A stretch of 64,000 nucleotides of DNA from Aeromicrobium sp. Sec7.5 (GTDB lineage Bacteria; Actinomycetota; Actinomycetes; Propionibacteriales; Nocardioidaceae). Below, piece after piece: positions 1 through 64,000 of the stretch. Position 1 is the first letter of the stretch, and every line of letters starts with the position of its first letter. Location: positions 496,001 to 560,000 of the forward strand of contig NZ_JBAJIJ010000002.1 of the NCBI RefSeq assembly GCF_036867135.1, in the 5' to 3' direction. Under the pieces are notes generated by a model. It had not been told where the DNA came from and made no database searches. It was given only the letters and a program-made list of their open reading frames with translations. The translations under genes were made by a program, and so were the position numbers.

Positions 1-434
1 AAGACCGCGTCGAGCGGCGTGGTCCAGAACGCCGAGATCGTCGTGGAGCGACCGACGATCGGCACCACGACCTCCTCGAGACCGGCCCGGTGCAGCGCGC
101 GCCGCGCGAACGGCAGCGTGTCCATCGCCCCGATCTCGGGGTCGACGAGCTCGGTGTCGTGGTACTCCCAGCCCGGCTGCTGCTCCTCGGAGCCCCGGTG
201 GTGGTCGAGCGTCAGCAGCGTCGCGCCGGCCTCGCGCGCGACGTGCCCCAGGTGGATCGCCGACTTGCCGCAGTACGTGCCGATCTCGACCGCCACGCCA
301 CCTGGCCGCAGGTGGGCCGCCACGACCGCCCGCAACGCATCGGCCTCGTCGTCGGGCAGGAAGCCCTTGGTCGCGGCCGCCACCGCGACGAGCGCGTCCG
401 GCAGCGGCGCCTCCACGAAGACCTCGGCGCTCAT
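1..434 (-). CDS. class I SAM-dependent methyltransferase (C-terminus outside window)
   Basis: Visible N-terminal 144 residues of a Rossmann-fold methyltransferase of the Methyltransf_24 type. The SAM-binding motif I reads EIGTYCGKSAI at residues 50-60 and is followed by TLDHHRGSEEQ near residue 75, where an acidic residue normally binds the SAM ribose. The start is an ATG that overlaps the stop of the upstream gene (ATGA at 431-434), so it is translationally coupled and the last visible gene of a four-gene operon. The methyl acceptor cannot be told from the sequence. The 3' end runs off the window. Confidence 0.85.
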   Translation of the reverse strand, partial: MSAEVFVEAPLPDALVAVAAATKGFLPDDEADALRAVVAAHLRPGGVAVEIGTYCGKSAIHLGHVAREAGATLLTLDHHRGSEEQQPGWEYHDTELVDPEIGAMDTLPFARRALHRAGLEEVVVPIVGRSTTISAFWTTPLDAV

Positions 435-1399
435 GGCAGTGCCTCTCCTCGGAAGAGTCCGCTGCCGGGGGTGACCCGGTGCAGCGCGTCGTACGCCAGC
501 AGGACGGTGGCCGCGGTCCACGTCGTGCGCTCGTCCGGCCAGCGCTGCTCGCTCTCGTACTCGAACCCGGTCCAGTACGAGCCGTCGTCGTCGCGCAGGT
601 GCTGCATGTCGGCGAACACCTGCACCGCCTCGTCGCGCCGGCCCACGGCGTCGAGCGCCAGCACGAGCTCGCACGACTCCGCACCGGTGACCCACGTGTT
701 GGGCGTGACGCACTTGATCCCCAGGCCCGGGACGACGAACGTGTCCCACCCGTCCTTGACCCGGCGCTCGGCCTCGTCGGCGGTCCACGCGGCGCCGAGC
801 AGCGGGTAGTACCAGTCCATCGAGTGCGGCTTGGCCTCGAACAGCTCGGGCCGGTGCAGCGCGTCCGCGACGGCGGAGGACGCGGACGTCCACGCCGGAC
901 GATCGGCGCCCACGACCTGGGCGAGCCCGAGCGCGCAGCGCAGCGAGAAGGCGATGCTGGCGTTGCCGGTCACCAGCGCGTCGGGCTCACCGGGCGTCCA
1001 GACGAATGCGCCGTCGGTGCGCTGCAGCGGCAGCACGGCGTCGATCGCGGCGTCGACCATGGGCCACAGCTCACGTGCGGACGACGCGTCCCGGGTCGTG
1101 CGCCAGTGGTGCCAGACGCCGGTGGCCACGTACGCCGTGAAGTTGGCGTCGACGTAGTGCTCGACCGCCTCGCCCGCGACGTACTTCGCCGCCCACGTGC
1201 CGTCGGCACGCTGGGCCGCGGCCGACCAGCGGTAGGCCCGCTCGGCCTCGGCGCTCCGCCCGGCGGCGTCCAGACCCATCGCGGCCTGCACGTGGTCCCA
1301 CGGATCGAGGTGGCCGCCGGCGTGCCACGGGATCGCGCCCGACGGCTCCTGCTGGGCCACGATCCAGTCCGCGGTCCGGACCATCTGCTCCGGTGTCAC
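431..1399 (-). CDS. alpha/alpha-toroid protein, prenyltransferase-like
   Basis: 322 residues. Repeated helical segments containing QEPSGAIPWHAGGHLDPWDHV, QRADGTWAAKY, QRTDGAFVW and DDGSYWTGF resemble the QW-type repeats of the squalene cyclase/prenyltransferase toroid fold and of six-hairpin glycosidases. No DXDD catalytic motif is visible, so a cyclase activity is not supported. The GTG start at 1399 overlaps the stop of the upstream methyltransferase (GTGA); an earlier in-frame start would overlap that gene extensively. Operon partners are a GT4 glycosyltransferase and two methyltransferases, which suggests modification of a glycan or glycolipid. Function is otherwise unknown. Confidence 0.75.
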   Translation of the reverse strand: MTPEQMVRTADWIVAQQEPSGAIPWHAGGHLDPWDHVQAAMGLDAAGRSAEAERAYRWSAAAQRADGTWAAKYVAGEAVEHYVDANFTAYVATGVWHHWRTTRDASSARELWPMVDAAIDAVLPLQRTDGAFVWTPGEPDALVTGNASIAFSLRCALGLAQVVGADRPAWTSASSAVADALHRPELFEAKPHSMDWYYPLLGAAWTADEAERRVKDGWDTFVVPGLGIKCVTPNTWVTGAESCELVLALDAVGRRDEAVQVFADMQHLRDDDGSYWTGFEYESEQRWPDERTTWTAATVLLAYDALHRVTPGSGLFRGEALP

Positions 1400-2109
1400 C
1401 ACGGCTTCGTGAAGTACAGCGCCACGCTCTTGCCGATGAGGGGGTCGAGGGCCTTCTCCGCGAGTCGGGTGGTGGCGGGCGCCTTCATCATGTCCCAGAC
1501 GAGCAGCTGGTGGTACGCCCGCACGAGCGGGTGCTGGTCGCGCTGCACGCCCACGGCGCACTTGATCCACCAGTACGGCGCGTGCAGGGCGTGCGCGTGG
1601 TGCTGGTGCCGGAAGGTCAGCCCCGTCAGCTCGAGCTTGTCGCGCAGCTCGTCGGCCGTGTAGATGCGGATGTGTCCGCCCTCGTTGGCGTGGTACTCGT
1701 CGCTGAGCGCCCAGCAGATCTTCTCGGGCAGCCAGCGCGGCACCGTGACGGCGAGCATGCCGCCGGGCGCGAGGATGCGGGTCAGCTCGCGGATCGCGGT
1801 GACGTCCTCGGGCACGTGCTCGAGGATCTCCGAGGCGAGCACGACGTCGAACGTGCCGTCCTCGTAGGGCATGTCGAGGATCGTGCCGACCTCGACGCGC
1901 CCCTGGCCCCCCGGCGGCACCTCACCCTCGAGCTGCATCGCGCCGAACATGTCGTCGACGCCCTTGAGCTCGACCTCGTCCATGTCGAACGCGGTGACGT
2001 CGGCGCCGCGGCGCAGCGCCTCGTAGGAGTGCCGCCCGGCGCCGGCACCGACGTCGATGAATCGGGTGCCGCGACCCACGCGGAGTCGGTCGAAGTCAAC
2101 GGTCAGCAC
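1396..2109 (-). CDS. class I SAM-dependent methyltransferase
   Basis: 237 residues, Methyltransf_11 type. Motif I is FIDVGAGAGRHS at residues 17-28, the acidic residue after beta-2 lies in AFDMDEVE, and the motif ASEILEHV follows in the middle of the protein. It overlaps the glycosyltransferase gene by 14 bases at its start and the toroid-protein gene by 4 bases at its stop. Probably acts in the same pathway as the second methyltransferase at the left edge. Substrate unknown. Confidence 0.88.
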   Translation of the reverse strand: MLTVDFDRLRVGRGTRFIDVGAGAGRHSYEALRRGADVTAFDMDEVELKGVDDMFGAMQLEGEVPPGGQGRVEVGTILDMPYEDGTFDVVLASEILEHVPEDVTAIRELTRILAPGGMLAVTVPRWLPEKICWALSDEYHANEGGHIRIYTADELRDKLELTGLTFRHQHHAHALHAPYWWIKCAVGVQRDQHPLVRAYHQLLVWDMMKAPATTRLAEKALDPLIGKSVALYFTKPW

Positions 2110-3358
2110 GGGCGTTCCTCTTCTGTGTCGCGTTCTGGGTCATGTTCTGGGTCTTGCGGATCGCGGTCTCGTAGGCGGTGACCGTGGCGGCGGCCACGGA
2201 GGTCCAGCTGTAGCGTTCCTCGACCCGGGCCAGGCCCAGGGCCACGAGGCGGGCCCGCTCGGCGGGGTCGTCGAGCAGCTCGGCGAGGGCGTCGGTGAGC
2301 TCGCCGACGTCACCGGGCGTGACGAGTCGGGCGGCGTCGCCGACCGTCTCGGGCAGGGCACCGGCGCGGCTCGCCACGACGGGCGTGCCGCACGCGAGCG
2401 CCTCCACGGTGGGCAGGCTGAACCCCTCGTACAGCGACGGCACCGCCATGACCTCGGCCGAGGCGAGCAGGGCCGCGAGGTCGTCGTCGGACAGGCCGCT
2501 GTGCAGGGTGACCGCGTCCGCGAGGCCGAGGTCCTCGATGCGGCGCGCCGTGGCGCTCTTCGGGTCGATCCGCGACACGAGATGCAGCTCGACATCGCGC
2601 TCGACCCGCAGCTTGGCGACCGACTCGAGCAGGTGCGCGACGCCCTTGAGCGGGGAGTCGGCGCTCGCGATCGCGACGATGCGACCCGGCACACGCTCGC
2701 CGCGAGGGCGGAAGACGTCGGTGTCGACGCCGAGCGGCACGACCGTCATGCGCTCCGGGTCGATCCCGAAGTCCTCGATCGTGTCGGTGGCCGAGGCGGT
2801 GGAGACCGTGAGCAGCGCCGGGAGCCGGCGGGCCACCCGGGCCTGCATGCGCACGAAGCCGTACCAGCGGCGCGTGCTGATCTGCTTGCGCAGCGACGCC
2901 GCCGCGATGTCGACCTTGCGGTCGCGGCTGATCGGGTGGTGGACCGTCGCGACGAGCGGGATCCCGCGGCGCAGCAGCCAGAGCAGGCCGTAGCCGAGCG
3001 ACTGGTTGTCGTGCACGACGTCGAACGCGTCGAACCGGGGGTCGCGGGCGATGCGCAGCGTGAACGTGAGCGGCTCGGGGAACGCGGCGGTGAGCATCAG
3101 GAGGTACTCGAGCACGTCGACCGGACCGCGGAACTCGCGCAGGTGCGGCGTGCGGAACGGGTCGGGGTCGCGGTACAGGTCCAGGCTCGGCACCTTCTCG
3201 AGCCGGACCCGCGGATCCAGGGCCTCGGGGTACGGCTGACCGGAGAACACCGTGACCTCGTGACCGAGCTCGGCCAGACCACGACTCAGGTGCCTGACAT
3301 ACACACCCTGGCCGCCGCTGTGCTCCTTGCTGCGGTACGACAGCAGTGCGATGCGCAT
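2096..3358 (-). CDS. GT4-family glycosyltransferase
   Basis: 420 residues with the two-domain GT-B layout. The N-terminal half has the glycine-rich HSGGQGVYVRHLSRGLAELG (13-32). The C-terminal half has the GT4 nucleotide-sugar signature with E311 and E319 in SLYEGFSLPTVEALACGTPV. Expected to transfer a sugar from a nucleotide donor at the inner face of the membrane. It is the first gene of the operon; the start ATG is directly preceded by GGAGGTGAC. The C-terminal tail contains the short repeat TQNMTQNATQ, a minor oddity. Confidence 0.9.
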   Translation of the reverse strand: MRIALLSYRSKEHSGGQGVYVRHLSRGLAELGHEVTVFSGQPYPEALDPRVRLEKVPSLDLYRDPDPFRTPHLREFRGPVDVLEYLLMLTAAFPEPLTFTLRIARDPRFDAFDVVHDNQSLGYGLLWLLRRGIPLVATVHHPISRDRKVDIAAASLRKQISTRRWYGFVRMQARVARRLPALLTVSTASATDTIEDFGIDPERMTVVPLGVDTDVFRPRGERVPGRIVAIASADSPLKGVAHLLESVAKLRVERDVELHLVSRIDPKSATARRIEDLGLADAVTLHSGLSDDDLAALLASAEVMAVPSLYEGFSLPTVEALACGTPVVASRAGALPETVGDAARLVTPGDVGELTDALAELLDDPAERARLVALGLARVEERYSWTSVAAATVTAYETAIRKTQNMTQNATQKRNARADR

Positions 3359-3450
3359 GTCACCTCCAATTCCGCCAGTAATCCTGTCACGGTCAGTTGC
3401 ACCACGCGCTCCCGGGCAACATGAACCCGCAGGTCAGGCGTGGTCGAGGG

Positions 3451-4003
3451 GCGAAGCCCCCGCCCCTTGAGGTGCGAGTGAGGAACGAACGAGCCTCGAA
3501 AGGGGTACCCGAGCCCACGACCTGACCGAGGTTTCGAGGCTCGCGCCGCAAGCGGCACTCACACCTCAACCACCGGAGGTCGGGTGCAGGCGAAGCCCCC
3601 GCCCCTTGAGGTGCGAGTGAGGAACGAACGAGCCTCGAAAGGGGTACCCGAGCCCACGACCTGACCGAGGTTTCGAGGCTCGCGCCGCAAGCGGCACTCG
3701 CACCTCAACCACCGGAGGTCGGGTGCAGGCGAAGCCCCCGCCCCTTGAGGTGCGAGTGAGGAACGAACGAGCCTCGAAAGGGGTACCCGAGCCCACGACC
3801 TGACCGAGGTTTCGAGGCTCGCGCCGCAGGCGGCACTCGCACCTCAACCACCGGAGGTCAGGTGCAGGCGAAGCCCCCGCCCCTTGAGGTGCGAGTGAGG
3901 AACGAACGAGCCTCGAAAGGGGTACCCGAGCCCACGACCTGACCGAGGTTTCGAGGCTCGCGCCGCAGGCGGCACTCGCACCTCAACCACCGGTGGATCC
4001 ATG
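3451..4003. repeat. family A repeat, four tandem 139-bp units
   Basis: Units begin at 3451, 3590, 3729 and 3868 (all 139 bp apart) and are nearly identical. Each is a nested imperfect palindrome: outer arms TTGAGGTGCGAG / CTCGCACCTCAA, inner arms GAGCCTCGAAA / TTTCGAGGCTC, and a central GGGGTACCC segment. A small separate hairpin (GCCGCAAGCGGC) lies in the right half. This block fills the gap between the GT4 gene (starting leftward from 3358) and the membrane-flavoprotein gene. No protein-coding gene is seen between 3359 and 4084; open frames through the repeats are not genes. Confidence 0.95.
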
Positions 4004-4087
4004 GACCGAGCGGAGCGAGGTTGAGCCGCCTGCGACTCGCTCTGGCGAGTTGCAGAAGTGAGCGCGAGGAACGAGCGCGGCGGCTCA
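4003..4087. repeat. family B repeat, one copy
   Basis: About 85 bp built from GAGCGAAGCGAG-like and GCTCTGGCGAGTTGC segments, ending in GCGCGGCGGCTCA. The last TCA is the complement of the TGA stop codon of the gene to its right, so the repeat lies exactly at the 3' end of that gene. Closely related copies occur inside 11185-11935 and at 48834-48925. Confidence 0.85.
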
Positions 4088-5626
4088 GTACCCCGTGAAG
4101 TGGTCGGTCTTGGTGCGGATGCGGTGCTTGCGCAGGTCGGTGGCCACGGGCGAGACCATCGCCGGGGGCCCGGAGACGAAGGCTCGACGGTCGCCGGAGT
4201 CCGGCACCGCCTCGCGCACCAGCTCTCCGGTCACGTGCTCGGCCGCCACGTGGGTCCAGCCGTCCGGGAGGTCCGGCGGCGCGTCGGGCGACACCAGGAC
4301 GACGGGGACGCCGGCCTCCGCGAGCTCGTCGCGGTAGGCGATGGTCGCCCCCGAGGGCACGCCGTAGACCAGCACGGCGTCGCGCCCGGGCTCGTGCCGC
4401 AGCTGGCTGAGGAACGGCGTCACGCCGATGCCGCCGGCCACGAGGAGCACCGGGGCGGACCCGCGGGGCCAGAGGAAGTCGCCCCTGACGCCGGTGGCGT
4501 GCAGCTGGTCGCCGGGCTGCAGGTCGGCGATCGCCCGCTTGAAGCTCGAGCAGTCCTCGGGCACGCGGATCGCGATGTCGACGGTGTCGGCGTCCGGGCT
4601 CGACGCGACCGTGAACACGCGCCGGACCCCGCGGATGTCGGCCGCGTGCGGCACCTGCAGCTCGAGGTACTGACCCGCGCGCATCCGCACCCGGCGGCGC
4701 GGCTCGAAGCGGAACTCGCGGACGTCGCCCCCCAGGTCGCGCGTCTCGCGCAGCCGCAGCCGCACGCCGCCGCGCTGGCCGAGCAGGAACGCGATCGCGT
4801 TGGTTACGACCAGGGCCAGCTCGTAGGTGCCCTCGAACGGACCCAGGGGGATGGACTCGTCGAGGACGCGGGCGTTCCAGAGCGGCCAGGCGAACACCGC
4901 CGCGGCGAGCACCGCGAGCACGAGCTGCTGGGCCCGCCTCGGCGCGAGCGTCAGCGGCTCGGTGAGCATGAAGGCCGCGAAGAACACGATCGGCGTCGAG
5001 TACACGACGTACTCGATCGCCGCACCGGTGTCGGAGAAGGCCTCGACACCCCAGTACGTCAGCAGCGCGGCGGGCACGGCGAAGGTCACCGCGAGGGCGA
5101 ACCGGCCGGTCCGGTAGAGCACGACGAGTGCGCCGGCCAGCACGAAGAAGGTCATCGACTCGTTGGCCGCCCACCAGGTCGTGGACGGCGGCGGGTTGTC
5201 GACGCGGTCGCCGAGCAGCTCGCCGAGCAGGATCATCAGCACCACACCGGCGGCCGCGGGGTTGAACACGTGCCGGGCGCGCCAGACCAGCACGTACTTC
5301 GACGCCTGGGCCGCCACCGCGGTCAGGGCGAGCCACGCGAGGGTGCCGAGCTCCATCGTGGGCCAGTAGAGGAACCACAGCAGCAGTGCCGTGATCACGG
5401 CCGACTCGGTGTGGGGGCGTCGCCGCACCAGCAGGCCGAAGACGTGGTCGGCCACGACGGAGGTCACGACGAGCACGACCAGGGTCAGCAGGAGTCCGCG
5501 CAGGGAGAAGATCGACGGATCGAGGCGCGAGGTGGCCGTCAGCACGAACGCGACGGCCGCGAGCACCAGTAGCACGAGCGTGAGGATGCGGTACATCGTC
5601 ACGCGGCCGAGCAGGGTGCGGATCAT
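4085..5626 (-). CDS. RnfD/NqrB-like membrane domain fused to FAD/NAD(P)H reductase domain
   Basis: 513 residues. Residues 1 to about 285 are mostly membrane segments with HVFNPAAAGVVLMILLGE, which resembles the RnfD/NqrB family. The C-terminal part is a ferredoxin-NADP reductase-like module: RMRAGQYLELQV and GVRRVFTVASSP for flavin binding, LLVAGGIGVTPFLSQL for nucleotide binding, and FVSGPPAMV near the end. Inferred role: move electrons from cytoplasmic NAD(P)H across the membrane to the extracytoplasmic flavin of the lipoprotein two genes upstream. Start ATG overlaps the apbE stop (ATGA). The stop codon lies inside a family B repeat. Confidence 0.85.
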   Translation of the reverse strand: MIRTLLGRVTMYRILTLVLLVLAAVAFVLTATSRLDPSIFSLRGLLLTLVVLVVTSVVADHVFGLLVRRRPHTESAVITALLLWFLYWPTMELGTLAWLALTAVAAQASKYVLVWRARHVFNPAAAGVVLMILLGELLGDRVDNPPPSTTWWAANESMTFFVLAGALVVLYRTGRFALAVTFAVPAALLTYWGVEAFSDTGAAIEYVVYSTPIVFFAAFMLTEPLTLAPRRAQQLVLAVLAAAVFAWPLWNARVLDESIPLGPFEGTYELALVVTNAIAFLLGQRGGVRLRLRETRDLGGDVREFRFEPRRRVRMRAGQYLELQVPHAADIRGVRRVFTVASSPDADTVDIAIRVPEDCSSFKRAIADLQPGDQLHATGVRGDFLWPRGSAPVLLVAGGIGVTPFLSQLRHEPGRDAVLVYGVPSGATIAYRDELAEAGVPVVLVSPDAPPDLPDGWTHVAAEHVTGELVREAVPDSGDRRAFVSGPPAMVSPVATDLRKHRIRTKTDHFTGY

Positions 5627-6480
5627 GCGAACACCTCTCCGGGAAAGTCGGGAGTCGAGTGGAGCCCGGCCTCGTCGATCCAGACGGCCGCGATCCCGAG
5701 ATCCTCGAGCCTGTCAGGCTTCACGAAGAACAGGGCGGTCGCCGCGCCGTCGGCCACCGCAGCAGTGTCGGCGACGACCCACGTCGCCACCACGCCACGC
5801 GTCGGCGCACCGGTGCGGGCGTCGATCACGTGGTGCAGGCCCTCGCCCCAGGCACGGCGGTTGACGGCCGATCCGCAGAGGGCCGTGCCCGGCTCGAGCG
5901 TCGCGACGCCGACGGCCATCGACGGGTCGCGCGGGTGCTCGAGCGCGACCCGGATCGGCGCCGCGCCGTGGTGGGCGATGTCACCGCCGGCGTCGACCGT
6001 GGCCGTGTGTCCGCCGGCCACGAGCAGGTCGGTGACACGGTCGACGAGCCAGCCCTTGCCGGCGGCCCCGACGTCGAGCACGGCGCCGGTGGGCACCGTC
6101 AGGACCGAGCCGTCACGTGTGGCCGACGACCAGGCGGGCGCCGGGACCGGGGCCCCGTGCTGGCGGAGCGTGTACGCGGCGTCGTAGCCGAGCAGCTCCA
6201 GCCCGCCGCCGACGAGCGGGTTGACGGCGCCGTCGGTCGCGGCGTGCAGGAGGTCGTAGAGGTCGAGCAGCAGCGGCGCGCCCGGACCGAGGTCGACGGA
6301 CTCACCGGCCCGCAGGCGGGCGACGGCGCCGTCCTCGCGAAAGCGCGACCACGTGCGGTCGACCTGCGCGACGAGATCGGCCACGGCGTCACGCTGGACC
6401 GTCGACACGACCGCGGCCGTGTCGACGGCCCAGGCGGTACCGATCGCGTCGAACCGCCAGGACTCAGGCAGCGGCTTCAT
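5623..6480 (-). CDS. apbE: ApbE-family FAD:protein FMN transferase
   Basis: 285 residues. Family landmarks in order: TWSRFREDGAVARL, VLDVGAAGKGWLVDRV, TVDAGGDIAHHG, HHVIDARTGAPT and VADTAAVADGAATALF, the last holding the Asp/Thr magnesium site region. ApbE transfers FMN from FAD to a Thr or Ser of a target protein on the outer side of the membrane. The target is probably the FMN-binding lipoprotein just upstream, whose gene overlaps this one by 17 bases. No signal peptide or lipobox is obvious here, which is unusual for a secreted ApbE and worth noting. Confidence 0.9.
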   Translation of the reverse strand: MKPLPESWRFDAIGTAWAVDTAAVVSTVQRDAVADLVAQVDRTWSRFREDGAVARLRAGESVDLGPGAPLLLDLYDLLHAATDGAVNPLVGGGLELLGYDAAYTLRQHGAPVPAPAWSSATRDGSVLTVPTGAVLDVGAAGKGWLVDRVTDLLVAGGHTATVDAGGDIAHHGAAPIRVALEHPRDPSMAVGVATLEPGTALCGSAVNRRAWGEGLHHVIDARTGAPTRGVVATWVVADTAAVADGAATALFFVKPDRLEDLGIAAVWIDEAGLHSTPDFPGEVFA

Positions 6481-6931
6481 CCACGATCTTGTCGATCGCG
6501 GCGTTGAAGCCGCTGCTCGTGAGCGAGGAGCCGGAGACCTTCGAGACGTCCAGCTCGCTGATCTTGGTGCCGACGACCTCGTCGGCGATGCCGCCGGCGA
6601 ACTTCTTCTGGAACTGCTCGGAGTTGCCGCCGTCGGCCTGCGGGGTCACGGTGACGGCGCTGATCGTGCCGTCCTCCGCGAGGGTCAGGTCGACCTCGAC
6701 GGACTGCTGACCGCCGGGGGTCTGGTAGCTGCCCTCGGCGGCGTAGTCGCCGGCCGCGAACGTCGTCGGCACGTCGTTGGAGGTGTCCTCGGCCTGACCG
6801 CTCGTCGACTCGCCGGAGGAGCCGGAGTCCGAGGCGCTGTCGTCGGACTCGCTCCCGCACGCCGCGGTGAGCAGCAGCATCGAGGCGGCGGCGCCGGTCA
6901 GCACCATCTTCGTGGTCCGGGGGAGGGTCAC
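6464..6931 (-). CDS. FMN-binding domain lipoprotein, likely ApbE substrate
   Basis: 155 residues. Signal peptide with lipobox LTAAC (Cys25), a Ser/Asp/Gly-rich linker to about residue 55, then an FMN_bind domain. In most family members the flavinylation motif is SGAT with Thr as acceptor. Here the aligned segment is VSGSSLTSSGFNAAI (132-146), putting Ser136 in the acceptor position. It heads a three-gene operon with apbE and the RnfD-like reductase. Together they form an extracytoplasmic electron carrier system of the kind known from Gram-positive bacteria; the terminal acceptor is unknown. Confidence 0.88.
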   Translation of the reverse strand: MTLPRTTKMVLTGAAASMLLLTAACGSESDDSASDSGSSGESTSGQAEDTSNDVPTTFAAGDYAAEGSYQTPGGQQSVEVDLTLAEDGTISAVTVTPQADGGNSEQFQKKFAGGIADEVVGTKISELDVSKVSGSSLTSSGFNAAIDKIVDEAAA

Positions 6932-7018
6932 CGGTCTCAGCTCCTGGGATCGCAGGTGGTGGAAACGTCAATCAGTGCAACGGACGCGGGACGCGAACGG
7001 TTCCCGGCGACATCGGAC

Positions 7019-8419
7019 TCACAGCCGGGCCACAGCCCGTGTCGCTGCGTGAAACCCTGCCATGCCGTGGACGCCACCGCCGGGGGGTGTCGACGCCGAG
7101 CACAGGTACATCCCCGGGACCCCGAGCCAGTACGGGTCGAGCGACAGGCGTGGGCGGGCCACGGTCTGGCGCAGCGTCATCTCCCCGCCCGTGACGTCGC
7201 CGCCCAGGTAGTTGGCGTTGTGGGCCTGCAGGTCGGCCGTGCTGGTGACGGCTCGGCCGACGATGCGGTCACGCGTGCCGGGGGCGAAGCGCTCGAGCTG
7301 GTCGAGGATCGCTTCGGTGGCGTCGCCGGTGTACCCGTGCGGCACGTGCGCGTAGGCGAGCACGGGGTGGATCGAGCCGTTCGAGCGTGCCGGGTCGGCC
7401 ACGTACTGCTGGCAGACCATGACGAACGGGCGCTCCGCCACCCGCCCGGCGCTCACAGCCGAGTCGGCGGCGTGGATCTCCTCCAGCGTGCCGCCGACGT
7501 GCACCGTGCCGGCGAGGGCCATGTCGGGATGCGTCCACGGGATGCCGCCGTCGACGGCGAGGTCGATCTTGAACATTCCCGGGCCCGGCCGCCAGCGCTG
7601 CAGCGCCCGGCTGACCCGGCGCGGCAGGCGGTCGCCGAGCATCGCGAGCGGCTGGTCGACGCCGGTGTCGAACATGACGACGTCCGCGTCGGGCACCGCG
7701 GTGACCCGCTCCCCCGTGACGACCGTGCCGCCCGACTCCTCGAGCACCGAGACCAGCGCGCGGGCGATCGACGCCGAGCCGCCCTCGGCGACGGGCCAGC
7801 CGCGCGCGTGGCCCATCAGGCCGAACATCAGCCCGAGCGCGCCGGTGGCCCACCGGGTGTGCGGGGCGATGGAGTGCGCCGTGAGTCCGGCCAGCAGCGC
7901 GCGAGCCTCCTCGGTCTCGAACCGCCTCGCCACGACGTTCGACGGCACGAGGCCCATGGCGCCGAAGCGGGCCATCACGAGGGGGTGCCGCGGGATGCCG
8001 ACCAGCGGTGCGAGCGTGCTCGCGGTGATCTGGTCGGCGCGCTCCACGAGCGGGGTGAACGTGCGTCGCCAGGCGTCGCCGTCGGCGCCGAGGGTCGCGG
8101 CGGTGGCGTCGATGTCGCGCCGCAGGGCTGAGCCGCGGCCGCCGTCGAGCGGGTGGCCCGCCTCGACGTCGGCCCAGCGCCACGTGAGCCCGTGGTCCTG
8201 CAGGTCGAGCGACGAGAAGAAGGGGGAGGCGACGCCGGTCGGGTGCGCGGCCGAGCACAGGTCGTGGACCACGCCGGGCACCGTGAGCTCCGCGGACCGC
8301 ATGCCGCCGCCCGGCTCGTCCTCCGCCTCGACGACCGTGACGTCCAGGCCCGCGCGCGCCAGCACGATGGCGGCAGCGAGCCCGTTGGGCCCCGACCCGA
8401 TCACGACGGCGGTGGTCAT
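7019..8419 (-). CDS. FAD-dependent phytoene desaturase-like oxidoreductase
   Basis: 466 residues. N-terminal dinucleotide-binding motif VVIGSGPNGLAAAIVLARAG (5-24) followed by VVEAEDEPGGGMRS, the hallmark of the CrtI/NAD(P)-FAD oxidoreductase group. The C-terminal segment GVPGMYLCSASTPPGGGVHG is also typical of that group. No carotenoid genes are nearby, so the substrate is unknown. The promoter is leaderless (TAGCGT, six bases, ATG), arranged back to back with the hydrolase promoter. Confidence 0.85.
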   Translation of the reverse strand: MTTAVVIGSGPNGLAAAIVLARAGLDVTVVEAEDEPGGGMRSAELTVPGVVHDLCSAAHPTGVASPFFSSLDLQDHGLTWRWADVEAGHPLDGGRGSALRRDIDATAATLGADGDAWRRTFTPLVERADQITASTLAPLVGIPRHPLVMARFGAMGLVPSNVVARRFETEEARALLAGLTAHSIAPHTRWATGALGLMFGLMGHARGWPVAEGGSASIARALVSVLEESGGTVVTGERVTAVPDADVVMFDTGVDQPLAMLGDRLPRRVSRALQRWRPGPGMFKIDLAVDGGIPWTHPDMALAGTVHVGGTLEEIHAADSAVSAGRVAERPFVMVCQQYVADPARSNGSIHPVLAYAHVPHGYTGDATEAILDQLERFAPGTRDRIVGRAVTSTADLQAHNANYLGGDVTGGEMTLRQTVARPRLSLDPYWLGVPGMYLCSASTPPGGGVHGMAGFHAATRAVARL

Positions 8420-8464
8420 GGCGTCACGCTAGCGAGCGCGCGCCCGGTCGCCTAGCGTGGCGGC
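8420..8464. promoter_or_regulatory. divergent pair of leaderless promoters
   Basis: On the plus strand TAGCGT at 8453-8458 is followed after six bases by the GTG at 8465. On the minus strand TAGCGT is likewise followed after six bases by the ATG at 8419. A -10 box six to seven bases from the start codon implies that both messages begin at or near the start codon. Confidence 0.6.
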
Positions 8465-9280
8465 GTGGAGACCGAGCAGCTGTCCATCCCGACCCGTCTC
8501 GGCACGCTCCACGCACGGCTTCGGGGCGATGGTCCGCTCGTGGTCCTGTGGCCGAGCCTGCTGATGGACGGCACGCTCTGGGACGGCGTCACGGCGCAGC
8601 TCGCGAAGCGGTGGACGACGCTCGCGCTCGACCCGCCGGGCCACGGCCACAGCGAGCCGCTGCGCCGCAGCTTCACGCTCGACGAGTGCGCCGGTGCGCT
8701 GCTCGACGTGGTCGACCACGCGGAGGTCGAGACGGCGCACGTCATCGGCAACTCGTGGGGCGGGATGGTCGGGGCGACGTTCGCCGCCCGGCACGGTGAC
8801 CGGCTCGGGGCGGCGGTGCTCATGAACGCGACCGGGTCCGCGGCCGGGCGCCGACAGCGGCTCGAGTTCGGCGCGATGCTCGGCCTGGGCCGCCTGCTCG
8901 GCGGTGTCCGGCCACCGCTGACGCGCTCGGTGGTGAAGGCGTTCCTCGGCCCGACGACACTGCGCGAGCGGCCGGACGTCGTGCAGCACGTGCGCGACTC
9001 GGTGCAGGCGGTCGATCTCGACTCGGCCTCGTTCGCGGTGCGCAGCGTCGTGCCCGACCGCCCGGACCAGCGCTCCCTGCTCGCCCAGATCGACCGGCCC
9101 GTGCTCGTCGTGGCCGGCCGCGAGGACGCGACGTTCCCCGTGGCGGAGACCCGGGCGATGGCCGACGCGATCCCCGGTGCCGAGATGTGGGTCGTCGAGG
9201 ACGCCGCCCACCTCGTCGCCCTCGAGGTCCCTGCCACCGTCGCCCCGCGGGTCGCCGACTTCCTCGCCCGCCACGACTGA
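8465..9280 (+). CDS. alpha/beta hydrolase
   Basis: 271 residues of the standard alpha/beta-hydrolase fold. The nucleophile elbow is GNSWGG with Ser97, the likely acid is Asp221 in AGREDATFP and the base His249 in DAAHLVAL. LDPPGHGHSEP is the usual loop before the cap. The GTG start follows a TAGCGT -10 box by six bases. Monocistronic; substrate unknown. Confidence 0.88.
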   Translation: METEQLSIPTRLGTLHARLRGDGPLVVLWPSLLMDGTLWDGVTAQLAKRWTTLALDPPGHGHSEPLRRSFTLDECAGALLDVVDHAEVETAHVIGNSWGGMVGATFAARHGDRLGAAVLMNATGSAAGRRQRLEFGAMLGLGRLLGGVRPPLTRSVVKAFLGPTTLRERPDVVQHVRDSVQAVDLDSASFAVRSVVPDRPDQRSLLAQIDRPVLVVAGREDATFPVAETRAMADAIPGAEMWVVEDAAHLVALEVPATVAPRVADFLARHD

Positions 9281-9298
9281 CCCCCCTCCCACCTGAGC

Positions 9299-9420
9299 GG
9301 GCGGTGAGTGAGCGACCTGTCCCGCTGGGAGCGGTGAGCTAGCGACCTCTCACCTCACTCGAGAGGTCGCTGGCTCACCGCCCGGGGGCGGAACAGGTCG
9401 CTAAGTCACCGCTCGGGGGC
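9299..9420. repeat. family C nested palindrome between convergent genes
   Basis: Contains GCGGTGAGTGAGCGACCTGT and, further in, GCGGTGAGCTAGCGACCTC. Matching right arms are GAGGTCGCTGGCTCACCGC and ACAGGTCGCTAAGTCACCGC. The arms nest into a long hairpin between two genes that point at each other, so it can work as a terminator in both directions. The right arm includes the stop codon of the monooxygenase gene. Related elements lie at 57664-57786 and 59318-59447. Confidence 0.85.
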
Positions 9421-10482
9421 GGACAGGGCGCGGAGGCCGGCGGCACGGCTGGCGAAGCGGGCGGCGCCGCGCATCGCGATCGGCTCGGGGGTGCGCCGCG
9501 CGACCGTGGCGAGCGCGCGACCGGATCGGCCGTGCAGCGCGCGACCGGCCGTGCGCGACATGCGGACGGCGGCCGTGACGCGGGGCCGGCGCAGCCGCTC
9601 GAACGCTGCGAACGTCGCGCGCCCGCCGCCGCGCTCCGCCCACAGCGCGGCGAGCACCACGGCGTCCTCGATCGCGAGGCACCCGCCCTGGCCGAGCCCC
9701 GGCTGCATCGCGTGCGCCGCGTCGCCGATCACGACGCACCGGTCGTCGAACCAGTGCCGTGGCTGGGCTCGATCGAGCATCTCGTGCTGCAGCACCGAGC
9801 TCGCCGGAGTCGCGGCGATCAGCTCCGGCACCGGCGCGGGCCAGAGGTCGGCGTCCGGGCGCCACACGTCGGCGCCGCCGGCGCGGGTCGCGAACCAGTA
9901 CGTGCGGCCACCCGTCATCGGCATCACCCCGGCCTCGGCGCGGTCGCCCCAGACGACCCCCGCGTACGAGGGGTCGACGGCGATCGGCGCGACGCCCCGC
10001 CACGCGACGTAGCCGGCCGGCCGCTCGCGCAGGGACGGGTCGAGGTGCCGCGCGACGACGGACCGGAAGCCGTCGGCGCCCACCACGAGGTCGGCGTCGA
10101 TCGCCGAGGGATCGGTGACGCCGGCGTCGAGCGTCACCGGACCGGCGTGCCCGGCGAGCAGGGCCTGCAGCTCGCCGCGGTCGACGACGCGGGCCGGCTC
10201 CCCCAGCGCCCGCACGGTCGCGACCGGGTCGAGACGACGCACCAGCGAGCCGTCGGCCCGGCGGATCAGCGCCGATGCGACCGGCTCACCGAGGTCGCGG
10301 ACCGCGTCGCCGAGGTCGAGTGCGTCGAGGGCGGCCAGCGCGTTGGGCCAAATCGTCAGCCCGGCACCGCCACCGAGCCACCCGCGCTCGTCGCGCAGCT
10401 CGACCTCCAGGCCCGCGCGGCGCATCGCCACGGCGAACGTGAGCCCGGCCAGCCCGGCCCCCACCACCACGACGCGTTCCAC
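9406..10482 (-). CDS. FAD-dependent monooxygenase (aromatic hydroxylase type)
   Basis: 358 residues. The three hallmark motifs are present: VVVGAGLAGLTFAVAMRRAG at the N-terminus for FAD, DLVVGADGFRSVVARHL (DG motif) in the middle and CVVIGDAAHAMQPGLGQGG (GD motif) in the last third. These define the class A flavoprotein hydroxylases. Substrate unknown. A leaderless promoter (TAGCGT, six bases, GTG) precedes it. The TGA stop is embedded in a family C palindrome. Confidence 0.87.
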   Translation of the reverse strand: MERVVVVGAGLAGLTFAVAMRRAGLEVELRDERGWLGGGAGLTIWPNALAALDALDLGDAVRDLGEPVASALIRRADGSLVRRLDPVATVRALGEPARVVDRGELQALLAGHAGPVTLDAGVTDPSAIDADLVVGADGFRSVVARHLDPSLRERPAGYVAWRGVAPIAVDPSYAGVVWGDRAEAGVMPMTGGRTYWFATRAGGADVWRPDADLWPAPVPELIAATPASSVLQHEMLDRAQPRHWFDDRCVVIGDAAHAMQPGLGQGGCLAIEDAVVLAALWAERGGGRATFAAFERLRRPRVTAAVRMSRTAGRALHGRSGRALATVARRTPEPIAMRGAARFASRAAGLRALSAPER

Positions 10483-10550
10483 CCCTCCACGCTAGCCCCC
10501 GGGCACGGCCGTCAGGAGCACCTCGAGCGTCCATCGGGTTGACTGGAGTC

Positions 10551-11084
10551 GTGGCCACGCGACTCCTCCTCATCGCCGACACCCACCTGCCGAAGCGTGC
10601 CAAGGTGCTGCCGCAGCAGGTCTGGACCGCGGTCGAGGCCGCCGACGTGGTGGTGCATGCCGGCGACTGGGTCGACGTCGCCCTGCTCGACGAGCTGGAG
10701 CAGCGGTCGGAGCGACTCGTGGCGGTCTTCGGCAACAACGACCACGGGGAGCTGCGCGAGCGCCTGCCCGAGGTGGCGCGGGTCGAGATCGAGGGCCTGC
10801 GGATCGGGGTCGTGCACGAGACCGGCGCCTCGACGGGCCGCGAGAAGCGCTGCGCGCGTGACTACCCCGATCTCGACGTGCTGGTGTTCGGGCACAGCCA
10901 CATCCCCTGGGACACCGTGGCGACGAAGGACGACGGCACCGAGCTGCGCCTGCTCAACCCCGGCTCCCCCACCGACCGTCGTCGCCAGCCGCACTGCACC
11001 TACCTGACGGCGATCGTCGACGACGGCCGCCTGACCGACGTCGAGCTGCACCGCCTCCCGCCACGGGCGCAGGCCGCCCCTTGA
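10551..11084 (+). CDS. YfcE/MJ0936-type metallophosphoesterase
   Basis: 177 residues from the GTG at 10551, chosen because GGAG stands at 10545-10548. All metal-binding motifs are present: D10 and H12 in IADTH, D39 in HAGD, GNNDH at 61-65, H89, and GHSH at 114-117. This small family hydrolyses phosphodiesters or nucleotides with Mn or similar metals; the in vivo substrate is unknown. The TGA stop is the TGA of the TTGAGGTGCGAG arm of the family A repeat that follows, so the last codons run into the repeat. Confidence 0.88.
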   Translation: MATRLLLIADTHLPKRAKVLPQQVWTAVEAADVVVHAGDWVDVALLDELEQRSERLVAVFGNNDHGELRERLPEVARVEIEGLRIGVVHETGASTGREKRCARDYPDLDVLVFGHSHIPWDTVATKDDGTELRLLNPGSPTDRRRQPHCTYLTAIVDDGRLTDVELHRLPPRAQAAP

Positions 11085-12047
11085 GGTGCGAGGAACGAGC
11101 CTCGAAAGGGGTACCCGAGCCCACGTCCTGACCGAGGTTTCGAGGCTCGTCGCTGGCGCTCCTCACACCTCAACCACCGGTGGTCACCACGTGCCGAGCG
11201 AAGCGAGGCTGAGCCGCCTGCCACTCGCTCTAGCGAGTTGCAGAAGCGAGCGCGAGGAACGAGCGCGCCGGCTCAACCACCGGAGCTTTCCGCCCCTTGA
11301 GGTGCGAGGAACGAGCCTCGAAAGGGGTACCCGAGCCCACGTCCTGACCGAGGTTTCGAGGCTCGCGCCGCAGGCGGCACTCACACCTCAACCACCGGTG
11401 GTCACCACGTGCCGAGCGAAGCGAGGCTGAGCCGCCTGCCACTCGCTCTAGCGAGTTGCAGAAGCGAGCGCGAGGAACGAGCGCGCCGGCTCAACCACCG
11501 GGCCTTTCCGCCCCTTGAGGTGCGAGGAATGAGCCTCGAAAGGGGTACCCGAGCCCAGAACCTGACCGAGGTTTCGAGGCTCGCGCCGCAAGCGGCACTC
11601 ACACCTCAACCACCGGTGTTCACCACGTGCCGAGCGAAGCGAGGCTGAGCCGCCTGCCACTCGCTCTAGCGAGTTGCAGAAGCGAGCGCGAGGAACGAGC
11701 GCGCCGGCTCACCACCGGAGCTTTCCGCCCCTTGAGGTGCGAGGAACGAGCCTCGAAAGGGGTACCGCAACCCAGAACCTGACCGAGGTTTCGAGGCTCG
11801 CGCCGCAGGCGGCACTCACACCTCAACCACCGGAGTGACCACGTGCCGAGCGAAGCGAGGCTGAGCCGCCTGCGACTCGCTCTAGCGAGTTGCAGAAGCG
11901 AGCGCGAGGAACGAGCGCGCCGGCTCAACCACCGGGGCTTTCCGCCCCTTGAGGTGCGAGGAACGAGCCTCGAAAGGGGTACCCGAGCCCAGAACCTGAC
12001 CGAGGCTTCGAGGCTCGTCGCTGGCGCTCCTCGCACCTCAACCAGCG
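11081..12047. repeat. alternating family A and family B repeats, ~217-bp period
   Basis: The family A left arm TTGAGGTGCGAG starts at 11081, 11297, 11515, 11732 and 11949, giving periods of 216, 218, 217 and 217 bp. Each A unit is followed by one B unit of about 85 bp, except the last A. Small differences between copies concentrate in the short internal hairpin of the right half (GTCGCTGGCGCTC versus GCGCCGCAGGCGGC). The block separates the phosphoesterase gene from the 3' end of the mce operon. No gene is seen in 11085-12052. Confidence 0.95.
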
Positions 12048-12052
12048 GGGGG

Positions 12053-12571
12053 TCAGAGGGGCTGGAGCTCGGTGATGGTCCAGGTGTCGCCGGACTTCTC
12101 GACCGTGACCGACAGCTGGGCCGCGGAGACGCTGCCCTGGTTGTCGGTGGCGCGCTGGCTGGTCTGGTCGAGGAACACGAGCACGACGGCCGAGTCCTCC
12201 GTCGCCTCCTTGACCGCCACCGACTGCACTGCGGCCGTCAGGGTCAGCTGCTGACCGGGCGCCTTCTCCTGCAGGTCGACGAAGAGCGTGTCGTACTCCT
12301 CACGCGCGTCGCCGGCCAGCACCTGGTCGGCGGCCGCCGTCGTGGCCTCGGGGTCGGCGAAGTCGTAGGTGAGCACCTGGTTGAGCCCGGTGGTCACGAA
12401 GGACTGGATCTCGGCCGTCAGGGTGGCGTCGACGACGGCCAGGTTCTCGGCGGCGGTCGTGGAGCGCAGCTCGTTCGCCTGGAACAGGCCGAAGACGCCC
12501 ACGAGGGCCAGGACGCCGGCGAGCACGAAGGGCGCGAGTCGCGCGGTGAGGAGGGAGCGGACACGGGTCAT
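12053..12571 (-). CDS. Mce-associated membrane protein
   Basis: 172 residues with one N-terminal membrane segment (LAPFVLAGVLALVGVFGLF) and an extracytoplasmic alpha+beta domain of the type found in Mce-associated (Mas) proteins. Its ATG overlaps the stop of the other Mas gene (ATGA). It is the last gene of the mce operon. Such proteins are thought to stabilise or help assemble Mce complexes. Confidence 0.8.
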   Translation of the reverse strand: MTRVRSLLTARLAPFVLAGVLALVGVFGLFQANELRSTTAAENLAVVDATLTAEIQSFVTTGLNQVLTYDFADPEATTAAADQVLAGDAREEYDTLFVDLQEKAPGQQLTLTAAVQSVAVKEATEDSAVVLVFLDQTSQRATDNQGSVSAAQLSVTVEKSGDTWTITELQPL

Positions 12572-13245
12572 GACAGGCTCACCGCCACTTGCTGGAGGTT
12601 CTCGATCTTCCACTCGCCCTCGACCAGCGTCATCTGGGCGGAGAAGCGGTTGCGCTTGAGGGTCGGCTCGCTGTCGGGGGCCGCGTCGTCGATCACCGTG
12701 ATCTCCACGGCGGCCACGACGGTGGCCTCCTCGCCGTCGATGCTCAGCACGGCCGCGTCGACGACCTCGGCCGTGGCGATCTTCTGCTCGTCGATCAGGA
12801 GCTGGCGCTGGCCCTCGTCGATGCCGGCGATGCCGTCCTGGAACTGCCCGGTCGTGACCTCCTCCCAGGCGGCGAGGTCGGTGTCGGTATCGCGGTAGTC
12901 GAGGGTGTTGATGGTCTCGATGCCCTCGGTGCCCGCGATCAGGGCGGAGTCGCGGTCCTGCGCGACGGCGAGCTGGTCGTCGTGCGCCGCCTCCCACCAC
13001 CACCACGAACCGACGACCGCGATGACGCTGCCCAGGATCAGGGCCAGCATGCCGAGCGCAGGCCGCCCACGGCCGGGTGAACCGGCGTCACCGGTCCCCG
13101 CCCCCGACGGGAGGGAGGTGTCGGGGGCGGGGTCGGCCTCGGACACGTCGGTCGACGTGCCCGTCGAGTCGTCCAGCATGAGGGTGCCGTCCGGCTCGGT
13201 CTGGTCCGCGGCGATCTCGCCTGCGGTCTGGATCTGTTGTCTCAT
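12568..13245 (-). CDS. Mce-associated membrane protein with acidic N-terminal tail
   Basis: 225 residues. An acidic Pro/Ser/Asp-rich cytoplasmic tail of about 65 residues precedes a single membrane helix (LGMLALILGSVIAVVGSWWWW). An extracytoplasmic domain homologous to the neighbouring Mas protein follows. ATGA overlaps on both sides couple it to mceF and to the last gene. Confidence 0.8.
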   Translation of the reverse strand: MRQQIQTAGEIAADQTEPDGTLMLDDSTGTSTDVSEADPAPDTSLPSGAGTGDAGSPGRGRPALGMLALILGSVIAVVGSWWWWEAAHDDQLAVAQDRDSALIAGTEGIETINTLDYRDTDTDLAAWEEVTTGQFQDGIAGIDEGQRQLLIDEQKIATAEVVDAAVLSIDGEEATVVAAVEITVIDDAAPDSEPTLKRNRFSAQMTLVEGEWKIENLQQVAVSLS

Positions 13246-14465
13246 TGGTTTCCCCCCAGGAGATCGGACAGGTCGTCGACGTCGTACAGCACGACGCCGG
13301 TCGGGTTCGGCATGGCCGATCCTCCCGTGTTGAGCTGCTCCGTGGCCAGGTACTGCGCCGCCGGATTCTGACCGGGCACGGCCTGGGGCCCGCGGACGTT
13401 GACCCCGGTGGCCGGATCGACGGCACAACCGGCGCCCGTGTTGAAGGCGTCGCCAGGGCTGGTGTCGGTGCCCGGACGGGGCGTGGTGCCGCCGTAGCCG
13501 GTGGTGCAGGGCAACGGCTTCGTGAAGGAGGTCGACAGGCCCAGGTTGAGCGAACCGCTGCCCGCCACGAGCCACCCGATGCTGACGGCGTCGGGCACGC
13601 GGATCAGCGCGTCCTCGACGCCCAGCGCGTTGACGCCGAAGACCTGCGCGGTCGAGACCAGGTTGCCCAGCAGCATCCCCAGCGGCTGGCCCACCTCGGC
13701 GAAGAGGGCGTTGACCTCGACCATGGCGGCCGGCGACTGCGTGATGAGCGTGCGCAGGTCGGCGTCGCTCGTGCGCAGGGTCTGCGTGATGAGCGCGAGG
13801 TCGCGGCTGAAGGACGTGATGTCGTCGCTCGAGGCGATCTGGGTGTCGAGCACCGTGCTGGAGCTCTCGATGAGCCGGGTCGTGTTGAGGAAGTTCTCCT
13901 GCGCCGTGCGGGCGAAGTCGAGCGAGGTGTCCAGCAGCACGCCGAAGTCGTCGCCGACACCCCGCGTGGCGCTGTAGGTCTCGTCGATCACGGTGCGCAG
14001 CGAGTCCTCCGGGACCGAGGCGACGAAGTCGCGACCCGAGCGCAGGACGTCGTCGAACGCCGGGGGGAGGGAGTCGTCGTCGCCGTTGATGCGGTCACCG
14101 TCGGCGAGGTTGGTGCCACCGGTGGCGTCGCTCTTCAGGTCGAGGTACTGCTCGCCGATCGCCGAGCGGTTCGTGACCGTGGCCTCGGCGTCGGTCGGGA
14201 TGTCGGGCGCGTCCGACTCGATCTCGAGCGTCGCGACCATGCCGTCGTCGGTCACGGTCATGTCGGTGACCCGGCCCACCTGGACCCCGCGGTAGGTGAC
14301 CTCGCTGTTGACGAACAGGCCGCCGGCGTTGGGCAGCTCGACCTGCAGCTGGTAGCTGCGGGCGAACGGATCGATGCCCACGTACTTCGCACCGAGGTAG
14401 CTCGTGCCGAGCAGCGCGATGACGACGAACGCGATGAGCTTGTTGCGGACGGACGTGGTGATCAC
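13242..14465 (-). CDS. Mce family protein, sixth position (MceF-like)
   Basis: 407 residues. An N-terminal membrane anchor (LIAFVVIALLGTSYLGAKYV) is followed by the MlaD/Mce domain (FVNSEVTYRGVQVGRV, IGEQYLDLKS). A long helical region follows that would contribute to the hexameric needle or tube of Mce proteins, then a Pro/Gly-rich end. GTG start from a GTGA overlap with mceE. Six Mce proteins normally form one hetero-hexamer carrying hydrophobic molecules to the YrbE permeases. Confidence 0.88.
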   Translation of the reverse strand: MITTSVRNKLIAFVVIALLGTSYLGAKYVGIDPFARSYQLQVELPNAGGLFVNSEVTYRGVQVGRVTDMTVTDDGMVATLEIESDAPDIPTDAEATVTNRSAIGEQYLDLKSDATGGTNLADGDRINGDDDSLPPAFDDVLRSGRDFVASVPEDSLRTVIDETYSATRGVGDDFGVLLDTSLDFARTAQENFLNTTRLIESSSTVLDTQIASSDDITSFSRDLALITQTLRTSDADLRTLITQSPAAMVEVNALFAEVGQPLGMLLGNLVSTAQVFGVNALGVEDALIRVPDAVSIGWLVAGSGSLNLGLSTSFTKPLPCTTGYGGTTPRPGTDTSPGDAFNTGAGCAVDPATGVNVRGPQAVPGQNPAAQYLATEQLNTGGSAMPNPTGVVLYDVDDLSDLLGGNQ

Positions 14466-15763
14466 TGGCCCTCCTCCTCGGGGTCGGGGGTGGGCGACGG
14501 TGACGTCGGCGCGGTCGACGGGGGCGTCGGCAGCGTCGTGGGCGGCAGCCCCGGACCCGGCGTGGGCAGGGTCGGCGACGGATCCGGCAGCCCGGTCGGG
14601 GGCAGCGGGATCGTCGGGGTGGCGATACCCGGCATCGGCGAGCTCGTGGGCGGCAGGATCATCGGTGCCGTCGAGCCACTTCCCCCGCAAATCGCGCAGG
14701 GCTCGGTCGGCTGCTCCCAGACGCAGCCGATCGCGGTGCAGTCGGTGGGCAGCGTGCGGAAGTTCGTCGTGACGAAGACGTTGAGGTAGTCGCCCTTGAT
14801 CGCCGGCAGGACCGAGTCGGGGAACGGGTAGGTCAGGAGAATCTCGAGCGCGTCCGGCAGGTCCTGGCCCGAGGCGGCGAGCTGGGTCAGGATCGGCTCG
14901 AGCAGCTTCAGGTCGGCGACGATGTCGGCCTGGGCGGCGTCGAGCGTCTCGACCGCCACGCCGGAGAGGCCGTCGAGCGCCTCCAGCATCGCGACAAACT
15001 GCGGGCGCTGGGCCTCGAGCTCGGCCAGGCCGGGCGCGAGCCCGTCGAGCGCCGAGACGATCTTGTCGCTCTCACCGTCGAGCGTGGTCGAGAGCGACGC
15101 CAGGCTGTCGAGGGTCACCGCGATGTCGGCGCTGCGGGCGTCGACCGTGGTGACGAAGCCCTCGAGCTGGGTCAGGAAGGTGCGGACCCGCTCCGGGTCG
15201 CCGGCCGAGATGTCCTGCAGCTCGCGGGAGATGTTCTTGAACTCCTGGACGTCGCCGCCGTTGAGCACGAGCGACAGCGCACCGAGCACCTGCTCGACCT
15301 GCGCGGCACGGTCGGTGTCGTCAAGGCCGAGACGCGTGCCGGAGGAGAGCTGGGCGTCACCCGCCCGCACGTCGTCGGCGTCGGGGCGCACGAGCGCGAC
15401 GTACTTCTCGCCCAACAGCGACGACTGCTCGACGCGGGCGGTGGTGCCCTCGGGCAGGTTGGTGTCGCCGTTGACGAGGAGCTCGACGACGGCCGAGCGA
15501 CCGTCGTCGGCCAGCTCGATCTTGGAGACCCGTCCGACCGGCACGTTGTCGGCCCGCACCGACGACTGCGGCACGAGGTCGAGCACGTCGTCGAACTCGG
15601 CCGTCAGGGTGACCGGGTCGCCGCCGAGGTCGGCGCCGCCAGGCAGCGGGGTGTCGTAGACGCCGCGGTCGGTGATGCCGCAGCCGCCGATCAGCAGCAG
15701 GGCACCGGCTGCCGCAGCGGCCGCCGTGCGAGCCAGGCGTGAACGGGTCATGGTGCGCATCAC
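14462..15763 (-). CDS. Mce family lipoprotein, fifth position (MceE-like)
   Basis: 433 residues. A signal peptide with lipobox LLIGGC matches the rule that the fifth Mce protein is a lipoprotein. The Mce domain shows SSVRADNVPVGRVSKIEL and LLGEKYVALV. A helical segment follows, and the C-terminal 80 residues are a Pro/Thr/Ser-rich tail. Starts possible at GTG 15763 (GTGA overlap) or ATG 15760; the former keeps the overlap pattern used elsewhere in this operon. Confidence 0.88.
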   Translation of the reverse strand: MMRTMTRSRLARTAAAAAAGALLLIGGCGITDRGVYDTPLPGGADLGGDPVTLTAEFDDVLDLVPQSSVRADNVPVGRVSKIELADDGRSAVVELLVNGDTNLPEGTTARVEQSSLLGEKYVALVRPDADDVRAGDAQLSSGTRLGLDDTDRAAQVEQVLGALSLVLNGGDVQEFKNISRELQDISAGDPERVRTFLTQLEGFVTTVDARSADIAVTLDSLASLSTTLDGESDKIVSALDGLAPGLAELEAQRPQFVAMLEALDGLSGVAVETLDAAQADIVADLKLLEPILTQLAASGQDLPDALEILLTYPFPDSVLPAIKGDYLNVFVTTNFRTLPTDCTAIGCVWEQPTEPCAICGGSGSTAPMILPPTSSPMPGIATPTIPLPPTGLPDPSPTLPTPGPGLPPTTLPTPPSTAPTSPSPTPDPEEEGQ

Positions 15764-16800
15764 GGGGCCACCTCCACGCCGGGCAGGAGCACCGGGGGCG
15801 CGGTGGGTCCGGTCGTGCCGCTGTTGCCCGTGGGGCTCCAGATCGTGGCCTCGTTGAGATTGCCGCGACCGTCGAGCGTGCCGTAGGCGGGGTTGTAGGC
15901 GCCGAGGAAGTTCTGCAGGAGCAGCGGGATGAGCCGCACCGACTCGTCGAGCGACGCCTGCTGGTTCACCAAGGTCTGCGTCGGGCCGATCAGGTTCTGC
16001 ACGCTGGTCTGCAGGTTGCCCCGGTTGTCGCGGATGAAGTCGTCGAGCACGGCCATGGCGTCACCGAGGTTCGTGATGGCCGACGCGAGGTCGGTGCGGT
16101 CGGCAGCGAGGTAGTCGGTGACCTCGGCGAACTGGGAGTTGGCCGACGAGACCGCGGCGTCGTTCTCGACCAACATGTCCGACAGGTCGGCCAGGTTGCC
16201 GATCGTCGCGAACAGGTCGTCGTCGACCCCGGCGAGCGTCGTGGACGCCTCGCTGAAGCTGCTGATCGTGCGGTTGATGTCGAGGCCCGTGCCGTCGAGG
16301 TTGGCGGCGGCGACGTCGAGCAGGTCCGACAGCGCACCGTCGGCGTTGGCTCCCTCGGGGCCGAGCTGGGTGCTGATGTCCTCCAGGCCCGCGTAGAGCT
16401 CGTCGACCTCGACCGGCACGGCCGTGTCGTCGACCTTGATCAGCGCGCCGTCGGCGAGGGCATCGCCCTCGATGAACGGCTCGGTGAGCTGCACGAACCG
16501 GTCCGAGACCAGGGTGGGAGCAACGATCACCGCATCGGTGTCGGCCGCGACCTCCACGCCGGAGTCGAGCTTCATGCCGACCCGCACGATCGGGCCGTCG
16601 GGCTCGACCGAGGTGACCTCGCCGACCGACACGCCCAGCACCTGCACGTCGGAGCCCGGGTACAGGCCGACGGTCTCGGTGAACTCGGCAGTGAGCTCGA
16701 CACGGTCGCGCTCTGACCACCAGGCGTAGCCGAACCACAGCAGCGCCGCCACGAGCGCGAACAGCACCACCGGTGCGACGGACCTGATTCGCGAGCTCAT
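15760..16800 (-). CDS. Mce family protein, fourth position (MceD-like)
   Basis: 346 residues: N-terminal membrane anchor (VLFALVAALLWFGYAWW), Mce domain (PGSDVQVLGVSVGEVTSV, LVSDRFVQLTEP), helical region and Pro-rich end. Its ATG overlaps the stop of a 28-codon spacer ORF (ATGA), so translation may depend on that ORF. Confidence 0.88.
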   Translation of the reverse strand: MSSRIRSVAPVVLFALVAALLWFGYAWWSERDRVELTAEFTETVGLYPGSDVQVLGVSVGEVTSVEPDGPIVRVGMKLDSGVEVAADTDAVIVAPTLVSDRFVQLTEPFIEGDALADGALIKVDDTAVPVEVDELYAGLEDISTQLGPEGANADGALSDLLDVAAANLDGTGLDINRTISSFSEASTTLAGVDDDLFATIGNLADLSDMLVENDAAVSSANSQFAEVTDYLAADRTDLASAITNLGDAMAVLDDFIRDNRGNLQTSVQNLIGPTQTLVNQQASLDESVRLIPLLLQNFLGAYNPAYGTLDGRGNLNEATIWSPTGNSGTTGPTAPPVLLPGVEVAP

Positions 16801-16883
16801 GACGCCACCGCCTGTGAAAGAGCAACGATCGGCGCTGGCGTCATGAGTTCACCCGACATGGTCACTCGCTGGCGCTCGTTCAT
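16797..16883 (-). CDS. 28-residue spacer ORF linking mceC and mceD
   Basis: The ORF starts with an ATG overlapping the mceC stop (ATGA) and ends with a TGA overlapping the mceD start (ATGA), so it fills the gap exactly. The peptide begins MNERQRV, contains two further in-frame Met codons and ends SQAVAS. It resembles the 27-residue ORF at 21405-21488, which begins MNERSERN and ends SKAVSS. Probably a translational-coupling device rather than a functional peptide. Inference only; no homologue is known to me. Confidence 0.55.
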   Translation of the reverse strand: MNERQRVTMSGELMTPAPIVALSQAVAS

Positions 16884-17899
16884 GCTCCTCCTCCGCTCGC
16901 GGGAGAACAGTCCCGCACGATGTCGTTGGTCAGCTGCGGCGCGCCGTCAGGGCCGAACAGGCCGCACAGGTACGCGTCGATCCAGCGACCCTGGCCGCTG
17001 GCCGAGGACAGGACCCGGTAGTACGGACCGAGCTTGGCCAGCGCCGAGTCGAGGTTGGCCTGGTTGTTGGTGAGGATCTGCGCGACCTGGTCGAGCTCGG
17101 CCAGCGCCGGCTGGAGCTGCTCCTCGTTGTCGCTCACGAGTCCCTGCAGCTGGATGCCGAGCGAGGACGTGCTCTCGAGCAGGGCCTGGACGGTCTCGCG
17201 CCGGTTCTCGAGCTCGGTGAGCAGCAGGCTGCCGTCGCTGATCAGCGCGGCGAGCTCGTCATTGCGGTTGGCGAACGTCTCGGTGACGGTGCTGGTGGAC
17301 TCCAGCAGCGCCGCGAGCTCCTCGTCGCGTGTCGAGATCGTGCGCGACAGGTCCGTGAGGCCGGCGACCGTGGTCTGCACCGACTCGGGGGTGTCGCGGA
17401 ACGCGTCGGCCAGGGCCGTGAAGCTGGCCTCGAGCTGCTGGGTGTCGATCTCGCCGATGTTGTCGGAGAGGTCGGAGAACGCGGCCGTGACGTCGTACGG
17501 GGTCGTGGTGCGCTCGAGCGGGATGGCCTCGTCGAGCTCCTCGCGACCACCCGGGTCGACCGACAGGTACTTCTGGCCCAGGAGCGTCTTGACCTTGACC
17601 GCCGCGGTGGTCTGCGAGCCGAGGCGGACGTCCTTGGCCGTGAAGGTCACGACGACCTCGCCCTTCTCGAGCTCGATGCCCGTGACGCTGCCGACCTTGA
17701 CGCCGGACACCCGGACCTCGGTACCGGTCTTGAGTCCACCGGCCTCGGCGAAGTGCGCGGAGTACTCGCGGCCCTCGCCGATGATCGGCAGGCGGTCCGC
17801 GTTGAACGTCGCGAAGAAGATCAGCGTGAGGCTCAGGAGACCGATGACCGCGATCGTGACGCGGTTGCGTTCGGCGAACGCCTTCCCGTACCTGCTCAT
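16880..17899 (-). CDS. Mce family protein, third position (MceC-like)
   Basis: 339 residues from the ATG at 17899. N-terminal anchor (VTIAVIGLLSLTLIFFATF), Mce domain (TGTEVRVSGVKVGSVTGIE, LLGQKYLSVDPG) and a helical region. The end has Cys residues in DAYLCGLFG and IVRDCSPAS. An in-frame extension upstream exists only because the preceding repeat is open, so it is not used. Coupled by ATGA to the linker ORF upstream and the spacer ORF downstream. Confidence 0.88.
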   Translation of the reverse strand: MSRYGKAFAERNRVTIAVIGLLSLTLIFFATFNADRLPIIGEGREYSAHFAEAGGLKTGTEVRVSGVKVGSVTGIELEKGEVVVTFTAKDVRLGSQTTAAVKVKTLLGQKYLSVDPGGREELDEAIPLERTTTPYDVTAAFSDLSDNIGEIDTQQLEASFTALADAFRDTPESVQTTVAGLTDLSRTISTRDEELAALLESTSTVTETFANRNDELAALISDGSLLLTELENRRETVQALLESTSSLGIQLQGLVSDNEEQLQPALAELDQVAQILTNNQANLDSALAKLGPYYRVLSSASGQGRWIDAYLCGLFGPDGAPQLTNDIVRDCSPASGGGA

Positions 17900-18210
17900 G
17901 CGGACACCCCCTCGTGAGCACCGGTGGTTGACTGACCGAGGTTTCGAGGCTCCGGCGCCAGAGCGCCGTCGCACCTCAACCACCGGGGGTGAGCACCGGT
18001 GGTTGAGGTGCGAGGAGCGCCAGCGACGAGCCTCGAAACCTCGGTCACGCGACGGGCTGAGGAACCCCTTTCGAGGCTCCTCGTTCCTCGTCGCACCTCA
18101 AGGGGCGGGGCTTCGCCCGCACCACCGGTGGTTGAGGTGCGAGGAGCGCTAGCGACGAGCCTCGAAACCTCGGTCACGCGACGGGCTGAGTCAGCAACGA
18201 ACGTGCTCAT
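17896..18210 (-). CDS. 104-residue linker ORF made largely of family A repeat sequence
   Basis: Starts with an ATG overlapping the mceB stop and ends with a TGA overlapping the mceC start, exactly like the two short spacer ORFs of this operon. The first eight residues (MSTFVADS) and the last few (HEGVSA) are not repeat. The middle is translated repeat, with RRVTEVSRLVA occurring twice. The simplest reading is a short spacer ORF that absorbed family A repeats without losing its frame. A stable protein is doubtful. Confidence 0.45.
   Translation of the reverse strand: MSTFVADSARRVTEVSRLVASAPRTSTTGGAGEAPPLEVRRGTRSLERGSSARRVTEVSRLVAGAPRTSTTGAHPRWLRCDGALAPEPRNLGQSTTGAHEGVSA
17925..18195. repeat. 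family A repeats inside the mce operon
   Basis: One half unit (17930-17985) and about one and a half units in inverted orientation (17998-18190), showing GGTTGAGGTGCGAGGAGCGC, GAGCCTCGAAACC and the complementary arms. They sit between mceB and mceC, the only repeats inside an operon in this window. Their folded RNA could pause or separate segments of the long transcript. Confidence 0.85.
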
Positions 18211-19214
18211 GCGGCGCACCTCGCGGAGTTGGACTGGACGCCGACGTCGCCGAAGTAGCCCTCGGGGTTCGGGATGACGCCGCCGATCTGGCAGACGTAG
18301 AAGTTGAGCCACGAGCCGTAGCTGCCGATCGTGCCGATCGCGTCGAGCTTGGTGGGCAGCATCGTGAAGAACTCGTTGAGCGTGCCCTCGGCGTCCGACA
18401 GGTTGCCGGCGAGGGTCTGCAGCGCCGCGATGTCGTTCTTGAGCGGCGCGCGGCCTTCCTCGAGGAGGTCGGCGACGCTGACCGACAGGCCGCTGAGCCC
18501 GTCGAGGGTGCTGCCGATCGTCTCGCGGTCGGACGCCAGGCCGGAGACGAGCTGCGACATCGTGGTGATGACGGCGTCGACCTGGTCGGTACGGCCGTTG
18601 ATCGTGGTGAGCACCGAGCTGAGGCTCGTGATGAGCTCGCCGATCACGGCGTCCTTCTCGGCCAGGGTCGAGGTGAGGTTTCCGGTGCTGGCGAGCAGGG
18701 TGTCGACGGAGGCGCCGTCACCCTGGAACACCGCGATGATGTCGGAGCTCAGCGCGTTGACGTCGTCGGGGTCGAGCGCCTGCAGCAGCGGCTGGAAGCC
18801 GTTGAACAGCAGCGTGAGGTCGAGCGCGGGTGCGGTCTCGTCGAGGCTGAACGTGTGCCCGGGCTCGAGTGCGTCGCCCTTGCGCTCCGGCGGCTCGAGC
18901 GAGATGTACCGCTGTCCCACGAGGTTGCGGAACTTGAGCTGCGCCACGGTGCCCTTCTCGACAGTCGTGCCGTCGGCCACCGTGAACTCCACGACCGCGT
19001 TGGCGTCGTCGTCGAGTCCGATCTTCGCGACCGTGCCGACCTTGACGCCGGCCATGCGCACGTCGTCGCCCTTGTTGAGGCTCGTGGCGTCGGTGTACAC
19101 GGCCGTGTACGTCTCGCCCGGTCCGCTGGAGTTCCGGATCGTGGCGGCGAGGGCCGCCGTGGCGAGCACCGTCAGGAGCGTGAACGCGATGCTCTTGATC
19201 AGGATGATCCTCAC
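18207..19214 (-). CDS. Mce family protein, second position (MceB-like)
   Basis: 335 residues. Anchor (LIKSIAFTLLTVLATAALAA), Mce domain (KGDDVRMAGVKVGTVAKIG, LVGQRYISLEPP), helical region, and conserved C-terminal Cys (FYVCQIGG, SARCAA). GTG start from a GTGA overlap with mceA. Confidence 0.88.
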   Translation of the reverse strand: MRIILIKSIAFTLLTVLATAALAATIRNSSGPGETYTAVYTDATSLNKGDDVRMAGVKVGTVAKIGLDDDANAVVEFTVADGTTVEKGTVAQLKFRNLVGQRYISLEPPERKGDALEPGHTFSLDETAPALDLTLLFNGFQPLLQALDPDDVNALSSDIIAVFQGDGASVDTLLASTGNLTSTLAEKDAVIGELITSLSSVLTTINGRTDQVDAVITTMSQLVSGLASDRETIGSTLDGLSGLSVSVADLLEEGRAPLKNDIAALQTLAGNLSDAEGTLNEFFTMLPTKLDAIGTIGSYGSWLNFYVCQIGGVIPNPEGYFGDVGVQSNSARCAA

Positions 19215-20512
19215 TGGACCGTCACCACCGTTCCGCGGAGCGTGGGGCCGAGCAGCAGGCTGGACCAGGCCGGGTACTCGTCGGGCGGGAGGTTCTGGCC
19301 CCCTGCCATCAGCTCGGCGATGAGCTGGTTCTCGGCCGGGGAGTTGACCTCACCCAGGCCCATGGCGTCGCTGAGCTGCGCCGCGACGAGCGGGCTCGGC
19401 GGGGGCGCGACGACCGGGGGCGTGTCGGCGGAGGCCGGGTTCGTGACCGCACCGGTCTGGTACGGGCAGCGGGGTCCGCCACCGGACTGGAACTGCGGGC
19501 TGTCGGTGCCGTACTGGTAGGCGCCGCGGCTCGGCACGACGTTCAGCGTGACGTGGATGCCGGGCTCGCCCGAGTTGGCGCCGAGCACCTCGTCCATGAC
19601 CGGGATGAAGTCGCTGACGGCCTTGAACAGGCACGGGAACTGCGTGGCGTACGGCGCAGCGGCGCCGAGGGCGTCGCGGCTGGCCGCCGAGAGCGTGATG
19701 ATGTTGCCCTGGTTGGCCTCCAGGAACGCCTGCGTCGTGTTCGAGGTCGTGATGACCGTGGCGAACAGGTTGGTGAGCGTCTGGCTCTCGGCCACGATCG
19801 TGTCGGCCGTGACCGTGAGGTCGTCGAGCGCGTCCAGAAGGTCGGGTGCTGCGACGTCGTAGGTGCGGGCGACCTCGCCGAGCTTGACCAGGTCGTCGGC
19901 CATCTGCGGCACGTACGGCTGGAGCTGGGTGAGGTAGGTGCCCCACTCCTCCATGGCCACGCCGATGTCGTCGCCGCGGCCCGAGAGCATCAGGCTGAGC
20001 TCGCCGAGCGCGGCCGCGAGCTTGTCGGGCTGCAGGGCCTCGAGCACGGGCAGCATCTCGTCGAGGACCTCCTCGAGCTCGACGGCCTCGTCGGAGGCGT
20101 CCTGGCGGATCGTGGCGCCGGCCTCGAGCCCGTCGCCGCTCGTGGCGCCGTCGGCCTGCAGCTGCACGTAGCGCTCGCCGAACAGGGTCTTGGGCAGGAG
20201 CCGCGCGACGGTGTCGGACGGCAGACGCTCGGCGATGCCCGGCTTGAGCGCCAGCGTGAGCACGGCGCCGTCGTCGGTGGACTCGATGCGCTTGACCTCG
20301 CCGACCGGGACGCCGTTGAGCTTGACGTCGGAGCCGGGCTGCATCGCGTTGCCGACGCTGCCGGTCGTGAGCTGGATCTCGGTGCGGGGCGAGAACGCCT
20401 TGTTGTACATCAGCACCGCGACGATCAGGCCGGTGACGATGATGCCGATGAACACGACACCGAACACCAGGTCGAGGGGACGGGTGCTCCGCACCACCAC
20501 GGGCCCGCTCAT
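19211..20512 (-). CDS. Mce family protein, first position (MceA-like)
   Basis: 433 residues. Anchor (LVFGVVFIGIIVTGLIVAVL), Mce domain (PGSDVKLNGVPVGEVKRIE, LFGERYVQLQ) and a long helical region. A C-terminal extension of about 90 residues is rich in Pro and Gly. ATG overlaps the YrbE permease stop (ATGA). Longest of the six Mce proteins with mceE. Confidence 0.88.
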   Translation of the reverse strand: MSGPVVVRSTRPLDLVFGVVFIGIIVTGLIVAVLMYNKAFSPRTEIQLTTGSVGNAMQPGSDVKLNGVPVGEVKRIESTDDGAVLTLALKPGIAERLPSDTVARLLPKTLFGERYVQLQADGATSGDGLEAGATIRQDASDEAVELEEVLDEMLPVLEALQPDKLAAALGELSLMLSGRGDDIGVAMEEWGTYLTQLQPYVPQMADDLVKLGEVARTYDVAAPDLLDALDDLTVTADTIVAESQTLTNLFATVITTSNTTQAFLEANQGNIITLSAASRDALGAAAPYATQFPCLFKAVSDFIPVMDEVLGANSGEPGIHVTLNVVPSRGAYQYGTDSPQFQSGGGPRCPYQTGAVTNPASADTPPVVAPPPSPLVAAQLSDAMGLGEVNSPAENQLIAELMAGGQNLPPDEYPAWSSLLLGPTLRGTVVTVQ

Positions 20513-21408
20513 CCGGCGATCCTGACGGTCGTGCTCGTGCCCCACAGGGCGAGCGAGAGCACGAGGTCGAGCACCGCGACAGTGACGATGCTGCGCCGCA
20601 CGGCCGTGCCGACCGCGATGCCGACGCCCGCCGGGCCGCCGTGCGCGGTGAAGCCGAGGCGGCAGTGGATCAGGATGATGATGACGGCGAACACGAGCAC
20701 CTTGACGAACGACAGCAGGATGTCGATCGGCGGCAGGAACAGCGTGAAGTAGTGGTCGTAGGTTCCCGCGGACTGGCCGTAGAAGTAGACCGTGACGATG
20801 CGGGAGCCGGCGTACGAGGTGAGCAGGCCGATCACGTACAGCGGGATGATCGCGACGAATCCGGCGACGACGCGCGTCGTGACGAGGTAGCGGCGGCTGG
20901 CCACGGCCATGACGTCGAGGGCGTCGACCTCCTCGTTGATGCGCATCGCGCCGAGCTGGGCGGTGAAGCCCGAGCCGACCGTGGCTGACAGTGCGAGTGC
21001 CGCCACCAGGGGCGCGATCTCGCGGGTGTTGAAGTACGCCGAGATGAAGCCGTTGAGGGTGGCGGTGCCGATCTGGTCGAGGGCGGCGTAGCCCTGCATG
21101 CCGACCACGGTGCCGACGAACAGGGTCATGCCGAGCATCACGCCGATCGTGCCGCCGATGACCGCCAGGGCACCGGTGCCGAAGCTGACCTCGGACAGCA
21201 GTCGCGCGATCTCCTTGGGGTGGAAGCGGATCGCCTGGGGGATCGCCGTGAGCACGCCGATGTGGAAGCGCAGGCCGGCGCCGAGGCTGGCGAGCCGGTC
21301 GGCCGGCGCCTTCGCGGCGCGCTTGGCGATCGAGTCGCGCTTCGGCCGCGCGGGCGGCGGAAACTGCGGCTGCGCGTGCGGCTGCGGCTGGGGTTGGGTG
21401 GCAGTCAT
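20509..21408 (-). CDS. YrbE/MlaE-family permease of the mce operon
   Basis: 299 residues. An unusual Gln/Pro-rich N-terminal tail (alternating QP) is followed by the MlaE permease domain with motifs VSFGTGALAVIGGTIGVM, TVGSGFTAQLGAMRINEEVD and the EVDALDVM region that contacts the ATPase. Forms the inner-membrane channel with the second YrbE half. Start ATG overlaps the stop of the 27-codon spacer ORF. Confidence 0.92.
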   Translation of the reverse strand: MTATQPQPQPHAQPQFPPPARPKRDSIAKRAAKAPADRLASLGAGLRFHIGVLTAIPQAIRFHPKEIARLLSEVSFGTGALAVIGGTIGVMLGMTLFVGTVVGMQGYAALDQIGTATLNGFISAYFNTREIAPLVAALALSATVGSGFTAQLGAMRINEEVDALDVMAVASRRYLVTTRVVAGFVAIIPLYVIGLLTSYAGSRIVTVYFYGQSAGTYDHYFTLFLPPIDILLSFVKVLVFAVIIILIHCRLGFTAHGGPAGVGIAVGTAVRRSIVTVAVLDLVLSLALWGTSTTVRIAG

Positions 21409-21488
21409 GACGACACCGCCTTTGAAGAACGCACGGTAGGCGGTGCCGACATGACAACTCCCATGTTTCTCTCGCTTCGCTCGTTCAT
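21405..21488 (-). CDS. 27-residue spacer ORF linking the two permease genes
   Basis: Starts one base after the stop of the MlaF-YrbE fusion gene (TGACATG) and ends with a TGA overlapping the next permease start (ATGA). The peptide begins MNERSERN, contains three in-frame Met codons and ends SKAVSS, like the spacer ORF at 16797-16883. Its first codons come from the GAACGAGCGAAGCGAG motif that also occurs in family B repeats. Likely a coupling device. Confidence 0.55.
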   Translation of the reverse strand: MNERSERNMGVVMSAPPTVRSSKAVSS

Positions 21489-21489
21489 G

Positions 21490-23256
21490 TCAGGCTCCCT
21501 TGCCCGGGACGAGCTGGAGGTACAGCGTGGTGATCACGAAGTTGACGAAGAAGAGCATCAGGAACGTCACGACGACCGACTGGTTGACCGCGTCGCCCAC
21601 GCCCTTCGGGCCGGGCGCGGTGTTGAGCCCGCGGTAGCAGGCGATGACACCGGCCACGAAGCCGAACACGACGGCCTTGATCTCGCCGACCCAGAGGTCG
21701 GAGATCTGCGCGAGGGCCGTGAACGAGGCGAGGTAGGCGCCCGGCGTTCCGCCCTGCACGATGACGTTGAAGACGTAGCCGCCGATCACGCCGACGACCG
21801 AGACGAGGCCGTTCAGCAGCACCGCGGCCATGACACAGGCGATGACGCGTGGCACGACGAGCCGCCGCACGGGGTCGATGCCCATGACGCGCATCGCGTC
21901 GATCTCGTCCTTGATGCGGCGTGAGCCGAGGTCGGCACAGATCGCCGCACCACCGGCGCCAGCGATGACGAGCGTGGTGACGATGGGTGCCGCCTGTTGC
22001 ACGACGGCCAGGACGCTGGCGGCACCCGTGAACGACTGGGCACCGACCTGCACCGTGAGGGTGCCGAGCTGCAGCGCGATGACCGCGCCGAACGGGATGG
22101 CCACGAGCATCGCCGGCACCCAGCTGACGCTGACGACGAACCAGAACTGCTCCAGCACCTCGCGCCAGGCGAACGGCCGGCGGAAGGTCGAGCGGACGGC
22201 GTCCAGGCCCAGCGCCATGAGGTCGCCGACCGAGGTCAGGGCCCGCGTGGCGATCCCGCGCTTGGGAAGGGGACGTGCTCGATCAGCTTCGTCGTCGGGC
22301 GCGATGTAGAGCTGCGCCGCCCCACTGGCGACCCGCTGGCGGTGCCGCTCGTTGGCCGCGCGGGGCTGCCCCGACTTGGGCATCAGCTGGCGCGGCAGCA
22401 CCTCGACCGGCCGGGCACCGGCGTGACGCGAGAGCACCGAGGTGCCGCCGGGGTAGACCGGGTCAAGCTCGACCGGCTGCTCGCGGCGGTGGTCGGTCTC
22501 CTCGCTCATGCCGATGGGCCCCTCGGGGTCGCCGCTCATGAACTGGCTGACGACGGGGTGGTCGGTGAGCAGGAAGTCCTCGCGCGGGCCGAACATCACG
22601 AGCTCGCGGCGGTAGAGCATGCCGAGGTTGTCGGGCATCGTGCGGGCGAGCTCGATGTTGTGGGTGACCACCAGCATCGTGGCGTCGGTGGCGGCGTTGA
22701 CCTCCACGAGCAGCTGGGCGAGGTTCGAGGTGCGCACGGGGTCGAGGCCGGAGTCCGGCTCGTCGATCAGGATGATCTCGGGATCAGTCACGAGCGAACG
22801 GGCCAGGCCGGCGCGCTTCTTCATGCCGCCGGAGATCTCGCCGGGCACCTTGTGCTCCTGGCCCACGAGCCCGACCATGTCGAGCTTCTCCATGACGATC
22901 TCGCGGATCTCGTTCTCGTTCTTGCGGGTGTGCTCGCGCAGCGGGAAGGCGACGTTGTCGTAGACATTCATCGAGCCGAAGAGCGCGCCGTCCTGGAACA
23001 GCACGCCGAAGCGCTTGCGCATCTCCAGGCGCATGGCCTCGGTGGCGCGCACCATGTCGGTGCCGTCGATCAGGATCGAGCCCGCCTCCGGCTGCACGAG
23101 GCCCATGACCGACTTCAGGAACACCGACTTGCCGGTGCCCGAGGGGCCCAGCAGTGCAGTGATCTCGCCGGCGGGAAGCGTCAGCGTGACGTCGTTCCAG
23201 ATGTTCTGGCTGCCGTACGTCTTGCTGAGGCCCTCGACCTCGACCGTGCCGCCCAT
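21490..23256 (-). CDS. MlaF-type ATPase fused to YrbE/MlaE permease
   Basis: 588 residues. Residues 1-250 are an ABC ATPase: Walker A GPSGTGKS (37-44), signature ISGGMKKRAGLARSL (141-155), Walker B IILIDEPDSG (161-170) and the H-loop VVTHN (196-200). A charged linker (250-335) follows, then a full-length YrbE permease (about 335-588) with GAGGAAICADLGSRRIKDE. In mycobacteria the ATPase MceG is encoded apart from the operon, and in Mla systems MlaF and MlaE are separate, so the fusion is notable. Start ATG chosen for the GGAGGAGG upstream. First gene of the mce operon. Confidence 0.9.
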   Translation of the reverse strand: MGGTVEVEGLSKTYGSQNIWNDVTLTLPAGEITALLGPSGTGKSVFLKSVMGLVQPEAGSILIDGTDMVRATEAMRLEMRKRFGVLFQDGALFGSMNVYDNVAFPLREHTRKNENEIREIVMEKLDMVGLVGQEHKVPGEISGGMKKRAGLARSLVTDPEIILIDEPDSGLDPVRTSNLAQLLVEVNAATDATMLVVTHNIELARTMPDNLGMLYRRELVMFGPREDFLLTDHPVVSQFMSGDPEGPIGMSEETDHRREQPVELDPVYPGGTSVLSRHAGARPVEVLPRQLMPKSGQPRAANERHRQRVASGAAQLYIAPDDEADRARPLPKRGIATRALTSVGDLMALGLDAVRSTFRRPFAWREVLEQFWFVVSVSWVPAMLVAIPFGAVIALQLGTLTVQVGAQSFTGAASVLAVVQQAAPIVTTLVIAGAGGAAICADLGSRRIKDEIDAMRVMGIDPVRRLVVPRVIACVMAAVLLNGLVSVVGVIGGYVFNVIVQGGTPGAYLASFTALAQISDLWVGEIKAVVFGFVAGVIACYRGLNTAPGPKGVGDAVNQSVVVTFLMLFFVNFVITTLYLQLVPGKGA

Positions 23257-23334
23257 GCGGTGCCCTCCTCCGTGGTCCGCCGACTCCGTCGGCCTGACGC
23301 GGCGCACGACCCCCGAGTGGTCGGCGCCACCGTG

Positions 23335-23418
23335 AACCTAGGTGTGCCCCACGTCACGGCGCTACCCCCAAGGAGCGATGTCGTCGATCTGGACGGTTTT
23401 TTGTCACCTGCCTCACAA
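23335..23418 (-). promoter_or_regulatory. mce operon promoter with two operator-like palindromes
   Basis: Distal site TTGTCACCTGCCTCACAA at 23401-23418, 145 bp from the mce start codon. Proximal degenerate site GTGTGCCCCACGTCACG near 23342-23358, directly followed on the minus strand by a -10-like TAGGTT (23335-23340). The AGGAGCGAT word at 23371 between them also occurs at the surface-protein promoter. The rest of 23257-23740 shows no gene I can support. Confidence 0.6.
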
Positions 23419-23740
23419 CTTCTGCCGATAGTTGCCGAGGAGCATCGCCAATGAGACGGATCAGTAGCATGCTGGAGAGGCCGGGACGGGCACCGATTCC
23501 CCGCCCGCTCTCGGCAGCCGTGTCGTCTTGATCGACCACGCGGGGGCGCGGACCGGTGCGAGCCGGTTGCGCCACGCACCCCTGTCGCGGAAGACGACCG
23601 TGGAGGCGCGGCCCCGAGGCGCCGGGGTCGCGCATCCGCTCCCTCGCGAACCTGGTCGTCCACAGGCTCGTCGACGAGATCCGGAGGGCGTCAGAGGGTC
23701 GACCTACGGTCGGTCTCGCCCACCTCTCGGAAAGGTGCCC

Positions 23741-24067
23741 ATGATCGATCCCTCCCGTTCTCGCCCGCCGTGGCAGCACGATCCGTGCCCCGCGTGGTGC
23801 GTCGTCGAGCACGACGAGGCCGACCTGCTTGCCGACCGCGTCCACGACAGTGCGGGCCGTTACACGCCAGCGGTGCTGGGCGGGCCACTCGAGGGCGAGC
23901 AGGCCACCACCGAGCTCCTGATCCTCATGTCGCGCCGGTCCGGCGACGCCGGCGAGTGGGTGTTCGTCGGCCAGCCCGAGCGCGATGGCCACCACCTGTC
24001 GCTGAGCCGTGAGGGTGCCGTCCGCGTGGCCCACGAGATCCTGCGACTCGCGTCCGGCAGCGGTTGA
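23741..24067 (+). CDS. DUF6907-like small protein
   Basis: 108 residues. The N-terminal CPAWCVVEHDEADLLADRVH has the Cys/Cys/His/His pattern seen in actinobacterial DUF6907 proteins, possibly metal binding. The rest has a conserved-looking beta/alpha end (HHLSLSREGAVRVAHEI). Function unknown. ATG at 23741 with AAAGG upstream. Directly followed by the XRE regulator; the pairing is common for this family by my recollection. Confidence 0.7.
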   Translation: MIDPSRSRPPWQHDPCPAWCVVEHDEADLLADRVHDSAGRYTPAVLGGPLEGEQATTELLILMSRRSGDAGEWVFVGQPERDGHHLSLSREGAVRVAHEILRLASGSG

Positions 24068-24075
24068 ACTGCATC

Positions 24076-24113
24076 GATGCTACTGATGAGTCCGTCGACT
24101 TATCCGTAGCATC
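24076..24113 (+). promoter_or_regulatory. XRE gene upstream element with inverted repeat
   Basis: GATGCTAC at 24076-24083 is mirrored by GTAGCATC at 24106-24113. Within it, GACTTATCCGTAG (24097-24109) is the exact reverse complement of CTACGGATAAGTC upstream of the second XRE gene (33191-33203). Candidate autoregulatory operator. Confidence 0.5.
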
Positions 24114-24129
24114 GAGCGAGAGTGCACGA

Positions 24130-24351
24130 GTGGCTCAGCACCCGAGGGAGACCATCGGTCTCAAGATCCGCGAGATCCGTCGGGCGCGCGGTCTGAGTCA
24201 GCAGGCGTTCGCCGATGAGCTCGGCTTCGACCGCACCTACATCGGGTCGCTCGAGCGCGGCGAGCGCAATCTGACGCTCGACACCGTCGTGGCCCTGGCT
24301 GAGCGCCTCGGCGTCGATGTGCTCGAGCTGCTGGTGCCGCCGAGCCGCTGA
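24130..24351 (+). CDS. XRE-family transcriptional regulator
   Basis: 73 residues, almost entirely one helix-turn-helix domain: IGLKIREIRRARGLSQQAFA, then DELGFDRTYIGSLERGERNL and AERLGVDVLELL. GTG at 24130 is preferred over earlier in-frame codons because the domain starts there, as in its paralogue at 33241. The two share FDRTYIGSLERGERNLTL-like recognition helices, so they may bind the same DNA. Confidence 0.85.
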   Translation: MAQHPRETIGLKIREIRRARGLSQQAFADELGFDRTYIGSLERGERNLTLDTVVALAERLGVDVLELLVPPSR

Positions 24352-24373
24352 GCATCGACCTGGCTCCACACGA

Positions 24374-24415
24374 CGACGGTGGGTGGGGAGCCTGTCGGCT
24401 CCCCACCCACCGTCG
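24374..24415. terminator. bidirectional hairpin terminator
   Basis: A perfect 19-bp stem with a TGTC loop: left arm CGACGGTGGGTGGGGAGCC, right arm its exact complement. No long T run follows. It lies between the convergent XRE and surface-protein genes. Confidence 0.85.
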
Positions 24416-24430
24416 TTCAGCCGCTGAGCG

Positions 24431-27400
24431 TCAGCTCAGCTGGTGGCGTCCTCGCGCTCGGTAGGCGAGCAGCCCCAGGCCGGCGAGCAGGAACGTCAGA
24501 CCCAGCGGGATCATCGGTCCCACGTCGCCCGCGCCGGTACCCGGAAGGATCCCGTTGCGGCCGCCGCTGCCATTCGCCCCGTCACCGGCGACAGTGATGT
24601 CCTGCCAGCCGATCAGGGCGCCGGCCTCGTCGTAGATCGCGACACGGTGCACCCCTGCTGCCATGTCTGCCGGGATGGTGACCTTGACGGTCCCGTCCGC
24701 GGCGACGGTGACGAACCCGAGGTCACGCGGCGACGAGAACAGCACGACTCGCACCCGCTGACCCACACGGTCGGCGCCGACCTGGATCGTGACCTGGTCG
24801 CCGGCCTTGACCGGGTTCGGGCTGACCGAGATCAGGTCCTTGAACGCCGGGTCCTCCGGGCGGACCAGCGTCACCGCGAAGTCGTCCCAACCGACCAACG
24901 ACCCACCGGAGTACACCGCGAGGCGGTGCGTGCCGAGCGGGATGTCACCGGGGACCAGGACCTGGATGGTCCCGTCCGCAGCCACCGTGGCCGGGGCGAG
25001 CAGGCGATCCAGGTTCGACAGGTAGACCTGCACCTCCTGGCCGGCGAACGCCGTCCCCACCTGCACCGTGATGGTCGCGCCGGGTGCGGTCGGACCGTCG
25101 AGGTCGATGATGACCTCACCGGTCGGCGGGGTCGTGTCCTTCGGACCCACCGGAGCCGTCGGATCGGACTTCGAGACCACAGCCGCCTCATCGCCACGCG
25201 TGGCGGTCGAGGCGAACGAGATCTCGGCGCCGAGGTGGTCCTCGGTCAGCGCGAGGGACGTGGTCGTCGCTCCCTCGATCGGCTCACCGTCGGCCAGCCA
25301 CTGGTTGACGACCGTAACGCCCTGGGTGTCGTTGAACGTCGCCGGCGTGCCGGTGAGCGTCTGCCCGACCTTGGGGGTGCCGGTGACCGTCGGCTCGGTC
25401 GTGGCCGCGAGGACCACGAGCACCGGTCCGACCGCGGTCGAGACCGACGGGACGGCCTCCTCGCCACGGGTGGCGACGGACTTGAACTGGATGTTCTGGC
25501 CGACGTGATCGGTCGTGAGCACCAGGGTGGTGCCCTCGGCCACGACCTCCTGGCCGCCGATCAACCAGTAGTTGGCGATCGTGACGTCCTCGGTGGTCGA
25601 GAAGGTCGCCGGCGTGCCGGTCAGCGTCTGCCCAACCCGCGGGGTGCCCGTGAGGGTGGCCTCGGTCGTGACGACCAGGTCGACCGGGGCGTCCGTGACG
25701 GCGCCCGTGGGCACCGACTCAGCCGTGTCCGTCGCCTCGTCGATGGCGCGGGTCGCGGTCTGGACGACCTTGACCTGCTGACCGCGCTGCGCCTCGGTGA
25801 GCTCCAGCGTCCCGCCGGTCGCACCCTCGATCGCGGTGAAGGTCTCACCGCTCCCGGCGAACCACTGGAGCGTCGACGTGACGCCCTCGGGGTCCGCCAC
25901 CGGGGTGGCCGTCAGCGTCTGGCCGATGAACGGCTGACCCGTGACGGTCGGCTGACCGACGATCTCCAGCGGCGGCATCTCGATCGGTCCGAGGTTCTCG
26001 GACGCCGAGTTCGCGAACTGCCCCGCGACGTTGCCGGTCGCGAAGAATCGCACCGTCTGTCCGAGGTCCTCGGCGAGCAGGGTGACCTCCGGAACCCCAC
26101 CTGGCGGGATCGCGACGTATCGCGAGCCGATCAGGAACGCGTAGATCACGGACTCCGGCGGGTACGAGAACGTGCCCGGAACGCCGGTGATCGTGCTGCC
26201 CACGAGCAGGTCGCCCGTGATGGTCGCCGGCGTCGCGGCGAACTGGACGATCGGGCCGATGGGTGCCGAGTCCGACGTGACCGTCGCACCCGTCTCGTCG
26301 GTTGCCGTCGTGCGGTACACGAGGAACTTGCCCTCGTTCTCCGCACCCAGCGTCAACGGGTTCGCGTCAGTGACGAGCTCGTAGCTCTCCGCCGGCGCAT
26401 CGGCCGTGTCGGCCCGGTACCAGGCACTCGTCTCGGACTCCGGGGCCCGGTTGAATACCGCCGGGATGCCGATCACGTCCGAGTTCAGCACCGGTACGCC
26501 CTCCACCTGAGGCGCTTCGGAAGCGACCAGAGGCGGGGTGGTGACAGGCCCGACGGCCGGCGCGATCGAGGTCGAGGACTGACCTGCGACATCGCCCCGC
26601 GCGAAGAACTGCACGGTCTGGCCGACATACGCGTCAAGCACCGGCAGGTCCAGGGAACCGCCCGGCGGGACCGGGATGACTCCGCTCGACCCGACGAGCC
26701 AGAAGTACGTCACCGTCTCCGGCGGGTACGAGAAGTCACCTGGGACGCCAGTCAGGGTGCCACCCACCACCGGATCGCCCGTAATGCTCGAGGCCGTCGA
26801 GCTGAACTGCACGACCGGACCGATCGGAGTGGAGTCCGAGGTGAACGTCGCACCTTCCTCGTCGGTCGCCGTCGAGCGGTACACGAGGAACTTGCCCTCG
26901 TTCTCCGCACCCAGCGTCAACGGGTTCGCGTCGCTGACCAGCTCGTAGCTGTCAGCAGGCGCGTCGGCCGTGTCGGCCCGGTACCAGGCGCTCGACTCGG
27001 TCTCGGGCGTGAAGCTGAACTGCGCCGCGATGCCGATGACGTCGGAGTTCAGCACCGGGACGCCTTCGATCTTCGCTGCCTCCACGACACCGGTCGAGCC
27101 GGAGTCGATCGGTCCGACCAGGTTGGAGTCGGCGGTCCACGTGGTGCCTTCGGCGTCCTCCACCGTCGTGCGGTAGGCGACGTACTGACCCTGGAGCTCA
27201 GCAGTCAGCGGCAACGGGTTCGTGTCACCGATCAGCGTCCACTCGGCAGCCGGCGTGTCCGCCGACGGTGCGCGGTACCACGCGCTGGTCTCGGACGTGG
27301 TCTCGAAGTTGAACTCGGCAGCCGTACCCGTCACGGACGTGCCGACGACCGGCAGACCCTCGACCTGCGGCGGGCTCACCACGCCGGGCTCCGGCCCCGC

Positions 27401-28465
27401 ATCCTCCGGACCAAAGATCATCGCCGTGTGGGTGTTCGGCCCCGTCTCCATCGCGACGACCTCATGGCCCTCCAGGTCCACCGGCGGCGGATTCATCAGG
27501 GTGTTAAACGACAGGAAGGAGTAGCCCCAGGTCGCGAACTCACCATTCGCCTTCAAGGCCACCTGCCCCTCGTCGCCGAGACCGTTGCTGGACGACAGGG
27601 CCACCACCCGCTCGGACGCTACGTCCGCAGGGACCTGTTGTCCCTCAGGGATGCCGCGGTCGTCGGCACCAAAGGCAAGCACCTCTCCCTCGTCCGTGAG
27701 CGCGTAGTGGGCGCGCTGCGTCAGCGAAACGTCCACGATCGACGCGTCGCGGACAGCGTCGAAGTTGAACTGGACACGGTTGCTCGAGTTGTCATCCCAG
27801 AAGTGCAGATTCCCGTCAGCGGTGCGAGCCACGGCCATCGCGGCGTTGGCCTCGATCTGCACCACGTCGTCGAGGTCCGGGGTGTTGGCGGCGAACCCGT
27901 CGAGGCCCCAGGACTCAATCGTCCCGTCACTCTTCAGCAGGACACCGAAGGCCGTTGAAGCGTTCCGCCCGCCCAGCTGCACATCGACCACGCCGGTCGC
28001 TACCGCCGGGCTTCGGTACGCAGCGGGGGCCGCCGGCGCATTCGCCCAGGTGACGATCTCACCGAGATCCGTCACAGCGGCCGCCATGCCGCTGTACGTC
28101 TCGACGGCCGCCACACGCTTGGTCTTCAGCGAGGACGGGATCAAGGACACGATGCCGCCGGCGTTGCCCTGCGTCACAAGAGCACCATTCGCGGCCACAC
28201 CCAACGTGGTGTGACCCGTACCCCCGCTCCCCGCAACGGCGACATCCACGAAGGGCGCCTGATCCTGGGGAAAGTTCAAAGTGAACGGCACGATCGGGTC
28301 GTACGTGCCGCTCATACCCCAGCCGTAGATCTGCCCGTCCGTGATGGGTTCCGCAGCGGTGGCGGTGTTGGCCATGGAGATCAGGCCACTGACCAGCACA
28401 CCCGCTACCAGACCGGCGGCGACCCTCCTGCCACGTCGGCGCGGAGAACGGCGGAGATGCTTCAT
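24431..28465 (-). CDS. LPGTG-anchored surface protein with RCC1-like propeller and Ig-like repeats
   Basis: 1344 residues. Signal peptide to about residue 38 (MKHLRRSPRRRGRR then a hydrophobic stretch). Residues 45-355 look like an RCC1-type beta-propeller with repeats such as IYGWGMSG, IESWGLDG and FATWGYS. A long array of Ig-like modules of 90-110 residues follows, each with VTGTPKVGQTLTGTPATF or a variant and usually a central Trp. Two related domains of about 95 residues (VGTAFAGQEVQVYLSNLDR, VGADRVGQRVRVVLFSSPR) precede the sorting signal LPGTG (1307-1311), a membrane helix and a basic tail. Expected to be attached to peptidoglycan by sortase. Start chosen for GAGGAGCC upstream. Its promoter shares operators with the mce operon. 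Confidence 0.85.
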   Translation of the reverse strand: MKHLRRSPRRRGRRVAAGLVAGVLVSGLISMANTATAAEPITDGQIYGWGMSGTYDPIVPFTLNFPQDQAPFVDVAVAGSGGTGHTTLGVAANGALVTQGNAGGIVSLIPSSLKTKRVAAVETYSGMAAAVTDLGEIVTWANAPAAPAAYRSPAVATGVVDVQLGGRNASTAFGVLLKSDGTIESWGLDGFAANTPDLDDVVQIEANAAMAVARTADGNLHFWDDNSSNRVQFNFDAVRDASIVDVSLTQRAHYALTDEGEVLAFGADDRGIPEGQQVPADVASERVVALSSSNGLGDEGQVALKANGEFATWGYSFLSFNTLMNPPPVDLEGHEVVAMETGPNTHTAMIFGPEDAGPEPGVVSPPQVEGLPVVGTSVTGTAAEFNFETTSETSAWYRAPSADTPAAEWTLIGDTNPLPLTAELQGQYVAYRTTVEDAEGTTWTADSNLVGPIDSGSTGVVEAAKIEGVPVLNSDVIGIAAQFSFTPETESSAWYRADTADAPADSYELVSDANPLTLGAENEGKFLVYRSTATDEEGATFTSDSTPIGPVVQFSSTASSITGDPVVGGTLTGVPGDFSYPPETVTYFWLVGSSGVIPVPPGGSLDLPVLDAYVGQTVQFFARGDVAGQSSTSIAPAVGPVTTPPLVASEAPQVEGVPVLNSDVIGIPAVFNRAPESETSAWYRADTADAPAESYELVTDANPLTLGAENEGKFLVYRTTATDETGATVTSDSAPIGPIVQFAATPATITGDLLVGSTITGVPGTFSYPPESVIYAFLIGSRYVAIPPGGVPEVTLLAEDLGQTVRFFATGNVAGQFANSASENLGPIEMPPLEIVGQPTVTGQPFIGQTLTATPVADPEGVTSTLQWFAGSGETFTAIEGATGGTLELTEAQRGQQVKVVQTATRAIDEATDTAESVPTGAVTDAPVDLVVTTEATLTGTPRVGQTLTGTPATFSTTEDVTIANYWLIGGQEVVAEGTTLVLTTDHVGQNIQFKSVATRGEEAVPSVSTAVGPVLVVLAATTEPTVTGTPKVGQTLTGTPATFNDTQGVTVVNQWLADGEPIEGATTTSLALTEDHLGAEISFASTATRGDEAAVVSKSDPTAPVGPKDTTPPTGEVIIDLDGPTAPGATITVQVGTAFAGQEVQVYLSNLDRLLAPATVAADGTIQVLVPGDIPLGTHRLAVYSGGSLVGWDDFAVTLVRPEDPAFKDLISVSPNPVKAGDQVTIQVGADRVGQRVRVVLFSSPRDLGFVTVAADGTVKVTIPADMAAGVHRVAIYDEAGALIGWQDITVAGDGANGSGGRNGILPGTGAGDVGPMIPLGLTFLLAGLGLLAYRARGRHQLS

Positions 28466-28534
28466 GAATGGCTCCTCGAGAATCGGGGGGTTCTGCACCG
28501 GACGGGCGACAGCCCAGATCCCGGCGATGCGGCG

Positions 28535-28629
28535 ACGCTAGGTGTAACCCACGTCACCCCGCCAGCAACATGGCGGAAACAGGAGCGATTTCGACGACTT
28601 GGGGTGATTTCTTGTCACCCACCTGACAA
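28535..28629 (-). promoter_or_regulatory. surface-protein promoter with two operator-like palindromes
   Basis: Distal site TTGTCACCCACCTGACAA at 28612-28629, 147 bp from the start codon. Proximal site TGTAACCCACGTCACC at 28543-28558, directly followed on the minus strand by TAGCGT (28535-28540). AGGAGCGAT at 28581 matches the mce promoter. No gene is seen in 28466-28766. Confidence 0.6.
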
Positions 28630-28766
28630 CTTTTCTCCGAGGTCCCATCCCGCGCGACGTCGTGCAACATCGAAGGTGCGCAGAGGACACGGCGCCCGCT
28701 TCGCTTGCGCCAGGCCGACAACGTCAGGTGGCACCCGCCGAGTCAGCGCTCGATCGGGTGGCGAAT

Positions 28767-29378
28767 TCAGGGGCTGGTGAAGGTGAGAGGGTCACTGCCC
28801 GCCGGTGGAACGTTGGTCCACGAACCGCTCACCCTGAACGTCTGGTCCTTCGCGAGTCCGGGGATCGGGCACAAGTAGCCCACTGGATCGCCGATGATCT
28901 TCAGGCTGTTCGCCGTCGGAGTGACTGTCTGGGTGGCGGTGTCGAAGACACCGGTGACGTCACCCTCCACCGTGAATGAACAGCCCGCGACCGTGATCTG
29001 GGCGGAGACGTCCGCCAGCTCCGCCGGCCACCGCGTGCCAGCGGGTTGCCCGGTGATCGAGACCTTGGGAGTGCCCAGCAGCGTGACGTTCGTCAGGCCG
29101 CCAAGGGGGTTGGTGCAGTTGCTGGTGCTCAGGTTGTCCAGGGTTCCCGCGTTCTCGCCCAGAGCTCGGCTCGACGCGGGATCGATGACCGTGCCGGCGA
29201 AGTTCACCTGCGCACAGGTCAACGTCTGGTTCGCCTGAACGTCCGTGAAGCTGATGTCGCTCCCGACGAAGTTCACTGCCGGGCCACCGCCCGGGGTGAA
29301 GGTACCGGAAGCCGCAGTCGTTGTGCCCAGGCCACCCGCGGTGAGCAGAGCAGCCAGGACGATTTGCAGAAGTCCCAT
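28767..29378 (-). CDS. secreted PraB-like protein (paralogue 1)
   Basis: 203 residues. Short signal peptide ending near TAASG, then a mature beta-rich domain with FTPGGGPAVNFVGS, QTLTC (Cys55), SNCTNPLGG (Cys88), AGCSF (Cys133) and GYLCPI (Cys170), allowing two disulfides. The layout resembles actinobacterial proteins that databases label alkane oxidation protein activator PraB; this is from memory and is not evidence for that function. AAAGG precedes the ATG. Two paralogues follow at 30659 and 31483. Confidence 0.7.
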   Translation of the reverse strand: MGLLQIVLAALLTAGGLGTTTAASGTFTPGGGPAVNFVGSDISFTDVQANQTLTCAQVNFAGTVIDPASSRALGENAGTLDNLSTSNCTNPLGGLTNVTLLGTPKVSITGQPAGTRWPAELADVSAQITVAGCSFTVEGDVTGVFDTATQTVTPTANSLKIIGDPVGYLCPIPGLAKDQTFRVSGSWTNVPPAGSDPLTFTSP

Positions 29379-29459
29379 GACGTAGGGACCTTTCGAATCA
29401 GATCGAGTTGTGCGGTGTCATCGTCAGCAGGGTGAATACGTGCTGCACCCGAGGTGTCC

Positions 29460-30566
29460 TCAGGGCGCCTCACCCTCCGGCAGCGGCGGCATGGGCGGCG
29501 CGGACGTCGGCGGAGCCGGGCAGAAACCGGGAGCGTCGCACTTGAAGATGTCGTCCGGGTCAACCCCGCTGTACATCGGCTGCGCCTGGCTGACGCGCAC
29601 GGGATTGTTCGGGCCCGAGGCCATCGCCGTGACGATGGAACTCAGGTCGTCGCCCTCGGACGCACAGCCAACGAAGGGTGGGATGTCCACGCCCGTCGAG
29701 TCGGGGATCAGTCCGCGGCCGTTGTGCTCGAAGTAGTAGGGCGAGTCGAGCGGGATTCGGGTGCCGGTCGCCAGGCCGTCGAACTGAGCAAGATTGCCCG
29801 TGCGCAGGGCCTGGTAACCCTCCTCGCCCCAGAGCCGAAGATCGACAGGGCGTTCCGTCTGACAACTCGGTCCGAGGTCGACCGGCACCCCGTCGATCTC
29901 GAGGTCGTGGATTCGAACGTCCGCCTGACCCTCGACCATCGCACGGTAGAATTCCGTCCCGTTCGCGCAGCCTGGGATGTCCGACGATCCCGGAGCCCAC
30001 ACGTGGACCGCCCAGGGAGTCACCTCGCCGCCAGACCGCGTCATCGCCAGACTGATCGTCGCGGTCGCCGGCAGGCTACCGAAGGCCAGCAGGTTAACGC
30101 GCACGCTTGGCAGCACGCCGACCTCGTCGAGCTTGCCATCTGGCGTGATCGACAAGGCTGTGAAGTCCGAGAGCACGTACTGCACGAGACCGAATTCGTC
30201 TGGAGGCACCGTGGCGCACGCAGGCGCGTCGAACGGCCACGCCACGCGGTTCGCCGCGGAGTACCCGGTGGGGTTCTCGATCGGTTCGTTAGCCCGCCCG
30301 TACCGGAGTGCGGCGATGATGGGATTGTCGGGCCCGATCGTGATGTACATCTTCGATGATCGCGCAACAAGCCCCTGGGTCGCCATGACCACACCGGAGG
30401 TCTCGTACCCCGATCCACTCGGCAACTCTTCCGCACCCTGAGCGACACCTCTCGCCCCAGGATCAGCGCTCGCAGGCATCACGACTGCGGTGCCGACGAG
30501 CACGGCAAGTACAGCCGCTACCCGTCTGGCGTCTGCAGCGAATCGACTGAACGGACTGGGCACCAC
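29460..30566 (-). CDS. secreted protein of unknown function
   Basis: 368 residues. Signal peptide (RRVAAVLAVLVGTAVVMPASA) and a mature domain with several Cys (ACATVPP, IPGCANG, PSCQTERP, VGCASEG, FKCDAPGFC). The C-terminal tail is Pro-rich. GTG start at 30566 chosen for GAGAGGA upstream; 30563 is also possible. Lies between PraB-like paralogues and is probably part of the same cell-surface set. I do not recognise the family. Confidence 0.7.
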   Translation of the reverse strand: MVPSPFSRFAADARRVAAVLAVLVGTAVVMPASADPGARGVAQGAEELPSGSGYETSGVVMATQGLVARSSKMYITIGPDNPIIAALRYGRANEPIENPTGYSAANRVAWPFDAPACATVPPDEFGLVQYVLSDFTALSITPDGKLDEVGVLPSVRVNLLAFGSLPATATISLAMTRSGGEVTPWAVHVWAPGSSDIPGCANGTEFYRAMVEGQADVRIHDLEIDGVPVDLGPSCQTERPVDLRLWGEEGYQALRTGNLAQFDGLATGTRIPLDSPYYFEHNGRGLIPDSTGVDIPPFVGCASEGDDLSSIVTAMASGPNNPVRVSQAQPMYSGVDPDDIFKCDAPGFCPAPPTSAPPMPPLPEGEAP

Positions 30567-30601
30567 GGTGGTTCCTCTCACATGCGCTGATCTTGACACG
30601 G

Positions 30602-30639
30602 CTCTGTGCCGGCGACACTGAAGCGTCACCGGCACAGAG
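30602..30639. terminator. hairpin downstream of the second PraB-like gene
   Basis: Perfect 11-bp arms CTCTGTGCCGG / CCGGCACAGAG around a 16-base loop, just after the stop of the gene at 30659. Confidence 0.6.
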
Positions 30640-30658
30640 GTCCGTCATACCTCGAGCA

Positions 30659-31300
30659 TCACGCAGTTGCGATGAGGAGGTTCGTGCTGCCCGCGGGCGG
30701 GGTGTTGGTCCACGAACCGCCGACCTCGATGTCCTGGCCGTTGGCCAGACCCAGGATCCCGCAGAGGAAACCGGAGGGAACACCGGTGATCTTCAGGCCC
30801 GAGGCGCCGGTGGCCGGGGTGAACTTCTGGGTCGAGTCGTTGAAGGTACCGGCAACCGTGCCGCCCACCGGGAACGTGCAGCCGGCGGCCGTCACCGTCG
30901 CCGCAACGCTGGTGAGACGCGCGGGCGACACCGAGCTGACCTCGTCGCCCGTGATCGTGACACCCCACGTGCCGGTCGGGGTGACCGTGGTGGCACCGGC
31001 GATCGGGTTGGTGCAACCGCTGGACGTCAGCGAGCCCAGGTTGCCTGCGTTGGCGCCGATGGCGCGGCTGGTGCCCGGGTTCACGACAGAACCGGCGAGG
31101 TTGAACGTCGAACACGTGAGCGTCTGGTTGGCCTGGATGGCCTTGAAGCTGACGCTGCTGCCGACGAAGTTGACGTTCGGTCCACCGCTCGGCGTGAAGG
31201 TCGTGGCGGCGTGAGCCGGCGAGCCCATGGCCAGGGTGGTGAGGACGAGTGCCGCAGCGGCGACCAGGCCGGACGTCTTGCGCTTGTTGAACAACTTCAT
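30659..31300 (-). CDS. secreted PraB-like protein (paralogue 2)
   Basis: 213 residues. Signal peptide cleaved near AHAAT. The mature part shares FTPSGGPNVNFVGS and four Cys (63, 96, 141, 180) with the other two paralogues; SGCTNPI and AAGCTFPV are the most conserved blocks. AAGGGGG lies upstream of the ATG. Own hairpin terminators on both sides suggest separate transcription. Confidence 0.72.
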   Translation of the reverse strand: MKLFNKRKTSGLVAAAALVLTTLAMGSPAHAATTFTPSGGPNVNFVGSSVSFKAIQANQTLTCSTFNLAGSVVNPGTSRAIGANAGNLGSLTSSGCTNPIAGATTVTPTGTWGVTITGDEVSSVSPARLTSVAATVTAAGCTFPVGGTVAGTFNDSTQKFTPATGASGLKITGVPSGFLCGILGLANGQDIEVGGSWTNTPPAGSTNLLIATA

Positions 31301-31367
31301 GATTCCCCCTTCAGGGATGTCAATGGCGGCGAGAGCCACCGGGTGGGATACTGCTTCCTCTGGTCGC

Positions 31368-31429
31368 GGGGCTCGGATCGAACGAGCCCCACGGCCAGGG
31401 GTCTGAGGGTCGGTCGCCATCGGCGACCG
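31368..31429. terminator. two hairpins downstream of the third PraB-like gene
   Basis: GGGGCTCG / CGAGCCCC at 31368-31390 with a 7-base loop, and CGGTCGCC / GGCGACCG at 31411-31429 with a 3-base loop. Both lie between the stop of paralogue 3 and the start of paralogue 2. Confidence 0.55.
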
Positions 31430-31482
31430 AAGGATGCGCGCGAGGCGCTGCGAGAAGGCTCGGTACCCGAGCGGCGCGATGG

Positions 31483-32124
31483 TCACGGGACCGCAATCGT
31501 GAGCGGGCCGCTGCCGGCCGGAGGCGTGTTGGTCCACGTGCCCCCGATCTTGATGTCCTGATCCTTGGCCACGCCGATAATCGGGCAGATGAAGCCCGCC
31601 GGAGTGCTCACGATCTTGAGTCCCGAGGCAGGCCCAACTGGGGTGAACCGCTGGGTCGCGACGTCGAAGGTGCCATTGGCGACGCCCCCGATCTGGAAGG
31701 AGCATCCATTCATCGAGAAGGTCGCATTCACGTTCGTGATCCGCACGGGCCACGTCGACCCCAGGGCGTCACCCGTGACCGTCATGCCCCAAGTGCCAGT
31801 TGGCGTGATCGTGGTTGGGCCCATGATGACGTTCGAACAGCCAGCAGAGGTCAGAGTTCCGACGTTCGCCGCGTTCCAGCCAATCGCTCGACTCAATCCA
31901 GGACTCGCGATACTTCCCGCCAGATTGAACGTCTGGCACGTCCACGTCTGATTCGCCTGGATGAACGTGAAACTGACGTTCGAGCCGACGAAGTTGACGT
32001 TCGGACCACCGCCGGGCGTGTAGGTCGTGGCCGCGGAGGCCGGGGAGGACATGGCCACTGCCAGGGCGAGGGTCGCGGTGAAGGCGATCATGGAGCTGGC
32101 GAGTCGCTTGGCGAGAGTCTTCAC
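31483..32124 (-). CDS. secreted PraB-like protein (paralogue 3)
   Basis: 213 residues from the GTG at 32124, chosen for GAAAGGACG upstream. Signal peptide ending near SPASAA. Same four-Cys plan as its neighbours: QTWTC, AGCSNVI, NGCSF, GFICPI. It has more aromatic residues (TWTCQTFNL, STWPVR), so it is the most diverged copy. Confidence 0.72.
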   Translation of the reverse strand: MKTLAKRLASSMIAFTATLALAVAMSSPASAATTYTPGGGPNVNFVGSNVSFTFIQANQTWTCQTFNLAGSIASPGLSRAIGWNAANVGTLTSAGCSNVIMGPTTITPTGTWGMTVTGDALGSTWPVRITNVNATFSMNGCSFQIGGVANGTFDVATQRFTPVGPASGLKIVSTPAGFICPIIGVAKDQDIKIGGTWTNTPPAGSGPLTIAVP

Positions 32125-32199
32125 GGTGCGTCCTTTCGGGGTGTTCCTGCGGCGATGGTCAGTGGTCACACGTGATGGGGGGAGCGCGAGCTCCTGCCG

Positions 32200-32234
32200 G
32201 CTCTGCGGGGCGCACGGGGTGCGCCCCGCAGAGC
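32200..32234. terminator. strong hairpin terminator
   Basis: Perfect 16-bp stem with a GGG loop, arms GCTCTGCGGGGCGCAC and its complement, 11 bases downstream of the stop of the gene at 32245 on the minus strand. Confidence 0.85.
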
Positions 32235-32244
32235 GGCGTCGAGC

Positions 32245-32955
32245 TCAGCCGCCGTAGCGCGGGTTGGAGATCGTCAGGTCGAGCGTGTTGTTGCTGCCGG
32301 GCACCAGGGCGTTGATCGGCACCGAGCCGAACCACGGGAAGAAGCCCGGGATGTTGAAGAAGTTCAGCGGCGTGCAGCCCGTGAACTTGCCGATCGTGTA
32401 GGTCGACGTGACGCGGCCACCCTCGTTGACGGTGAAGAACTCACCCTCGGGCGTGCTGGCGGTGATGTTCGCCGGGCTGATCGTGTGGCAGTTGTTGCCG
32501 ACCGCCAGCGGGAACCAGACGCCGAAGACCTTGGCCTCGACGCTGCTGATCTTGATGTCGTAGGCGACGTTCGAGACAAGGCGGGCCTTGCCGAGCTCCT
32601 CGGTCTGCTGCAGCGCACCGGTGAGCTGGCCGACCTGCGTCAGCGTGACGTTGGCGCGAGCGGGAATCCCGAACACGTCGAACTGCAACTGCTGGGTCGG
32701 GATCGGCAGCGTGCCGCCGACGATGTCACCCGTGACGAGGTCAAGGGTCGTCGTGAGCTCGGACGGACCGAGCGGCAGCGTGGAGTCGACCTGCGAGCCG
32801 ATGTAGCTGGAGCCCACCGCGTCGTACTTGACGGTCAGCGTGGGGTTCGGCTCCTGGGCCTGCACCGCGGGGGCCGCGGTGAGGGCCAACAGGGACAGGG
32901 CGGCGGCGCCCAGGAACATGCGGCTCCGGCGGCCGGTCGACGAGAGTGTTTTCAC
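32245..32955 (-). CDS. secreted beta-rich protein of unknown function
   Basis: 236 residues. Signal peptide (MFLGAAALSLLALTAAPAVQA) and a mature part dominated by short beta strands, with one Cys pair (NNCHTISP, FTGCTPLN). GTG start with AGGGGA upstream. The operator at 33101-33118 stands 146 bp from the start, matching the geometry of the mce and surface-protein promoters. Family not recognised. Confidence 0.72.
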   Translation of the reverse strand: MKTLSSTGRRSRMFLGAAALSLLALTAAPAVQAQEPNPTLTVKYDAVGSSYIGSQVDSTLPLGPSELTTTLDLVTGDIVGGTLPIPTQQLQFDVFGIPARANVTLTQVGQLTGALQQTEELGKARLVSNVAYDIKISSVEAKVFGVWFPLAVGNNCHTISPANITASTPEGEFFTVNEGGRVTSTYTIGKFTGCTPLNFFNIPGFFPWFGSVPINALVPGSNNTLDLTISNPRYGG

Positions 32956-33100
32956 GAGATTCCCCTAAGCGATGACGAATGTGGATGCGATCCGAGCCGG
33001 TGTGACCCGGAACACGATCGCGGCGATGTGGTCATTACGGGCTAGTTCCCTGGTGCGCCGCAAGGGGTCGATGGCGAATTGGGCGAAACGAGACCGAAAC

Positions 33101-33118
33101 CTGTCACCCACGTGACAA
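33101..33118. promoter_or_regulatory. operator palindrome, near-perfect copy
   Basis: CTGTCACCCACGTGACAA: arms TGTCAC / GTGACA around CCAC. It lies between a secreted-protein gene (146 bp to its start, minus strand) and an XRE gene (plus strand, start 33241). The rest of 32956-33240 shows no gene. Confidence 0.65.
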
Positions 33119-33190
33119 TTTCTCGCTCCACGCCCCCGCCAGGGCCACTGATGCGTCTCGGACCGCCACGCTCCTGGGGATCGGCGGACG

Positions 33191-33208
33191 CTACGGATAA
33201 GTCTGTAG
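33191..33208 (+). promoter_or_regulatory. XRE-gene palindrome
   Basis: CTACGGATAAGTCTGTAG: arms CTACGGA / TCTGTAG around TAAG. Its first 13 bases are the exact reverse complement of an element upstream of the other XRE gene at 24097-24109. It lies 32 bp upstream of the XRE start. Confidence 0.55.
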
Positions 33209-33240
33209 ACCCATGAGTGTCCGATCGAGAAGGTGCGGGC

Positions 33241-33453
33241 GTGCCCTCCCACCTCCAGGTCGTCGTCGGACGCAAGCTCCGCGAGCACCGCACCCGTCTC
33301 GGACTCAGTCAGGAACGCCTCGCCGACGACCTCGGATTCCATCGCACCTACCTGGGATCGGTGGAGCGCGGCGAGCGCAACCTGACGCTCGCGTCGGTCG
33401 AGCAGCTCGCGGCACGCCTTGGCGTCGACCCGCTCGACCTCCTGCACGACTGA
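33241..33453 (+). CDS. XRE-family transcriptional regulator, paralogue of the gene at 24130
   Basis: 70 residues, a single helix-turn-helix domain: VVVGRKLREHRTRLGLSQER, then DDLGFHRTYLGSVERGERNL and AARLGVDPLDLL. GTG at 33241 has AAGGTGCGG upstream. The recognition region is nearly identical to that of the first XRE protein. Confidence 0.85.
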   Translation: MPSHLQVVVGRKLREHRTRLGLSQERLADDLGFHRTYLGSVERGERNLTLASVEQLAARLGVDPLDLLHD

Positions 33454-33483
33454 CACAGCCCCGCCCGAACGCGGGCGCAAAAG

Positions 33484-33501
33484 TTGTCACGCGGATCACA
33501 A
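33484..33501 (+). promoter_or_regulatory. operator palindrome upstream of first PucR-type gene
   Basis: TTGTCACGCGGATCACAA, one mismatch between the arms, 127 bp before the ATG at 33629. Confidence 0.6.
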
Positions 33502-33628
33502 GAATCGACCCGATCCGGGTTCGATCACCGCTCCAGGCTCGACCTTCGTGAGCATTCGTCGTTGACTCACGCTCGAGGGAGCATGCCTGAGACATCGGGC
33601 GTGCGTTCTACTGGTGGGGAGGTTCGGC

Positions 33629-34888
33629 ATGCCAACAGCGATCGGCGACATCGAACGAGCACGAGCGGCCAGACCCGCAGGCTCCTCCGAGACGGCCGGC
33701 CCTTCCTCGCCGCCCCTGCTCGACGCACTTCCGCCACTCGACGACGACGTCATCGCCGCCTGTCGCCAACGCGCCGACCGTCTGAGCGCCCGGATCTCGG
33801 GCCGCATCCACGCAGAGGTCGCTGCGTTCGCCGACCCGTCGATGCACGCCGTCATCACCGAGGCGATCGAGATGTCCGTGGGCTTCTTCATCGACGCCCT
33901 CGCCGGGGCACCCACCCGCGGCCGTGCCGTGGGCGACTTCTTCCGCTGGCTCGGACGCGTGGAGGCGGCCGCCGGTCACGACCTCGACGCCATGCGCGCC
34001 GCCCACCAGATCGCGACGCAGGAGACCTGGAGCGAGCTCCGCGAGGCCTCGCACGAGCTCGAGCTGCCCGCCACGGCGGTCGGCCAGCTCGCCAACGCCT
34101 TGCTCAACTTCCAGAACCAGCTGCTCCAGCACGCGACGCAGGGGTTCACCCTGGTTCGCGCACGTCGGGGCGGCGCACGGAACAGCCCCCGGTCGCTGCT
34201 GATCGAGGCGCTGCTCCGCGGCGAGTGTCCCGACCGCATCGAGGAGCTCGCCAGCACCGTCAGCTGGCCCGTGCCGGAATCGGTCTCCGTCATGACGACC
34301 ACGATGAGCGCGCAGGCCCGCGCCGTCGTGGGGGCCACCACCGGGGCACTCGCGGGCTCGAACGGCAAGCGTCTGGTCGTCATCGTCGACACCGGAGCCG
34401 CACCGCGGCTCGCCGAGCACCTCGCACGGCAGGTCAGCGACCCCGTCACCCTCAGCTGGGGTGTCACCCCCGACGAGGTGCACCATGCCGCACGCTGGTC
34501 GGCCCGTCTGTTCCGTCTCGCCGCCAGCGGGCAGGTGGCCCCACCCGCCGACGGCGTTCTCCGGTGCGGCGATCACCGCGCCAAGCTGTGCCTGCACGCC
34601 GACCCCATCCTGCGCCGCTGCACCGACCGGGAGGTCCTGGCGCCCCTGCTCACCGAGACCCCCAAGCGTCGCTCAGCCCTGGCCGACACCATGCTCATGT
34701 GGCTCCAGACCCGTGAGAGCGTGCCCGCCATCGCCGACCGCCTGGGCGTCCACCAGCAGACCGTGCGCCACCGCCTGCGGCGGATCAAGGAGCTGTTCGG
34801 CGACCGCCTCTCGGACCCGTCGGAGACAGTGGCCCTGCTCACGGCCCTCGAGTCGGTCACGCCAGGCTGGCGCTCTGACGCCGCCTGA
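33629..34888 (+). CDS. PucR/CdaR-type transcriptional regulator (1 of 3)
   Basis: 419 residues from the ATG with GGGGAGG upstream. N-terminal helical region (about 40-170), a middle region of weak GGDEF-like character, and a C-terminal PucR-type helix-turn-helix SVPAIADRLGVHQQTVRHRL followed by RRIKELFGDRL. The same C-terminus occurs in the two other regulators of this window. No ligand domain can be named. Preceded by one of the six operators, so autoregulation is likely. Confidence 0.85.
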   Translation: MPTAIGDIERARAARPAGSSETAGPSSPPLLDALPPLDDDVIAACRQRADRLSARISGRIHAEVAAFADPSMHAVITEAIEMSVGFFIDALAGAPTRGRAVGDFFRWLGRVEAAAGHDLDAMRAAHQIATQETWSELREASHELELPATAVGQLANALLNFQNQLLQHATQGFTLVRARRGGARNSPRSLLIEALLRGECPDRIEELASTVSWPVPESVSVMTTTMSAQARAVVGATTGALAGSNGKRLVVIVDTGAAPRLAEHLARQVSDPVTLSWGVTPDEVHHAARWSARLFRLAASGQVAPPADGVLRCGDHRAKLCLHADPILRRCTDREVLAPLLTETPKRRSALADTMLMWLQTRESVPAIADRLGVHQQTVRHRLRRIKELFGDRLSDPSETVALLTALESVTPGWRSDAA

Positions 34889-34948
34889 GCTCGCACGCAC
34901 GAGATGCGCGGGGGCGGGGCGATCACGACCCCCGGGTCGCCCTGAAAC

Positions 34949-34966
34949 TTGTCATGCGGGTGACAA
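34949..34966 (+). promoter_or_regulatory. operator palindrome upstream of second PucR-type gene
   Basis: TTGTCATGCGGGTGACAA, one mismatch between the arms. A weaker copy, TGTGACCCACGACACG, lies at 35122-35137. The rest of 34889-35191 shows no gene. Confidence 0.6.
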
Positions 34967-35191
34967 TCTTCGGCCGAAACGGCCTCCTCGCGGCACGTCC
35001 ACCTGCGCCACGACATCCCGTCGAAGCAGGGTGGTGGCGAACATGACGCGCCCCCGCCTCCCGGTAAACCTTCCTGCCGTCGACCCCGCCATTGACCACC
35101 CCCCGGTCCGGGGGTGGATGATGTGACCCACGACACGTCGTCGACCTGGGGGGCAGGGCATGAGAAGTGGCGCGACCTGGCGCGAGGCGCC

Positions 35192-36400
35192 ATGACCGTG
35201 ACGCCCACCCCACGCACGACGCCCGAGCTCGTGGCCGAACGAGCCCGTGCCGTCCGACGCGACGTCCCGAAGGTCGCCAGCGAGATCGCGCTCGCCGTGC
35301 GCACCCGCATCCCCAGGTACGACGCGCCCGCCGTGCGGAGCGTCATCGACGAGGCCGTGTCCACGGCGATCCACCGGTTCCTGGACGCCGTGGACGGCGC
35401 GCCCCACCGCGACCGCGGGGTCGAGGAGCTCTTCCGCTCCCTCGGCCGCACGGAGGCCCGATCGGGCCACTCGCCGTCGGACCTGCGGGCCGCCGTCCAC
35501 ATCGCCATCTCGGCCTCGTGGCAGTTCCTGCGGCACTCCGACACCTCGGCCACCTCCGACGGCCCGGTGCGCAGCGGGCTGGCCGACGCGGTGTTCGCCT
35601 TCGCCGACCACCTCATCGCCGAGGCCGACGCCGGCCACGCCGAGGGCCTCCAGCGACGTGCTGACGACCCGATGCGTGCTCGCGCCCGCCTCGCCGAGAG
35701 TCTCCTCGGCGGGCCCCCCCTCTCCGACCTCGACACGGCGGGGTGGACCGTCCCGGAGGTCGTGCTCGTCCTGGTCGTCGAGCTGCCCGGCGACGAGCGC
35801 CCGGATCTCTCGGCCGTGGCCCGCACCAGCCTCATCGTGCGCCACGGGCAGCGACTGGTGATCCTCACCGATGCCGCCCGACGCGACGAGGTGCTCGAGG
35901 CCGTGCTGGAAGCCGGCACCGGGCGGGTCGGACTCGCCACGGCCAGTGCGTCGGCAACGATTCCTGCGGCGTTCCGCTGGAGCGGACGCGTGCTGACCCT
36001 CGTGCAGCGCGGGGTGATCCCCGATCAACGGGTCGTCGATGCGTCCGGCCACCTGACCCAGATCTGGTTGCACGCCGAGCCCGCCCTGCGCCAGTCCCTG
36101 GTGCAGTCGCTGCTCGCACCGCTGCTGGCTGAGTCGCCGAACTCGCGCGAGATCCTCTCCGAGACGCTCCTCGTCTGGCTCGAGACCCGCGACAGCGCAC
36201 CGGCCATCGCGGCGCAGCTCGGCATCCACCCGCAGACGGTGCGCTACCGCTGGAAGCGGATCAACGAGCTGTTCGGCGACGCGCTGCGCGAACCGGAGTT
36301 CATCGTGCAGATCACGATGGTCCTCAAGGCCAGCGTGCCGCTGTGGAAGGCCGGCGACCAGTCCGACTTCGAACGCTTCCAGACGGCGGCCGGCGCATGA
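35192..36400 (+). CDS. PucR/CdaR-type transcriptional regulator (2 of 3)
   Basis: 402 residues from the ATG at 35192; an in-frame GTG at 35114 would add 26 poorly conserved residues. N-terminal helical domain like that of the first regulator (IHRFLDAVDGAPHRDRGVEE against FFIDALAGAPTRGRAVGD). C-terminal helix-turn-helix SAPAIAAQLGIHPQTVRYRW then KRINELFGDAL. Its stop overlaps the start of the pseudo-P-type ATPase gene (ATGA), so the two are co-translated. Confidence 0.85.
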   Translation: MTVTPTPRTTPELVAERARAVRRDVPKVASEIALAVRTRIPRYDAPAVRSVIDEAVSTAIHRFLDAVDGAPHRDRGVEELFRSLGRTEARSGHSPSDLRAAVHIAISASWQFLRHSDTSATSDGPVRSGLADAVFAFADHLIAEADAGHAEGLQRRADDPMRARARLAESLLGGPPLSDLDTAGWTVPEVVLVLVVELPGDERPDLSAVARTSLIVRHGQRLVILTDAARRDEVLEAVLEAGTGRVGLATASASATIPAAFRWSGRVLTLVQRGVIPDQRVVDASGHLTQIWLHAEPALRQSLVQSLLAPLLAESPNSREILSETLLVWLETRDSAPAIAAQLGIHPQTVRYRWKRINELFGDALREPEFIVQITMVLKASVPLWKAGDQSDFERFQTAAGA

Positions 36401-37431
36401 ACGACGTCGTCAGCCTGACCGGGAGCCTCGGCGCCGCCGTCATCGTGCTCGCCGCCGCGGCCGCGTGGTGGTCGGCGCGGCCCCTGGTGGTCGGCTCGGC
36501 CCTTCGGCGGTCGGGTGAGAACCAGGCCCGAGTGCGCGGCCGGGGCGCTCTTGAAGCGTTCGAGCGGCTCGACACGCTCGTGATCGACCCGATCGGATCG
36601 ATCACCGACGGTGAGCCGCGCGTCGTGGGGGTCGAGCCAATCGACCCCGAGCACGACCGCAGCCTGCGCTGGTTCGCCGGAGCACTCCAGCACGGCGAGG
36701 ACGATCCTGTGGCCAAGGCCGTCTCCCGGCTCGCCGCGCGCGGCGGTGCGACGAACGTGCAACGCCTGCCCGGGATGGGCGTGCTGGGCACGGTCGACCG
36801 GCACCCGGTGCGCGTCGGTTCGCCGGAGTGGATCGGCGTCGAGGCCGAGGACGACGGCTGGGGCAAGATCCTCGCCGTCGAGGTCGACGGGCGCGCGATG
36901 GGGCGGATCACCGTCGCCGACGCGGTGCGCGAGCAGGCACCCACCACTGTCACGGCGCTCGTCGGCGACGGCTACCAGATTGTCCTGACCGCTCCGGGCG
37001 AGGCCGCGGCGCGCCACCTCGCCGGCGCGGTCCCCGACGCCACCGTCGTGTCGACCACCGAGAGGTCCACCGCCGAGGTCGTGGAGGAACTGCTCGGCGA
37101 CGGCCGCCACATCGGTGCGGTCGGCCGCGGACGCGCCGCCGTGTTCACCTCGGCCGCCGCCACCCCGATGGTCAGCGACGAGCTGGCGAGCGACGCCGCC
37201 GGCGTCGAGATGTCCGACGTCGCGATCCACCACGTCGCCGCGGTGCTGCGCCTGCTGCGCGGGGCCCATGGCCGCCTCCGAGCGATGCGTCGCGCCATCG
37301 TGCTCGTGGCAGCGGTCGGGTTCATCGCGCTGATCGTCACGCCGACCGGCCCGCCTGACATCGCCGCCACGACCATCACCGTGCTCGCGCTGCCCATCGC
37401 CCTCACGGCACCCCTCGCGCGCTGGGGGTGA
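36397..37431 (+). CDS. degenerate P1B-type ATPase-like membrane protein
   Basis: 344 residues matching only the C-terminal half of heavy-metal P-type ATPases. One membrane segment (about 10-34) leads into GALEAFERLDTLVIDPIGSI. Here the phosphorylation motif DKTGTLT has become DPIGSIT (64-70), with Asp64 kept and Lys/Thr lost. RHPVRVGSPEWIG matches the nucleotide-domain HP/G region, and the GDGxND hinge motif is missing. Two membrane helices end the protein. Catalysis is improbable; a sensory or scaffold role coupled to the PucR-type regulator is an inference. Confidence 0.75.
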   Translation: MNDVVSLTGSLGAAVIVLAAAAAWWSARPLVVGSALRRSGENQARVRGRGALEAFERLDTLVIDPIGSITDGEPRVVGVEPIDPEHDRSLRWFAGALQHGEDDPVAKAVSRLAARGGATNVQRLPGMGVLGTVDRHPVRVGSPEWIGVEAEDDGWGKILAVEVDGRAMGRITVADAVREQAPTTVTALVGDGYQIVLTAPGEAAARHLAGAVPDATVVSTTERSTAEVVEELLGDGRHIGAVGRGRAAVFTSAAATPMVSDELASDAAGVEMSDVAIHHVAAVLRLLRGAHGRLRAMRRAIVLVAAVGFIALIVTPTGPPDIAATTITVLALPIALTAPLARWG

Positions 37432-37489
37432 GGGCGGGCTCCCTCCGCCGCCCAGTCACCTTCCACTCTTCGAGGGCGAGCCGCATTGG

Positions 37490-37531
37490 CGTTTCCCGGC
37501 CGTCCACAGGTTGGCGGAACGGCCGCGGCGC
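37490..37531 (+). promoter_or_regulatory. repeated upstream element, copy 1
   Basis: 42 bp containing TCCACAGGTTGGCG and CGGCCGCGGCGC. It matches 33 of 42 positions with 37929-37970. Both stand 60-75 bp before a small gene and are followed by GTCAGAGG. Confidence 0.45.
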
Positions 37532-37605
37532 TGGGCGGGGCGTGTCAGAGGTCCGTTCTACGTTCGATCCCGTCCCACTCACGACCCACCGGACGGACCA
37601 CCACC

Positions 37606-37809
37606 ATGACCTTGGACGACGCCCACCGCCACCTTCAGAACCGCCACGCTGCGTTCAACGGCGACGCCACTGCCATGACCTCCATCCCGGAGATCGAGAG
37701 GCCGCCCATTCCTCACGGACTACGCAAGCTCCAAGTCCAGATCTCTCACCTGACCCACGCGGTGGAGTCACTCGTCCAGGAGCTCGACCGCCGTGACAGC
37801 ACGTCGTGA
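37606..37809 (+). CDS. small protein of unknown function
   Basis: 67 residues. The C-terminal half (GLRKLQVQISHLTHAVESLV) is likely a short coiled coil. No clear Shine-Dalgarno sequence. Supported by length, codon use and the shared upstream element; otherwise unknown. Confidence 0.45.
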   Translation: MTLDDAHRHLQNRHAAFNGDATAMTSIPEIERPPIPHGLRKLQVQISHLTHAVESLVQELDRRDSTS

Positions 37810-37928
37810 ACGCGCTGGTTCGATCGCGGCCGCCTTCAGACTCGACCATCGGAGCCATGTCCGTCCTGGCACGTCACACGCTCTGCTGAGCCCGACGGGG
37901 TGAATATCGAACGATCGTCCGCCGTCGG

Positions 37929-37970
37929 CGTCTCCCGCACATCCACAGGTCGGCGACTCGGCCGTGGCGC
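37929..37970 (+). promoter_or_regulatory. repeated upstream element, copy 2
   Basis: 42 bp with TCCACAGGTCGGCG and CGGCCGTGGCGC, homologous to 37490-37531. It ends 60 bp before the GTG at 38031, similar to copy 1, which favours that GTG over the ATG at 37971. Confidence 0.45.
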
Positions 37971-38030
37971 ATGTCGGCGCTGCTGCCTAGGCTGCTTGCA
38001 GCGTCAGAGGACGCGGACGAGAATGGACAG

Positions 38031-38255
38031 GTGATCACCGTGCCGCTGGAGACGTGGGTGTCGATCGGGGCCCTGATCGGTGTCAGCCTGTCGCTCGCCG
38101 GCCTGATCCTCGCAGCGATCCGCAGCCTGCGCACCGAGATCAAAAGTGACATCGCCCAGATGCGAACCGTGGTCGACCGGCTCGACGATCGCGTCTACAC
38201 GCTGGCCACCCGACAGTCGACCGGCCCACTCATCGTTCCCCGGTCCCGCGATTGA
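38031..38255 (+). CDS. small single-pass membrane protein with coiled coil
   Basis: 74 residues. Membrane helix at 9-31 (WVSIGALIGVSLSLAGLIL), then a charged coiled coil (IKSDIAQMRTVVDRLDDRVY). Layout resembles small phage-holin-like or divisome accessory proteins, but no family can be assigned. Confidence 0.5.
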   Translation: MITVPLETWVSIGALIGVSLSLAGLILAAIRSLRTEIKSDIAQMRTVVDRLDDRVYTLATRQSTGPLIVPRSRD

Positions 38256-38282
38256 CCGTCAGGTCATCGCACGACGCCAGTC

Positions 38283-38741
38283 ATGACCAACACCTACGCG
38301 GACTTCCTGCGGGGCAGGCGTTCGATCTTGAGCCTGTCGCAAGGGGCACTCGCTGACCTCGCCGGGGTCAAGCAACCCACGATCGCTGCCATCGAGTCCG
38401 GGAAGCGGACGCCCTCGGCCTCGGCCCGGGCAGCGCTCGACCAGGCGCTGACGACGCAGCCATCGACGGCGTTGGCGGCTCGGCGTCACGAAGTGCGTGA
38501 CCTGTTCGATCGTGCCGGCCTGCCCGAGCCGCGGGTGTTCGGCTCTGTCGCACGAGGGACCGACCGACCCGACTCCGACATCGATCTCCTGGTCGAGTTC
38601 TCCGACCATCACGACATCGTCGATCTGCTGACCCTGCAGCAAGAGCTCGAGACGCTCCTGACCTTCCCCGTGGACCTGGCCGACTCCCGCGCTCGAGGAC
38701 CGGTCACCACACACGGGCTCACCGAGATCGTGGGTCTGTGA
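38283..38741 (+). CDS. XRE helix-turn-helix fused to MNT nucleotidyltransferase
   Basis: 152 residues. Residues 7-55 are an XRE domain (LSQGALADLAGVKQPTIAAI). The second half is a minimal nucleotidyltransferase with GSVARGTDRPDSDIDLLV (87-104); the metal-binding Asp are D99, D101 and D131. MNT proteins are antitoxins that neutralise HEPN toxins by adding nucleotides. The HEPN partner directly downstream is reduced to a remnant, so this is an orphan. Confidence 0.82.
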   Translation: MTNTYADFLRGRRSILSLSQGALADLAGVKQPTIAAIESGKRTPSASARAALDQALTTQPSTALAARRHEVRDLFDRAGLPEPRVFGSVARGTDRPDSDIDLLVEFSDHHDIVDLLTLQQELETLLTFPVDLADSRARGPVTTHGLTEIVGL

Positions 38742-38842
38742 CCAACGCCAGCGACTAGGACAAGGTTGACGACCGCTTGGTCTTTGCCGCGCTCGAACGC
38801 CGCATCCCCCACCTGCTCGACGCGGTGGACATGGAGGTCTGA
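38738..38842 (+). pseudogene. remnant of a HEPN toxin gene
   Basis: A GTG overlapping the MNT stop (GTGA) opens a frame of six codons ending in TAG. About 23 bases further, LVFAALERRIPHLLDAVDM-like codons run to a TGA at 38840-38842, resembling the C-terminal helix of HEPN/DUF86 proteins. The middle, with the RNase motif RxxxxH, is absent. Best read as an internal deletion of the toxin gene. Confidence 0.5.
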
Positions 38843-38867
38843 CCCCGAGGGCGTTGTCACGGGACAA

Positions 38868-38945
38868 GAGGCTTCGAGGCTCGCTCGTTCCTCGCTCGCA
38901 CTGGGGGCACCTCCCACGACGAAGTCGTAGGGGGACAGCCAACGG
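38868..38945. repeat. degenerate family A remnant
   Basis: TTCGAGGCTCGCTCGTTCC matches the family A inner arm. It is followed by a small hairpin (CCCACGACGAAGTCGTAGGG). It lies between the toxin remnant and the helicase gene. Confidence 0.5.
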
Positions 38946-38950
38946 ATAGG

Positions 38951-41320
38951 TCAGGTGACGCCGACCCAGGCGAAGAACTCCTCGGCCGTCAGCACGGGCT
39001 TGCTGTAGTCGCGGGCCTTGCGCGCCTTGCCCGACTGGGTGCCGATCTCGGCCACCACCAATACGTCACAGCGGGTCTTGGTGACGTTGGCGACCGGCGT
39101 CAGCCCTGCCCCGACGGCGAGGCGCTCCATCTCGTCGCGCCCGTACAGGCGACCGGACGGCGACATCGCGGTGCCGGTGAAGCACACGCGCGCGCCGGGC
39201 ACGAACACCTCGTCGATCAGCGGCACGGCGGCGCCGAGCTCGGCCAGCACGTCGTCGACGAAGCTCGTGCCGAGGTGGGTCTCGACCAGGCGCAGGCGGT
39301 CGACCAGCGCGGGTGAAAGTCGCGCCGACTTGGTGGCCACGTTCGCAAGACGGCTCGTGACGGCAGCGGCCGCGACCGCCGAGACCTCGTCGCCCACCCC
39401 ACCCGGGTCGTCGCCGAGCAGGAGCTGGCTCATCGTGGCGCTGGCGCGAGCGATCGCCGCCAGCGTGGGGTGTCGATCGGCCGCGGGGCCAGGGACGTAG
39501 GTGTCGCGAGTGAGGAGATAGGCGGGCTCGACCTCGCCGTCGGGGACGTCGAAGGGCGTGCCGGGCGGAAGGTCGTCGCGCAGGCGTTGGAAGGCCGACA
39601 TCGCGGCGCGGGCGCGTTCGATCGCGGTGCGCGCCCGGAGGCCCTCGCGCTCGGCCGGAGTCAGTCGGCGCGCGCCGATCTCGACGCCGAGCGGCACGGC
39701 CACGACCTGTCGGAGTCGTTTGAGCTCGAAGTCGACCTTGCCCAGCAGCTCGTCGACCCCCACCCCCACCGGCACGGCGCCGGCCAGCAACGGCGCGAGC
39801 ACGGCCCACGCGGCCGGCAGCGTCGGGGCGAGCAGCACGTCGTCGGCCGAGATGCCGAACGCGGTTCGGGCGTCGGCAAGGTCGCGCTCGGGATTGACCA
39901 GGGTGCTGAGCTCGGTGCCGTCGTCGAACACCACGGCCAGCTCGACCGGTCGCGGGCGTGAGAACGTGCCCTCGTCACCCACGAAGGCGACCCCGATCGC
40001 GCAGTGCCGTTCGGCCCCCGAGCCCGCCTCAGCCTCCTGCAGGAAGCGAAGGATGCGGCGGTCGGTGCGCAGATGCCTCGGCTCCACGGCGCGCTTGAGC
40101 ACCAGGCCCGCCATCGACGTGGCCCGGCTCAGCGCGACGTAGACCTGGCCCGTGGCGAACACGCCGCCCGTCAGGTCGACGACCAACCGGTCGAGCGTCT
40201 GGCCCTGGCTCTTGTGGATCGTGATCGCCCACGCCAGCTTGAACGGCAGCTGCGTGTACCGGCCCACGACCTCGCGACGCAGCGACCCGCCCTCGACCAC
40301 GGTCTCGGTGACGTCCCAGGTGTGGGGGCCGAACGTGACGAGCGAGCCTTCGGCCAGCTCGGCGTCGACCTCGATCTCGCCGGTGTGCGGGTCGGGGCGC
40401 AGAGCCGTGATGCGGGCCAGGCTGCCGTTGACCCACCGGTCGGCCTGGTCGTTCGACAGCATCATGATCTGCGCGCCCACCTTGACCCGCAGGACGGCGT
40501 CGGTGGGCGGGTCGAATCCCGACACGTCGCCGGACTCGACCGCGTGCACCTCGACGAGCTCGCCCTCGAGCCGCTCGAGCCGCTGCCGGTTGCGGGCCGT
40601 GACGATCGTGTTCGACGGCGCGAGGGTCAGCCAGAGCTCGTCCTCCGGCGGCTCGAAGTCGGGATCGACGCGGGCGTTGAGCTCGGCCTGCGCGTGCTCG
40701 AGCAGCACGCCCTCGCGCACGGCGTTGAGCAGCGACGTGAGGCGGTCGTCGCCGAGCTGGCGGAACACCGTGGTGAGCGCGACGGTCGGGAAGCGCTCAC
40801 GGTCGAACGCGTGGGCCGAGAAGAAGTACGGCGTCTCGTAGTGGGTCGTGAAGTGCTCGGCCGCGCGGTCCTCGACGACCGGCGGCAGCTGCAGCAGGTC
40901 ACCCACGAGCACGACCTGCACGCCACCGAACGGCTCCCCCTGGCGCGGGCCGAAGCGTTCGAGTGCCGCCGCGACCATGTCGAACACGTCGGCGCGCACC
41001 ATCGACGCCTCGTCGATCACGAGCGTCTGGAGCGACCGGATCGTCTTCATGAACCGGCCCGGGCGGTAGGTGCCGGAGCGGACGTCGTCGAGGTGCGTCG
41101 TGGACTGGAAGCCGAAGAGGCGGTGGATCGTGTAGCCCTCGACGTTGAGCGCCGCGATGCCCGTGGGCGCCGCCACCACGACGCGGCGGTCGGTGGTCTC
41201 CAGGAAGTGGCGGACGAGCGTCGACTTGCCGGTGCCGGCCTTTCCCGTGAGGAAGAGGTGCTCGCCGGCCTCGAGGAGCTCCAGCGCCCGGCGGAAGTCG
41301 TCGGTGATCGTCAGCGCCAT
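38951..41320 (-). CDS. PIF1-like helicase with exonuclease-like and BRCT domains
   Basis: 789 residues. Helicase part (1 to about 435): Walker A GKAGTGKST (26-34), APTGIAA, Walker B LVIDEASMV, GDLLQLPPV, and the late motif WAITIHKSQGQTLDRL. The middle (about 440-560) has the layout of a DnaQ-type exonuclease but without the DxE catalytic residues. The C-terminal 90 residues are a BRCT domain (ARVCFTGTAMSPSGRLYGRD) with the G-T-G core also seen in NAD-dependent ligases. Likely acts in DNA repair or replication-fork maintenance. Monocistronic. Confidence 0.85.
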   Translation of the reverse strand: MALTITDDFRRALELLEAGEHLFLTGKAGTGKSTLVRHFLETTDRRVVVAAPTGIAALNVEGYTIHRLFGFQSTTHLDDVRSGTYRPGRFMKTIRSLQTLVIDEASMVRADVFDMVAAALERFGPRQGEPFGGVQVVLVGDLLQLPPVVEDRAAEHFTTHYETPYFFSAHAFDRERFPTVALTTVFRQLGDDRLTSLLNAVREGVLLEHAQAELNARVDPDFEPPEDELWLTLAPSNTIVTARNRQRLERLEGELVEVHAVESGDVSGFDPPTDAVLRVKVGAQIMMLSNDQADRWVNGSLARITALRPDPHTGEIEVDAELAEGSLVTFGPHTWDVTETVVEGGSLRREVVGRYTQLPFKLAWAITIHKSQGQTLDRLVVDLTGGVFATGQVYVALSRATSMAGLVLKRAVEPRHLRTDRRILRFLQEAEAGSGAERHCAIGVAFVGDEGTFSRPRPVELAVVFDDGTELSTLVNPERDLADARTAFGISADDVLLAPTLPAAWAVLAPLLAGAVPVGVGVDELLGKVDFELKRLRQVVAVPLGVEIGARRLTPAEREGLRARTAIERARAAMSAFQRLRDDLPPGTPFDVPDGEVEPAYLLTRDTYVPGPAADRHPTLAAIARASATMSQLLLGDDPGGVGDEVSAVAAAAVTSRLANVATKSARLSPALVDRLRLVETHLGTSFVDDVLAELGAAVPLIDEVFVPGARVCFTGTAMSPSGRLYGRDEMERLAVGAGLTPVANVTKTRCDVLVVAEIGTQSGKARKARDYSKPVLTAEEFFAWVGVT

Positions 41321-41404
41321 CCCGGCAACCTACCCACCACGGCGCCCACTCCGGGCACCTGAGCCGACCGAGGTTTCGAGCAGCCCACGGGGGTGCAGAC
41401 TCCC

Positions 41405-41801
41405 CGGTGGTTGAGGTGTGAGTGCCGCCTGCGGCGCGAGCCTCGAAACCCTGGTCAGCCGACGGGCTGGGGTACCCCTTTCGAGGCTCGTTCCTCGCAC
41501 CTCAAGGGGCGGAAAGCCCCGGTGGTTGAGGTGCGAGTGCCGCCTGCGGCGCGAGCCTCGAAACCCTGGTCAGGCGACGGGCTGGGGTACCCTTTCGAGG
41601 CTCGTTCCTCGCACCTCAAGGGGCGGAAAGCTCCGGTGGTTGAGGTGCGAGTGCCGCCTGCGGCGCGAGCCTCGAAACCCTGGTCAGGCGACGGGCTGGG
41701 GTACCCCTTTCGAGGCTCGTTCCTCGCACCTCAAGGGGCGGAAAGCTCCGGTGGTTGAGGTGCGAGTGCCGCCTGCGGCGCGAGCCTCGAAACCCTGGTC
41801 A
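41405..41801. repeat. family A repeats, 3.5 tandem units, inverted orientation
   Basis: Units start at 41411, 41526, 41640 and 41755, 114-115 bp apart, in the opposite orientation to the block at 3451. The last half unit ends in CTGGTCA, which contains the complement of the TGA stop codon of the GIY-YIG gene. Confidence 0.92.
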
Positions 41802-42098
41802 GGTGTCCTCCCTCGGACGGCCGGCACGCCTGCTCGACAGCTCCGGCAGCAGCTCGAAGTCACCACGCATCAACGCCTCACGCTTGGCCCGTGACCAGCC
41901 GTGGATCCTGCGCTCCCAGCCATACGCCTCGCGCACGCTTCCGGTCTCCTGAGCCCAGGCGAGCTCGACCGGCAGCCGCATCCGGGTGTACTCGGCTCCG
42001 CGTCCGGCAGCGTGTTGGTCGAGCCGATGCTGCAGGTTGCGGGTGCTGCCGACGTAGTAGGTCCCGTCGGAGCAGCGGAGGATGTAGACGGCAGGCAT
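41799..42098 (-). CDS. GIY-YIG endonuclease domain protein (UPF0213-like)
   Basis: 99 residues. The motif pair is YIL (5-7) and YVG (15-17) in VYILRCSDGTYYVGSTRNL, with Arg25 and Glu62 (GWERRIHGWSRAKREAL) as the other expected catalytic residues. The domain is complete. ATG at 42098; longer in-frame starts extend into repeat. Its stop codon lies in a family A array, and another family A half unit lies 50 bp upstream. Proteins of this small type have been described as single-strand DNA nucleases linked to genomic repeats, as I recall; that is not proven here. Confidence 0.87.
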   Translation of the reverse strand: MPAVYILRCSDGTYYVGSTRNLQHRLDQHAAGRGAEYTRMRLPVELAWAQETGSVREAYGWERRIHGWSRAKREALMRGDFELLPELSSRRAGRPREDT

Positions 42099-42146
42099 GG
42101 CTGCATGACACCGCAGATCGGCACCGGGTGGTGAGTCGTGTCCACA

Positions 42147-42206
42147 GGTGGCCAAGGTTTCGAGGCTCGCGCGCCAGAGCGCACTCACACCTCAACCACC
42201 GGGGGT
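42147..42206. repeat. family A right-half unit
   Basis: CAAGGTTTCGAGGCTCGCGC followed by the hairpin GCGCCAGAGCGC and CACACCTCAACCACCGG. It sits between the GIY-YIG gene and the 3' end of the third PucR-type gene. Confidence 0.85.
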
Positions 42207-42210
42207 GGGG

Positions 42211-43310
42211 TCAGGCCTGGGGACGACCGGCCCACTCGGGCTGGGAGGCGCGCAGGGCGACGATGAGCTCGAGCCGCTGGGTGGGCTCGTCGAGCACCGT
42301 GCCGAAGATGTCGCGGCACTGCTTGAGGCGGTGGTGCACCGTCTGCGGCGGCGCACCCCGATCTCGCGCGCGAGCACGTTGCCGGCCACCCCCCGCTCGA
42401 GCCAGGCCAGCAGGGTCGAGGCGAGCTCGCGGCGACGGTGCGGCGTGAGGCGGGCGAGCGGGGCCAGGTGCTTGTCGGCCAGCAGCCGTGCCATGACCGG
42501 GTTGCCGCAGATCAGCAGCACACCCAGCAGGTCGGAGAACGGGACGAGTCGGCGCTGGTCGGCCGCGCGACCCTCCCGCAGGAGCGCCGCGGCCCGCCAC
42601 ACCATGGCCGAGGAGTCCTCGAGCTCCGCGCCACTCACGAGCGGACCGACCACGACCTGACCACCGACGACGCGCTCCAGCTCGGCGGGGTCGACCCCCT
42701 CCGGCACCAGCACCTCGAAGCAGGAGCGTCCCGGCAGGAGGCGAGCGTCTCCGAGCAGCTCGTGCGGCAGCTCGTCGACGACCGCGACGATCATCCGGAC
42801 CCGGCCGTCGGCCACGGGAGCGGTGACACCGCCCTGCAGCGCGGCACGCTCGGCCTGATCGCGGTCCTGGCGCACCTCCTCGCGGGCGACCGCCGCGAGG
42901 AGCTGGCGGTGCAGGCCGCCGAGGTAGTGCTTGACGTCGCGGCGCAGGCGCAGCATCGGCTCACCGACGACCTGCCCGCGGGTGAACTGGGTCAGCGACC
43001 CCATGACGATGTCGTGCACCTGCACGAAGGTGGCGTCGATGTCGCGGCGCGAGACGCCCACCTGGGCGCGAGCGGCGCCGAGCTCGTCCATCAGCTGGGC
43101 GGTGGCGCGCAGGGCGATGCGCGGGCGGCACTCGGCGCGCAGGAACTCGTCGAAGCACGCGGCCACGAGGCTGCGGGTGCGCAGGTCGATCGGGGCGTCG
43201 GTGACGCGGGAGATGGCGCGGACGATGCGTCCGTGCGCCATGGTGCCCGAGTGGCCGAACGCGGCCGAGACTCCCGTGTGGTCCGGCCGCAACAGCTGGT
43301 CTGCCGTCAT
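42211..43310 (-). pseudogene. PucR/CdaR-type regulator (3 of 3), frameshifted in the DNA-binding helix
   Basis: The frame from the ATG at 43310 encodes a regulator like the two at 33629 and 35192 for about 320 residues, up to NVLAREIGV. It then turns into an Arg/Ser-rich sequence. The expected continuation, PPQTVHHRLKQCRDIFG through the natural stop at 42211, is in another frame, so one base is missing (or two are extra) near 42350 in a GCGGCGGCG-rich stretch. The first frame runs on to 42192. It may be a true mutation or a sequencing error. An operator lies 153 bp upstream. Confidence 0.8.
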
Positions 43311-43462
43311 GGGTCCCCTCCGTCCACGACCTCAAGGGCCGTCAGGTCGACCCGGCCGAGACCGGGTCTGCGTGCGTCGTGGGGGCGACATGGTGATTCA
43401 GCCACGAGCACCGAGCCGGGGACAAGCGAATCGGGTGGCCCAGGTGGTGCCAGAAGGATTTC

Positions 43463-43480
43463 TTGTGACGTGGGTGACAA
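43463..43480 (-). promoter_or_regulatory. operator palindrome upstream of third PucR-type gene
   Basis: TTGTGACGTGGGTGACAA; on the minus strand TTGTCACCCACGTCACAA. One mismatch between the arms. No gene is seen in 43311-43670 apart from this site and the leaderless promoter near 43660. Confidence 0.62.
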
Positions 43481-43670
43481 GAAAACGGTCCAGGTGTCCC
43501 GATCTCGTTTCGGTCCCTGTGCAGCCTCGCCGCCCCGGCCTACGGTTCTCGCAGGCACCGAACCACCGTGGGGGCGGCTCGGTGCCGCCTACCCCCGGCT
43601 GGTCGCGGGTGGTGTCTGGGGCGTTCGTGTGAGCGTCACCTGCAGGACACCACCCGTGGCTAGCGTCGCG

Positions 43671-44618
43671 ATGATGTTCACCTCTCTCGCCGTGGTCGAC
43701 GACGGCCCGCTGACCCGCCGCGTCGCCGTGGCCGCCCACGAGCTGGGCGTCGTGACGACGTTCGTCTCGGCCCGCGACCCGCTCGGCGACGCGCTCGACG
43801 CGGGAGCCGACGCGATCCACCTCCTCGACGCCGACGCGGCGACGCAGCTGACGGTGGCCCGCGGCTGCCTCGCGATGGGGCTGCGGTTCGTGGGCGCCTC
43901 GGTGGAGGCGCTCGCCGCAGTCGTCGACCCGGAGCGGTGGAAGGCCGTGGCCGCCGACGCCGGCATCGCGGTGACCGACCCGGGCGACGGACGCCGCATC
44001 GACGTCCAGCTGCTCGCCGACCTCGGCGGAGAGGTCGTGCACCTGCGCGAGCGCGAGGTGACCGGCGGCGACGACGCCGTCGTCATGGCGCCCGCGCCAC
44101 GACTCGCCACAGCCGTGCGCCACGGGCTGTGCCGGGAGGCCGTGCGGCTCGTCGAGAAGCTGGGGCTCGCGGGCGCGGTCACGGTGCGGTTCGAGGTCGA
44201 CGGTGATGCGTTCGCCGCCGTCGCCGTGCTGCCCGGTCTGCAGCTCGGGCACACCGCGACGGAGGAGGTCACGAACCTCGACCTCGTGCAGGCCCAGCTG
44301 CACCTGGCCCACGGGGCCCGCTTGGTCGATCTCGGGCTCACGCAGGAGTCGATCATCGTGCGCGGCTACGCGATCCAGTGCCGCGTCACGGCCGACTCCG
44401 GGCGCCCCGGGACGCGGTGGCAGGTGCCGGGCGGTCCGGGCGTGCGCATCGACGGGGACCACCACCGCTCGACCTCGCGCCTCGTCGCGGCGCTCACCTT
44501 CCGTGGCCGCGACCTCGTGCACACGATGCGCCGCACCCGCCGGGCGCTGACCGAGCTCGAGGTCAACGGCACGACCAACGTCCCCGAGCTCCACCACGCC
44601 CTGACCAGGCACGGCTGA
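43671..44618 (+). CDS. degenerate biotin-carboxylase-like protein
   Basis: 315 residues resembling biotin carboxylase but much shorter than the usual 450. Recognisable parts are LRFVGASVEALAAV, ADLGGEVVHLREREVTGG, VTNLDLVQAQLHLAHG and SIIVRGYAIQCRVTAD. The glycine-rich ATP loop is missing, and the FLEMNTRLQVEH catalytic block is changed to AVLPGLQLGHTATE, losing the key Glu and Asn. Catalysis is therefore unlikely. A leaderless promoter (TAGCGT four bases before ATGATG) drives it. Confidence 0.72.
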   Translation: MMFTSLAVVDDGPLTRRVAVAAHELGVVTTFVSARDPLGDALDAGADAIHLLDADAATQLTVARGCLAMGLRFVGASVEALAAVVDPERWKAVAADAGIAVTDPGDGRRIDVQLLADLGGEVVHLREREVTGGDDAVVMAPAPRLATAVRHGLCREAVRLVEKLGLAGAVTVRFEVDGDAFAAVAVLPGLQLGHTATEEVTNLDLVQAQLHLAHGARLVDLGLTQESIIVRGYAIQCRVTADSGRPGTRWQVPGGPGVRIDGDHHRSTSRLVAALTFRGRDLVHTMRRTRRALTELEVNGTTNVPELHHALTRHG

Positions 44619-44629
44619 GGGCGCAGCCC

Positions 44630-44976
44630 CGCCCCTTGAGGTGCGACGAGGAACGAGGAGCCTCGAAAGGGGTACCGCCACCCACCACCTGACCACGGTT
44701 TCGAGGCTCGCGCCGCAGGCGGCACTCACACCTCAACCACCGGGGGCGCGGACGCAGCCCCGCCCCTCAAAAGGGGTACCGCCCACCCACCACCTGACCA
44801 CGGTTTCGAGGCTCGCGCCGCAGGCGGCACTCACACCTCAACCACCGGGGGATCCGTCCGCCCCTTGAGGTGCGACGAGGAACGAGGAGCCTCGAAAGGG
44901 GTACCTCAGCCCCCAAGCGTGACCGAGGCTTCGAGGCTCGTCGCTGGCGCTCCTCACACCTCAACCACCGGTGGTT
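44630..44976. repeat. family A repeats, three units
   Basis: Full units at about 44633-44745 and 44862-44972, and a middle unit (about 44760-44850) lacking part of its left half. A GGGGTACC core is present in each. They fill the gap before PEP carboxylase. Confidence 0.9.
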
Positions 44977-45036
44977 GGTCGTAGGGTGGGCACCACGGCA
45001 ACGGCGCCGGTTCCCGATCCTGCTCCGGAGGCCCCG

Positions 45037-47790
45037 TTGAACGACTCGACCGAGGACCAGCTGCACCACGACGTCCGACGCGTCGCCGACCTGCTCGGCG
45101 AGACCCTCGTCCGCCAAGAGGGAGCCGAGCTGCTCGAGCTCGTGGAGCGCGTCCGCTCGCTCGCGGGCACCAGCACCGAGTCGGGCGAGGCCGACGACCG
45201 GGCCGCCGCGCGCGCCGAGGTGAGCACGCTGCTCGACGAGCAGCCCGCGCACACCGTCGCCGCGCTCGTGCGCGCGTTCAGCGTGTACTTCAACCTCGCC
45301 AACATGGCCGAGCAGGTCGCCCGCATGCGCGAGGTCGAGGCCCGGCCGTACGGCGAGGGCTGGCTCGACGAGGCGATCGCCGACATCGTCGACCAGCAGG
45401 GTCCGGAGGCCCTCGCGGAGGCGATCGAGGCGCTCAACGTCCGCACCGTCTTCACGGCCCACCCCACCGAGGTGAGCCGTCGCTCGACGCTGACCAAGCT
45501 GCGCCGGATCGCCGACATCCTGGCCGAGCCCACGGTCGACGAGGGTCCGCTGCGACGACGCCAGGACGCCAACCTGTCGCAGCTCATCGACCTGGTGTGG
45601 CAGACCGATCCGGTGCGCCGCAACAAGCCGACGCCGCTCGACGAGGCGCGGCACGCGGTGTACTACCTCGGCGACATCCTCACCGAGACGATGCCGGCGC
45701 TGTCGGCCGATCTCGCCGACAGCCTGGCCGACCACGGCGTCCGCCCCTCGGCCACGACCCGGCCCCTGACCTTCGGCTCCTGGATCGGTGGCGACCGCGA
45801 CGGCAACCCCAACGTCACGCCCGAGGTGACGCGCGAGGTGCTGCGCCTGCAGAACCGCGTGGCCACCCGGCTCGTGCTCGCGAGCCTCGACGTCGTGATC
45901 CGCGAGCTGTCGATCTCGGCCGACCTCGTGGGCGCGAGCGAGGAGCTCATGGCGTCGCTCGAGACCGACCGCGAGGCCCTGCCCGACCTCGACCCGCGGG
46001 TGCTGACGGTCAACGCCGCCGAGCCCTACCGCCTGAAGCTCTCGTGCATGCGGCTCAAGGTGGAGCACACCGCGCAGCGGATCGTCGCCGGCCGTCCGCA
46101 TCGGCCCGGCCACGACTACGCCGACCGGGCCGAGATCCTGGCCGACCTCGCCCTGCTCGACGCCTCGCTGCGCGCGCACGGCGGCGAGATCATCGCCGAC
46201 CGCATGCTCGCCGACACCGTGCGCACCGTCTCGCTCGTCGGCATCCACCTGGCGAGCCTCGACATCCGCGAGCACGCCGACGCGCACCACCACGCCGTGG
46301 CCCAGCTCGTCGACCGCGTGGGCGAGCAGCCCGGGCCGTACGCCGAGCTCGACCGCGCCGCACGGCTCACGCTGCTCTCGACCGAGCTCGCGTCGCGGCG
46401 CCCGCTCAGCCCGCAGCCACCCGTGCTCGACGAGGACGGGGCGAAGACCTACGGCGTGCTCGAGGTCGTGCGCGAGCTGCACGCGACCTACGGGCCCGAG
46501 GTCGTCGAGACCTACATCGTCTCGATGACGACCGGCGCCGACGACCTGCTCGCCCTGGTGGTGCTCGCCCGCGAGGCCGGTCTGGTCGAGCTGCACGGCG
46601 CCGAACCCTTCTCCCGGCTCGACTTCGCGCCGCTGCTGGAGACGATCGAGGAGATCCGCCGCGCCGGCACCGTGCTCGACGAGCTGCTGAGCGACCCGAG
46701 CTACCGCCAGGTCGTGGCGCTGCGCGGTGACGTGCAGGAGGTCATGCTCGGCTACTCCGACTCCAACAAGGCCGGCGGCATCACGACGAGCCAGTGGGAA
46801 CTGCACCAGGCCCAGCGGGCGCTGCGCGACGTCGCGGCCCGGCACGGCGTGCGACTGCGGCTGTTCCACGGCCGCGGCGGCACGGTCGGTCGCGGTGGCG
46901 GACCCACGTACGACGCGATCCTCGCCCAGCCGTTCGGCGTGCTCACGGGCGACATCAAGTTCACCGAGCAGGGCGAGGTCATCAGCGACAAGTACGCCCT
47001 GCCGGTGCTGGCGCGCGAGAACCTCGAGCTGTCGATGGCGGCCGTGCTGACCGCCTCGACGCTGCACACGAAGGCGCGACAGGGCCCGGACCAGCTCGCC
47101 GAGTGGGACGCCACGATGGAGCTCGTCAGCGACTCCGCCTACGCGGCCTACCGCAAGCTCGTGGAGGACCCGAGCCTGTTCGACTACTTCGTGCACTCGA
47201 CGCCGGTCGAGCAGCTGGGCGACCTCAACATCGGCTCGCGGCCGTCGAAGCGTCCGGGCCAGGGCGGCGACATCACGGCGCTGCGCGCGATCCCGTGGGT
47301 CTTCGGGTGGACGCAGTCGCGCCAGGTCGTGCCCGGCTGGTTCGGCGTGGGCAGCGGGCTGCGCGCGGCGCGGAAGGCCGGCCACGGCGACCGCCTGAAG
47401 GAGATGCTGACCGACTGGCACTTCTTCGCGACGTTCATGTCCAACGTCGAGATGACGCTGGCCAAGACCGACCTCGACATCGCGGGCCACTACGTCTCCG
47501 AGCTCGTGCCCACCGAGCTGCAGCCACTGTTCGACGTGATCCGCGCCGAGCACTCCGTGACCGTCGAGGAGGTGCTGCGGATCACCGGCTCGAAGCGACT
47601 CCTCGACCACCAGCCGGCGCTGCGCCGCACGCTGGAGGTGCGCGACGCCTACCTCCAGCCGCTGTCGTACGCCCAGGTCGACCTCCTGGCCCGTTCGCGC
47701 AAGGACCCGGACTCGATGGACGACGCCCTCCGCCGGGCGCTGCTCATGACGGTCAACGGCATCGCCGCCGGCCTCCGCAATACCGGCTGA
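45037..47790 (+). CDS. ppc: phosphoenolpyruvate carboxylase
   Basis: 917 residues, the family's normal length. Carboxylates PEP to oxaloacetate, refilling the TCA cycle. Diagnostic motifs: [16 protein letters not shown] (catalytic His), [70 protein letters not shown] and the C-terminal [14 protein letters not shown] start at 45037 chosen for GGAGG at 45027-45031; an upstream in-frame GTG at 44986 overlaps the TAGGGT -10 box. Convergence with repeats upstream, not downstream. Confidence 0.96.
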
Positions 47791-47810
47791 CCTCGAACAC
47801 CCTCGACCTC

Positions 47811-47876
47811 CCCAGATTTGCGCCGAGTTGCGCAGAACCCGTGGCGCGATTTCGCACAACTCAGCGCAAATCTGGG
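47811..47876. terminator. long hairpin downstream of ppc
   Basis: Left arm CCCAGATTTGCGCCGAGTTG (continuing CGCAGAA), right arm TTCGCACAAC then TCAGCGCAAATCTGGG: about 24 paired bases with few mismatches. Probably terminates ppc and insulates the cyclase gene. Confidence 0.7.
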
Positions 47877-47905
47877 TCGGGCGGGTGGGGGGCTACGATG
47901 CGCGG

Positions 47906-48751
47906 GTGATCTGGCTCGCGGTGCTGCTCGGCCTCTTCGTGGCCAGCACGATCGGGCTCGGCGTCGTCACGATCGTGATGCGGGCCGGGCTGCGCAACGC
48001 TCGCGAGGCGATCGCGCAGCTCGAGGAGCAGCGGCTCATCGTGTCGGCTCCCCCGAACCGTCGACGTCCGCCGCGGGCGCTGCGCCGCGCGTCGCACGCC
48101 GTCAAGGCCGTCGCCGAGACCGCCGACCTGCTCCGCACGCACGGTATGCAGGCCCTCGTGGCGAGCTCGATCGAGGACCTCACCGAGTGGCTGCGCGCGG
48201 ACCGCGCCGTCGTGGAGCGCGCCACCGCGCCGGACGGCACCGTCACGATGTTCTTCTCCGACATCGAGAGCTCGACCGAGCTCAACGTGGCCCTGGGTGA
48301 CCGCGCCTTCGTCAAGGTGCTCGCCCGGCACGACGAGGTCATGCGCTCGACGATCCAGCAGCACCACGGCGAGGTCGTGAAGACCCAGGGCGACGGCTTC
48401 ATGGTCGTGTTCCGCTGGCCCGCCGACGCGCTGCGCGCCGCGCTCGACGTCCAGGACCGGCTCGCGGCCGACCGCGGGCGCCTGCGCACCCACGCCGTGC
48501 GCGTGCGGATCGGCGTGCACCGCGGCGCGGTCGTGGCGCGTGACGGTGACTACTTCGGACGCAACGTCGCGCTCGCCGCGCGGGTCGCGTCGGAGGCCTC
48601 CGGCGGCGAGGTGCTCGTGAGCAACGACCTGCGCGAGGCACTCATCGACTCCACCGAGTTCGTCTTCGACGACGTGCGCGAAGCGCGGCTCAAGGGCTTC
48701 GCGACGATCGAGCAGCTCTGGCGCGTCGCCCCCTCCCCCGACGATCGGTAG
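47906..48751 (+). CDS. membrane-anchored class III adenylate/guanylate cyclase
   Basis: 281 residues from the GTG at 47906, six bases after TACGAT. One N-terminal membrane helix (2-27), a linker helix, then the cyclase homology domain: metal site TMFFSDIESST, VVKTQGDGFMVVF with the second metal-binding Asp, and the transition-state pair Asn/Arg in GRNVALAARVAS. Nucleotide preference (ATP or GTP) cannot be decided safely. Confidence 0.88.
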   Translation: MIWLAVLLGLFVASTIGLGVVTIVMRAGLRNAREAIAQLEEQRLIVSAPPNRRRPPRALRRASHAVKAVAETADLLRTHGMQALVASSIEDLTEWLRADRAVVERATAPDGTVTMFFSDIESSTELNVALGDRAFVKVLARHDEVMRSTIQQHHGEVVKTQGDGFMVVFRWPADALRAALDVQDRLAADRGRLRTHAVRVRIGVHRGAVVARDGDYFGRNVALAARVASEASGGEVLVSNDLREALIDSTEFVFDDVREARLKGFATIEQLWRVAPSPDDR

Positions 48752-48769
48752 GCCCCCGCCACCGTCACC

Positions 48770-48925
48770 CGACCGAGGTTTCGAGGCTCGCGCCGCAGGC
48801 GGCACTCACACCTCAACCACCGGTGGTCACCACGTGCCGAGCGAAGCGAGGCTGAGCCGCCTGCCACTCGCTCTAGCGAGTTGCAGAAGCGAGCGCGAGG
48901 AACGAGCGCGCCGGCTCAACCAGCG
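48770..48925. repeat. family A right half plus one family B unit
   Basis: GACCGAGGTTTCGAGGCTCG through CACCTCAACCACCGGTGG (48774-48824), then a B unit from CCGAGCGAAGCGAGG to GCGCCGGCTCAACC (48838-48921). It separates the convergent cyclase and lipoprotein genes. Confidence 0.9.
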
Positions 48926-48934
48926 GGAGTGCCC

Positions 48935-49429
48935 TCAGAACTGGCCTGACTTCGCCACGGTGTAGGAGACGCTCGAGGTGTCGCCGATCTCACCGACGTT
49001 GACCAGCACGGTCCAGGTCCCGTCGTCGTAGCCCGCGGTCGCGAAACCCTGGCCACTGGAGTCCAGCGACGACGTGAACCCGGCGTCCTCCAGGAGACCC
49101 TTGGCCTCGTCGTACACCTCCGCCACGGACCCGTCGACCTCCAGCGTGACCGAGAAGCCGGCGCTGCCGTCCTGGTCGACCGCCACACCTTGGACGATCG
49201 TGCCCTCGACGATCGGGACGTCGTCCTCCGGGAACCCGTCGGGCAGCTCGGCGGAGGTGCTGAAGCTGTTGCCCTCGCCGTCGTCGAGCGAGACCTGCCC
49301 CTCGTCCTGATCGATCGTGACGTCGCCGTCGGACGTGGGGATGGTGACTCCGTCGGATCCACAGGCGGACGAGACGAACAGGGCGAGGCCGATCACGACG
49401 ACGGCCGACCAGCGGCGGATGGGGTTCAC
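48935..49429 (-). CDS. lipoprotein of unknown function
   Basis: 164 residues from the GTG at 49429 with GAGAGGAAG upstream. Signal peptide with lipobox VSSAC, an acidic low-complexity segment, then a beta-rich domain (FSVTLEVDGSVAEVYDEAKG). Divergent from the LuxR gene, with which it shares an upstream region. Not recognised. Confidence 0.75.
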   Translation of the reverse strand: MNPIRRWSAVVVIGLALFVSSACGSDGVTIPTSDGDVTIDQDEGQVSLDDGEGNSFSTSAELPDGFPEDDVPIVEGTIVQGVAVDQDGSAGFSVTLEVDGSVAEVYDEAKGLLEDAGFTSSLDSSGQGFATAGYDDGTWTVLVNVGEIGDTSSVSYTVAKSGQF

Positions 49430-49583
49430 GAGGCTTCCTCTCGACAGGGGGCTCCAGACAAGTCGCTGCGCCACCCCGGCGCCTTGAGCAACTTCTACTC
49501 AGGACCCTTCACCGCGCCCCGCCCGTGAGGATCCGGGCGGAATACACCTGCCAGGACGCATCGTCCGCCGCTACCGTCCCCTC

Positions 49584-52121
49584 ATGGACCTGAGCGGACG
49601 CCGCAGTCTTCGGACCTCCGTGCTCGAGGCCGTGCGGACCGGGCGCCCTGTCGTGGTGGTGGGGCCCGCCGGTTCCGGGCGCACCCGGCTCGCCGAGGAC
49701 GTCGTGGAGGCGCTGGCCCAGGAGATGCGATCGGTACACCTCGTGCGCGGCGGCGACGCGGTCGCCGGGGTTCCCCTGGCACCGGTGGCGCCGCTGCTGG
49801 CCGACGTCGGTCTCGCGGGCGCTGACGCCCTCGGGGTCTACTCCCGACTCCCCGCGATCCTGCGCGAGCGTCGTGCCGTGCTGGTCGTCGACGACGTGGC
49901 CGACCTGGACCGCGCCACCGGGGTCCTGCTGGGACAGGCTGCCCGCGCCGAGGTCGCGGTCGTGCTGGTCTGCCGGGACCCCGCCGACATCAGCCGATCG
50001 GTCCGCGACGAGCTGGCGGCTCGGCGCTCCGTGACCGTCTCCGTCACGCCACTGGCACCCGACGACGTCCTGGCCCTGGCCTCGAGCGTGGTCGGTGACG
50101 AGCTCGCGTCGGCGTCCGCGGCCCAGCTCATCGGCCTGTGCGAGGGAAGTCCAGCGCTCGTCGTCGATCTCCTGCGGGCGTCGACGAACGCCGCGGGTCC
50201 CGCCGGGGTCGACCTGGTCGACCTCCGCCCCGGCCACCGGTCCCGGGCCGCGGCGCACGAACGCCTGACGGACCTCAGCGACGCCGCTCGGGGTGTGCTT
50301 CGCGACGTCAGCGTGGCCGGAGCCCTTCCCGAGGACGCGCTCGACCCGACGGGACTCCACGAGCTCCGGGTCGCTGGCCACGTGACGGTCGGCGAGGGCG
50401 TGCGCCCGACGCGGCGCCTCGACGCCCTGGTGCTCACCGCCGACCTGCCACCGACCGAGCTCGCCGACTCCCGCCGGCGCCTCGGTCTCGCCCTCCGTGC
50501 GCACCCCGAGTGGCTGCCGACCTCGACACTCCTGCTCCTCGCGAGCGGCGGCACGGTCGACGCCGAGACCGTCGTCCGGGCCGCCGAGGCGTGCCTCGCC
50601 ACCGGGGACGCCGACCGCGCCGCTGAGATCGTCCGTGGCCTGCTGGGCGAGGACACCCCGCGGACCAGTCTGCTCCGCGGGCGCATCGCCTCCGCCCGCG
50701 GCGAGCTGGACGAGGCAGCGGCCTGCTTCGCGGCCGCCACCGACGAGACGACCCTCGACGATGCTGCACGGCGACAGCTGGGCCAGGAGCTCGGCCTGCT
50801 GCACGCCGTGCGACGCATGGACCCGGCGACGGCCGTGACCGAGGTGACCGGTCTGCTGGGGCACATCACCGATCCCGACGAGCGACGCGTCCTGGAGGCC
50901 GATCTCGTGAAGTGGCGGTTGATGGCCGGGCAGGAGACACCCGGCCTGGCCTCGGACCCCGGAGTCACGGCGCGAGCGCGACTGACCGAGGCCGTGATCG
51001 CCGCCATGATCGGGTCGATGGACGGCACTGCCGCGCAGGTGAGGTCGGCGGTCTCGGCCGGTCGCGCCTGCCTGCCGGACGTGCCGGACGTCGAGCCATG
51101 GGTGGCCGACCTGCTGAGCCTGTCGGACTACCTGGGGCGCGCCTTCGACGGGGACGTCCTCGCCGCCGAGGCCGAGGCCCTGGCCCACCGCGACGCGGCA
51201 GCATCGACGGCCTCACCGGCGCTCGGCATGTGGGAGTACGCCGCGGCCGAGACCGCGCTGCACCGGGGGGAGGCCCGCCAGATGGACACGCTCGCCCGGC
51301 GCGCCGTGCGACACCTGGCGTGGCGGGACTTCACGGGCCTGCGACCCACGGCTGCGGCACTCGTCGCCGTGGCGCACGCGCGGGCCGGACGCAGCTCCGC
51401 CGCCGCGCAGGTGGTCGCGGCCCTCACCGAGCCACAGCGGCTCGATCCGAAGGTGGCCCTGCACGTTGCTCGGGTGGACGCCGAGTCGCTGCTGCGCGCC
51501 GGCGACCCCTCCGCCGCGGCCACGGCGCTGACCCAGGCTGCAGTGTCGGCGGCCGGCCAGATGCACCGCCAGCTCGCGATCATGGCTCTCGACGAGGCCG
51601 TCATGATCGAGCCGACGCCGCAACGCGTCGACCAGCTCGCCCAGCTCGCCGTCGCAGGCGGGCCGAGTGGGCTCGGGCAGCTGCTCGCGGCGCGAGCCGG
51701 CGCGCTCCTGGAGGGCTCGACCGACCGGCTCGAGGAGTGGGTCGACCGACTTCTGGCCATCGGCTTCGTGGGTCGCGCCTCCCACGTCGCCGGCGTGATC
51801 GCTCGACAGCTCGGCGCTGCCGGAACCCCGGACGAGGCGCGCGCGTGGCGTCAGCGGGCGGTGCTCCTGGGCTCGGACCACGGGGCCGCACGCTGGCCGG
51901 TCGTCGACGGCATCCGTGCGCTCACGCCGCGCGAGCTGGACGTCGCTCGCCTGGCCGCCGGGCGTGCTCGCAGCCGGGAGATCGCCGAACGGCTCGGGCT
52001 GTCGGTGCGCACCGTCGACAACCACCTCGCTCGCGTGTACCGCAAGCTCGGCGTCTCGGGTCGTGACGACCTGCGGGAGGCGCTCGTGCTCGAGGGGGAA
52101 CTGCCGCTCACGCAGGTGTGA
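49584..52121 (+). CDS. large LuxR-family regulator (LAL-like) with altered Walker A
   Basis: 845 residues. N-terminal AAA/STAND-like ATPase with GPAGSGRT (27-34), where the usual Walker A Lys is Arg, and Walker B VLVVDDVADL. A long helical-repeat region resembling TPRs follows. The C-terminal LuxR helix-turn-helix is ALTPRELDVARLAAGRARSR, then IAERLGLSVRTVDNHLARVY. Proteins of this size bind small inducers and activate nearby operons. Its likely targets are the three surface or lipoprotein genes downstream. Confidence 0.87.
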   Translation: MDLSGRRSLRTSVLEAVRTGRPVVVVGPAGSGRTRLAEDVVEALAQEMRSVHLVRGGDAVAGVPLAPVAPLLADVGLAGADALGVYSRLPAILRERRAVLVVDDVADLDRATGVLLGQAARAEVAVVLVCRDPADISRSVRDELAARRSVTVSVTPLAPDDVLALASSVVGDELASASAAQLIGLCEGSPALVVDLLRASTNAAGPAGVDLVDLRPGHRSRAAAHERLTDLSDAARGVLRDVSVAGALPEDALDPTGLHELRVAGHVTVGEGVRPTRRLDALVLTADLPPTELADSRRRLGLALRAHPEWLPTSTLLLLASGGTVDAETVVRAAEACLATGDADRAAEIVRGLLGEDTPRTSLLRGRIASARGELDEAAACFAAATDETTLDDAARRQLGQELGLLHAVRRMDPATAVTEVTGLLGHITDPDERRVLEADLVKWRLMAGQETPGLASDPGVTARARLTEAVIAAMIGSMDGTAAQVRSAVSAGRACLPDVPDVEPWVADLLSLSDYLGRAFDGDVLAAEAEALAHRDAAASTASPALGMWEYAAAETALHRGEARQMDTLARRAVRHLAWRDFTGLRPTAAALVAVAHARAGRSSAAAQVVAALTEPQRLDPKVALHVARVDAESLLRAGDPSAAATALTQAAVSAAGQMHRQLAIMALDEAVMIEPTPQRVDQLAQLAVAGGPSGLGQLLAARAGALLEGSTDRLEEWVDRLLAIGFVGRASHVAGVIARQLGAAGTPDEARAWRQRAVLLGSDHGAARWPVVDGIRALTPRELDVARLAAGRARSREIAERLGLSVRTVDNHLARVYRKLGVSGRDDLREALVLEGELPLTQV

Positions 52122-52136
52122 GTAGTCGCTACTCAC
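52118..52136 (+). promoter_or_regulatory. perfect palindrome at the end of the LuxR gene
   Basis: GTGAGTAGTCGCTACTCAC: 8-bp arms around TCG, overlapping the LuxR stop codon and 55 bp before the next gene. CTACTCA also occurs at 49495-49501, upstream of the LuxR gene. Candidate binding site of this regulator; a small terminator is the alternative. Confidence 0.5.
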
Positions 52137-52191
52137 GGGGTCACCGCTCGGATCTGGCCATCCTGAGCGCACCCGATCTCGAGGAGCTCCC

Positions 52192-52848
52192 GTGAAGACG
52201 TCCGCCCCGAGCGCGCTCGCCGCGCTCGCCCTCTGCCTGTCAGCCTGCGGCGGCGATGACTCGACCGAGGCCTCGTCGAGCGGTGCTGACACCACCACCG
52301 CGCCGTCGCAGGAGTCCGCGAGCTCCGGCGAGGACGCGGACTGGCAGGACGAGAGCGACCCAGCGCTGCGCACCCAGGGCTGCCTGGTGGGCGAGTTCGT
52401 GCTCGACGACGACGTCTGGGTCACCGGCATCGGCGACGTGCTGACGGCGTCGGACCTCTCCGGCGTCCAGGTCGACGTGACCGGACGCGTGACGGTGACG
52501 CTCGAGTCCGACGGCGGCTACGTCGTCACCGGCGAGGACCAGCGCACGACCTCGAGCGGATCGAGCCCTGGCGGCCAGCTGCTCTGGTTCATGACGTTCG
52601 ACGGCTCTGAGTCCGGCACCTGGGAGTCCACGGCTTCCGCGCTGACGCTGACCGCGGGCGACGGAGGTCGGCTGGCGGCCGACCAGGAGATCAGCATCGA
52701 CGGCAACCCGCTGCCGACGGACATGCTGCCCGTCAGTGGCAGCCCGTGGTCCGACACCCTCACCGTCACGTGCGACACCGACGGGTTCGTCACCAACCCG
52801 GCCGACGACCCCGAGGCGCCCGACGTGGCCTTCCGCCGCGTCGGCTGA
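52192..52848 (+). CDS. lipoprotein of unknown function
   Basis: 218 residues. GTG start with GAGGAGC upstream. Lipobox LSACG with Cys near residue 19, an acidic Ser/Thr linker, then a beta domain (VTLESDGGYVVTGEDQR). Probably the first gene of a three-gene surface operon under the LuxR protein. Confidence 0.78.
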   Translation: MKTSAPSALAALALCLSACGGDDSTEASSSGADTTTAPSQESASSGEDADWQDESDPALRTQGCLVGEFVLDDDVWVTGIGDVLTASDLSGVQVDVTGRVTVTLESDGGYVVTGEDQRTTSSGSSPGGQLLWFMTFDGSESGTWESTASALTLTAGDGGRLAADQEISIDGNPLPTDMLPVSGSPWSDTLTVTCDTDGFVTNPADDPEAPDVAFRRVG

Positions 52849-52890
52849 CCCCGCCGCCCCGACCCGATCCTCTTTTCGAACGGACCCCTC

Positions 52891-54630
52891 ATGACCCAGC
52901 GCCCCGCCCGCCTCCGAGGACTCGTCGGCGTCGCCTCCACCACCGTCGTGGGGCTCGCGCTGAGCGCTCAGCCCGCAGGCGCCGACGACGTCGCGGACTG
53001 GGCCACGCTCAGCACGGGCTTCGCCGCGTGCGCTCCGGCCGCTCTCGGGACGACCCTCACCGCCGACATCGACTCCGGCGGGGCCGACCTGGTGATCCCC
53101 AGCGGCTGTGATGCACGGATCGACCTCGCGGGCCACGAGCTCCGTGTCCAGAGCGTGCGCATCGCGAGCGGGACCCAGTTCACGCTCACCGACTCCAGTC
53201 CCGGCAACGCCGGGCAGCTGCACGCCGACGCGCGCTCCTCGACCGATCCGCTCGCCGGGGTCGACGTCCTCGGCACGTTCTACGTCGACGACGCGCGGGT
53301 CACCGCCTTCGGCAGCGAGCACGGATCCGGCATCGGAGCGGGGACCACGCACAACTCCGGCCTGATCATCGTCGACCGCGGCACGATCACGGCCACGGGC
53401 GGGGACTCCGGCGCGGGGATCGGGCCGCGCTTGGACGGCGTGGGTGGCCGCATCGAGCTGCTCGGCGCGACGGTCACCGCGAACGGCGGGGGCGGACATC
53501 CCGGGGTCGGGGGCCGCTACGGCCCCGCGATCATGATCGAGAGCACGAGTTTGAACGCGACCGGGGGCGTGAACGGCAGCGGCATCCAGGGCCCGCTCAG
53601 CGTCAACGACTCGGTCGTCGTCGCCCACGGCGGACGCGACGGCGCCGGAATCGGCGGCAGCAATCCGAACGGGACGGCGTGGGACGTCCAGATCCTGGGC
53701 CCGGAGCTCGGAGGGTTCGGACCGTCCACCGTCACCGCTGTCGGTGGGGACCGCGCGTCCGGCATCGGCGGGGGCAGCGACAGCCCCGGTGGGACCCTCG
53801 TCGTCGGCACCGGCGGCAACGTCGTCCACGCCACGGGCGGCGCCGGCGCCACGGCCATCGGTGGTGGGCTGGACGGGATCGGCGGAGAGATCGCGATCCT
53901 GGCCGGCAGCACAGTCACCGCGATCGGCGGAGCCGGATCGCCGTCGGTGCTCGGATCGGCCTGGCCCGAGGGCCCCTTCGGCATCCTCGAGGTCGCCGGG
54001 ACGCTCCACCTTCCGCAGGGACAGCTGCTGCTCCCGCGGAGCGACGACGACGTGCCCGGCGTCCCGCACGTCCTGGTCGAGCACGGCGGTCGCATCCTTG
54101 GCACCGAGGCCGACCCGACCACGGGCGCCCAGCTCGTCGGGGACGGGTGGATCGAGAACCAGGGCGTTATCGCCCTCACCGAGGACCTCGTGCTGGGCGG
54201 CAACACGATCGAGGTCACGACGAACAACTTCGACGTCCGCTTCGACGCCGCCGGAGGCACGCCGGTAGCGAGCACGCGGGTCTTCGCGCCGACGTGGGAC
54301 ACCGGCTACCGCGGGCCCCTGCCCACCTCGAGCCGCACCGGGTTCACGTTCAGCGGGTGGCTGACCGCTGCCGGTCCGCTCACCGCCGACGCTGCGCTGG
54401 CCCCCTTGGCCAGCTCCCCCGTGCTCGCCACGGCCCAGTGGTCGCGGGGCACCGGCCCCGCCGCCGGGACGTCCGGCAACGGCGTGGGCCACGGCAGCTC
54501 GCCGGGCGCCGCCACGCTTCCCGTGGTCGGCGCCGCTCCGAACCTGATCGGAATCGTCGTCGCCCTCCTGGCCGCCGGCGCCGGCGGCGTGCTCCTGCGC
54601 CGGCGTGGCACCACCCACTCCGTCTCCTGA
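52891..54630 (+). CDS. secreted beta-helix-like protein with C-terminal membrane anchor
   Basis: 579 residues. Signal peptide to about residue 30. Residues 130-370 hold repeated glycine-rich units such as HGSGIGAGT, DSGAGIGPR, NGSGIQGP and RASGIGGGS, suggesting a right-handed beta-helix. An InlB B-repeat-like module follows (RFDAAGGTPVASTRVF to RTGFTFSGW). The end has LPVVGAAP, a membrane helix and RRRG, resembling a non-canonical sortase signal. Probable cell-wall protein. Confidence 0.75.
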   Translation: MTQRPARLRGLVGVASTTVVGLALSAQPAGADDVADWATLSTGFAACAPAALGTTLTADIDSGGADLVIPSGCDARIDLAGHELRVQSVRIASGTQFTLTDSSPGNAGQLHADARSSTDPLAGVDVLGTFYVDDARVTAFGSEHGSGIGAGTTHNSGLIIVDRGTITATGGDSGAGIGPRLDGVGGRIELLGATVTANGGGGHPGVGGRYGPAIMIESTSLNATGGVNGSGIQGPLSVNDSVVVAHGGRDGAGIGGSNPNGTAWDVQILGPELGGFGPSTVTAVGGDRASGIGGGSDSPGGTLVVGTGGNVVHATGGAGATAIGGGLDGIGGEIAILAGSTVTAIGGAGSPSVLGSAWPEGPFGILEVAGTLHLPQGQLLLPRSDDDVPGVPHVLVEHGGRILGTEADPTTGAQLVGDGWIENQGVIALTEDLVLGGNTIEVTTNNFDVRFDAAGGTPVASTRVFAPTWDTGYRGPLPTSSRTGFTFSGWLTAAGPLTADAALAPLASSPVLATAQWSRGTGPAAGTSGNGVGHGSSPGAATLPVVGAAPNLIGIVVALLAAGAGGVLLRRRGTTHSVS

Positions 54631-54658
54631 TCCTCGACCCACCGCGAAAGGCACCACC

Positions 54659-55057
54659 ATGACCCGTACGCTCCAACGCACGACCCTCGGCATCGCCGCT
54701 GCCCTGACCGCGCTCGTCCTCGCCGGGTGCGGAGGTGACGACGACGCGGGGGGTGGCTCATCGCCCCAGTCCGGGACCGGGTCTGGCGGCGACTCGGGAT
54801 CCGACACTGCTTCCCTCTCCGACGTCGAGATCGGACTGGACACCCTGGGGTACGCGATCGAGGCGGCGATGGGCAACGTCGACGGCTACGAGGTCGACGG
54901 CTCGACCCTGCGGATCCAGATCAACGATGACTACGACGAGTACCTGTCGTCGGAGTGCCTGATCATCGAGACGGTCGCCGGGTCGACCGGCCTGCCGCCG
55001 GATGCCGAGGTCGAGCTCGAGTACGACGACGGCACCACCACGAGCTGCGACGTCTAG
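54659..55057 (+). CDS. small lipoprotein
   Basis: 132 residues. Lipobox LAGCG near residue 23, Gly/Ser/Asp-rich linker, then a small domain with two Cys (SSECLII, TTSCDV). GAAAGG precedes the ATG. Last gene of the LuxR-linked surface cluster. Confidence 0.75.
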   Translation: MTRTLQRTTLGIAAALTALVLAGCGGDDDAGGGSSPQSGTGSGGDSGSDTASLSDVEIGLDTLGYAIEAAMGNVDGYEVDGSTLRIQINDDYDEYLSSECLIIETVAGSTGLPPDAEVELEYDDGTTTSCDV

Positions 55058-55071
55058 GAGTACCGCGACCC

Positions 55072-55312
55072 GTCAGGTGACCCAGGTTTCGAGGCTCGTC
55101 GCCGAGGGCTCCTCGCACCTCAACCACCGGGAGCGGGCGAAGCCCCGCCCCTTGAGGTGCGACGAGGAACGAGGAGCCTCGAAAGGGGTACCGCGACCCA
55201 TCAGGTGACCCAGGTTTCGAGGCTCGTCGCCGAGGGCTCCTCGCACCTCAACTACCGGTGGTTGAGGTGCGAACGCCCTCTGGGGCGTGAGCCTCGAAGC
55301 CTTCCCGGCGTG
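55072..55312. repeat. family A repeats, two and a half units
   Basis: Right half at 55080-55130, full unit at 55145-55258, and an inverted right-half unit from 55258. Their meeting point reads CACCTCAACTACCGGTGG then TTGAGGTGCGA. The copies end about 40 bp before the stop of the ligase gene. No gene in 55058-55345. Confidence 0.88.
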
Positions 55313-55345
55313 ACCGACTCGATCAGCCGACCGAGGAGCGGCTGG

Positions 55346-56911
<1,566 letters not shown>

Positions 56912-57039
56912 CTCCGGGAGTGGCGTGGCTCACGTCATTCCTATCCTGCCGACGGCTGCCTGCACGTTGCAGCCCAACCCTCAGTCCAGTTCGGTGAGCG
57001 GGTGCGGGACTGCACCGAGCGGTCGGTACGGTGCGGGGC

Positions 57040-57660
57040 ATGTCCTGGGAGACGATCTTCAGCAGCAATCTCGACGCCGACGACGCCGCGGCGTACGGGA
57101 ACCTGGTCCGCAACCTCCGGGACGCGCAGGACCTCGTGGCGTCGATGCGCTTCGATCGCGAGACGGTCGACGCGCTCGCCGACGACCTCGCGGAGTGGAC
57201 CAAGCGCCTGGCGCCCCTGTCCGGGCCCGAGACCGAGCAGACCAACGGCCGCGTCCCCAGCCTGCCGGTCCGCGGACAGGCGATGGTGCCCGAGTTCCGG
57301 GTGTCCTCCGCCGGCGGCGGGCGCGTCGACGGCACCGTGACGTTCGGCCGCTGGTTCATGGGCGGCGGCATGGCGGCCCATGGCGGAGCGGTGGCGCTGC
57401 TGTTCGACGAGGCGCTCGGCATCCTCGCCTCGGCCAGTGCCAAGGCGATCACGCGCACGGCCTACCTGAACACCGACTTCCGCGCCCTCACGCCGATCGA
57501 CACCGAGCTGGCCGTCTCCGCGTGGATCGACCGCGTGGAGGACCGCAAGATCTTCGTGCGCGGCGAGATCCGCCACGGATCGACCGTGTGCGCGGAGGCC
57601 GACGCCCTCTTCCTGCGGCTGCGCCCCGACCAGGGCCTCGGCCGCCGCACGGACGGCTGA
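57040..57660 (+). CDS. PaaI-type hotdog thioesterase
   Basis: 206 residues. The hotdog core contains GGGMAAHGGAVALLFDEALG, the helix with the catalytic acidic residue, and TAYLNTDFRALTPIDTEL. A helical N-terminal extension of about 75 residues is longer than in PaaI. Hydrolyses acyl-CoA. ATG seven bases after TACGGT, so probably leaderless. Divergent from the ligase. Confidence 0.85.
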   Translation: MSWETIFSSNLDADDAAAYGNLVRNLRDAQDLVASMRFDRETVDALADDLAEWTKRLAPLSGPETEQTNGRVPSLPVRGQAMVPEFRVSSAGGGRVDGTVTFGRWFMGGGMAAHGGAVALLFDEALGILASASAKAITRTAYLNTDFRALTPIDTELAVSAWIDRVEDRKIFVRGEIRHGSTVCAEADALFLRLRPDQGLGRRTDG

Positions 57661-57663
57661 CAC

Positions 57664-57786
57664 CGAGAGGCGGTGAGCAGGCAACCTCACCGCTTGGTCA
57701 AAAGGTTGCTGGCCCACCGCCCTGAGGGGGCAGCGGTGAGCAGGCAACCTTCAGCAGGGTGCGAGAGGTTGCTGGCTCACCGCTCC
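57664..57786. repeat. family C nested palindromes between convergent genes
   Basis: Left arms GGCGGTGAGCAGGCAACCT and CAGCGGTGAGCAGGCAACCT; right arms AGGTTGCTGGCCCACCGCC and AGGTTGCTGGCTCACCGCT. The frame GCGGTGAG/CTCACCGC is the same as at 9299-9420, but the core is GCAACCT instead of GCGACCT, changed in both arms. Confidence 0.85.
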
Positions 57787-57791
57787 CCGGG

Positions 57792-58115
57792 TCAGCCCTG
57801 GTTCTGGGGCGGGAGCTCGGCGATGATCGGGTGGTCGAGATCGATCACACCGAGCTTGGCCGCGCCGCCGGGCGAGCCGAGCTCGTCGAAGAAGTGCACG
57901 TTGGCGTCGTAGTACGAGGCCCACTCCTGGGGAGTGTCGTCCTCGTAGAAGATCGCCTCCGGCGGGCAGACCGGCTCGCACGCACCACAGTCGACGCACT
58001 CGTCGGGGTGGATGTAGAGCATGCGCTTGCCCTCGTAGATGCAGTCGACCGGACACTCGTCGACGCAGGCGCGATCCTTCACGTCCACGCACGGCTGGGC
58101 GATCACGTAGGTCAT
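57792..58115 (-). CDS. fdxA: FdxA-type 7Fe/8Fe ferredoxin
   Basis: 107 residues. Two cluster regions: Cys at 9, 17, 21 and 25 in the N-terminal part and 40, 43, 46 and 50 in ECVDCGACEPVCP. The length and C-terminal extension are those of actinobacterial FdxA. Electron carrier. ATG overlaps the flavin reductase stop (ATGA), so both genes share the SoxR-type promoter. Confidence 0.9.
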   Translation of the reverse strand: MTYVIAQPCVDVKDRACVDECPVDCIYEGKRMLYIHPDECVDCGACEPVCPPEAIFYEDDTPQEWASYYDANVHFFDELGSPGGAAKLGVIDLDHPIIAELPPQNQG

Positions 58116-58645
58116 CGGGGTCGATCCTCTCGATCGATCGCGGGCCCGACCGCGCGGTAGGCGCGGTCGAGGTGCAGCAGCGGCTCGGCCGGCGGGCCGA
58201 TCCTGGTGGTCGCGACGTCGACCAGCACGAGGGTCGACCCCACGATCGGGACGGTCTGGCGGACGGGACCGACCAGACTCACGACGGCGTCAGGCAGTAG
58301 GGGCGGCGAGTCGGCGGCCACGACCCAGCCCTGCTCGGGCGTGAAGCGCGGGGCACCGCTGCGCGCGAACGCGTCAGCCAGCGGCGACCGATCCAGCGGC
58401 AGCACATGCACCGCCACCTCGGAGGCCGCCAGAAGTGCTCCGGCCGACCGAGTGGCCGTGGAGACCGAGAACGAGACGACCGGCGGCTCGGCCGAGACCG
58501 ACGCGAGGCTCGACACCGTCAGGCCCACCGGGCCGGCCGGGGTCATGGCCGTCACGATCGCCACACCCGACGGGTACAGGCGGAAGGCCTGCCGCAGCCA
58601 GGCGGCTCCGGGCGCGGGCGCCCTCACGTGTGTCACCTCGTCCAT
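58112..58645 (-). CDS. flavin reductase-like domain protein
   Basis: 177 residues. FRLYPSGVAIVTAMTPAGPV then GLTVSSLASVSAEPPVVSFS is the FMN-binding signature of the HpaC/flavin reductase-like family. Reduces FMN/FAD for oxygenases or acts as a flavin-dependent enzyme. ATG at 58645 lies eight bases from a -10 box. First gene of the two-gene fdxA operon. Confidence 0.88.
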   Translation of the reverse strand: MDEVTHVRAPAPGAAWLRQAFRLYPSGVAIVTAMTPAGPVGLTVSSLASVSAEPPVVSFSVSTATRSAGALLAASEVAVHVLPLDRSPLADAFARSGAPRFTPEQGWVVAADSPPLLPDAVVSLVGPVRQTVPIVGSTLVLVDVATTRIGPPAEPLLHLDRAYRAVGPAIDREDRPR

Positions 58646-58653
58646 GTGCCCCG

Positions 58654-58684
58654 ACGTTAGGACCTCAACCGTGGTTGAGGTCAA
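58654..58684 (-). promoter_or_regulatory. SoxR-type operator in a 19-bp-spacer promoter
   Basis: A perfect palindrome at 58661-58682 with 10-bp arms GACCTCAACC / GGTTGAGGTC around GT. Its core CCTCAACCGTGGTTGAGG fits the SoxR box CCTCAA-N6-TTGAGG. On the minus strand, -35 TTGACC (58679-58684) and -10 TAACGT (58654-58659) are 19 bp apart, the long spacer typical of MerR-family-activated promoters. No soxR gene lies in the window. Confidence 0.65.
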
Positions 58685-58748
58685 ACTGGGGCCGGGTGAC
58701 GCAGGACACCCTCTCGGCGACGCGGGGCCCCCTCGTACAGTGAAAACC

Positions 58749-59303
58749 GTGTCGATCCTCCGCACTGCTGCCCTGACCGTCGCCTCCGGCCTCGTCCTGC
58801 TGCTGACCCTGAGCCCGCTCCCGGCGTCGGCCCACGACGAGATGATCGAGGCCACTCCGTCACAGGGGTCCGCCCTCGGACCCGACGACCCGCCGTTCGC
58901 GGCCTTCCGCTTCAGCGGCGAGATCTTCCCGGAAGCCGCGTTCATCTCCGTGGTCGACCCCTCCGGCGCGGACGTCTCGGTCGGCGACCCCACGGTGGCC
59001 GGCGACACCGTGTCGCGCGAGTTCGCGGCCGACGCTCCCGGCACCTACACCGCCTCGTACCGCGTCACGTCGTCCGACGGCCACCCGATCGAGGGGTCGG
59101 TCAACTTCACGTACAACGGGCCCGCCGCGGGCGAGCCCAGCCCCGACACGGCCGAGGACCAAGGCACCGACGTCACGCCGGCCGACCCCGAGAACGAGTC
59201 CGACCGCGACTACACGACCGTGGTGATCATCGTGGTCGCGACGGCCGTGCTGGTGGTCGGCACCGCGGTCGCGATCAGCATGCTGCGTCGCCGTCGTCGC
59301 TGA
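58749..59303 (+). CDS. CopC-domain copper-binding protein with C-terminal anchor
   Basis: 184 residues. Signal peptide ending in ASAH; the mature protein begins with the copper-binding His of HDEMIEATPSQGS. SSDGHPIEGSVNF is the second family motif. An acidic linker, a membrane helix and RRRRR form the C-terminus. Handles copper outside the membrane. GTG at 58749 stands seven bases after TACAGT; 58740 is an alternative. Confidence 0.87.
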   Translation: MSILRTAALTVASGLVLLLTLSPLPASAHDEMIEATPSQGSALGPDDPPFAAFRFSGEIFPEAAFISVVDPSGADVSVGDPTVAGDTVSREFAADAPGTYTASYRVTSSDGHPIEGSVNFTYNGPAAGEPSPDTAEDQGTDVTPADPENESDRDYTTVVIIVVATAVLVVGTAVAISMLRRRRR

Positions 59304-59317
59304 GTTCCGTCGCCCGG

Positions 59318-59447
59318 GTTGGGCGGTGAGTCATCCACCCACAGCCATGTCCGGCCAGTGGGGCGGTGAGTCATCCACCGCCTGAACCTTGGTGCGGTGG
59401 AACACTCACCGCCCCGGGGCCACACGTGGAACACTCACCGCCCCTCG
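59318..59447. repeat. family C nested palindromes between convergent genes
   Basis: Left arms GGGCGGTGAGTCATCCACC (twice); right arms GTGGAACACTCACCGCCCC (twice). Same GCGGTGAG/CTCACCGC frame as at 9299 and 57664, with a third core sequence. Confidence 0.8.
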
Positions 59448-59452
59448 CGGGG

Positions 59453-60310
59453 TCAGCTGTAGGGGTAGAAGCCGTGGCCGGACTTCTTGCCGAGCAGCCC
59501 GGCGTCGACCATGCGGTCCAGCAGCGGCGGCGGCGAGTAGAGCGGCTCCTTGAACTCCTCGTACATCGACTGGCCGATCGCGCGGATCGTGTCGAGGCCG
59601 ATCAGGTCCGACAGCGCCAGCGGGCCCATGGGGTGGCCGCAGCCCAGGACCATGCCCTGATCGATGTCGGCCGCCGAGGCGTAGCCCGCCTCGTACATGC
59701 GGATCGCCGAGAGCAGGTATGGCACGAGCAGGCTGTTGACCACGAAGCCGGCGCGGTCGGTGGCCTCGATCGGCTCCTTGCCCAGGCCGCCGGTCACGTA
59801 CCCGCGCATCCGCTCGAGGGTCTCGGGACTGGAGGTCAGCGACGGGATGAGCTCGACGAGCTTCATGACCGGCGCCGGGTTGAAGAAGTGCACGCCCATG
59901 ACCCGATCCGCACGGCCTGAGACGGCGCCGAGCTTCACGATCGGGATCGACGAGGTGTTGGACGCGAGGATCGCGGACTCGTCGGTCACGATCTGGCCCA
60001 AGCGACGGAACAGGTCGAGCTTGATGTCCTCACGCTCGCTCGCGGCCTCGATCACGAGCTGGCGGTCGGCCAGCTGCTCGAGGTCGTCGGTGAACCGGAT
60101 CCGACCCACGGTGGCGTCGAAGTCCTCCTGCGAGATCTTGCCGCGACCCAGCGCCCGCTCGAGCGACGACGTCACCCGCGACTCGGCGGCCTTCGCCGCG
60201 TCGGCCGACACCTCCACGAGCACCACGTCGATCCCCGCGCGCGCGTTGACCTCCACGATCCCGGAGCCCATGAGGCCTCCACCGATGACTCCGACGCGCT
60301 CGACCGACAT
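59453..60310 (-). CDS. 3-hydroxybutyryl-CoA/3-hydroxyacyl-CoA dehydrogenase
   Basis: 285 residues. NAD-binding GVIGGGLMGSGIVEVNARAG (7-26), catalytic His in VMGVHFFNPAPVMKLVELI, and the C-terminal VLGCGHPMGPLALSDLIGLD. Oxidises 3-hydroxyacyl-CoA in beta-oxidation or reduces acetoacetyl-CoA in butyrate or polyhydroxybutyrate routes; direction not decidable. FadB2-type. Confidence 0.93.
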   Translation of the reverse strand: MSVERVGVIGGGLMGSGIVEVNARAGIDVVLVEVSADAAKAAESRVTSSLERALGRGKISQEDFDATVGRIRFTDDLEQLADRQLVIEAASEREDIKLDLFRRLGQIVTDESAILASNTSSIPIVKLGAVSGRADRVMGVHFFNPAPVMKLVELIPSLTSSPETLERMRGYVTGGLGKEPIEATDRAGFVVNSLLVPYLLSAIRMYEAGYASAADIDQGMVLGCGHPMGPLALSDLIGLDTIRAIGQSMYEEFKEPLYSPPPLLDRMVDAGLLGKKSGHGFYPYS

Positions 60311-60408
60311 GCTGACTCCCGTTCATGAGGTTTCCCTCATGTTCTCATGCCGGACCGAACCGGCCGTGGCGCACCCCGGACCGACGCGCCGCGTGATGGG
60401 ATGGGCCC

Positions 60409-60804
60409 ATGCGTCGCTCGGTCCTGCTTCCCCTGGTGCTCGGCCTCGCCGTCGGCGTGGGTGGGTGCGGCGGTTCGTCCGACAGCGACCCCGACCCGTC
60501 GGCCGCACCGTCCACCGAGGCCACCGCCGCAGCGGCGCCGGAGGCCCTGTCGGAGTTCACGTGCGCCCCGGGGCAAGACGGCCTGTGGTCGGCCAGCGGC
60601 ACCATCACGAACACCAGCGACGAGGCCGAGTCGTTCTCGGTCGACGTCTACGTGGGGCCGGCCGACGGCCAGGAGCGACCCGTGAACCGCACCGAGCTCG
60701 AGAACGTGCAGCCCGGCGGTTCGGCACCGCTGGCGGTCAGCGGCCTGTCGGCCCAGGGCGACCCGGCCACGTGCCACGTGCGGGTCCTGCGCGCCCTGCC
60801 CTGA
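60409..60804 (+). CDS. small lipoprotein
   Basis: 131 residues. Lipobox VGGCG near residue 20, Ser/Ala/Pro/Asp linker, then a beta-sandwich-like domain with TCAPGQDGLWSASGTITNTS and one Cys pair. Resembles FxLYD-type domains. Function unknown. Confidence 0.72.
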   Translation: MRRSVLLPLVLGLAVGVGGCGGSSDSDPDPSAAPSTEATAAAAPEALSEFTCAPGQDGLWSASGTITNTSDEAESFSVDVYVGPADGQERPVNRTELENVQPGGSAPLAVSGLSAQGDPATCHVRVLRALP

Positions 60805-60857
60805 CCACCCCGCGACCGTCCGGAACCCTCGACATCGACGAGCGGCCCACCTAGTTT

Positions 60858-61829
60858 GTGACGCATGCACAGCCCCGCACGGACCCCCTCGTCGAGCAGC
60901 ACCCGGTGAGCACCGACCACGGCTCCGGCCCGCTGCCCGGCGTCCACCGCACCCCGGACGCCCGCTTCACCGGCCTCCCCGACTTCGACCACCCACCGCA
61001 CTACCGGACCTGGGAGGGCCTGCGCCTGGCCCACGTCGACGTGGGCGACGGGTCGCCGATCGTGCTGCTGCACGGCGAGCCGACGTGGTCGTTCTTGTGG
61101 CGCCACGTCATCGCCGAGCTGACCGGGGCCGGGCACCGGTGCATCGCCCCCGACCTGCCGGGGTTCGGCCGCTCGGACAAGCCGTCCGACGACTGGTTCA
61201 CGTACGACCGGCTGGTCGCCTCAGTCGTGTCGCTGTTCGAGGAGCTCGACCTGCGCGACGTGACGCTCGTGGTGCACGACTGGGGCGGACCGGTGGGCCT
61301 TCGGGTCGCCACGACCGAGATCCCGGAGCGCATCTCGCGGCTGGTCGTCATGGACTCGGGGCTGTTCACGGGCCACCAGCGGATGGGCTCGGCCTGGCAG
61401 GCGTTCCGCGACTTCGTCGACGCGACGCCCGACCTGCCCATCGGGATGCTCATCACCGGAGCCGTCGCGACCCCCATGACTGATGCCGTCGTGGCCGCCT
61501 ACGAGGCCCCGTTCGACAGCGTCGAGGCCAAGGGCGGCGCACGGTCTCTCCCCGGGCTGATCCCCCAGACACCCGACGCCCCGGGCGCGGCCGAGGGGCG
61601 CGCGGCGGTCGAGGCGCTCAGCGCCGACACCCGCCCGGTCCTGCTGCTGTGGGCCGACCAGGACGCCGTGCTCCCGCTGGAGGCGACCGGACGCCAGATG
61701 GAGCAGCTCCTGCCGCTGCGTCAGCCGTTGCAGGTCGTGGAGAACGCCGGCCACTTCCTCCAGGAGGACGCCGGCCCCGCGATCGGGCGGGCGATCGCCA
61801 CGTGGCTCGACGAGGTCGGCGGGGCCTGA
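60858..61829 (+). CDS. haloalkane dehalogenase-like alpha/beta hydrolase
   Basis: 323 residues. HGEPTWSFLWRHV (72-84), nucleophile Asp141 in VVHDWGGPVGL with the halide-contacting Trp142, acidic residue in LLLWADQDAVLPL and base His in NAGHFLQED. These are the subfamily I (DhlA-like) haloalkane dehalogenase landmarks. Converts haloalkanes to alcohols; the true substrate is untested. GTG 60858 is used; GTG 60906 is possible. Confidence 0.85.
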   Translation: MTHAQPRTDPLVEQHPVSTDHGSGPLPGVHRTPDARFTGLPDFDHPPHYRTWEGLRLAHVDVGDGSPIVLLHGEPTWSFLWRHVIAELTGAGHRCIAPDLPGFGRSDKPSDDWFTYDRLVASVVSLFEELDLRDVTLVVHDWGGPVGLRVATTEIPERISRLVVMDSGLFTGHQRMGSAWQAFRDFVDATPDLPIGMLITGAVATPMTDAVVAAYEAPFDSVEAKGGARSLPGLIPQTPDAPGAAEGRAAVEALSADTRPVLLLWADQDAVLPLEATGRQMEQLLPLRQPLQVVENAGHFLQEDAGPAIGRAIATWLDEVGGA

Positions 61830-61854
61830 CGACCGCCGCGGCCGGCCGCCCGCG

Positions 61855-63300
61855 TCACCCGCCGGCCAGGGCCCCGATCTGGTACTGCTGGGCCTGCCCG
61901 GAGCCGAAGAAGCTGCTGTTGTTCTCGCGCCACCGCTCGAGGGAGGAGTCGTGGGAGGAGTCGGCGGCGGCCCCGGTCTGGGCGTAGTTGTCGATCGAGT
62001 GCGCGCCGCCCGGACCACGGTCGGCCGCGGACCCTCCGCCGCCCTCGGCGTCGCTCAGCTCCCGCCGCACCGTGGTCCACTCCGGCCGGTCGGGGTTGTC
62101 GGCGCCGTCGAGCATCGGCACGACGTCCTGGGTGTGCTCGAGCGACAGGACCGACACGCCCTCGGGCACGTCGATCCGTCCGACCGGCGACCCGCCCGTC
62201 ACGACGCTCGTGATCGAGAACTCGCGCTGCAGGTCGGGGTCGGCGGCCATCGCCATGGCGGTGATCCCACCCTGGCTGTGCCCCGTGAGCATCACGGGAG
62301 CGCCCGGCGGGATGCCGGCCTCGCGCATCGCGTCCGCCACGAGATCGGCCATCACGGTGTCGTCGCCGGCCATCAGGGCGATGTTGGTCGTGAGGTCGAC
62401 AGGGTTGTCGCCGCGCTGCGTGGACCAGTCCTGGGTGCCGGGGACCTGCACGATGTAGGACGGCGAGTCACCTCCCACCGTGATGATCTGCACCCGACCG
62501 TCGTGGGTCGACGTGACGCCCTGCTGGTCGAAGATCGTCTCGACCGCGTGCTCCTGGGCGATCCGGATGCCCAGCGGGTCGTCGACCGCCGTGACCCCGA
62601 AGTCGCCCGTGTCGCGCAGGTGCCCGAGGTTGCGGGCCAGCGCCGCCAGCCCGGCGACGGAGGTCTCGTAGTCGCCACTCGGCCACTTGCCGCGTGTGAG
62701 CCCCATGAGCGCGAGCGGGCCGAGGGGAATCAGGGCTGCCAGCGTGAAGCTCGTGCCCTGCACCGCTCCCGGCGCGAGCCGGGTGAACGCCTCGAGCAGC
62801 CAGGGATCGTCGTAGACGAGCTCCTCGACCTCGTTCAGGAGGTCGTCCTTGTCGCCGAGCAGCAGGACCATCAGGGCCGGGTTCGTGATCAGCACCCCCG
62901 CGGCACCGACTGCGGCGACCGGCAGCACCGCCCCGAACGTCCAGCCGCCCACGGTCCATAGGGCCTCCTCGCCGGCCGCGAGCGTGGCGTCGGTGAACCG
63001 GTAGACGTCGACCGCGACGCGCAGGTAGCGCGCCGTGATCTCGACCTCGCCGCCGGCCCACAGCGCGCCGTCGGGGCCGCTCGACGCACGGGCGACCGAC
63101 ACCTGCACGGCCGCGACCTCGCCGGGGCACAGGAGAGCCGCCTGCCACAGGTCGCCCTCGCCGATCATCCCCGCGAGCCGCGAGCCGACGTCGCGGAGGT
63201 CGTCGCCGGCCAGGTCCAGCACGTCGGCCTGCGAGAGCATGTCCTCGTAGCTCGCCGCGACCCCGCCGGCACCGCCGGAGACCTCGATGCCGCCGGTCAC
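61855..63300 (-). CDS. alpha/beta hydrolase with WXG-like helical N-terminus
   Basis: 481 residues. The N-terminal 90 residues are helical, ESX-substrate-like (MLSQADVLDLAGDDLRDVGS). A hydrophobic region (about 120-230) follows, then a lipase-type domain with LTGHSQGGITAMAMA (GxSxG). GTG overlaps the stop of the EspG-like gene (GTGA). Probably a type VII secretion-linked esterase or lipase. Confidence 0.78.
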   Translation of the reverse strand: MTGGIEVSGGAGGVAASYEDMLSQADVLDLAGDDLRDVGSRLAGMIGEGDLWQAALLCPGEVAAVQVSVARASSGPDGALWAGGEVEITARYLRVAVDVYRFTDATLAAGEEALWTVGGWTFGAVLPVAAVGAAGVLITNPALMVLLLGDKDDLLNEVEELVYDDPWLLEAFTRLAPGAVQGTSFTLAALIPLGPLALMGLTRGKWPSGDYETSVAGLAALARNLGHLRDTGDFGVTAVDDPLGIRIAQEHAVETIFDQQGVTSTHDGRVQIITVGGDSPSYIVQVPGTQDWSTQRGDNPVDLTTNIALMAGDDTVMADLVADAMREAGIPPGAPVMLTGHSQGGITAMAMAADPDLQREFSITSVVTGGSPVGRIDVPEGVSVLSLEHTQDVVPMLDGADNPDRPEWTTVRRELSDAEGGGGSAADRGPGGAHSIDNYAQTGAAADSSHDSSLERWRENNSSFFGSGQAQQYQIGALAGG

Positions 63301-64000
63301 GACGCCCGCCCCTGCGCCGCCAGCGCCGCGTCCCACGCACCGGCGACCATCGAGGTGGTGGCCGCTGCCAGCTCGGCGCGGCTGCACGCGGTGTGCACGA
63401 CCCGGCTGCCGCGGACCGTGAGGCTGACCCAGCCCTGGTCGGTCAGGAGCCACTGCCGCACCGCGTGCAACGGCTGTGCGGACGTCGACACGGTCATCGT
63501 GACGCTCGCCGACGTGCCGCGCGCCAGGGCCTGCAGAACGGGCGGGACGTCGTCGAGTCCCGCTCGTCGAGCAGCCGCGAGGGCGACGTCGAGGTCGCCG
63601 GTCGCGGTGCGCGCGATCACGAGGGCCGTCTCCTGGTCGAGCGCGACCGGCGCACGCGGCAGCCCTCGCTCCTCGCCACCGGGCGGCACGAGCCGCATGA
63701 CCTGGTCCACGAGTCCGCTCGACGGGTGGGCGCCGAGTCGCACCCCCGGCACGGGGAGCGGACCGGCGTCGCCGGGCACGACGGCCCTGACGGCAGCACC
63801 CATCGTCTGGCGGTCGGAGCCGAGCTGCGCGAGCACCCCGCGGTCCCCCGCGCCGGACATCAGCGTGATCCCCACGTCGGCTCGGCCGAGCGCCAGCGCC
63901 GCCGCCTCGACCAGGGCGGGCTCGGGGTGGTCGGCGCCTGTCGTGTGGTCGCCGAGGGGGCGCAGCGGCGCGGTCGTGACGTCGAGACCCGTGGCCCGCA
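63297..64000 (-). CDS. EspG-like ESX secretion-associated protein (N-terminus outside window)
   Basis: The frame is open from the window edge, so the start lies beyond 64000; at least 233 residues are visible. Segments such as ALVIARTATGDLDVALAAAR and WVSLTVRGSRVVHTACSR fit the EspG/ESX-associated family of actinobacteria, which act as chaperones of type VII substrates. An internal GTG at 63875 is unlikely to be the start because coding sequence continues upstream. Confidence 0.65.
   Translation of the reverse strand, partial: RATGLDVTTAPLRPLGDHTTGADHPEPALVEAAALALGRADVGITLMSGAGDRGVLAQLGSDRQTMGAAVRAVVPGDAGPLPVPGVRLGAHPSSGLVDQVMRLVPPGGEERGLPRAPVALDQETALVIARTATGDLDVALAAARRAGLDDVPPVLQALARGTSASVTMTVSTSAQPLHAVRQWLLTDQGWVSLTVRGSRVVHTACSRAELAAATTSMVAGAWDAALAAQGRAS

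Follow-up and report, generated by a model that had tools for sequence, protein, structure and literature searches.

A recurrent palindrome at an mce and cell-surface locus of Aeromicrobium sp. Sec7.5, a likely operator of MabR-like PucR-type regulators

In the 64,000-nucleotide stretch of Aeromicrobium sp. Sec7.5 that we analysed (the window; contig NZ_JBAJIJ010000002.1, positions 496,001 to 560,000), an mce lipid-import operon, genes for secreted and wall-anchored proteins and genes for PucR-type regulators lie near one another, and an 18-bp palindrome recurs between them. This raises the question of whether the sites form one operator and which protein reads it. To our knowledge, the control and the partner proteins of mce transporters are poorly known outside mycobacteria. 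The known mce operon regulators, Mce1R, KstR and Mce3R, resemble the proteins considered here in their target, but they are GntR- and TetR-type, unlike the PucR-type proteins of this locus. In the literature searched, with most subscription papers beyond reach, no PucR-type regulator was linked to mce and no such operator was described. We consider it likely that the six sites are one operator read by the neighbouring MabR-like PucR-type regulators, which would co-activate the mce operon, the surface genes and their own genes.

Scanning the window for TTGTCAC-N4-GTGACAA at up to three mismatches returned the six palindromes named in the original prediction and nothing else. The mismatches were, in order, 2, 1, 1, 2, 1 and 1, so none of the six is a perfect copy. 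Dinucleotide shuffles of the window gave a mean of 1.13 matches and a maximum of 4, and none of 100 reached six. In the whole genome of 3,417,358 bases, TTGTSA-N6-TSACAA occurs exactly at five places, all among the six window sites; with one mismatch it occurs at 11 places, i.e. the six window sites and five elsewhere, and its reversed control gave 1 match. Because the genome-wide scan shows near-confinement to this region, the six sites represent a locus-specific cluster in 20 kb. All six lie outside called genes, as had been predicted.

The mce operon is on the minus strand. Its first gene, encoding an ABC ATPase fused to an MlaE permease (21490..23256), is followed by a second MlaE (20509-21408) and then by Mce/MlaD-type genes, the operon extending to about 12-13 kb (all by eye); its distal operator (23401..23418, minus; TTGTGAGGCAGGTGACAA read toward the operon) lies 144 bp from the start. 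The second site (28612..28629, minus) is 143 bp before the gene of a surface protein (24431..28468, minus) whose RCC1-like matches are weak and which carries, by eye, an LPGTG sorting signal. The third (33101..33118, minus; one mismatch) lies between the gene of a secreted, predicted beta-barrel protein (32245..32955, minus), whose start is 145 bp away, and a gene for a small XRE/Cro-type DNA-binding protein of 70 aa (33241..33453, plus). Regulator 1 (33629..34888, plus) has its operator at 33484..33501 (plus), 127 bp from the start at 33629; regulator 2 (35192..36400, plus) has it at 34949..34966 (plus), 225 bp away; and regulator 3 (42192..43310, minus) has it at 43463..43480 (minus), 152 bp away. 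The gene caller was home-made and put some starts too far in (e.g. 33842 for regulator 1); with its starts, the distances for the LPXTG and secreted genes would be 212 and 181 bp. The claim that most sites lie 125-155 bp from a start codon is therefore true for five of six, the exception being regulator 2. The sites also have the spacing that had been described, but the four spacer bases are not free: in 120 exact sites from the window and the fetched loci described below (both strands counted), the central six bases prefer YGCGCR, and therefore the ideal operator should be close to TTGTCAYGCGCRTGACAA. C stands at position 5 in 80% of the half-sites.

Regulators 1 and 2 carry an HTH_30 domain at the C-terminus (Pfam, E 2.4e-16 and 1.3e-15, respectively). 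Regulator 1 has the predicted architecture of MabR-like PucR-type proteins, with an N-terminal non-haem globin-like domain and a GGDEF-like domain joined to the HTH, and its predicted fold resembles that of MabR. In regulator 3, the frame breaks inside the HTH, and a Pfam scan of this broken frame gave no match; its homologues in relatives have, by eye, a PucR-like HTH in frame at the end, as does a 91% identical homologue in the fetched stretch L071, suggesting either a pseudogene or an assembly error. Thus, of the three related PucR-type regulators proposed originally, the first two are confirmed, and the third is related but has a broken HTH frame in the window. As a side observation, the same genome that contributed stretch L088 has a further PucR-type regulator there (9753-10922), with ferredoxin-reductase-like and desaturase-like neighbours (by eye), again a lipid context.

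The distribution of site and regulator was compared in a family set of 197 genomes, where 48 of the 196 others belong to the same genus as the window. With regulator 2 as the query, 38 of the 197 genomes matched at E 1.1e-57 or better, and the next genome stood at 1.3e-36. At E below 1e-250, the fused mce gene was found in 36 of the 197, all inside the 38 regulator genomes, with G162 and G178 being the two without it; since it occurs only in regulator genomes (36/36), the phyletic profiles of the regulator and the fused mce gene are hardly separable. The palindrome with C in both halves, TTGTCA-N6-TGACAA (C-type), occurs exactly in 31 of the 197 genomes, comprising 28 of the 38 regulator genomes vs 3 of the 159 others (G023, G039 and G148; Fisher p 2e-22), and of the 75 C-type matches listed, out of at least that many, 56 share a contig with a regulator and are no more than 20 kb away from it. 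Ten of the 38 regulator genomes have no exact C-type site (G014, G072, G074, G076, G083, G089, G094, G097, G103 and G108), and a relaxed site precedes an mce gene in all eight of these that were fetched (all but G074 and G103). The fetched regulator locus of G178 holds the regulator and no site, and in G162 the exact site is on a different contig from the partial regulator match.

We then examined 77 fetched stretches (L049-L125; 1.45 Mb including the window), whose site counts are no random sample because the loci were picked around sites, regulators or mce genes. In the window and these loci, 154 of 155 sites with up to one mismatch were intergenic although 87.6% of the DNA was called coding; the sole coding site (G132) is Crp-like, and the reversed pattern gave 0 sites. 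A motif just as frequent within genes or at other places would have counted against the prediction; instead, the sites are almost confined to the locus in the genome and to intergenic DNA in the fetched loci. A site was located within 400 bp upstream of 27/31 fused ATPase-MlaE genes, 35/62 genes of the regulator 1/2 type, 13/13 of the regulator 3 type, 15/27 of the LPXTG type, 15/30 of sec29, 14/41 of sec28/30/31, 4/27 of sec32, 0/36 of p36 and 60/1018 other genes; short mce fragments and genes preceded by under 300 bp of sequence were excluded, and operon-internal genes depress the family figures while divergent neighbours inflate that for other genes. The four fused mce genes without an upstream site belong to G089 (second copy), G099, G176 and G186. 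The fetched loci of relatives thus repeat the arrangement, with sites ahead of the mce operon, of surface genes and of regulator genes. In a second scan, the exact site was present in 16/21 Nocardioidaceae loci (several of them from genomes already in the 197-genome set) vs 1/57 loci outside the family, where sites with up to one mismatch were found in 3/57 loci, equal to the reversed control (3/57). The one exact site outside, in L165 (Streptomyces), was discounted, as it is inside a long perfect hairpin that looks terminator-like by eye.

For known systems, we drew on four papers (PMC7652997, PMC5541348, PMC4319475 and PMC11617747). According to these, MabR (Rv2242) and its Streptomyces orthologue FasR are PucR-type regulators of fatty-acid synthase II, and MabR binds TTTTGT-N9-ACAAAA. 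The likeness to the present locus extends to the predicted globin-like, GGDEF-like and HTH architecture, a palindrome with TTGT/ACAA ends, an operator that precedes the promoter by a similar distance, and the lipid theme. However, the spacing is N9 there and N10 here, where the inside is constrained too (CA/TG, YGCGCR), and the target of MabR is lipid synthesis, while in the window two to three regulators would share an operator over an import and surface gene cluster. The window sites read TTGT-N10-ACAA with CA/TG inside instead of having TTTTGT/ACAAAA halves at N9, and the regulator genes have mce and surface genes as neighbours, not a fasII operon. By sequence comparison, the window sites are a palindrome related to the MabR/FasR operator, not the same operator. 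The proposal that the regulators bind the site is thus partly supported, in that the site tracks PucR-type regulators across the family and MabR, of the same predicted architecture, binds a similar palindrome, which makes these regulators the probable binders.

The mce promoters suggested how such a protein might act. In many relatives, the palindrome upstream of the mce gene is followed by a shared sequence, GTGAC-N4-G-N-S-ACACCTA-NNN-T. This second and weaker element, close to the -10 box and absent from the original prediction, is seen in 23 of the 31 fused-mce genes examined. In the window, it precedes a -10-like TAGGTT at the mce promoter (GTGAC-N4-G-N-S-ACAC; 23335..23357, minus; 43 bp from the distal operator), accompanies a -10-like box before the LPGTG gene (28535..28557, minus; 54 bp) and is weak, with 2 mismatches, before the secreted barrel gene (32993..33015, minus; 85 bp); these coordinates are derived from the spacing. 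The proximal pattern was found within 2 mismatches in 32/205 site-gene pairs vs 0.25 expected from shuffles, a count that is partly circular because the mce promoters that supplied the pattern are themselves in the set, the less circular part being the LPXTG and secreted-gene promoters. Most regulator promoters have no proximal element, and the mce promoters of G043, G072 and G089 have the site and no clear element.

The distance from palindrome to GTGAC, measured in the 23 mce promoters whose element is clear, was 53-54 in 16, 43-44 in 6 and 80 in 1; a spacing of 80 bp was seen in G076 and G158. In a tree of 25 MlaE proteins (G138, with 43 and a weak element, and G158, with 80, added; G014, with 55, left out), short and long spacing classes were interchanged at least 5 times on well-supported branches, spacings of 45-52 were absent, and the sister pair G000/G149 differs by exactly the short-to-long step. 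When the first base of the -10 box was set to -12 relative to the putative mce start, the centre of the distal site lay at -92.5 or -91.5 in 16/20 and at -81.5 or -82.5 in 4/20 pattern-fitting mce promoters, i.e. at two positions (about -92 and -82) that differ by one helical turn. Two interchanging spacings one turn apart suggest activation from one face of the DNA. Over all gene families, the helical periodicity was weak (R 0.46, 12 distinct family-spacing values), and a 10.5-bp periodicity across families was not used as proof.

The same regulators and operator could instead act in repression, with dimers on the distal and proximal elements shutting the promoter until a lipid ligand releases them. 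Helically phased paired sites also serve repression loops, and the proximal element covers bases between -35 and -10. Against this, of the inferred -35 hexamers of 20 mce promoters, 7 match TTGACA at 2 of 6 positions, 12 at 3 and 1 at 4, where random sequence does so in 50%, 32% and 7%, respectively; judged from the hexamers, the mce -35 regions are poor and little better than random sequence. Class I activators bind at positions like that of the distal site, which likewise speaks against repression. Moreover, every PucR-type regulator named in PMC7652997 activates, and PucR of B. subtilis represses as well. Repression is thus a reading to which we give perhaps one chance for every few that it is wrong. 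Among PucR-type proteins, GabR of Corynebacterium glutamicum is described as an activator with two inverted repeats before one promoter, both of which matter for strong binding; it differs in that the repeats are 21 bp long and within -87 to -23, the GGDEF-like domain is absent, and the protein is a local regulator of GABA genes.

Proteins other than the PucR-type regulators were considered as binders. A Crp/GlxR-type protein could read the site as a variant of TGTGA-N6-TCACA, as the spacing is the same and some sites have TTGTGA/TCACAA halves. However, the window sites do not follow that consensus, half-site position 5 is predominantly C, and the exact Crp-type palindrome occurs 7 times in the genome and 0 times in the window. 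Crp HTH genes were present in 61/61 family genomes, but TTGTSAC-N4-GTSACAA in 8/61, including G014 with a Crp-like copy; in the full set, it was found in 27/197, made up of 24 of the 38 genomes with the regulator and 3 of the 159 without (G132, G153 and G170), each of the three Crp-like. A Crp/GlxR binder was rejected on this distribution and seems very improbable. Binding by the small XRE protein is just as hard to credit: its gene is adjacent and has homologues in the fetched loci of 10 genomes (the window's included), but none at E 1e-4 in the site-bearing fetched loci of seven (G044, G021, G049, G064, G070, G100 and G138), in a search confined to the fetched loci. A second small XRE gene (24130-24351, plus) is 60% identical to the one at 33241.

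Activation by the PucR-type regulators would proceed as follows. The palindrome, some 82 or 92 bp before the mce start, would be occupied by a regulator dimer; most mce promoters, and the window's LPGTG promoter, also carry the weaker element beside the -10 box. In this way, the regulators may switch on, as one unit, the mce operon, the genes for secreted and wall-anchored proteins and the regulator genes themselves. A lipid, e.g. a long acyl chain, is the probable ligand of the N-terminal globin-like domain, and therefore the regulon would answer to lipid supply; we infer both the direction of control and the ligand. If correct, MabR-like control, known for lipid synthesis, would extend to lipid import, and the operator would serve as a DNA target, ready to use in a search for the ligand of these globin-domain regulators. 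The conserved operator would also give a testable parts list for the Nocardioidaceae mce system, consisting of the fused transporter, a secreted barrel, sorted surface proteins and a degenerate P-type ATPase.

The AlphaFold model of the 32245-32955 product is an up-and-down barrel closest to OmpW/OmpA; Foldseek alone gave no match under E 0.1, and a PDB profile search found nothing at E 1. We know of no outer membrane in the actinobacterial lineage of the host. For the gene after regulator 2 and those secreted proteins that were scanned, Pfam gave no match at 0.001 or better except the RCC1-like one of the LPGTG protein. The PDB profile search identified the product of that gene (36397..37431, plus; directly after regulator 2) as the soluble domains of a P1B-type ATPase, stand-alone and degenerate, with a C-terminal hydrophobic stretch (by eye) and a phosphorylation motif that is not conserved; its homologues adjoin regulator 2 in many fetched relatives. 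Four further secreted proteins are encoded at 28767..32124 on the minus strand (28767-29378, 29460-30569, 30659-31339 and 31483-32124), and some of their homologues have the operator upstream in relatives. As a long shot, two to three lipid-sensing paralogues might share the operator and bridge its phased sites, possibly by forming mixed oligomers. The P-type ATPase would then be a co-sensor, and together they would build on demand a lipid conduit of the fused mce transporter and the OmpW-like barrel. Elsewhere in the window, a stretch with the same or a similar translation in some ORFs recurs at about 3.9-5.4, 17-18 and 47-48 kb and appears, by eye, to be an interspersed repeat.
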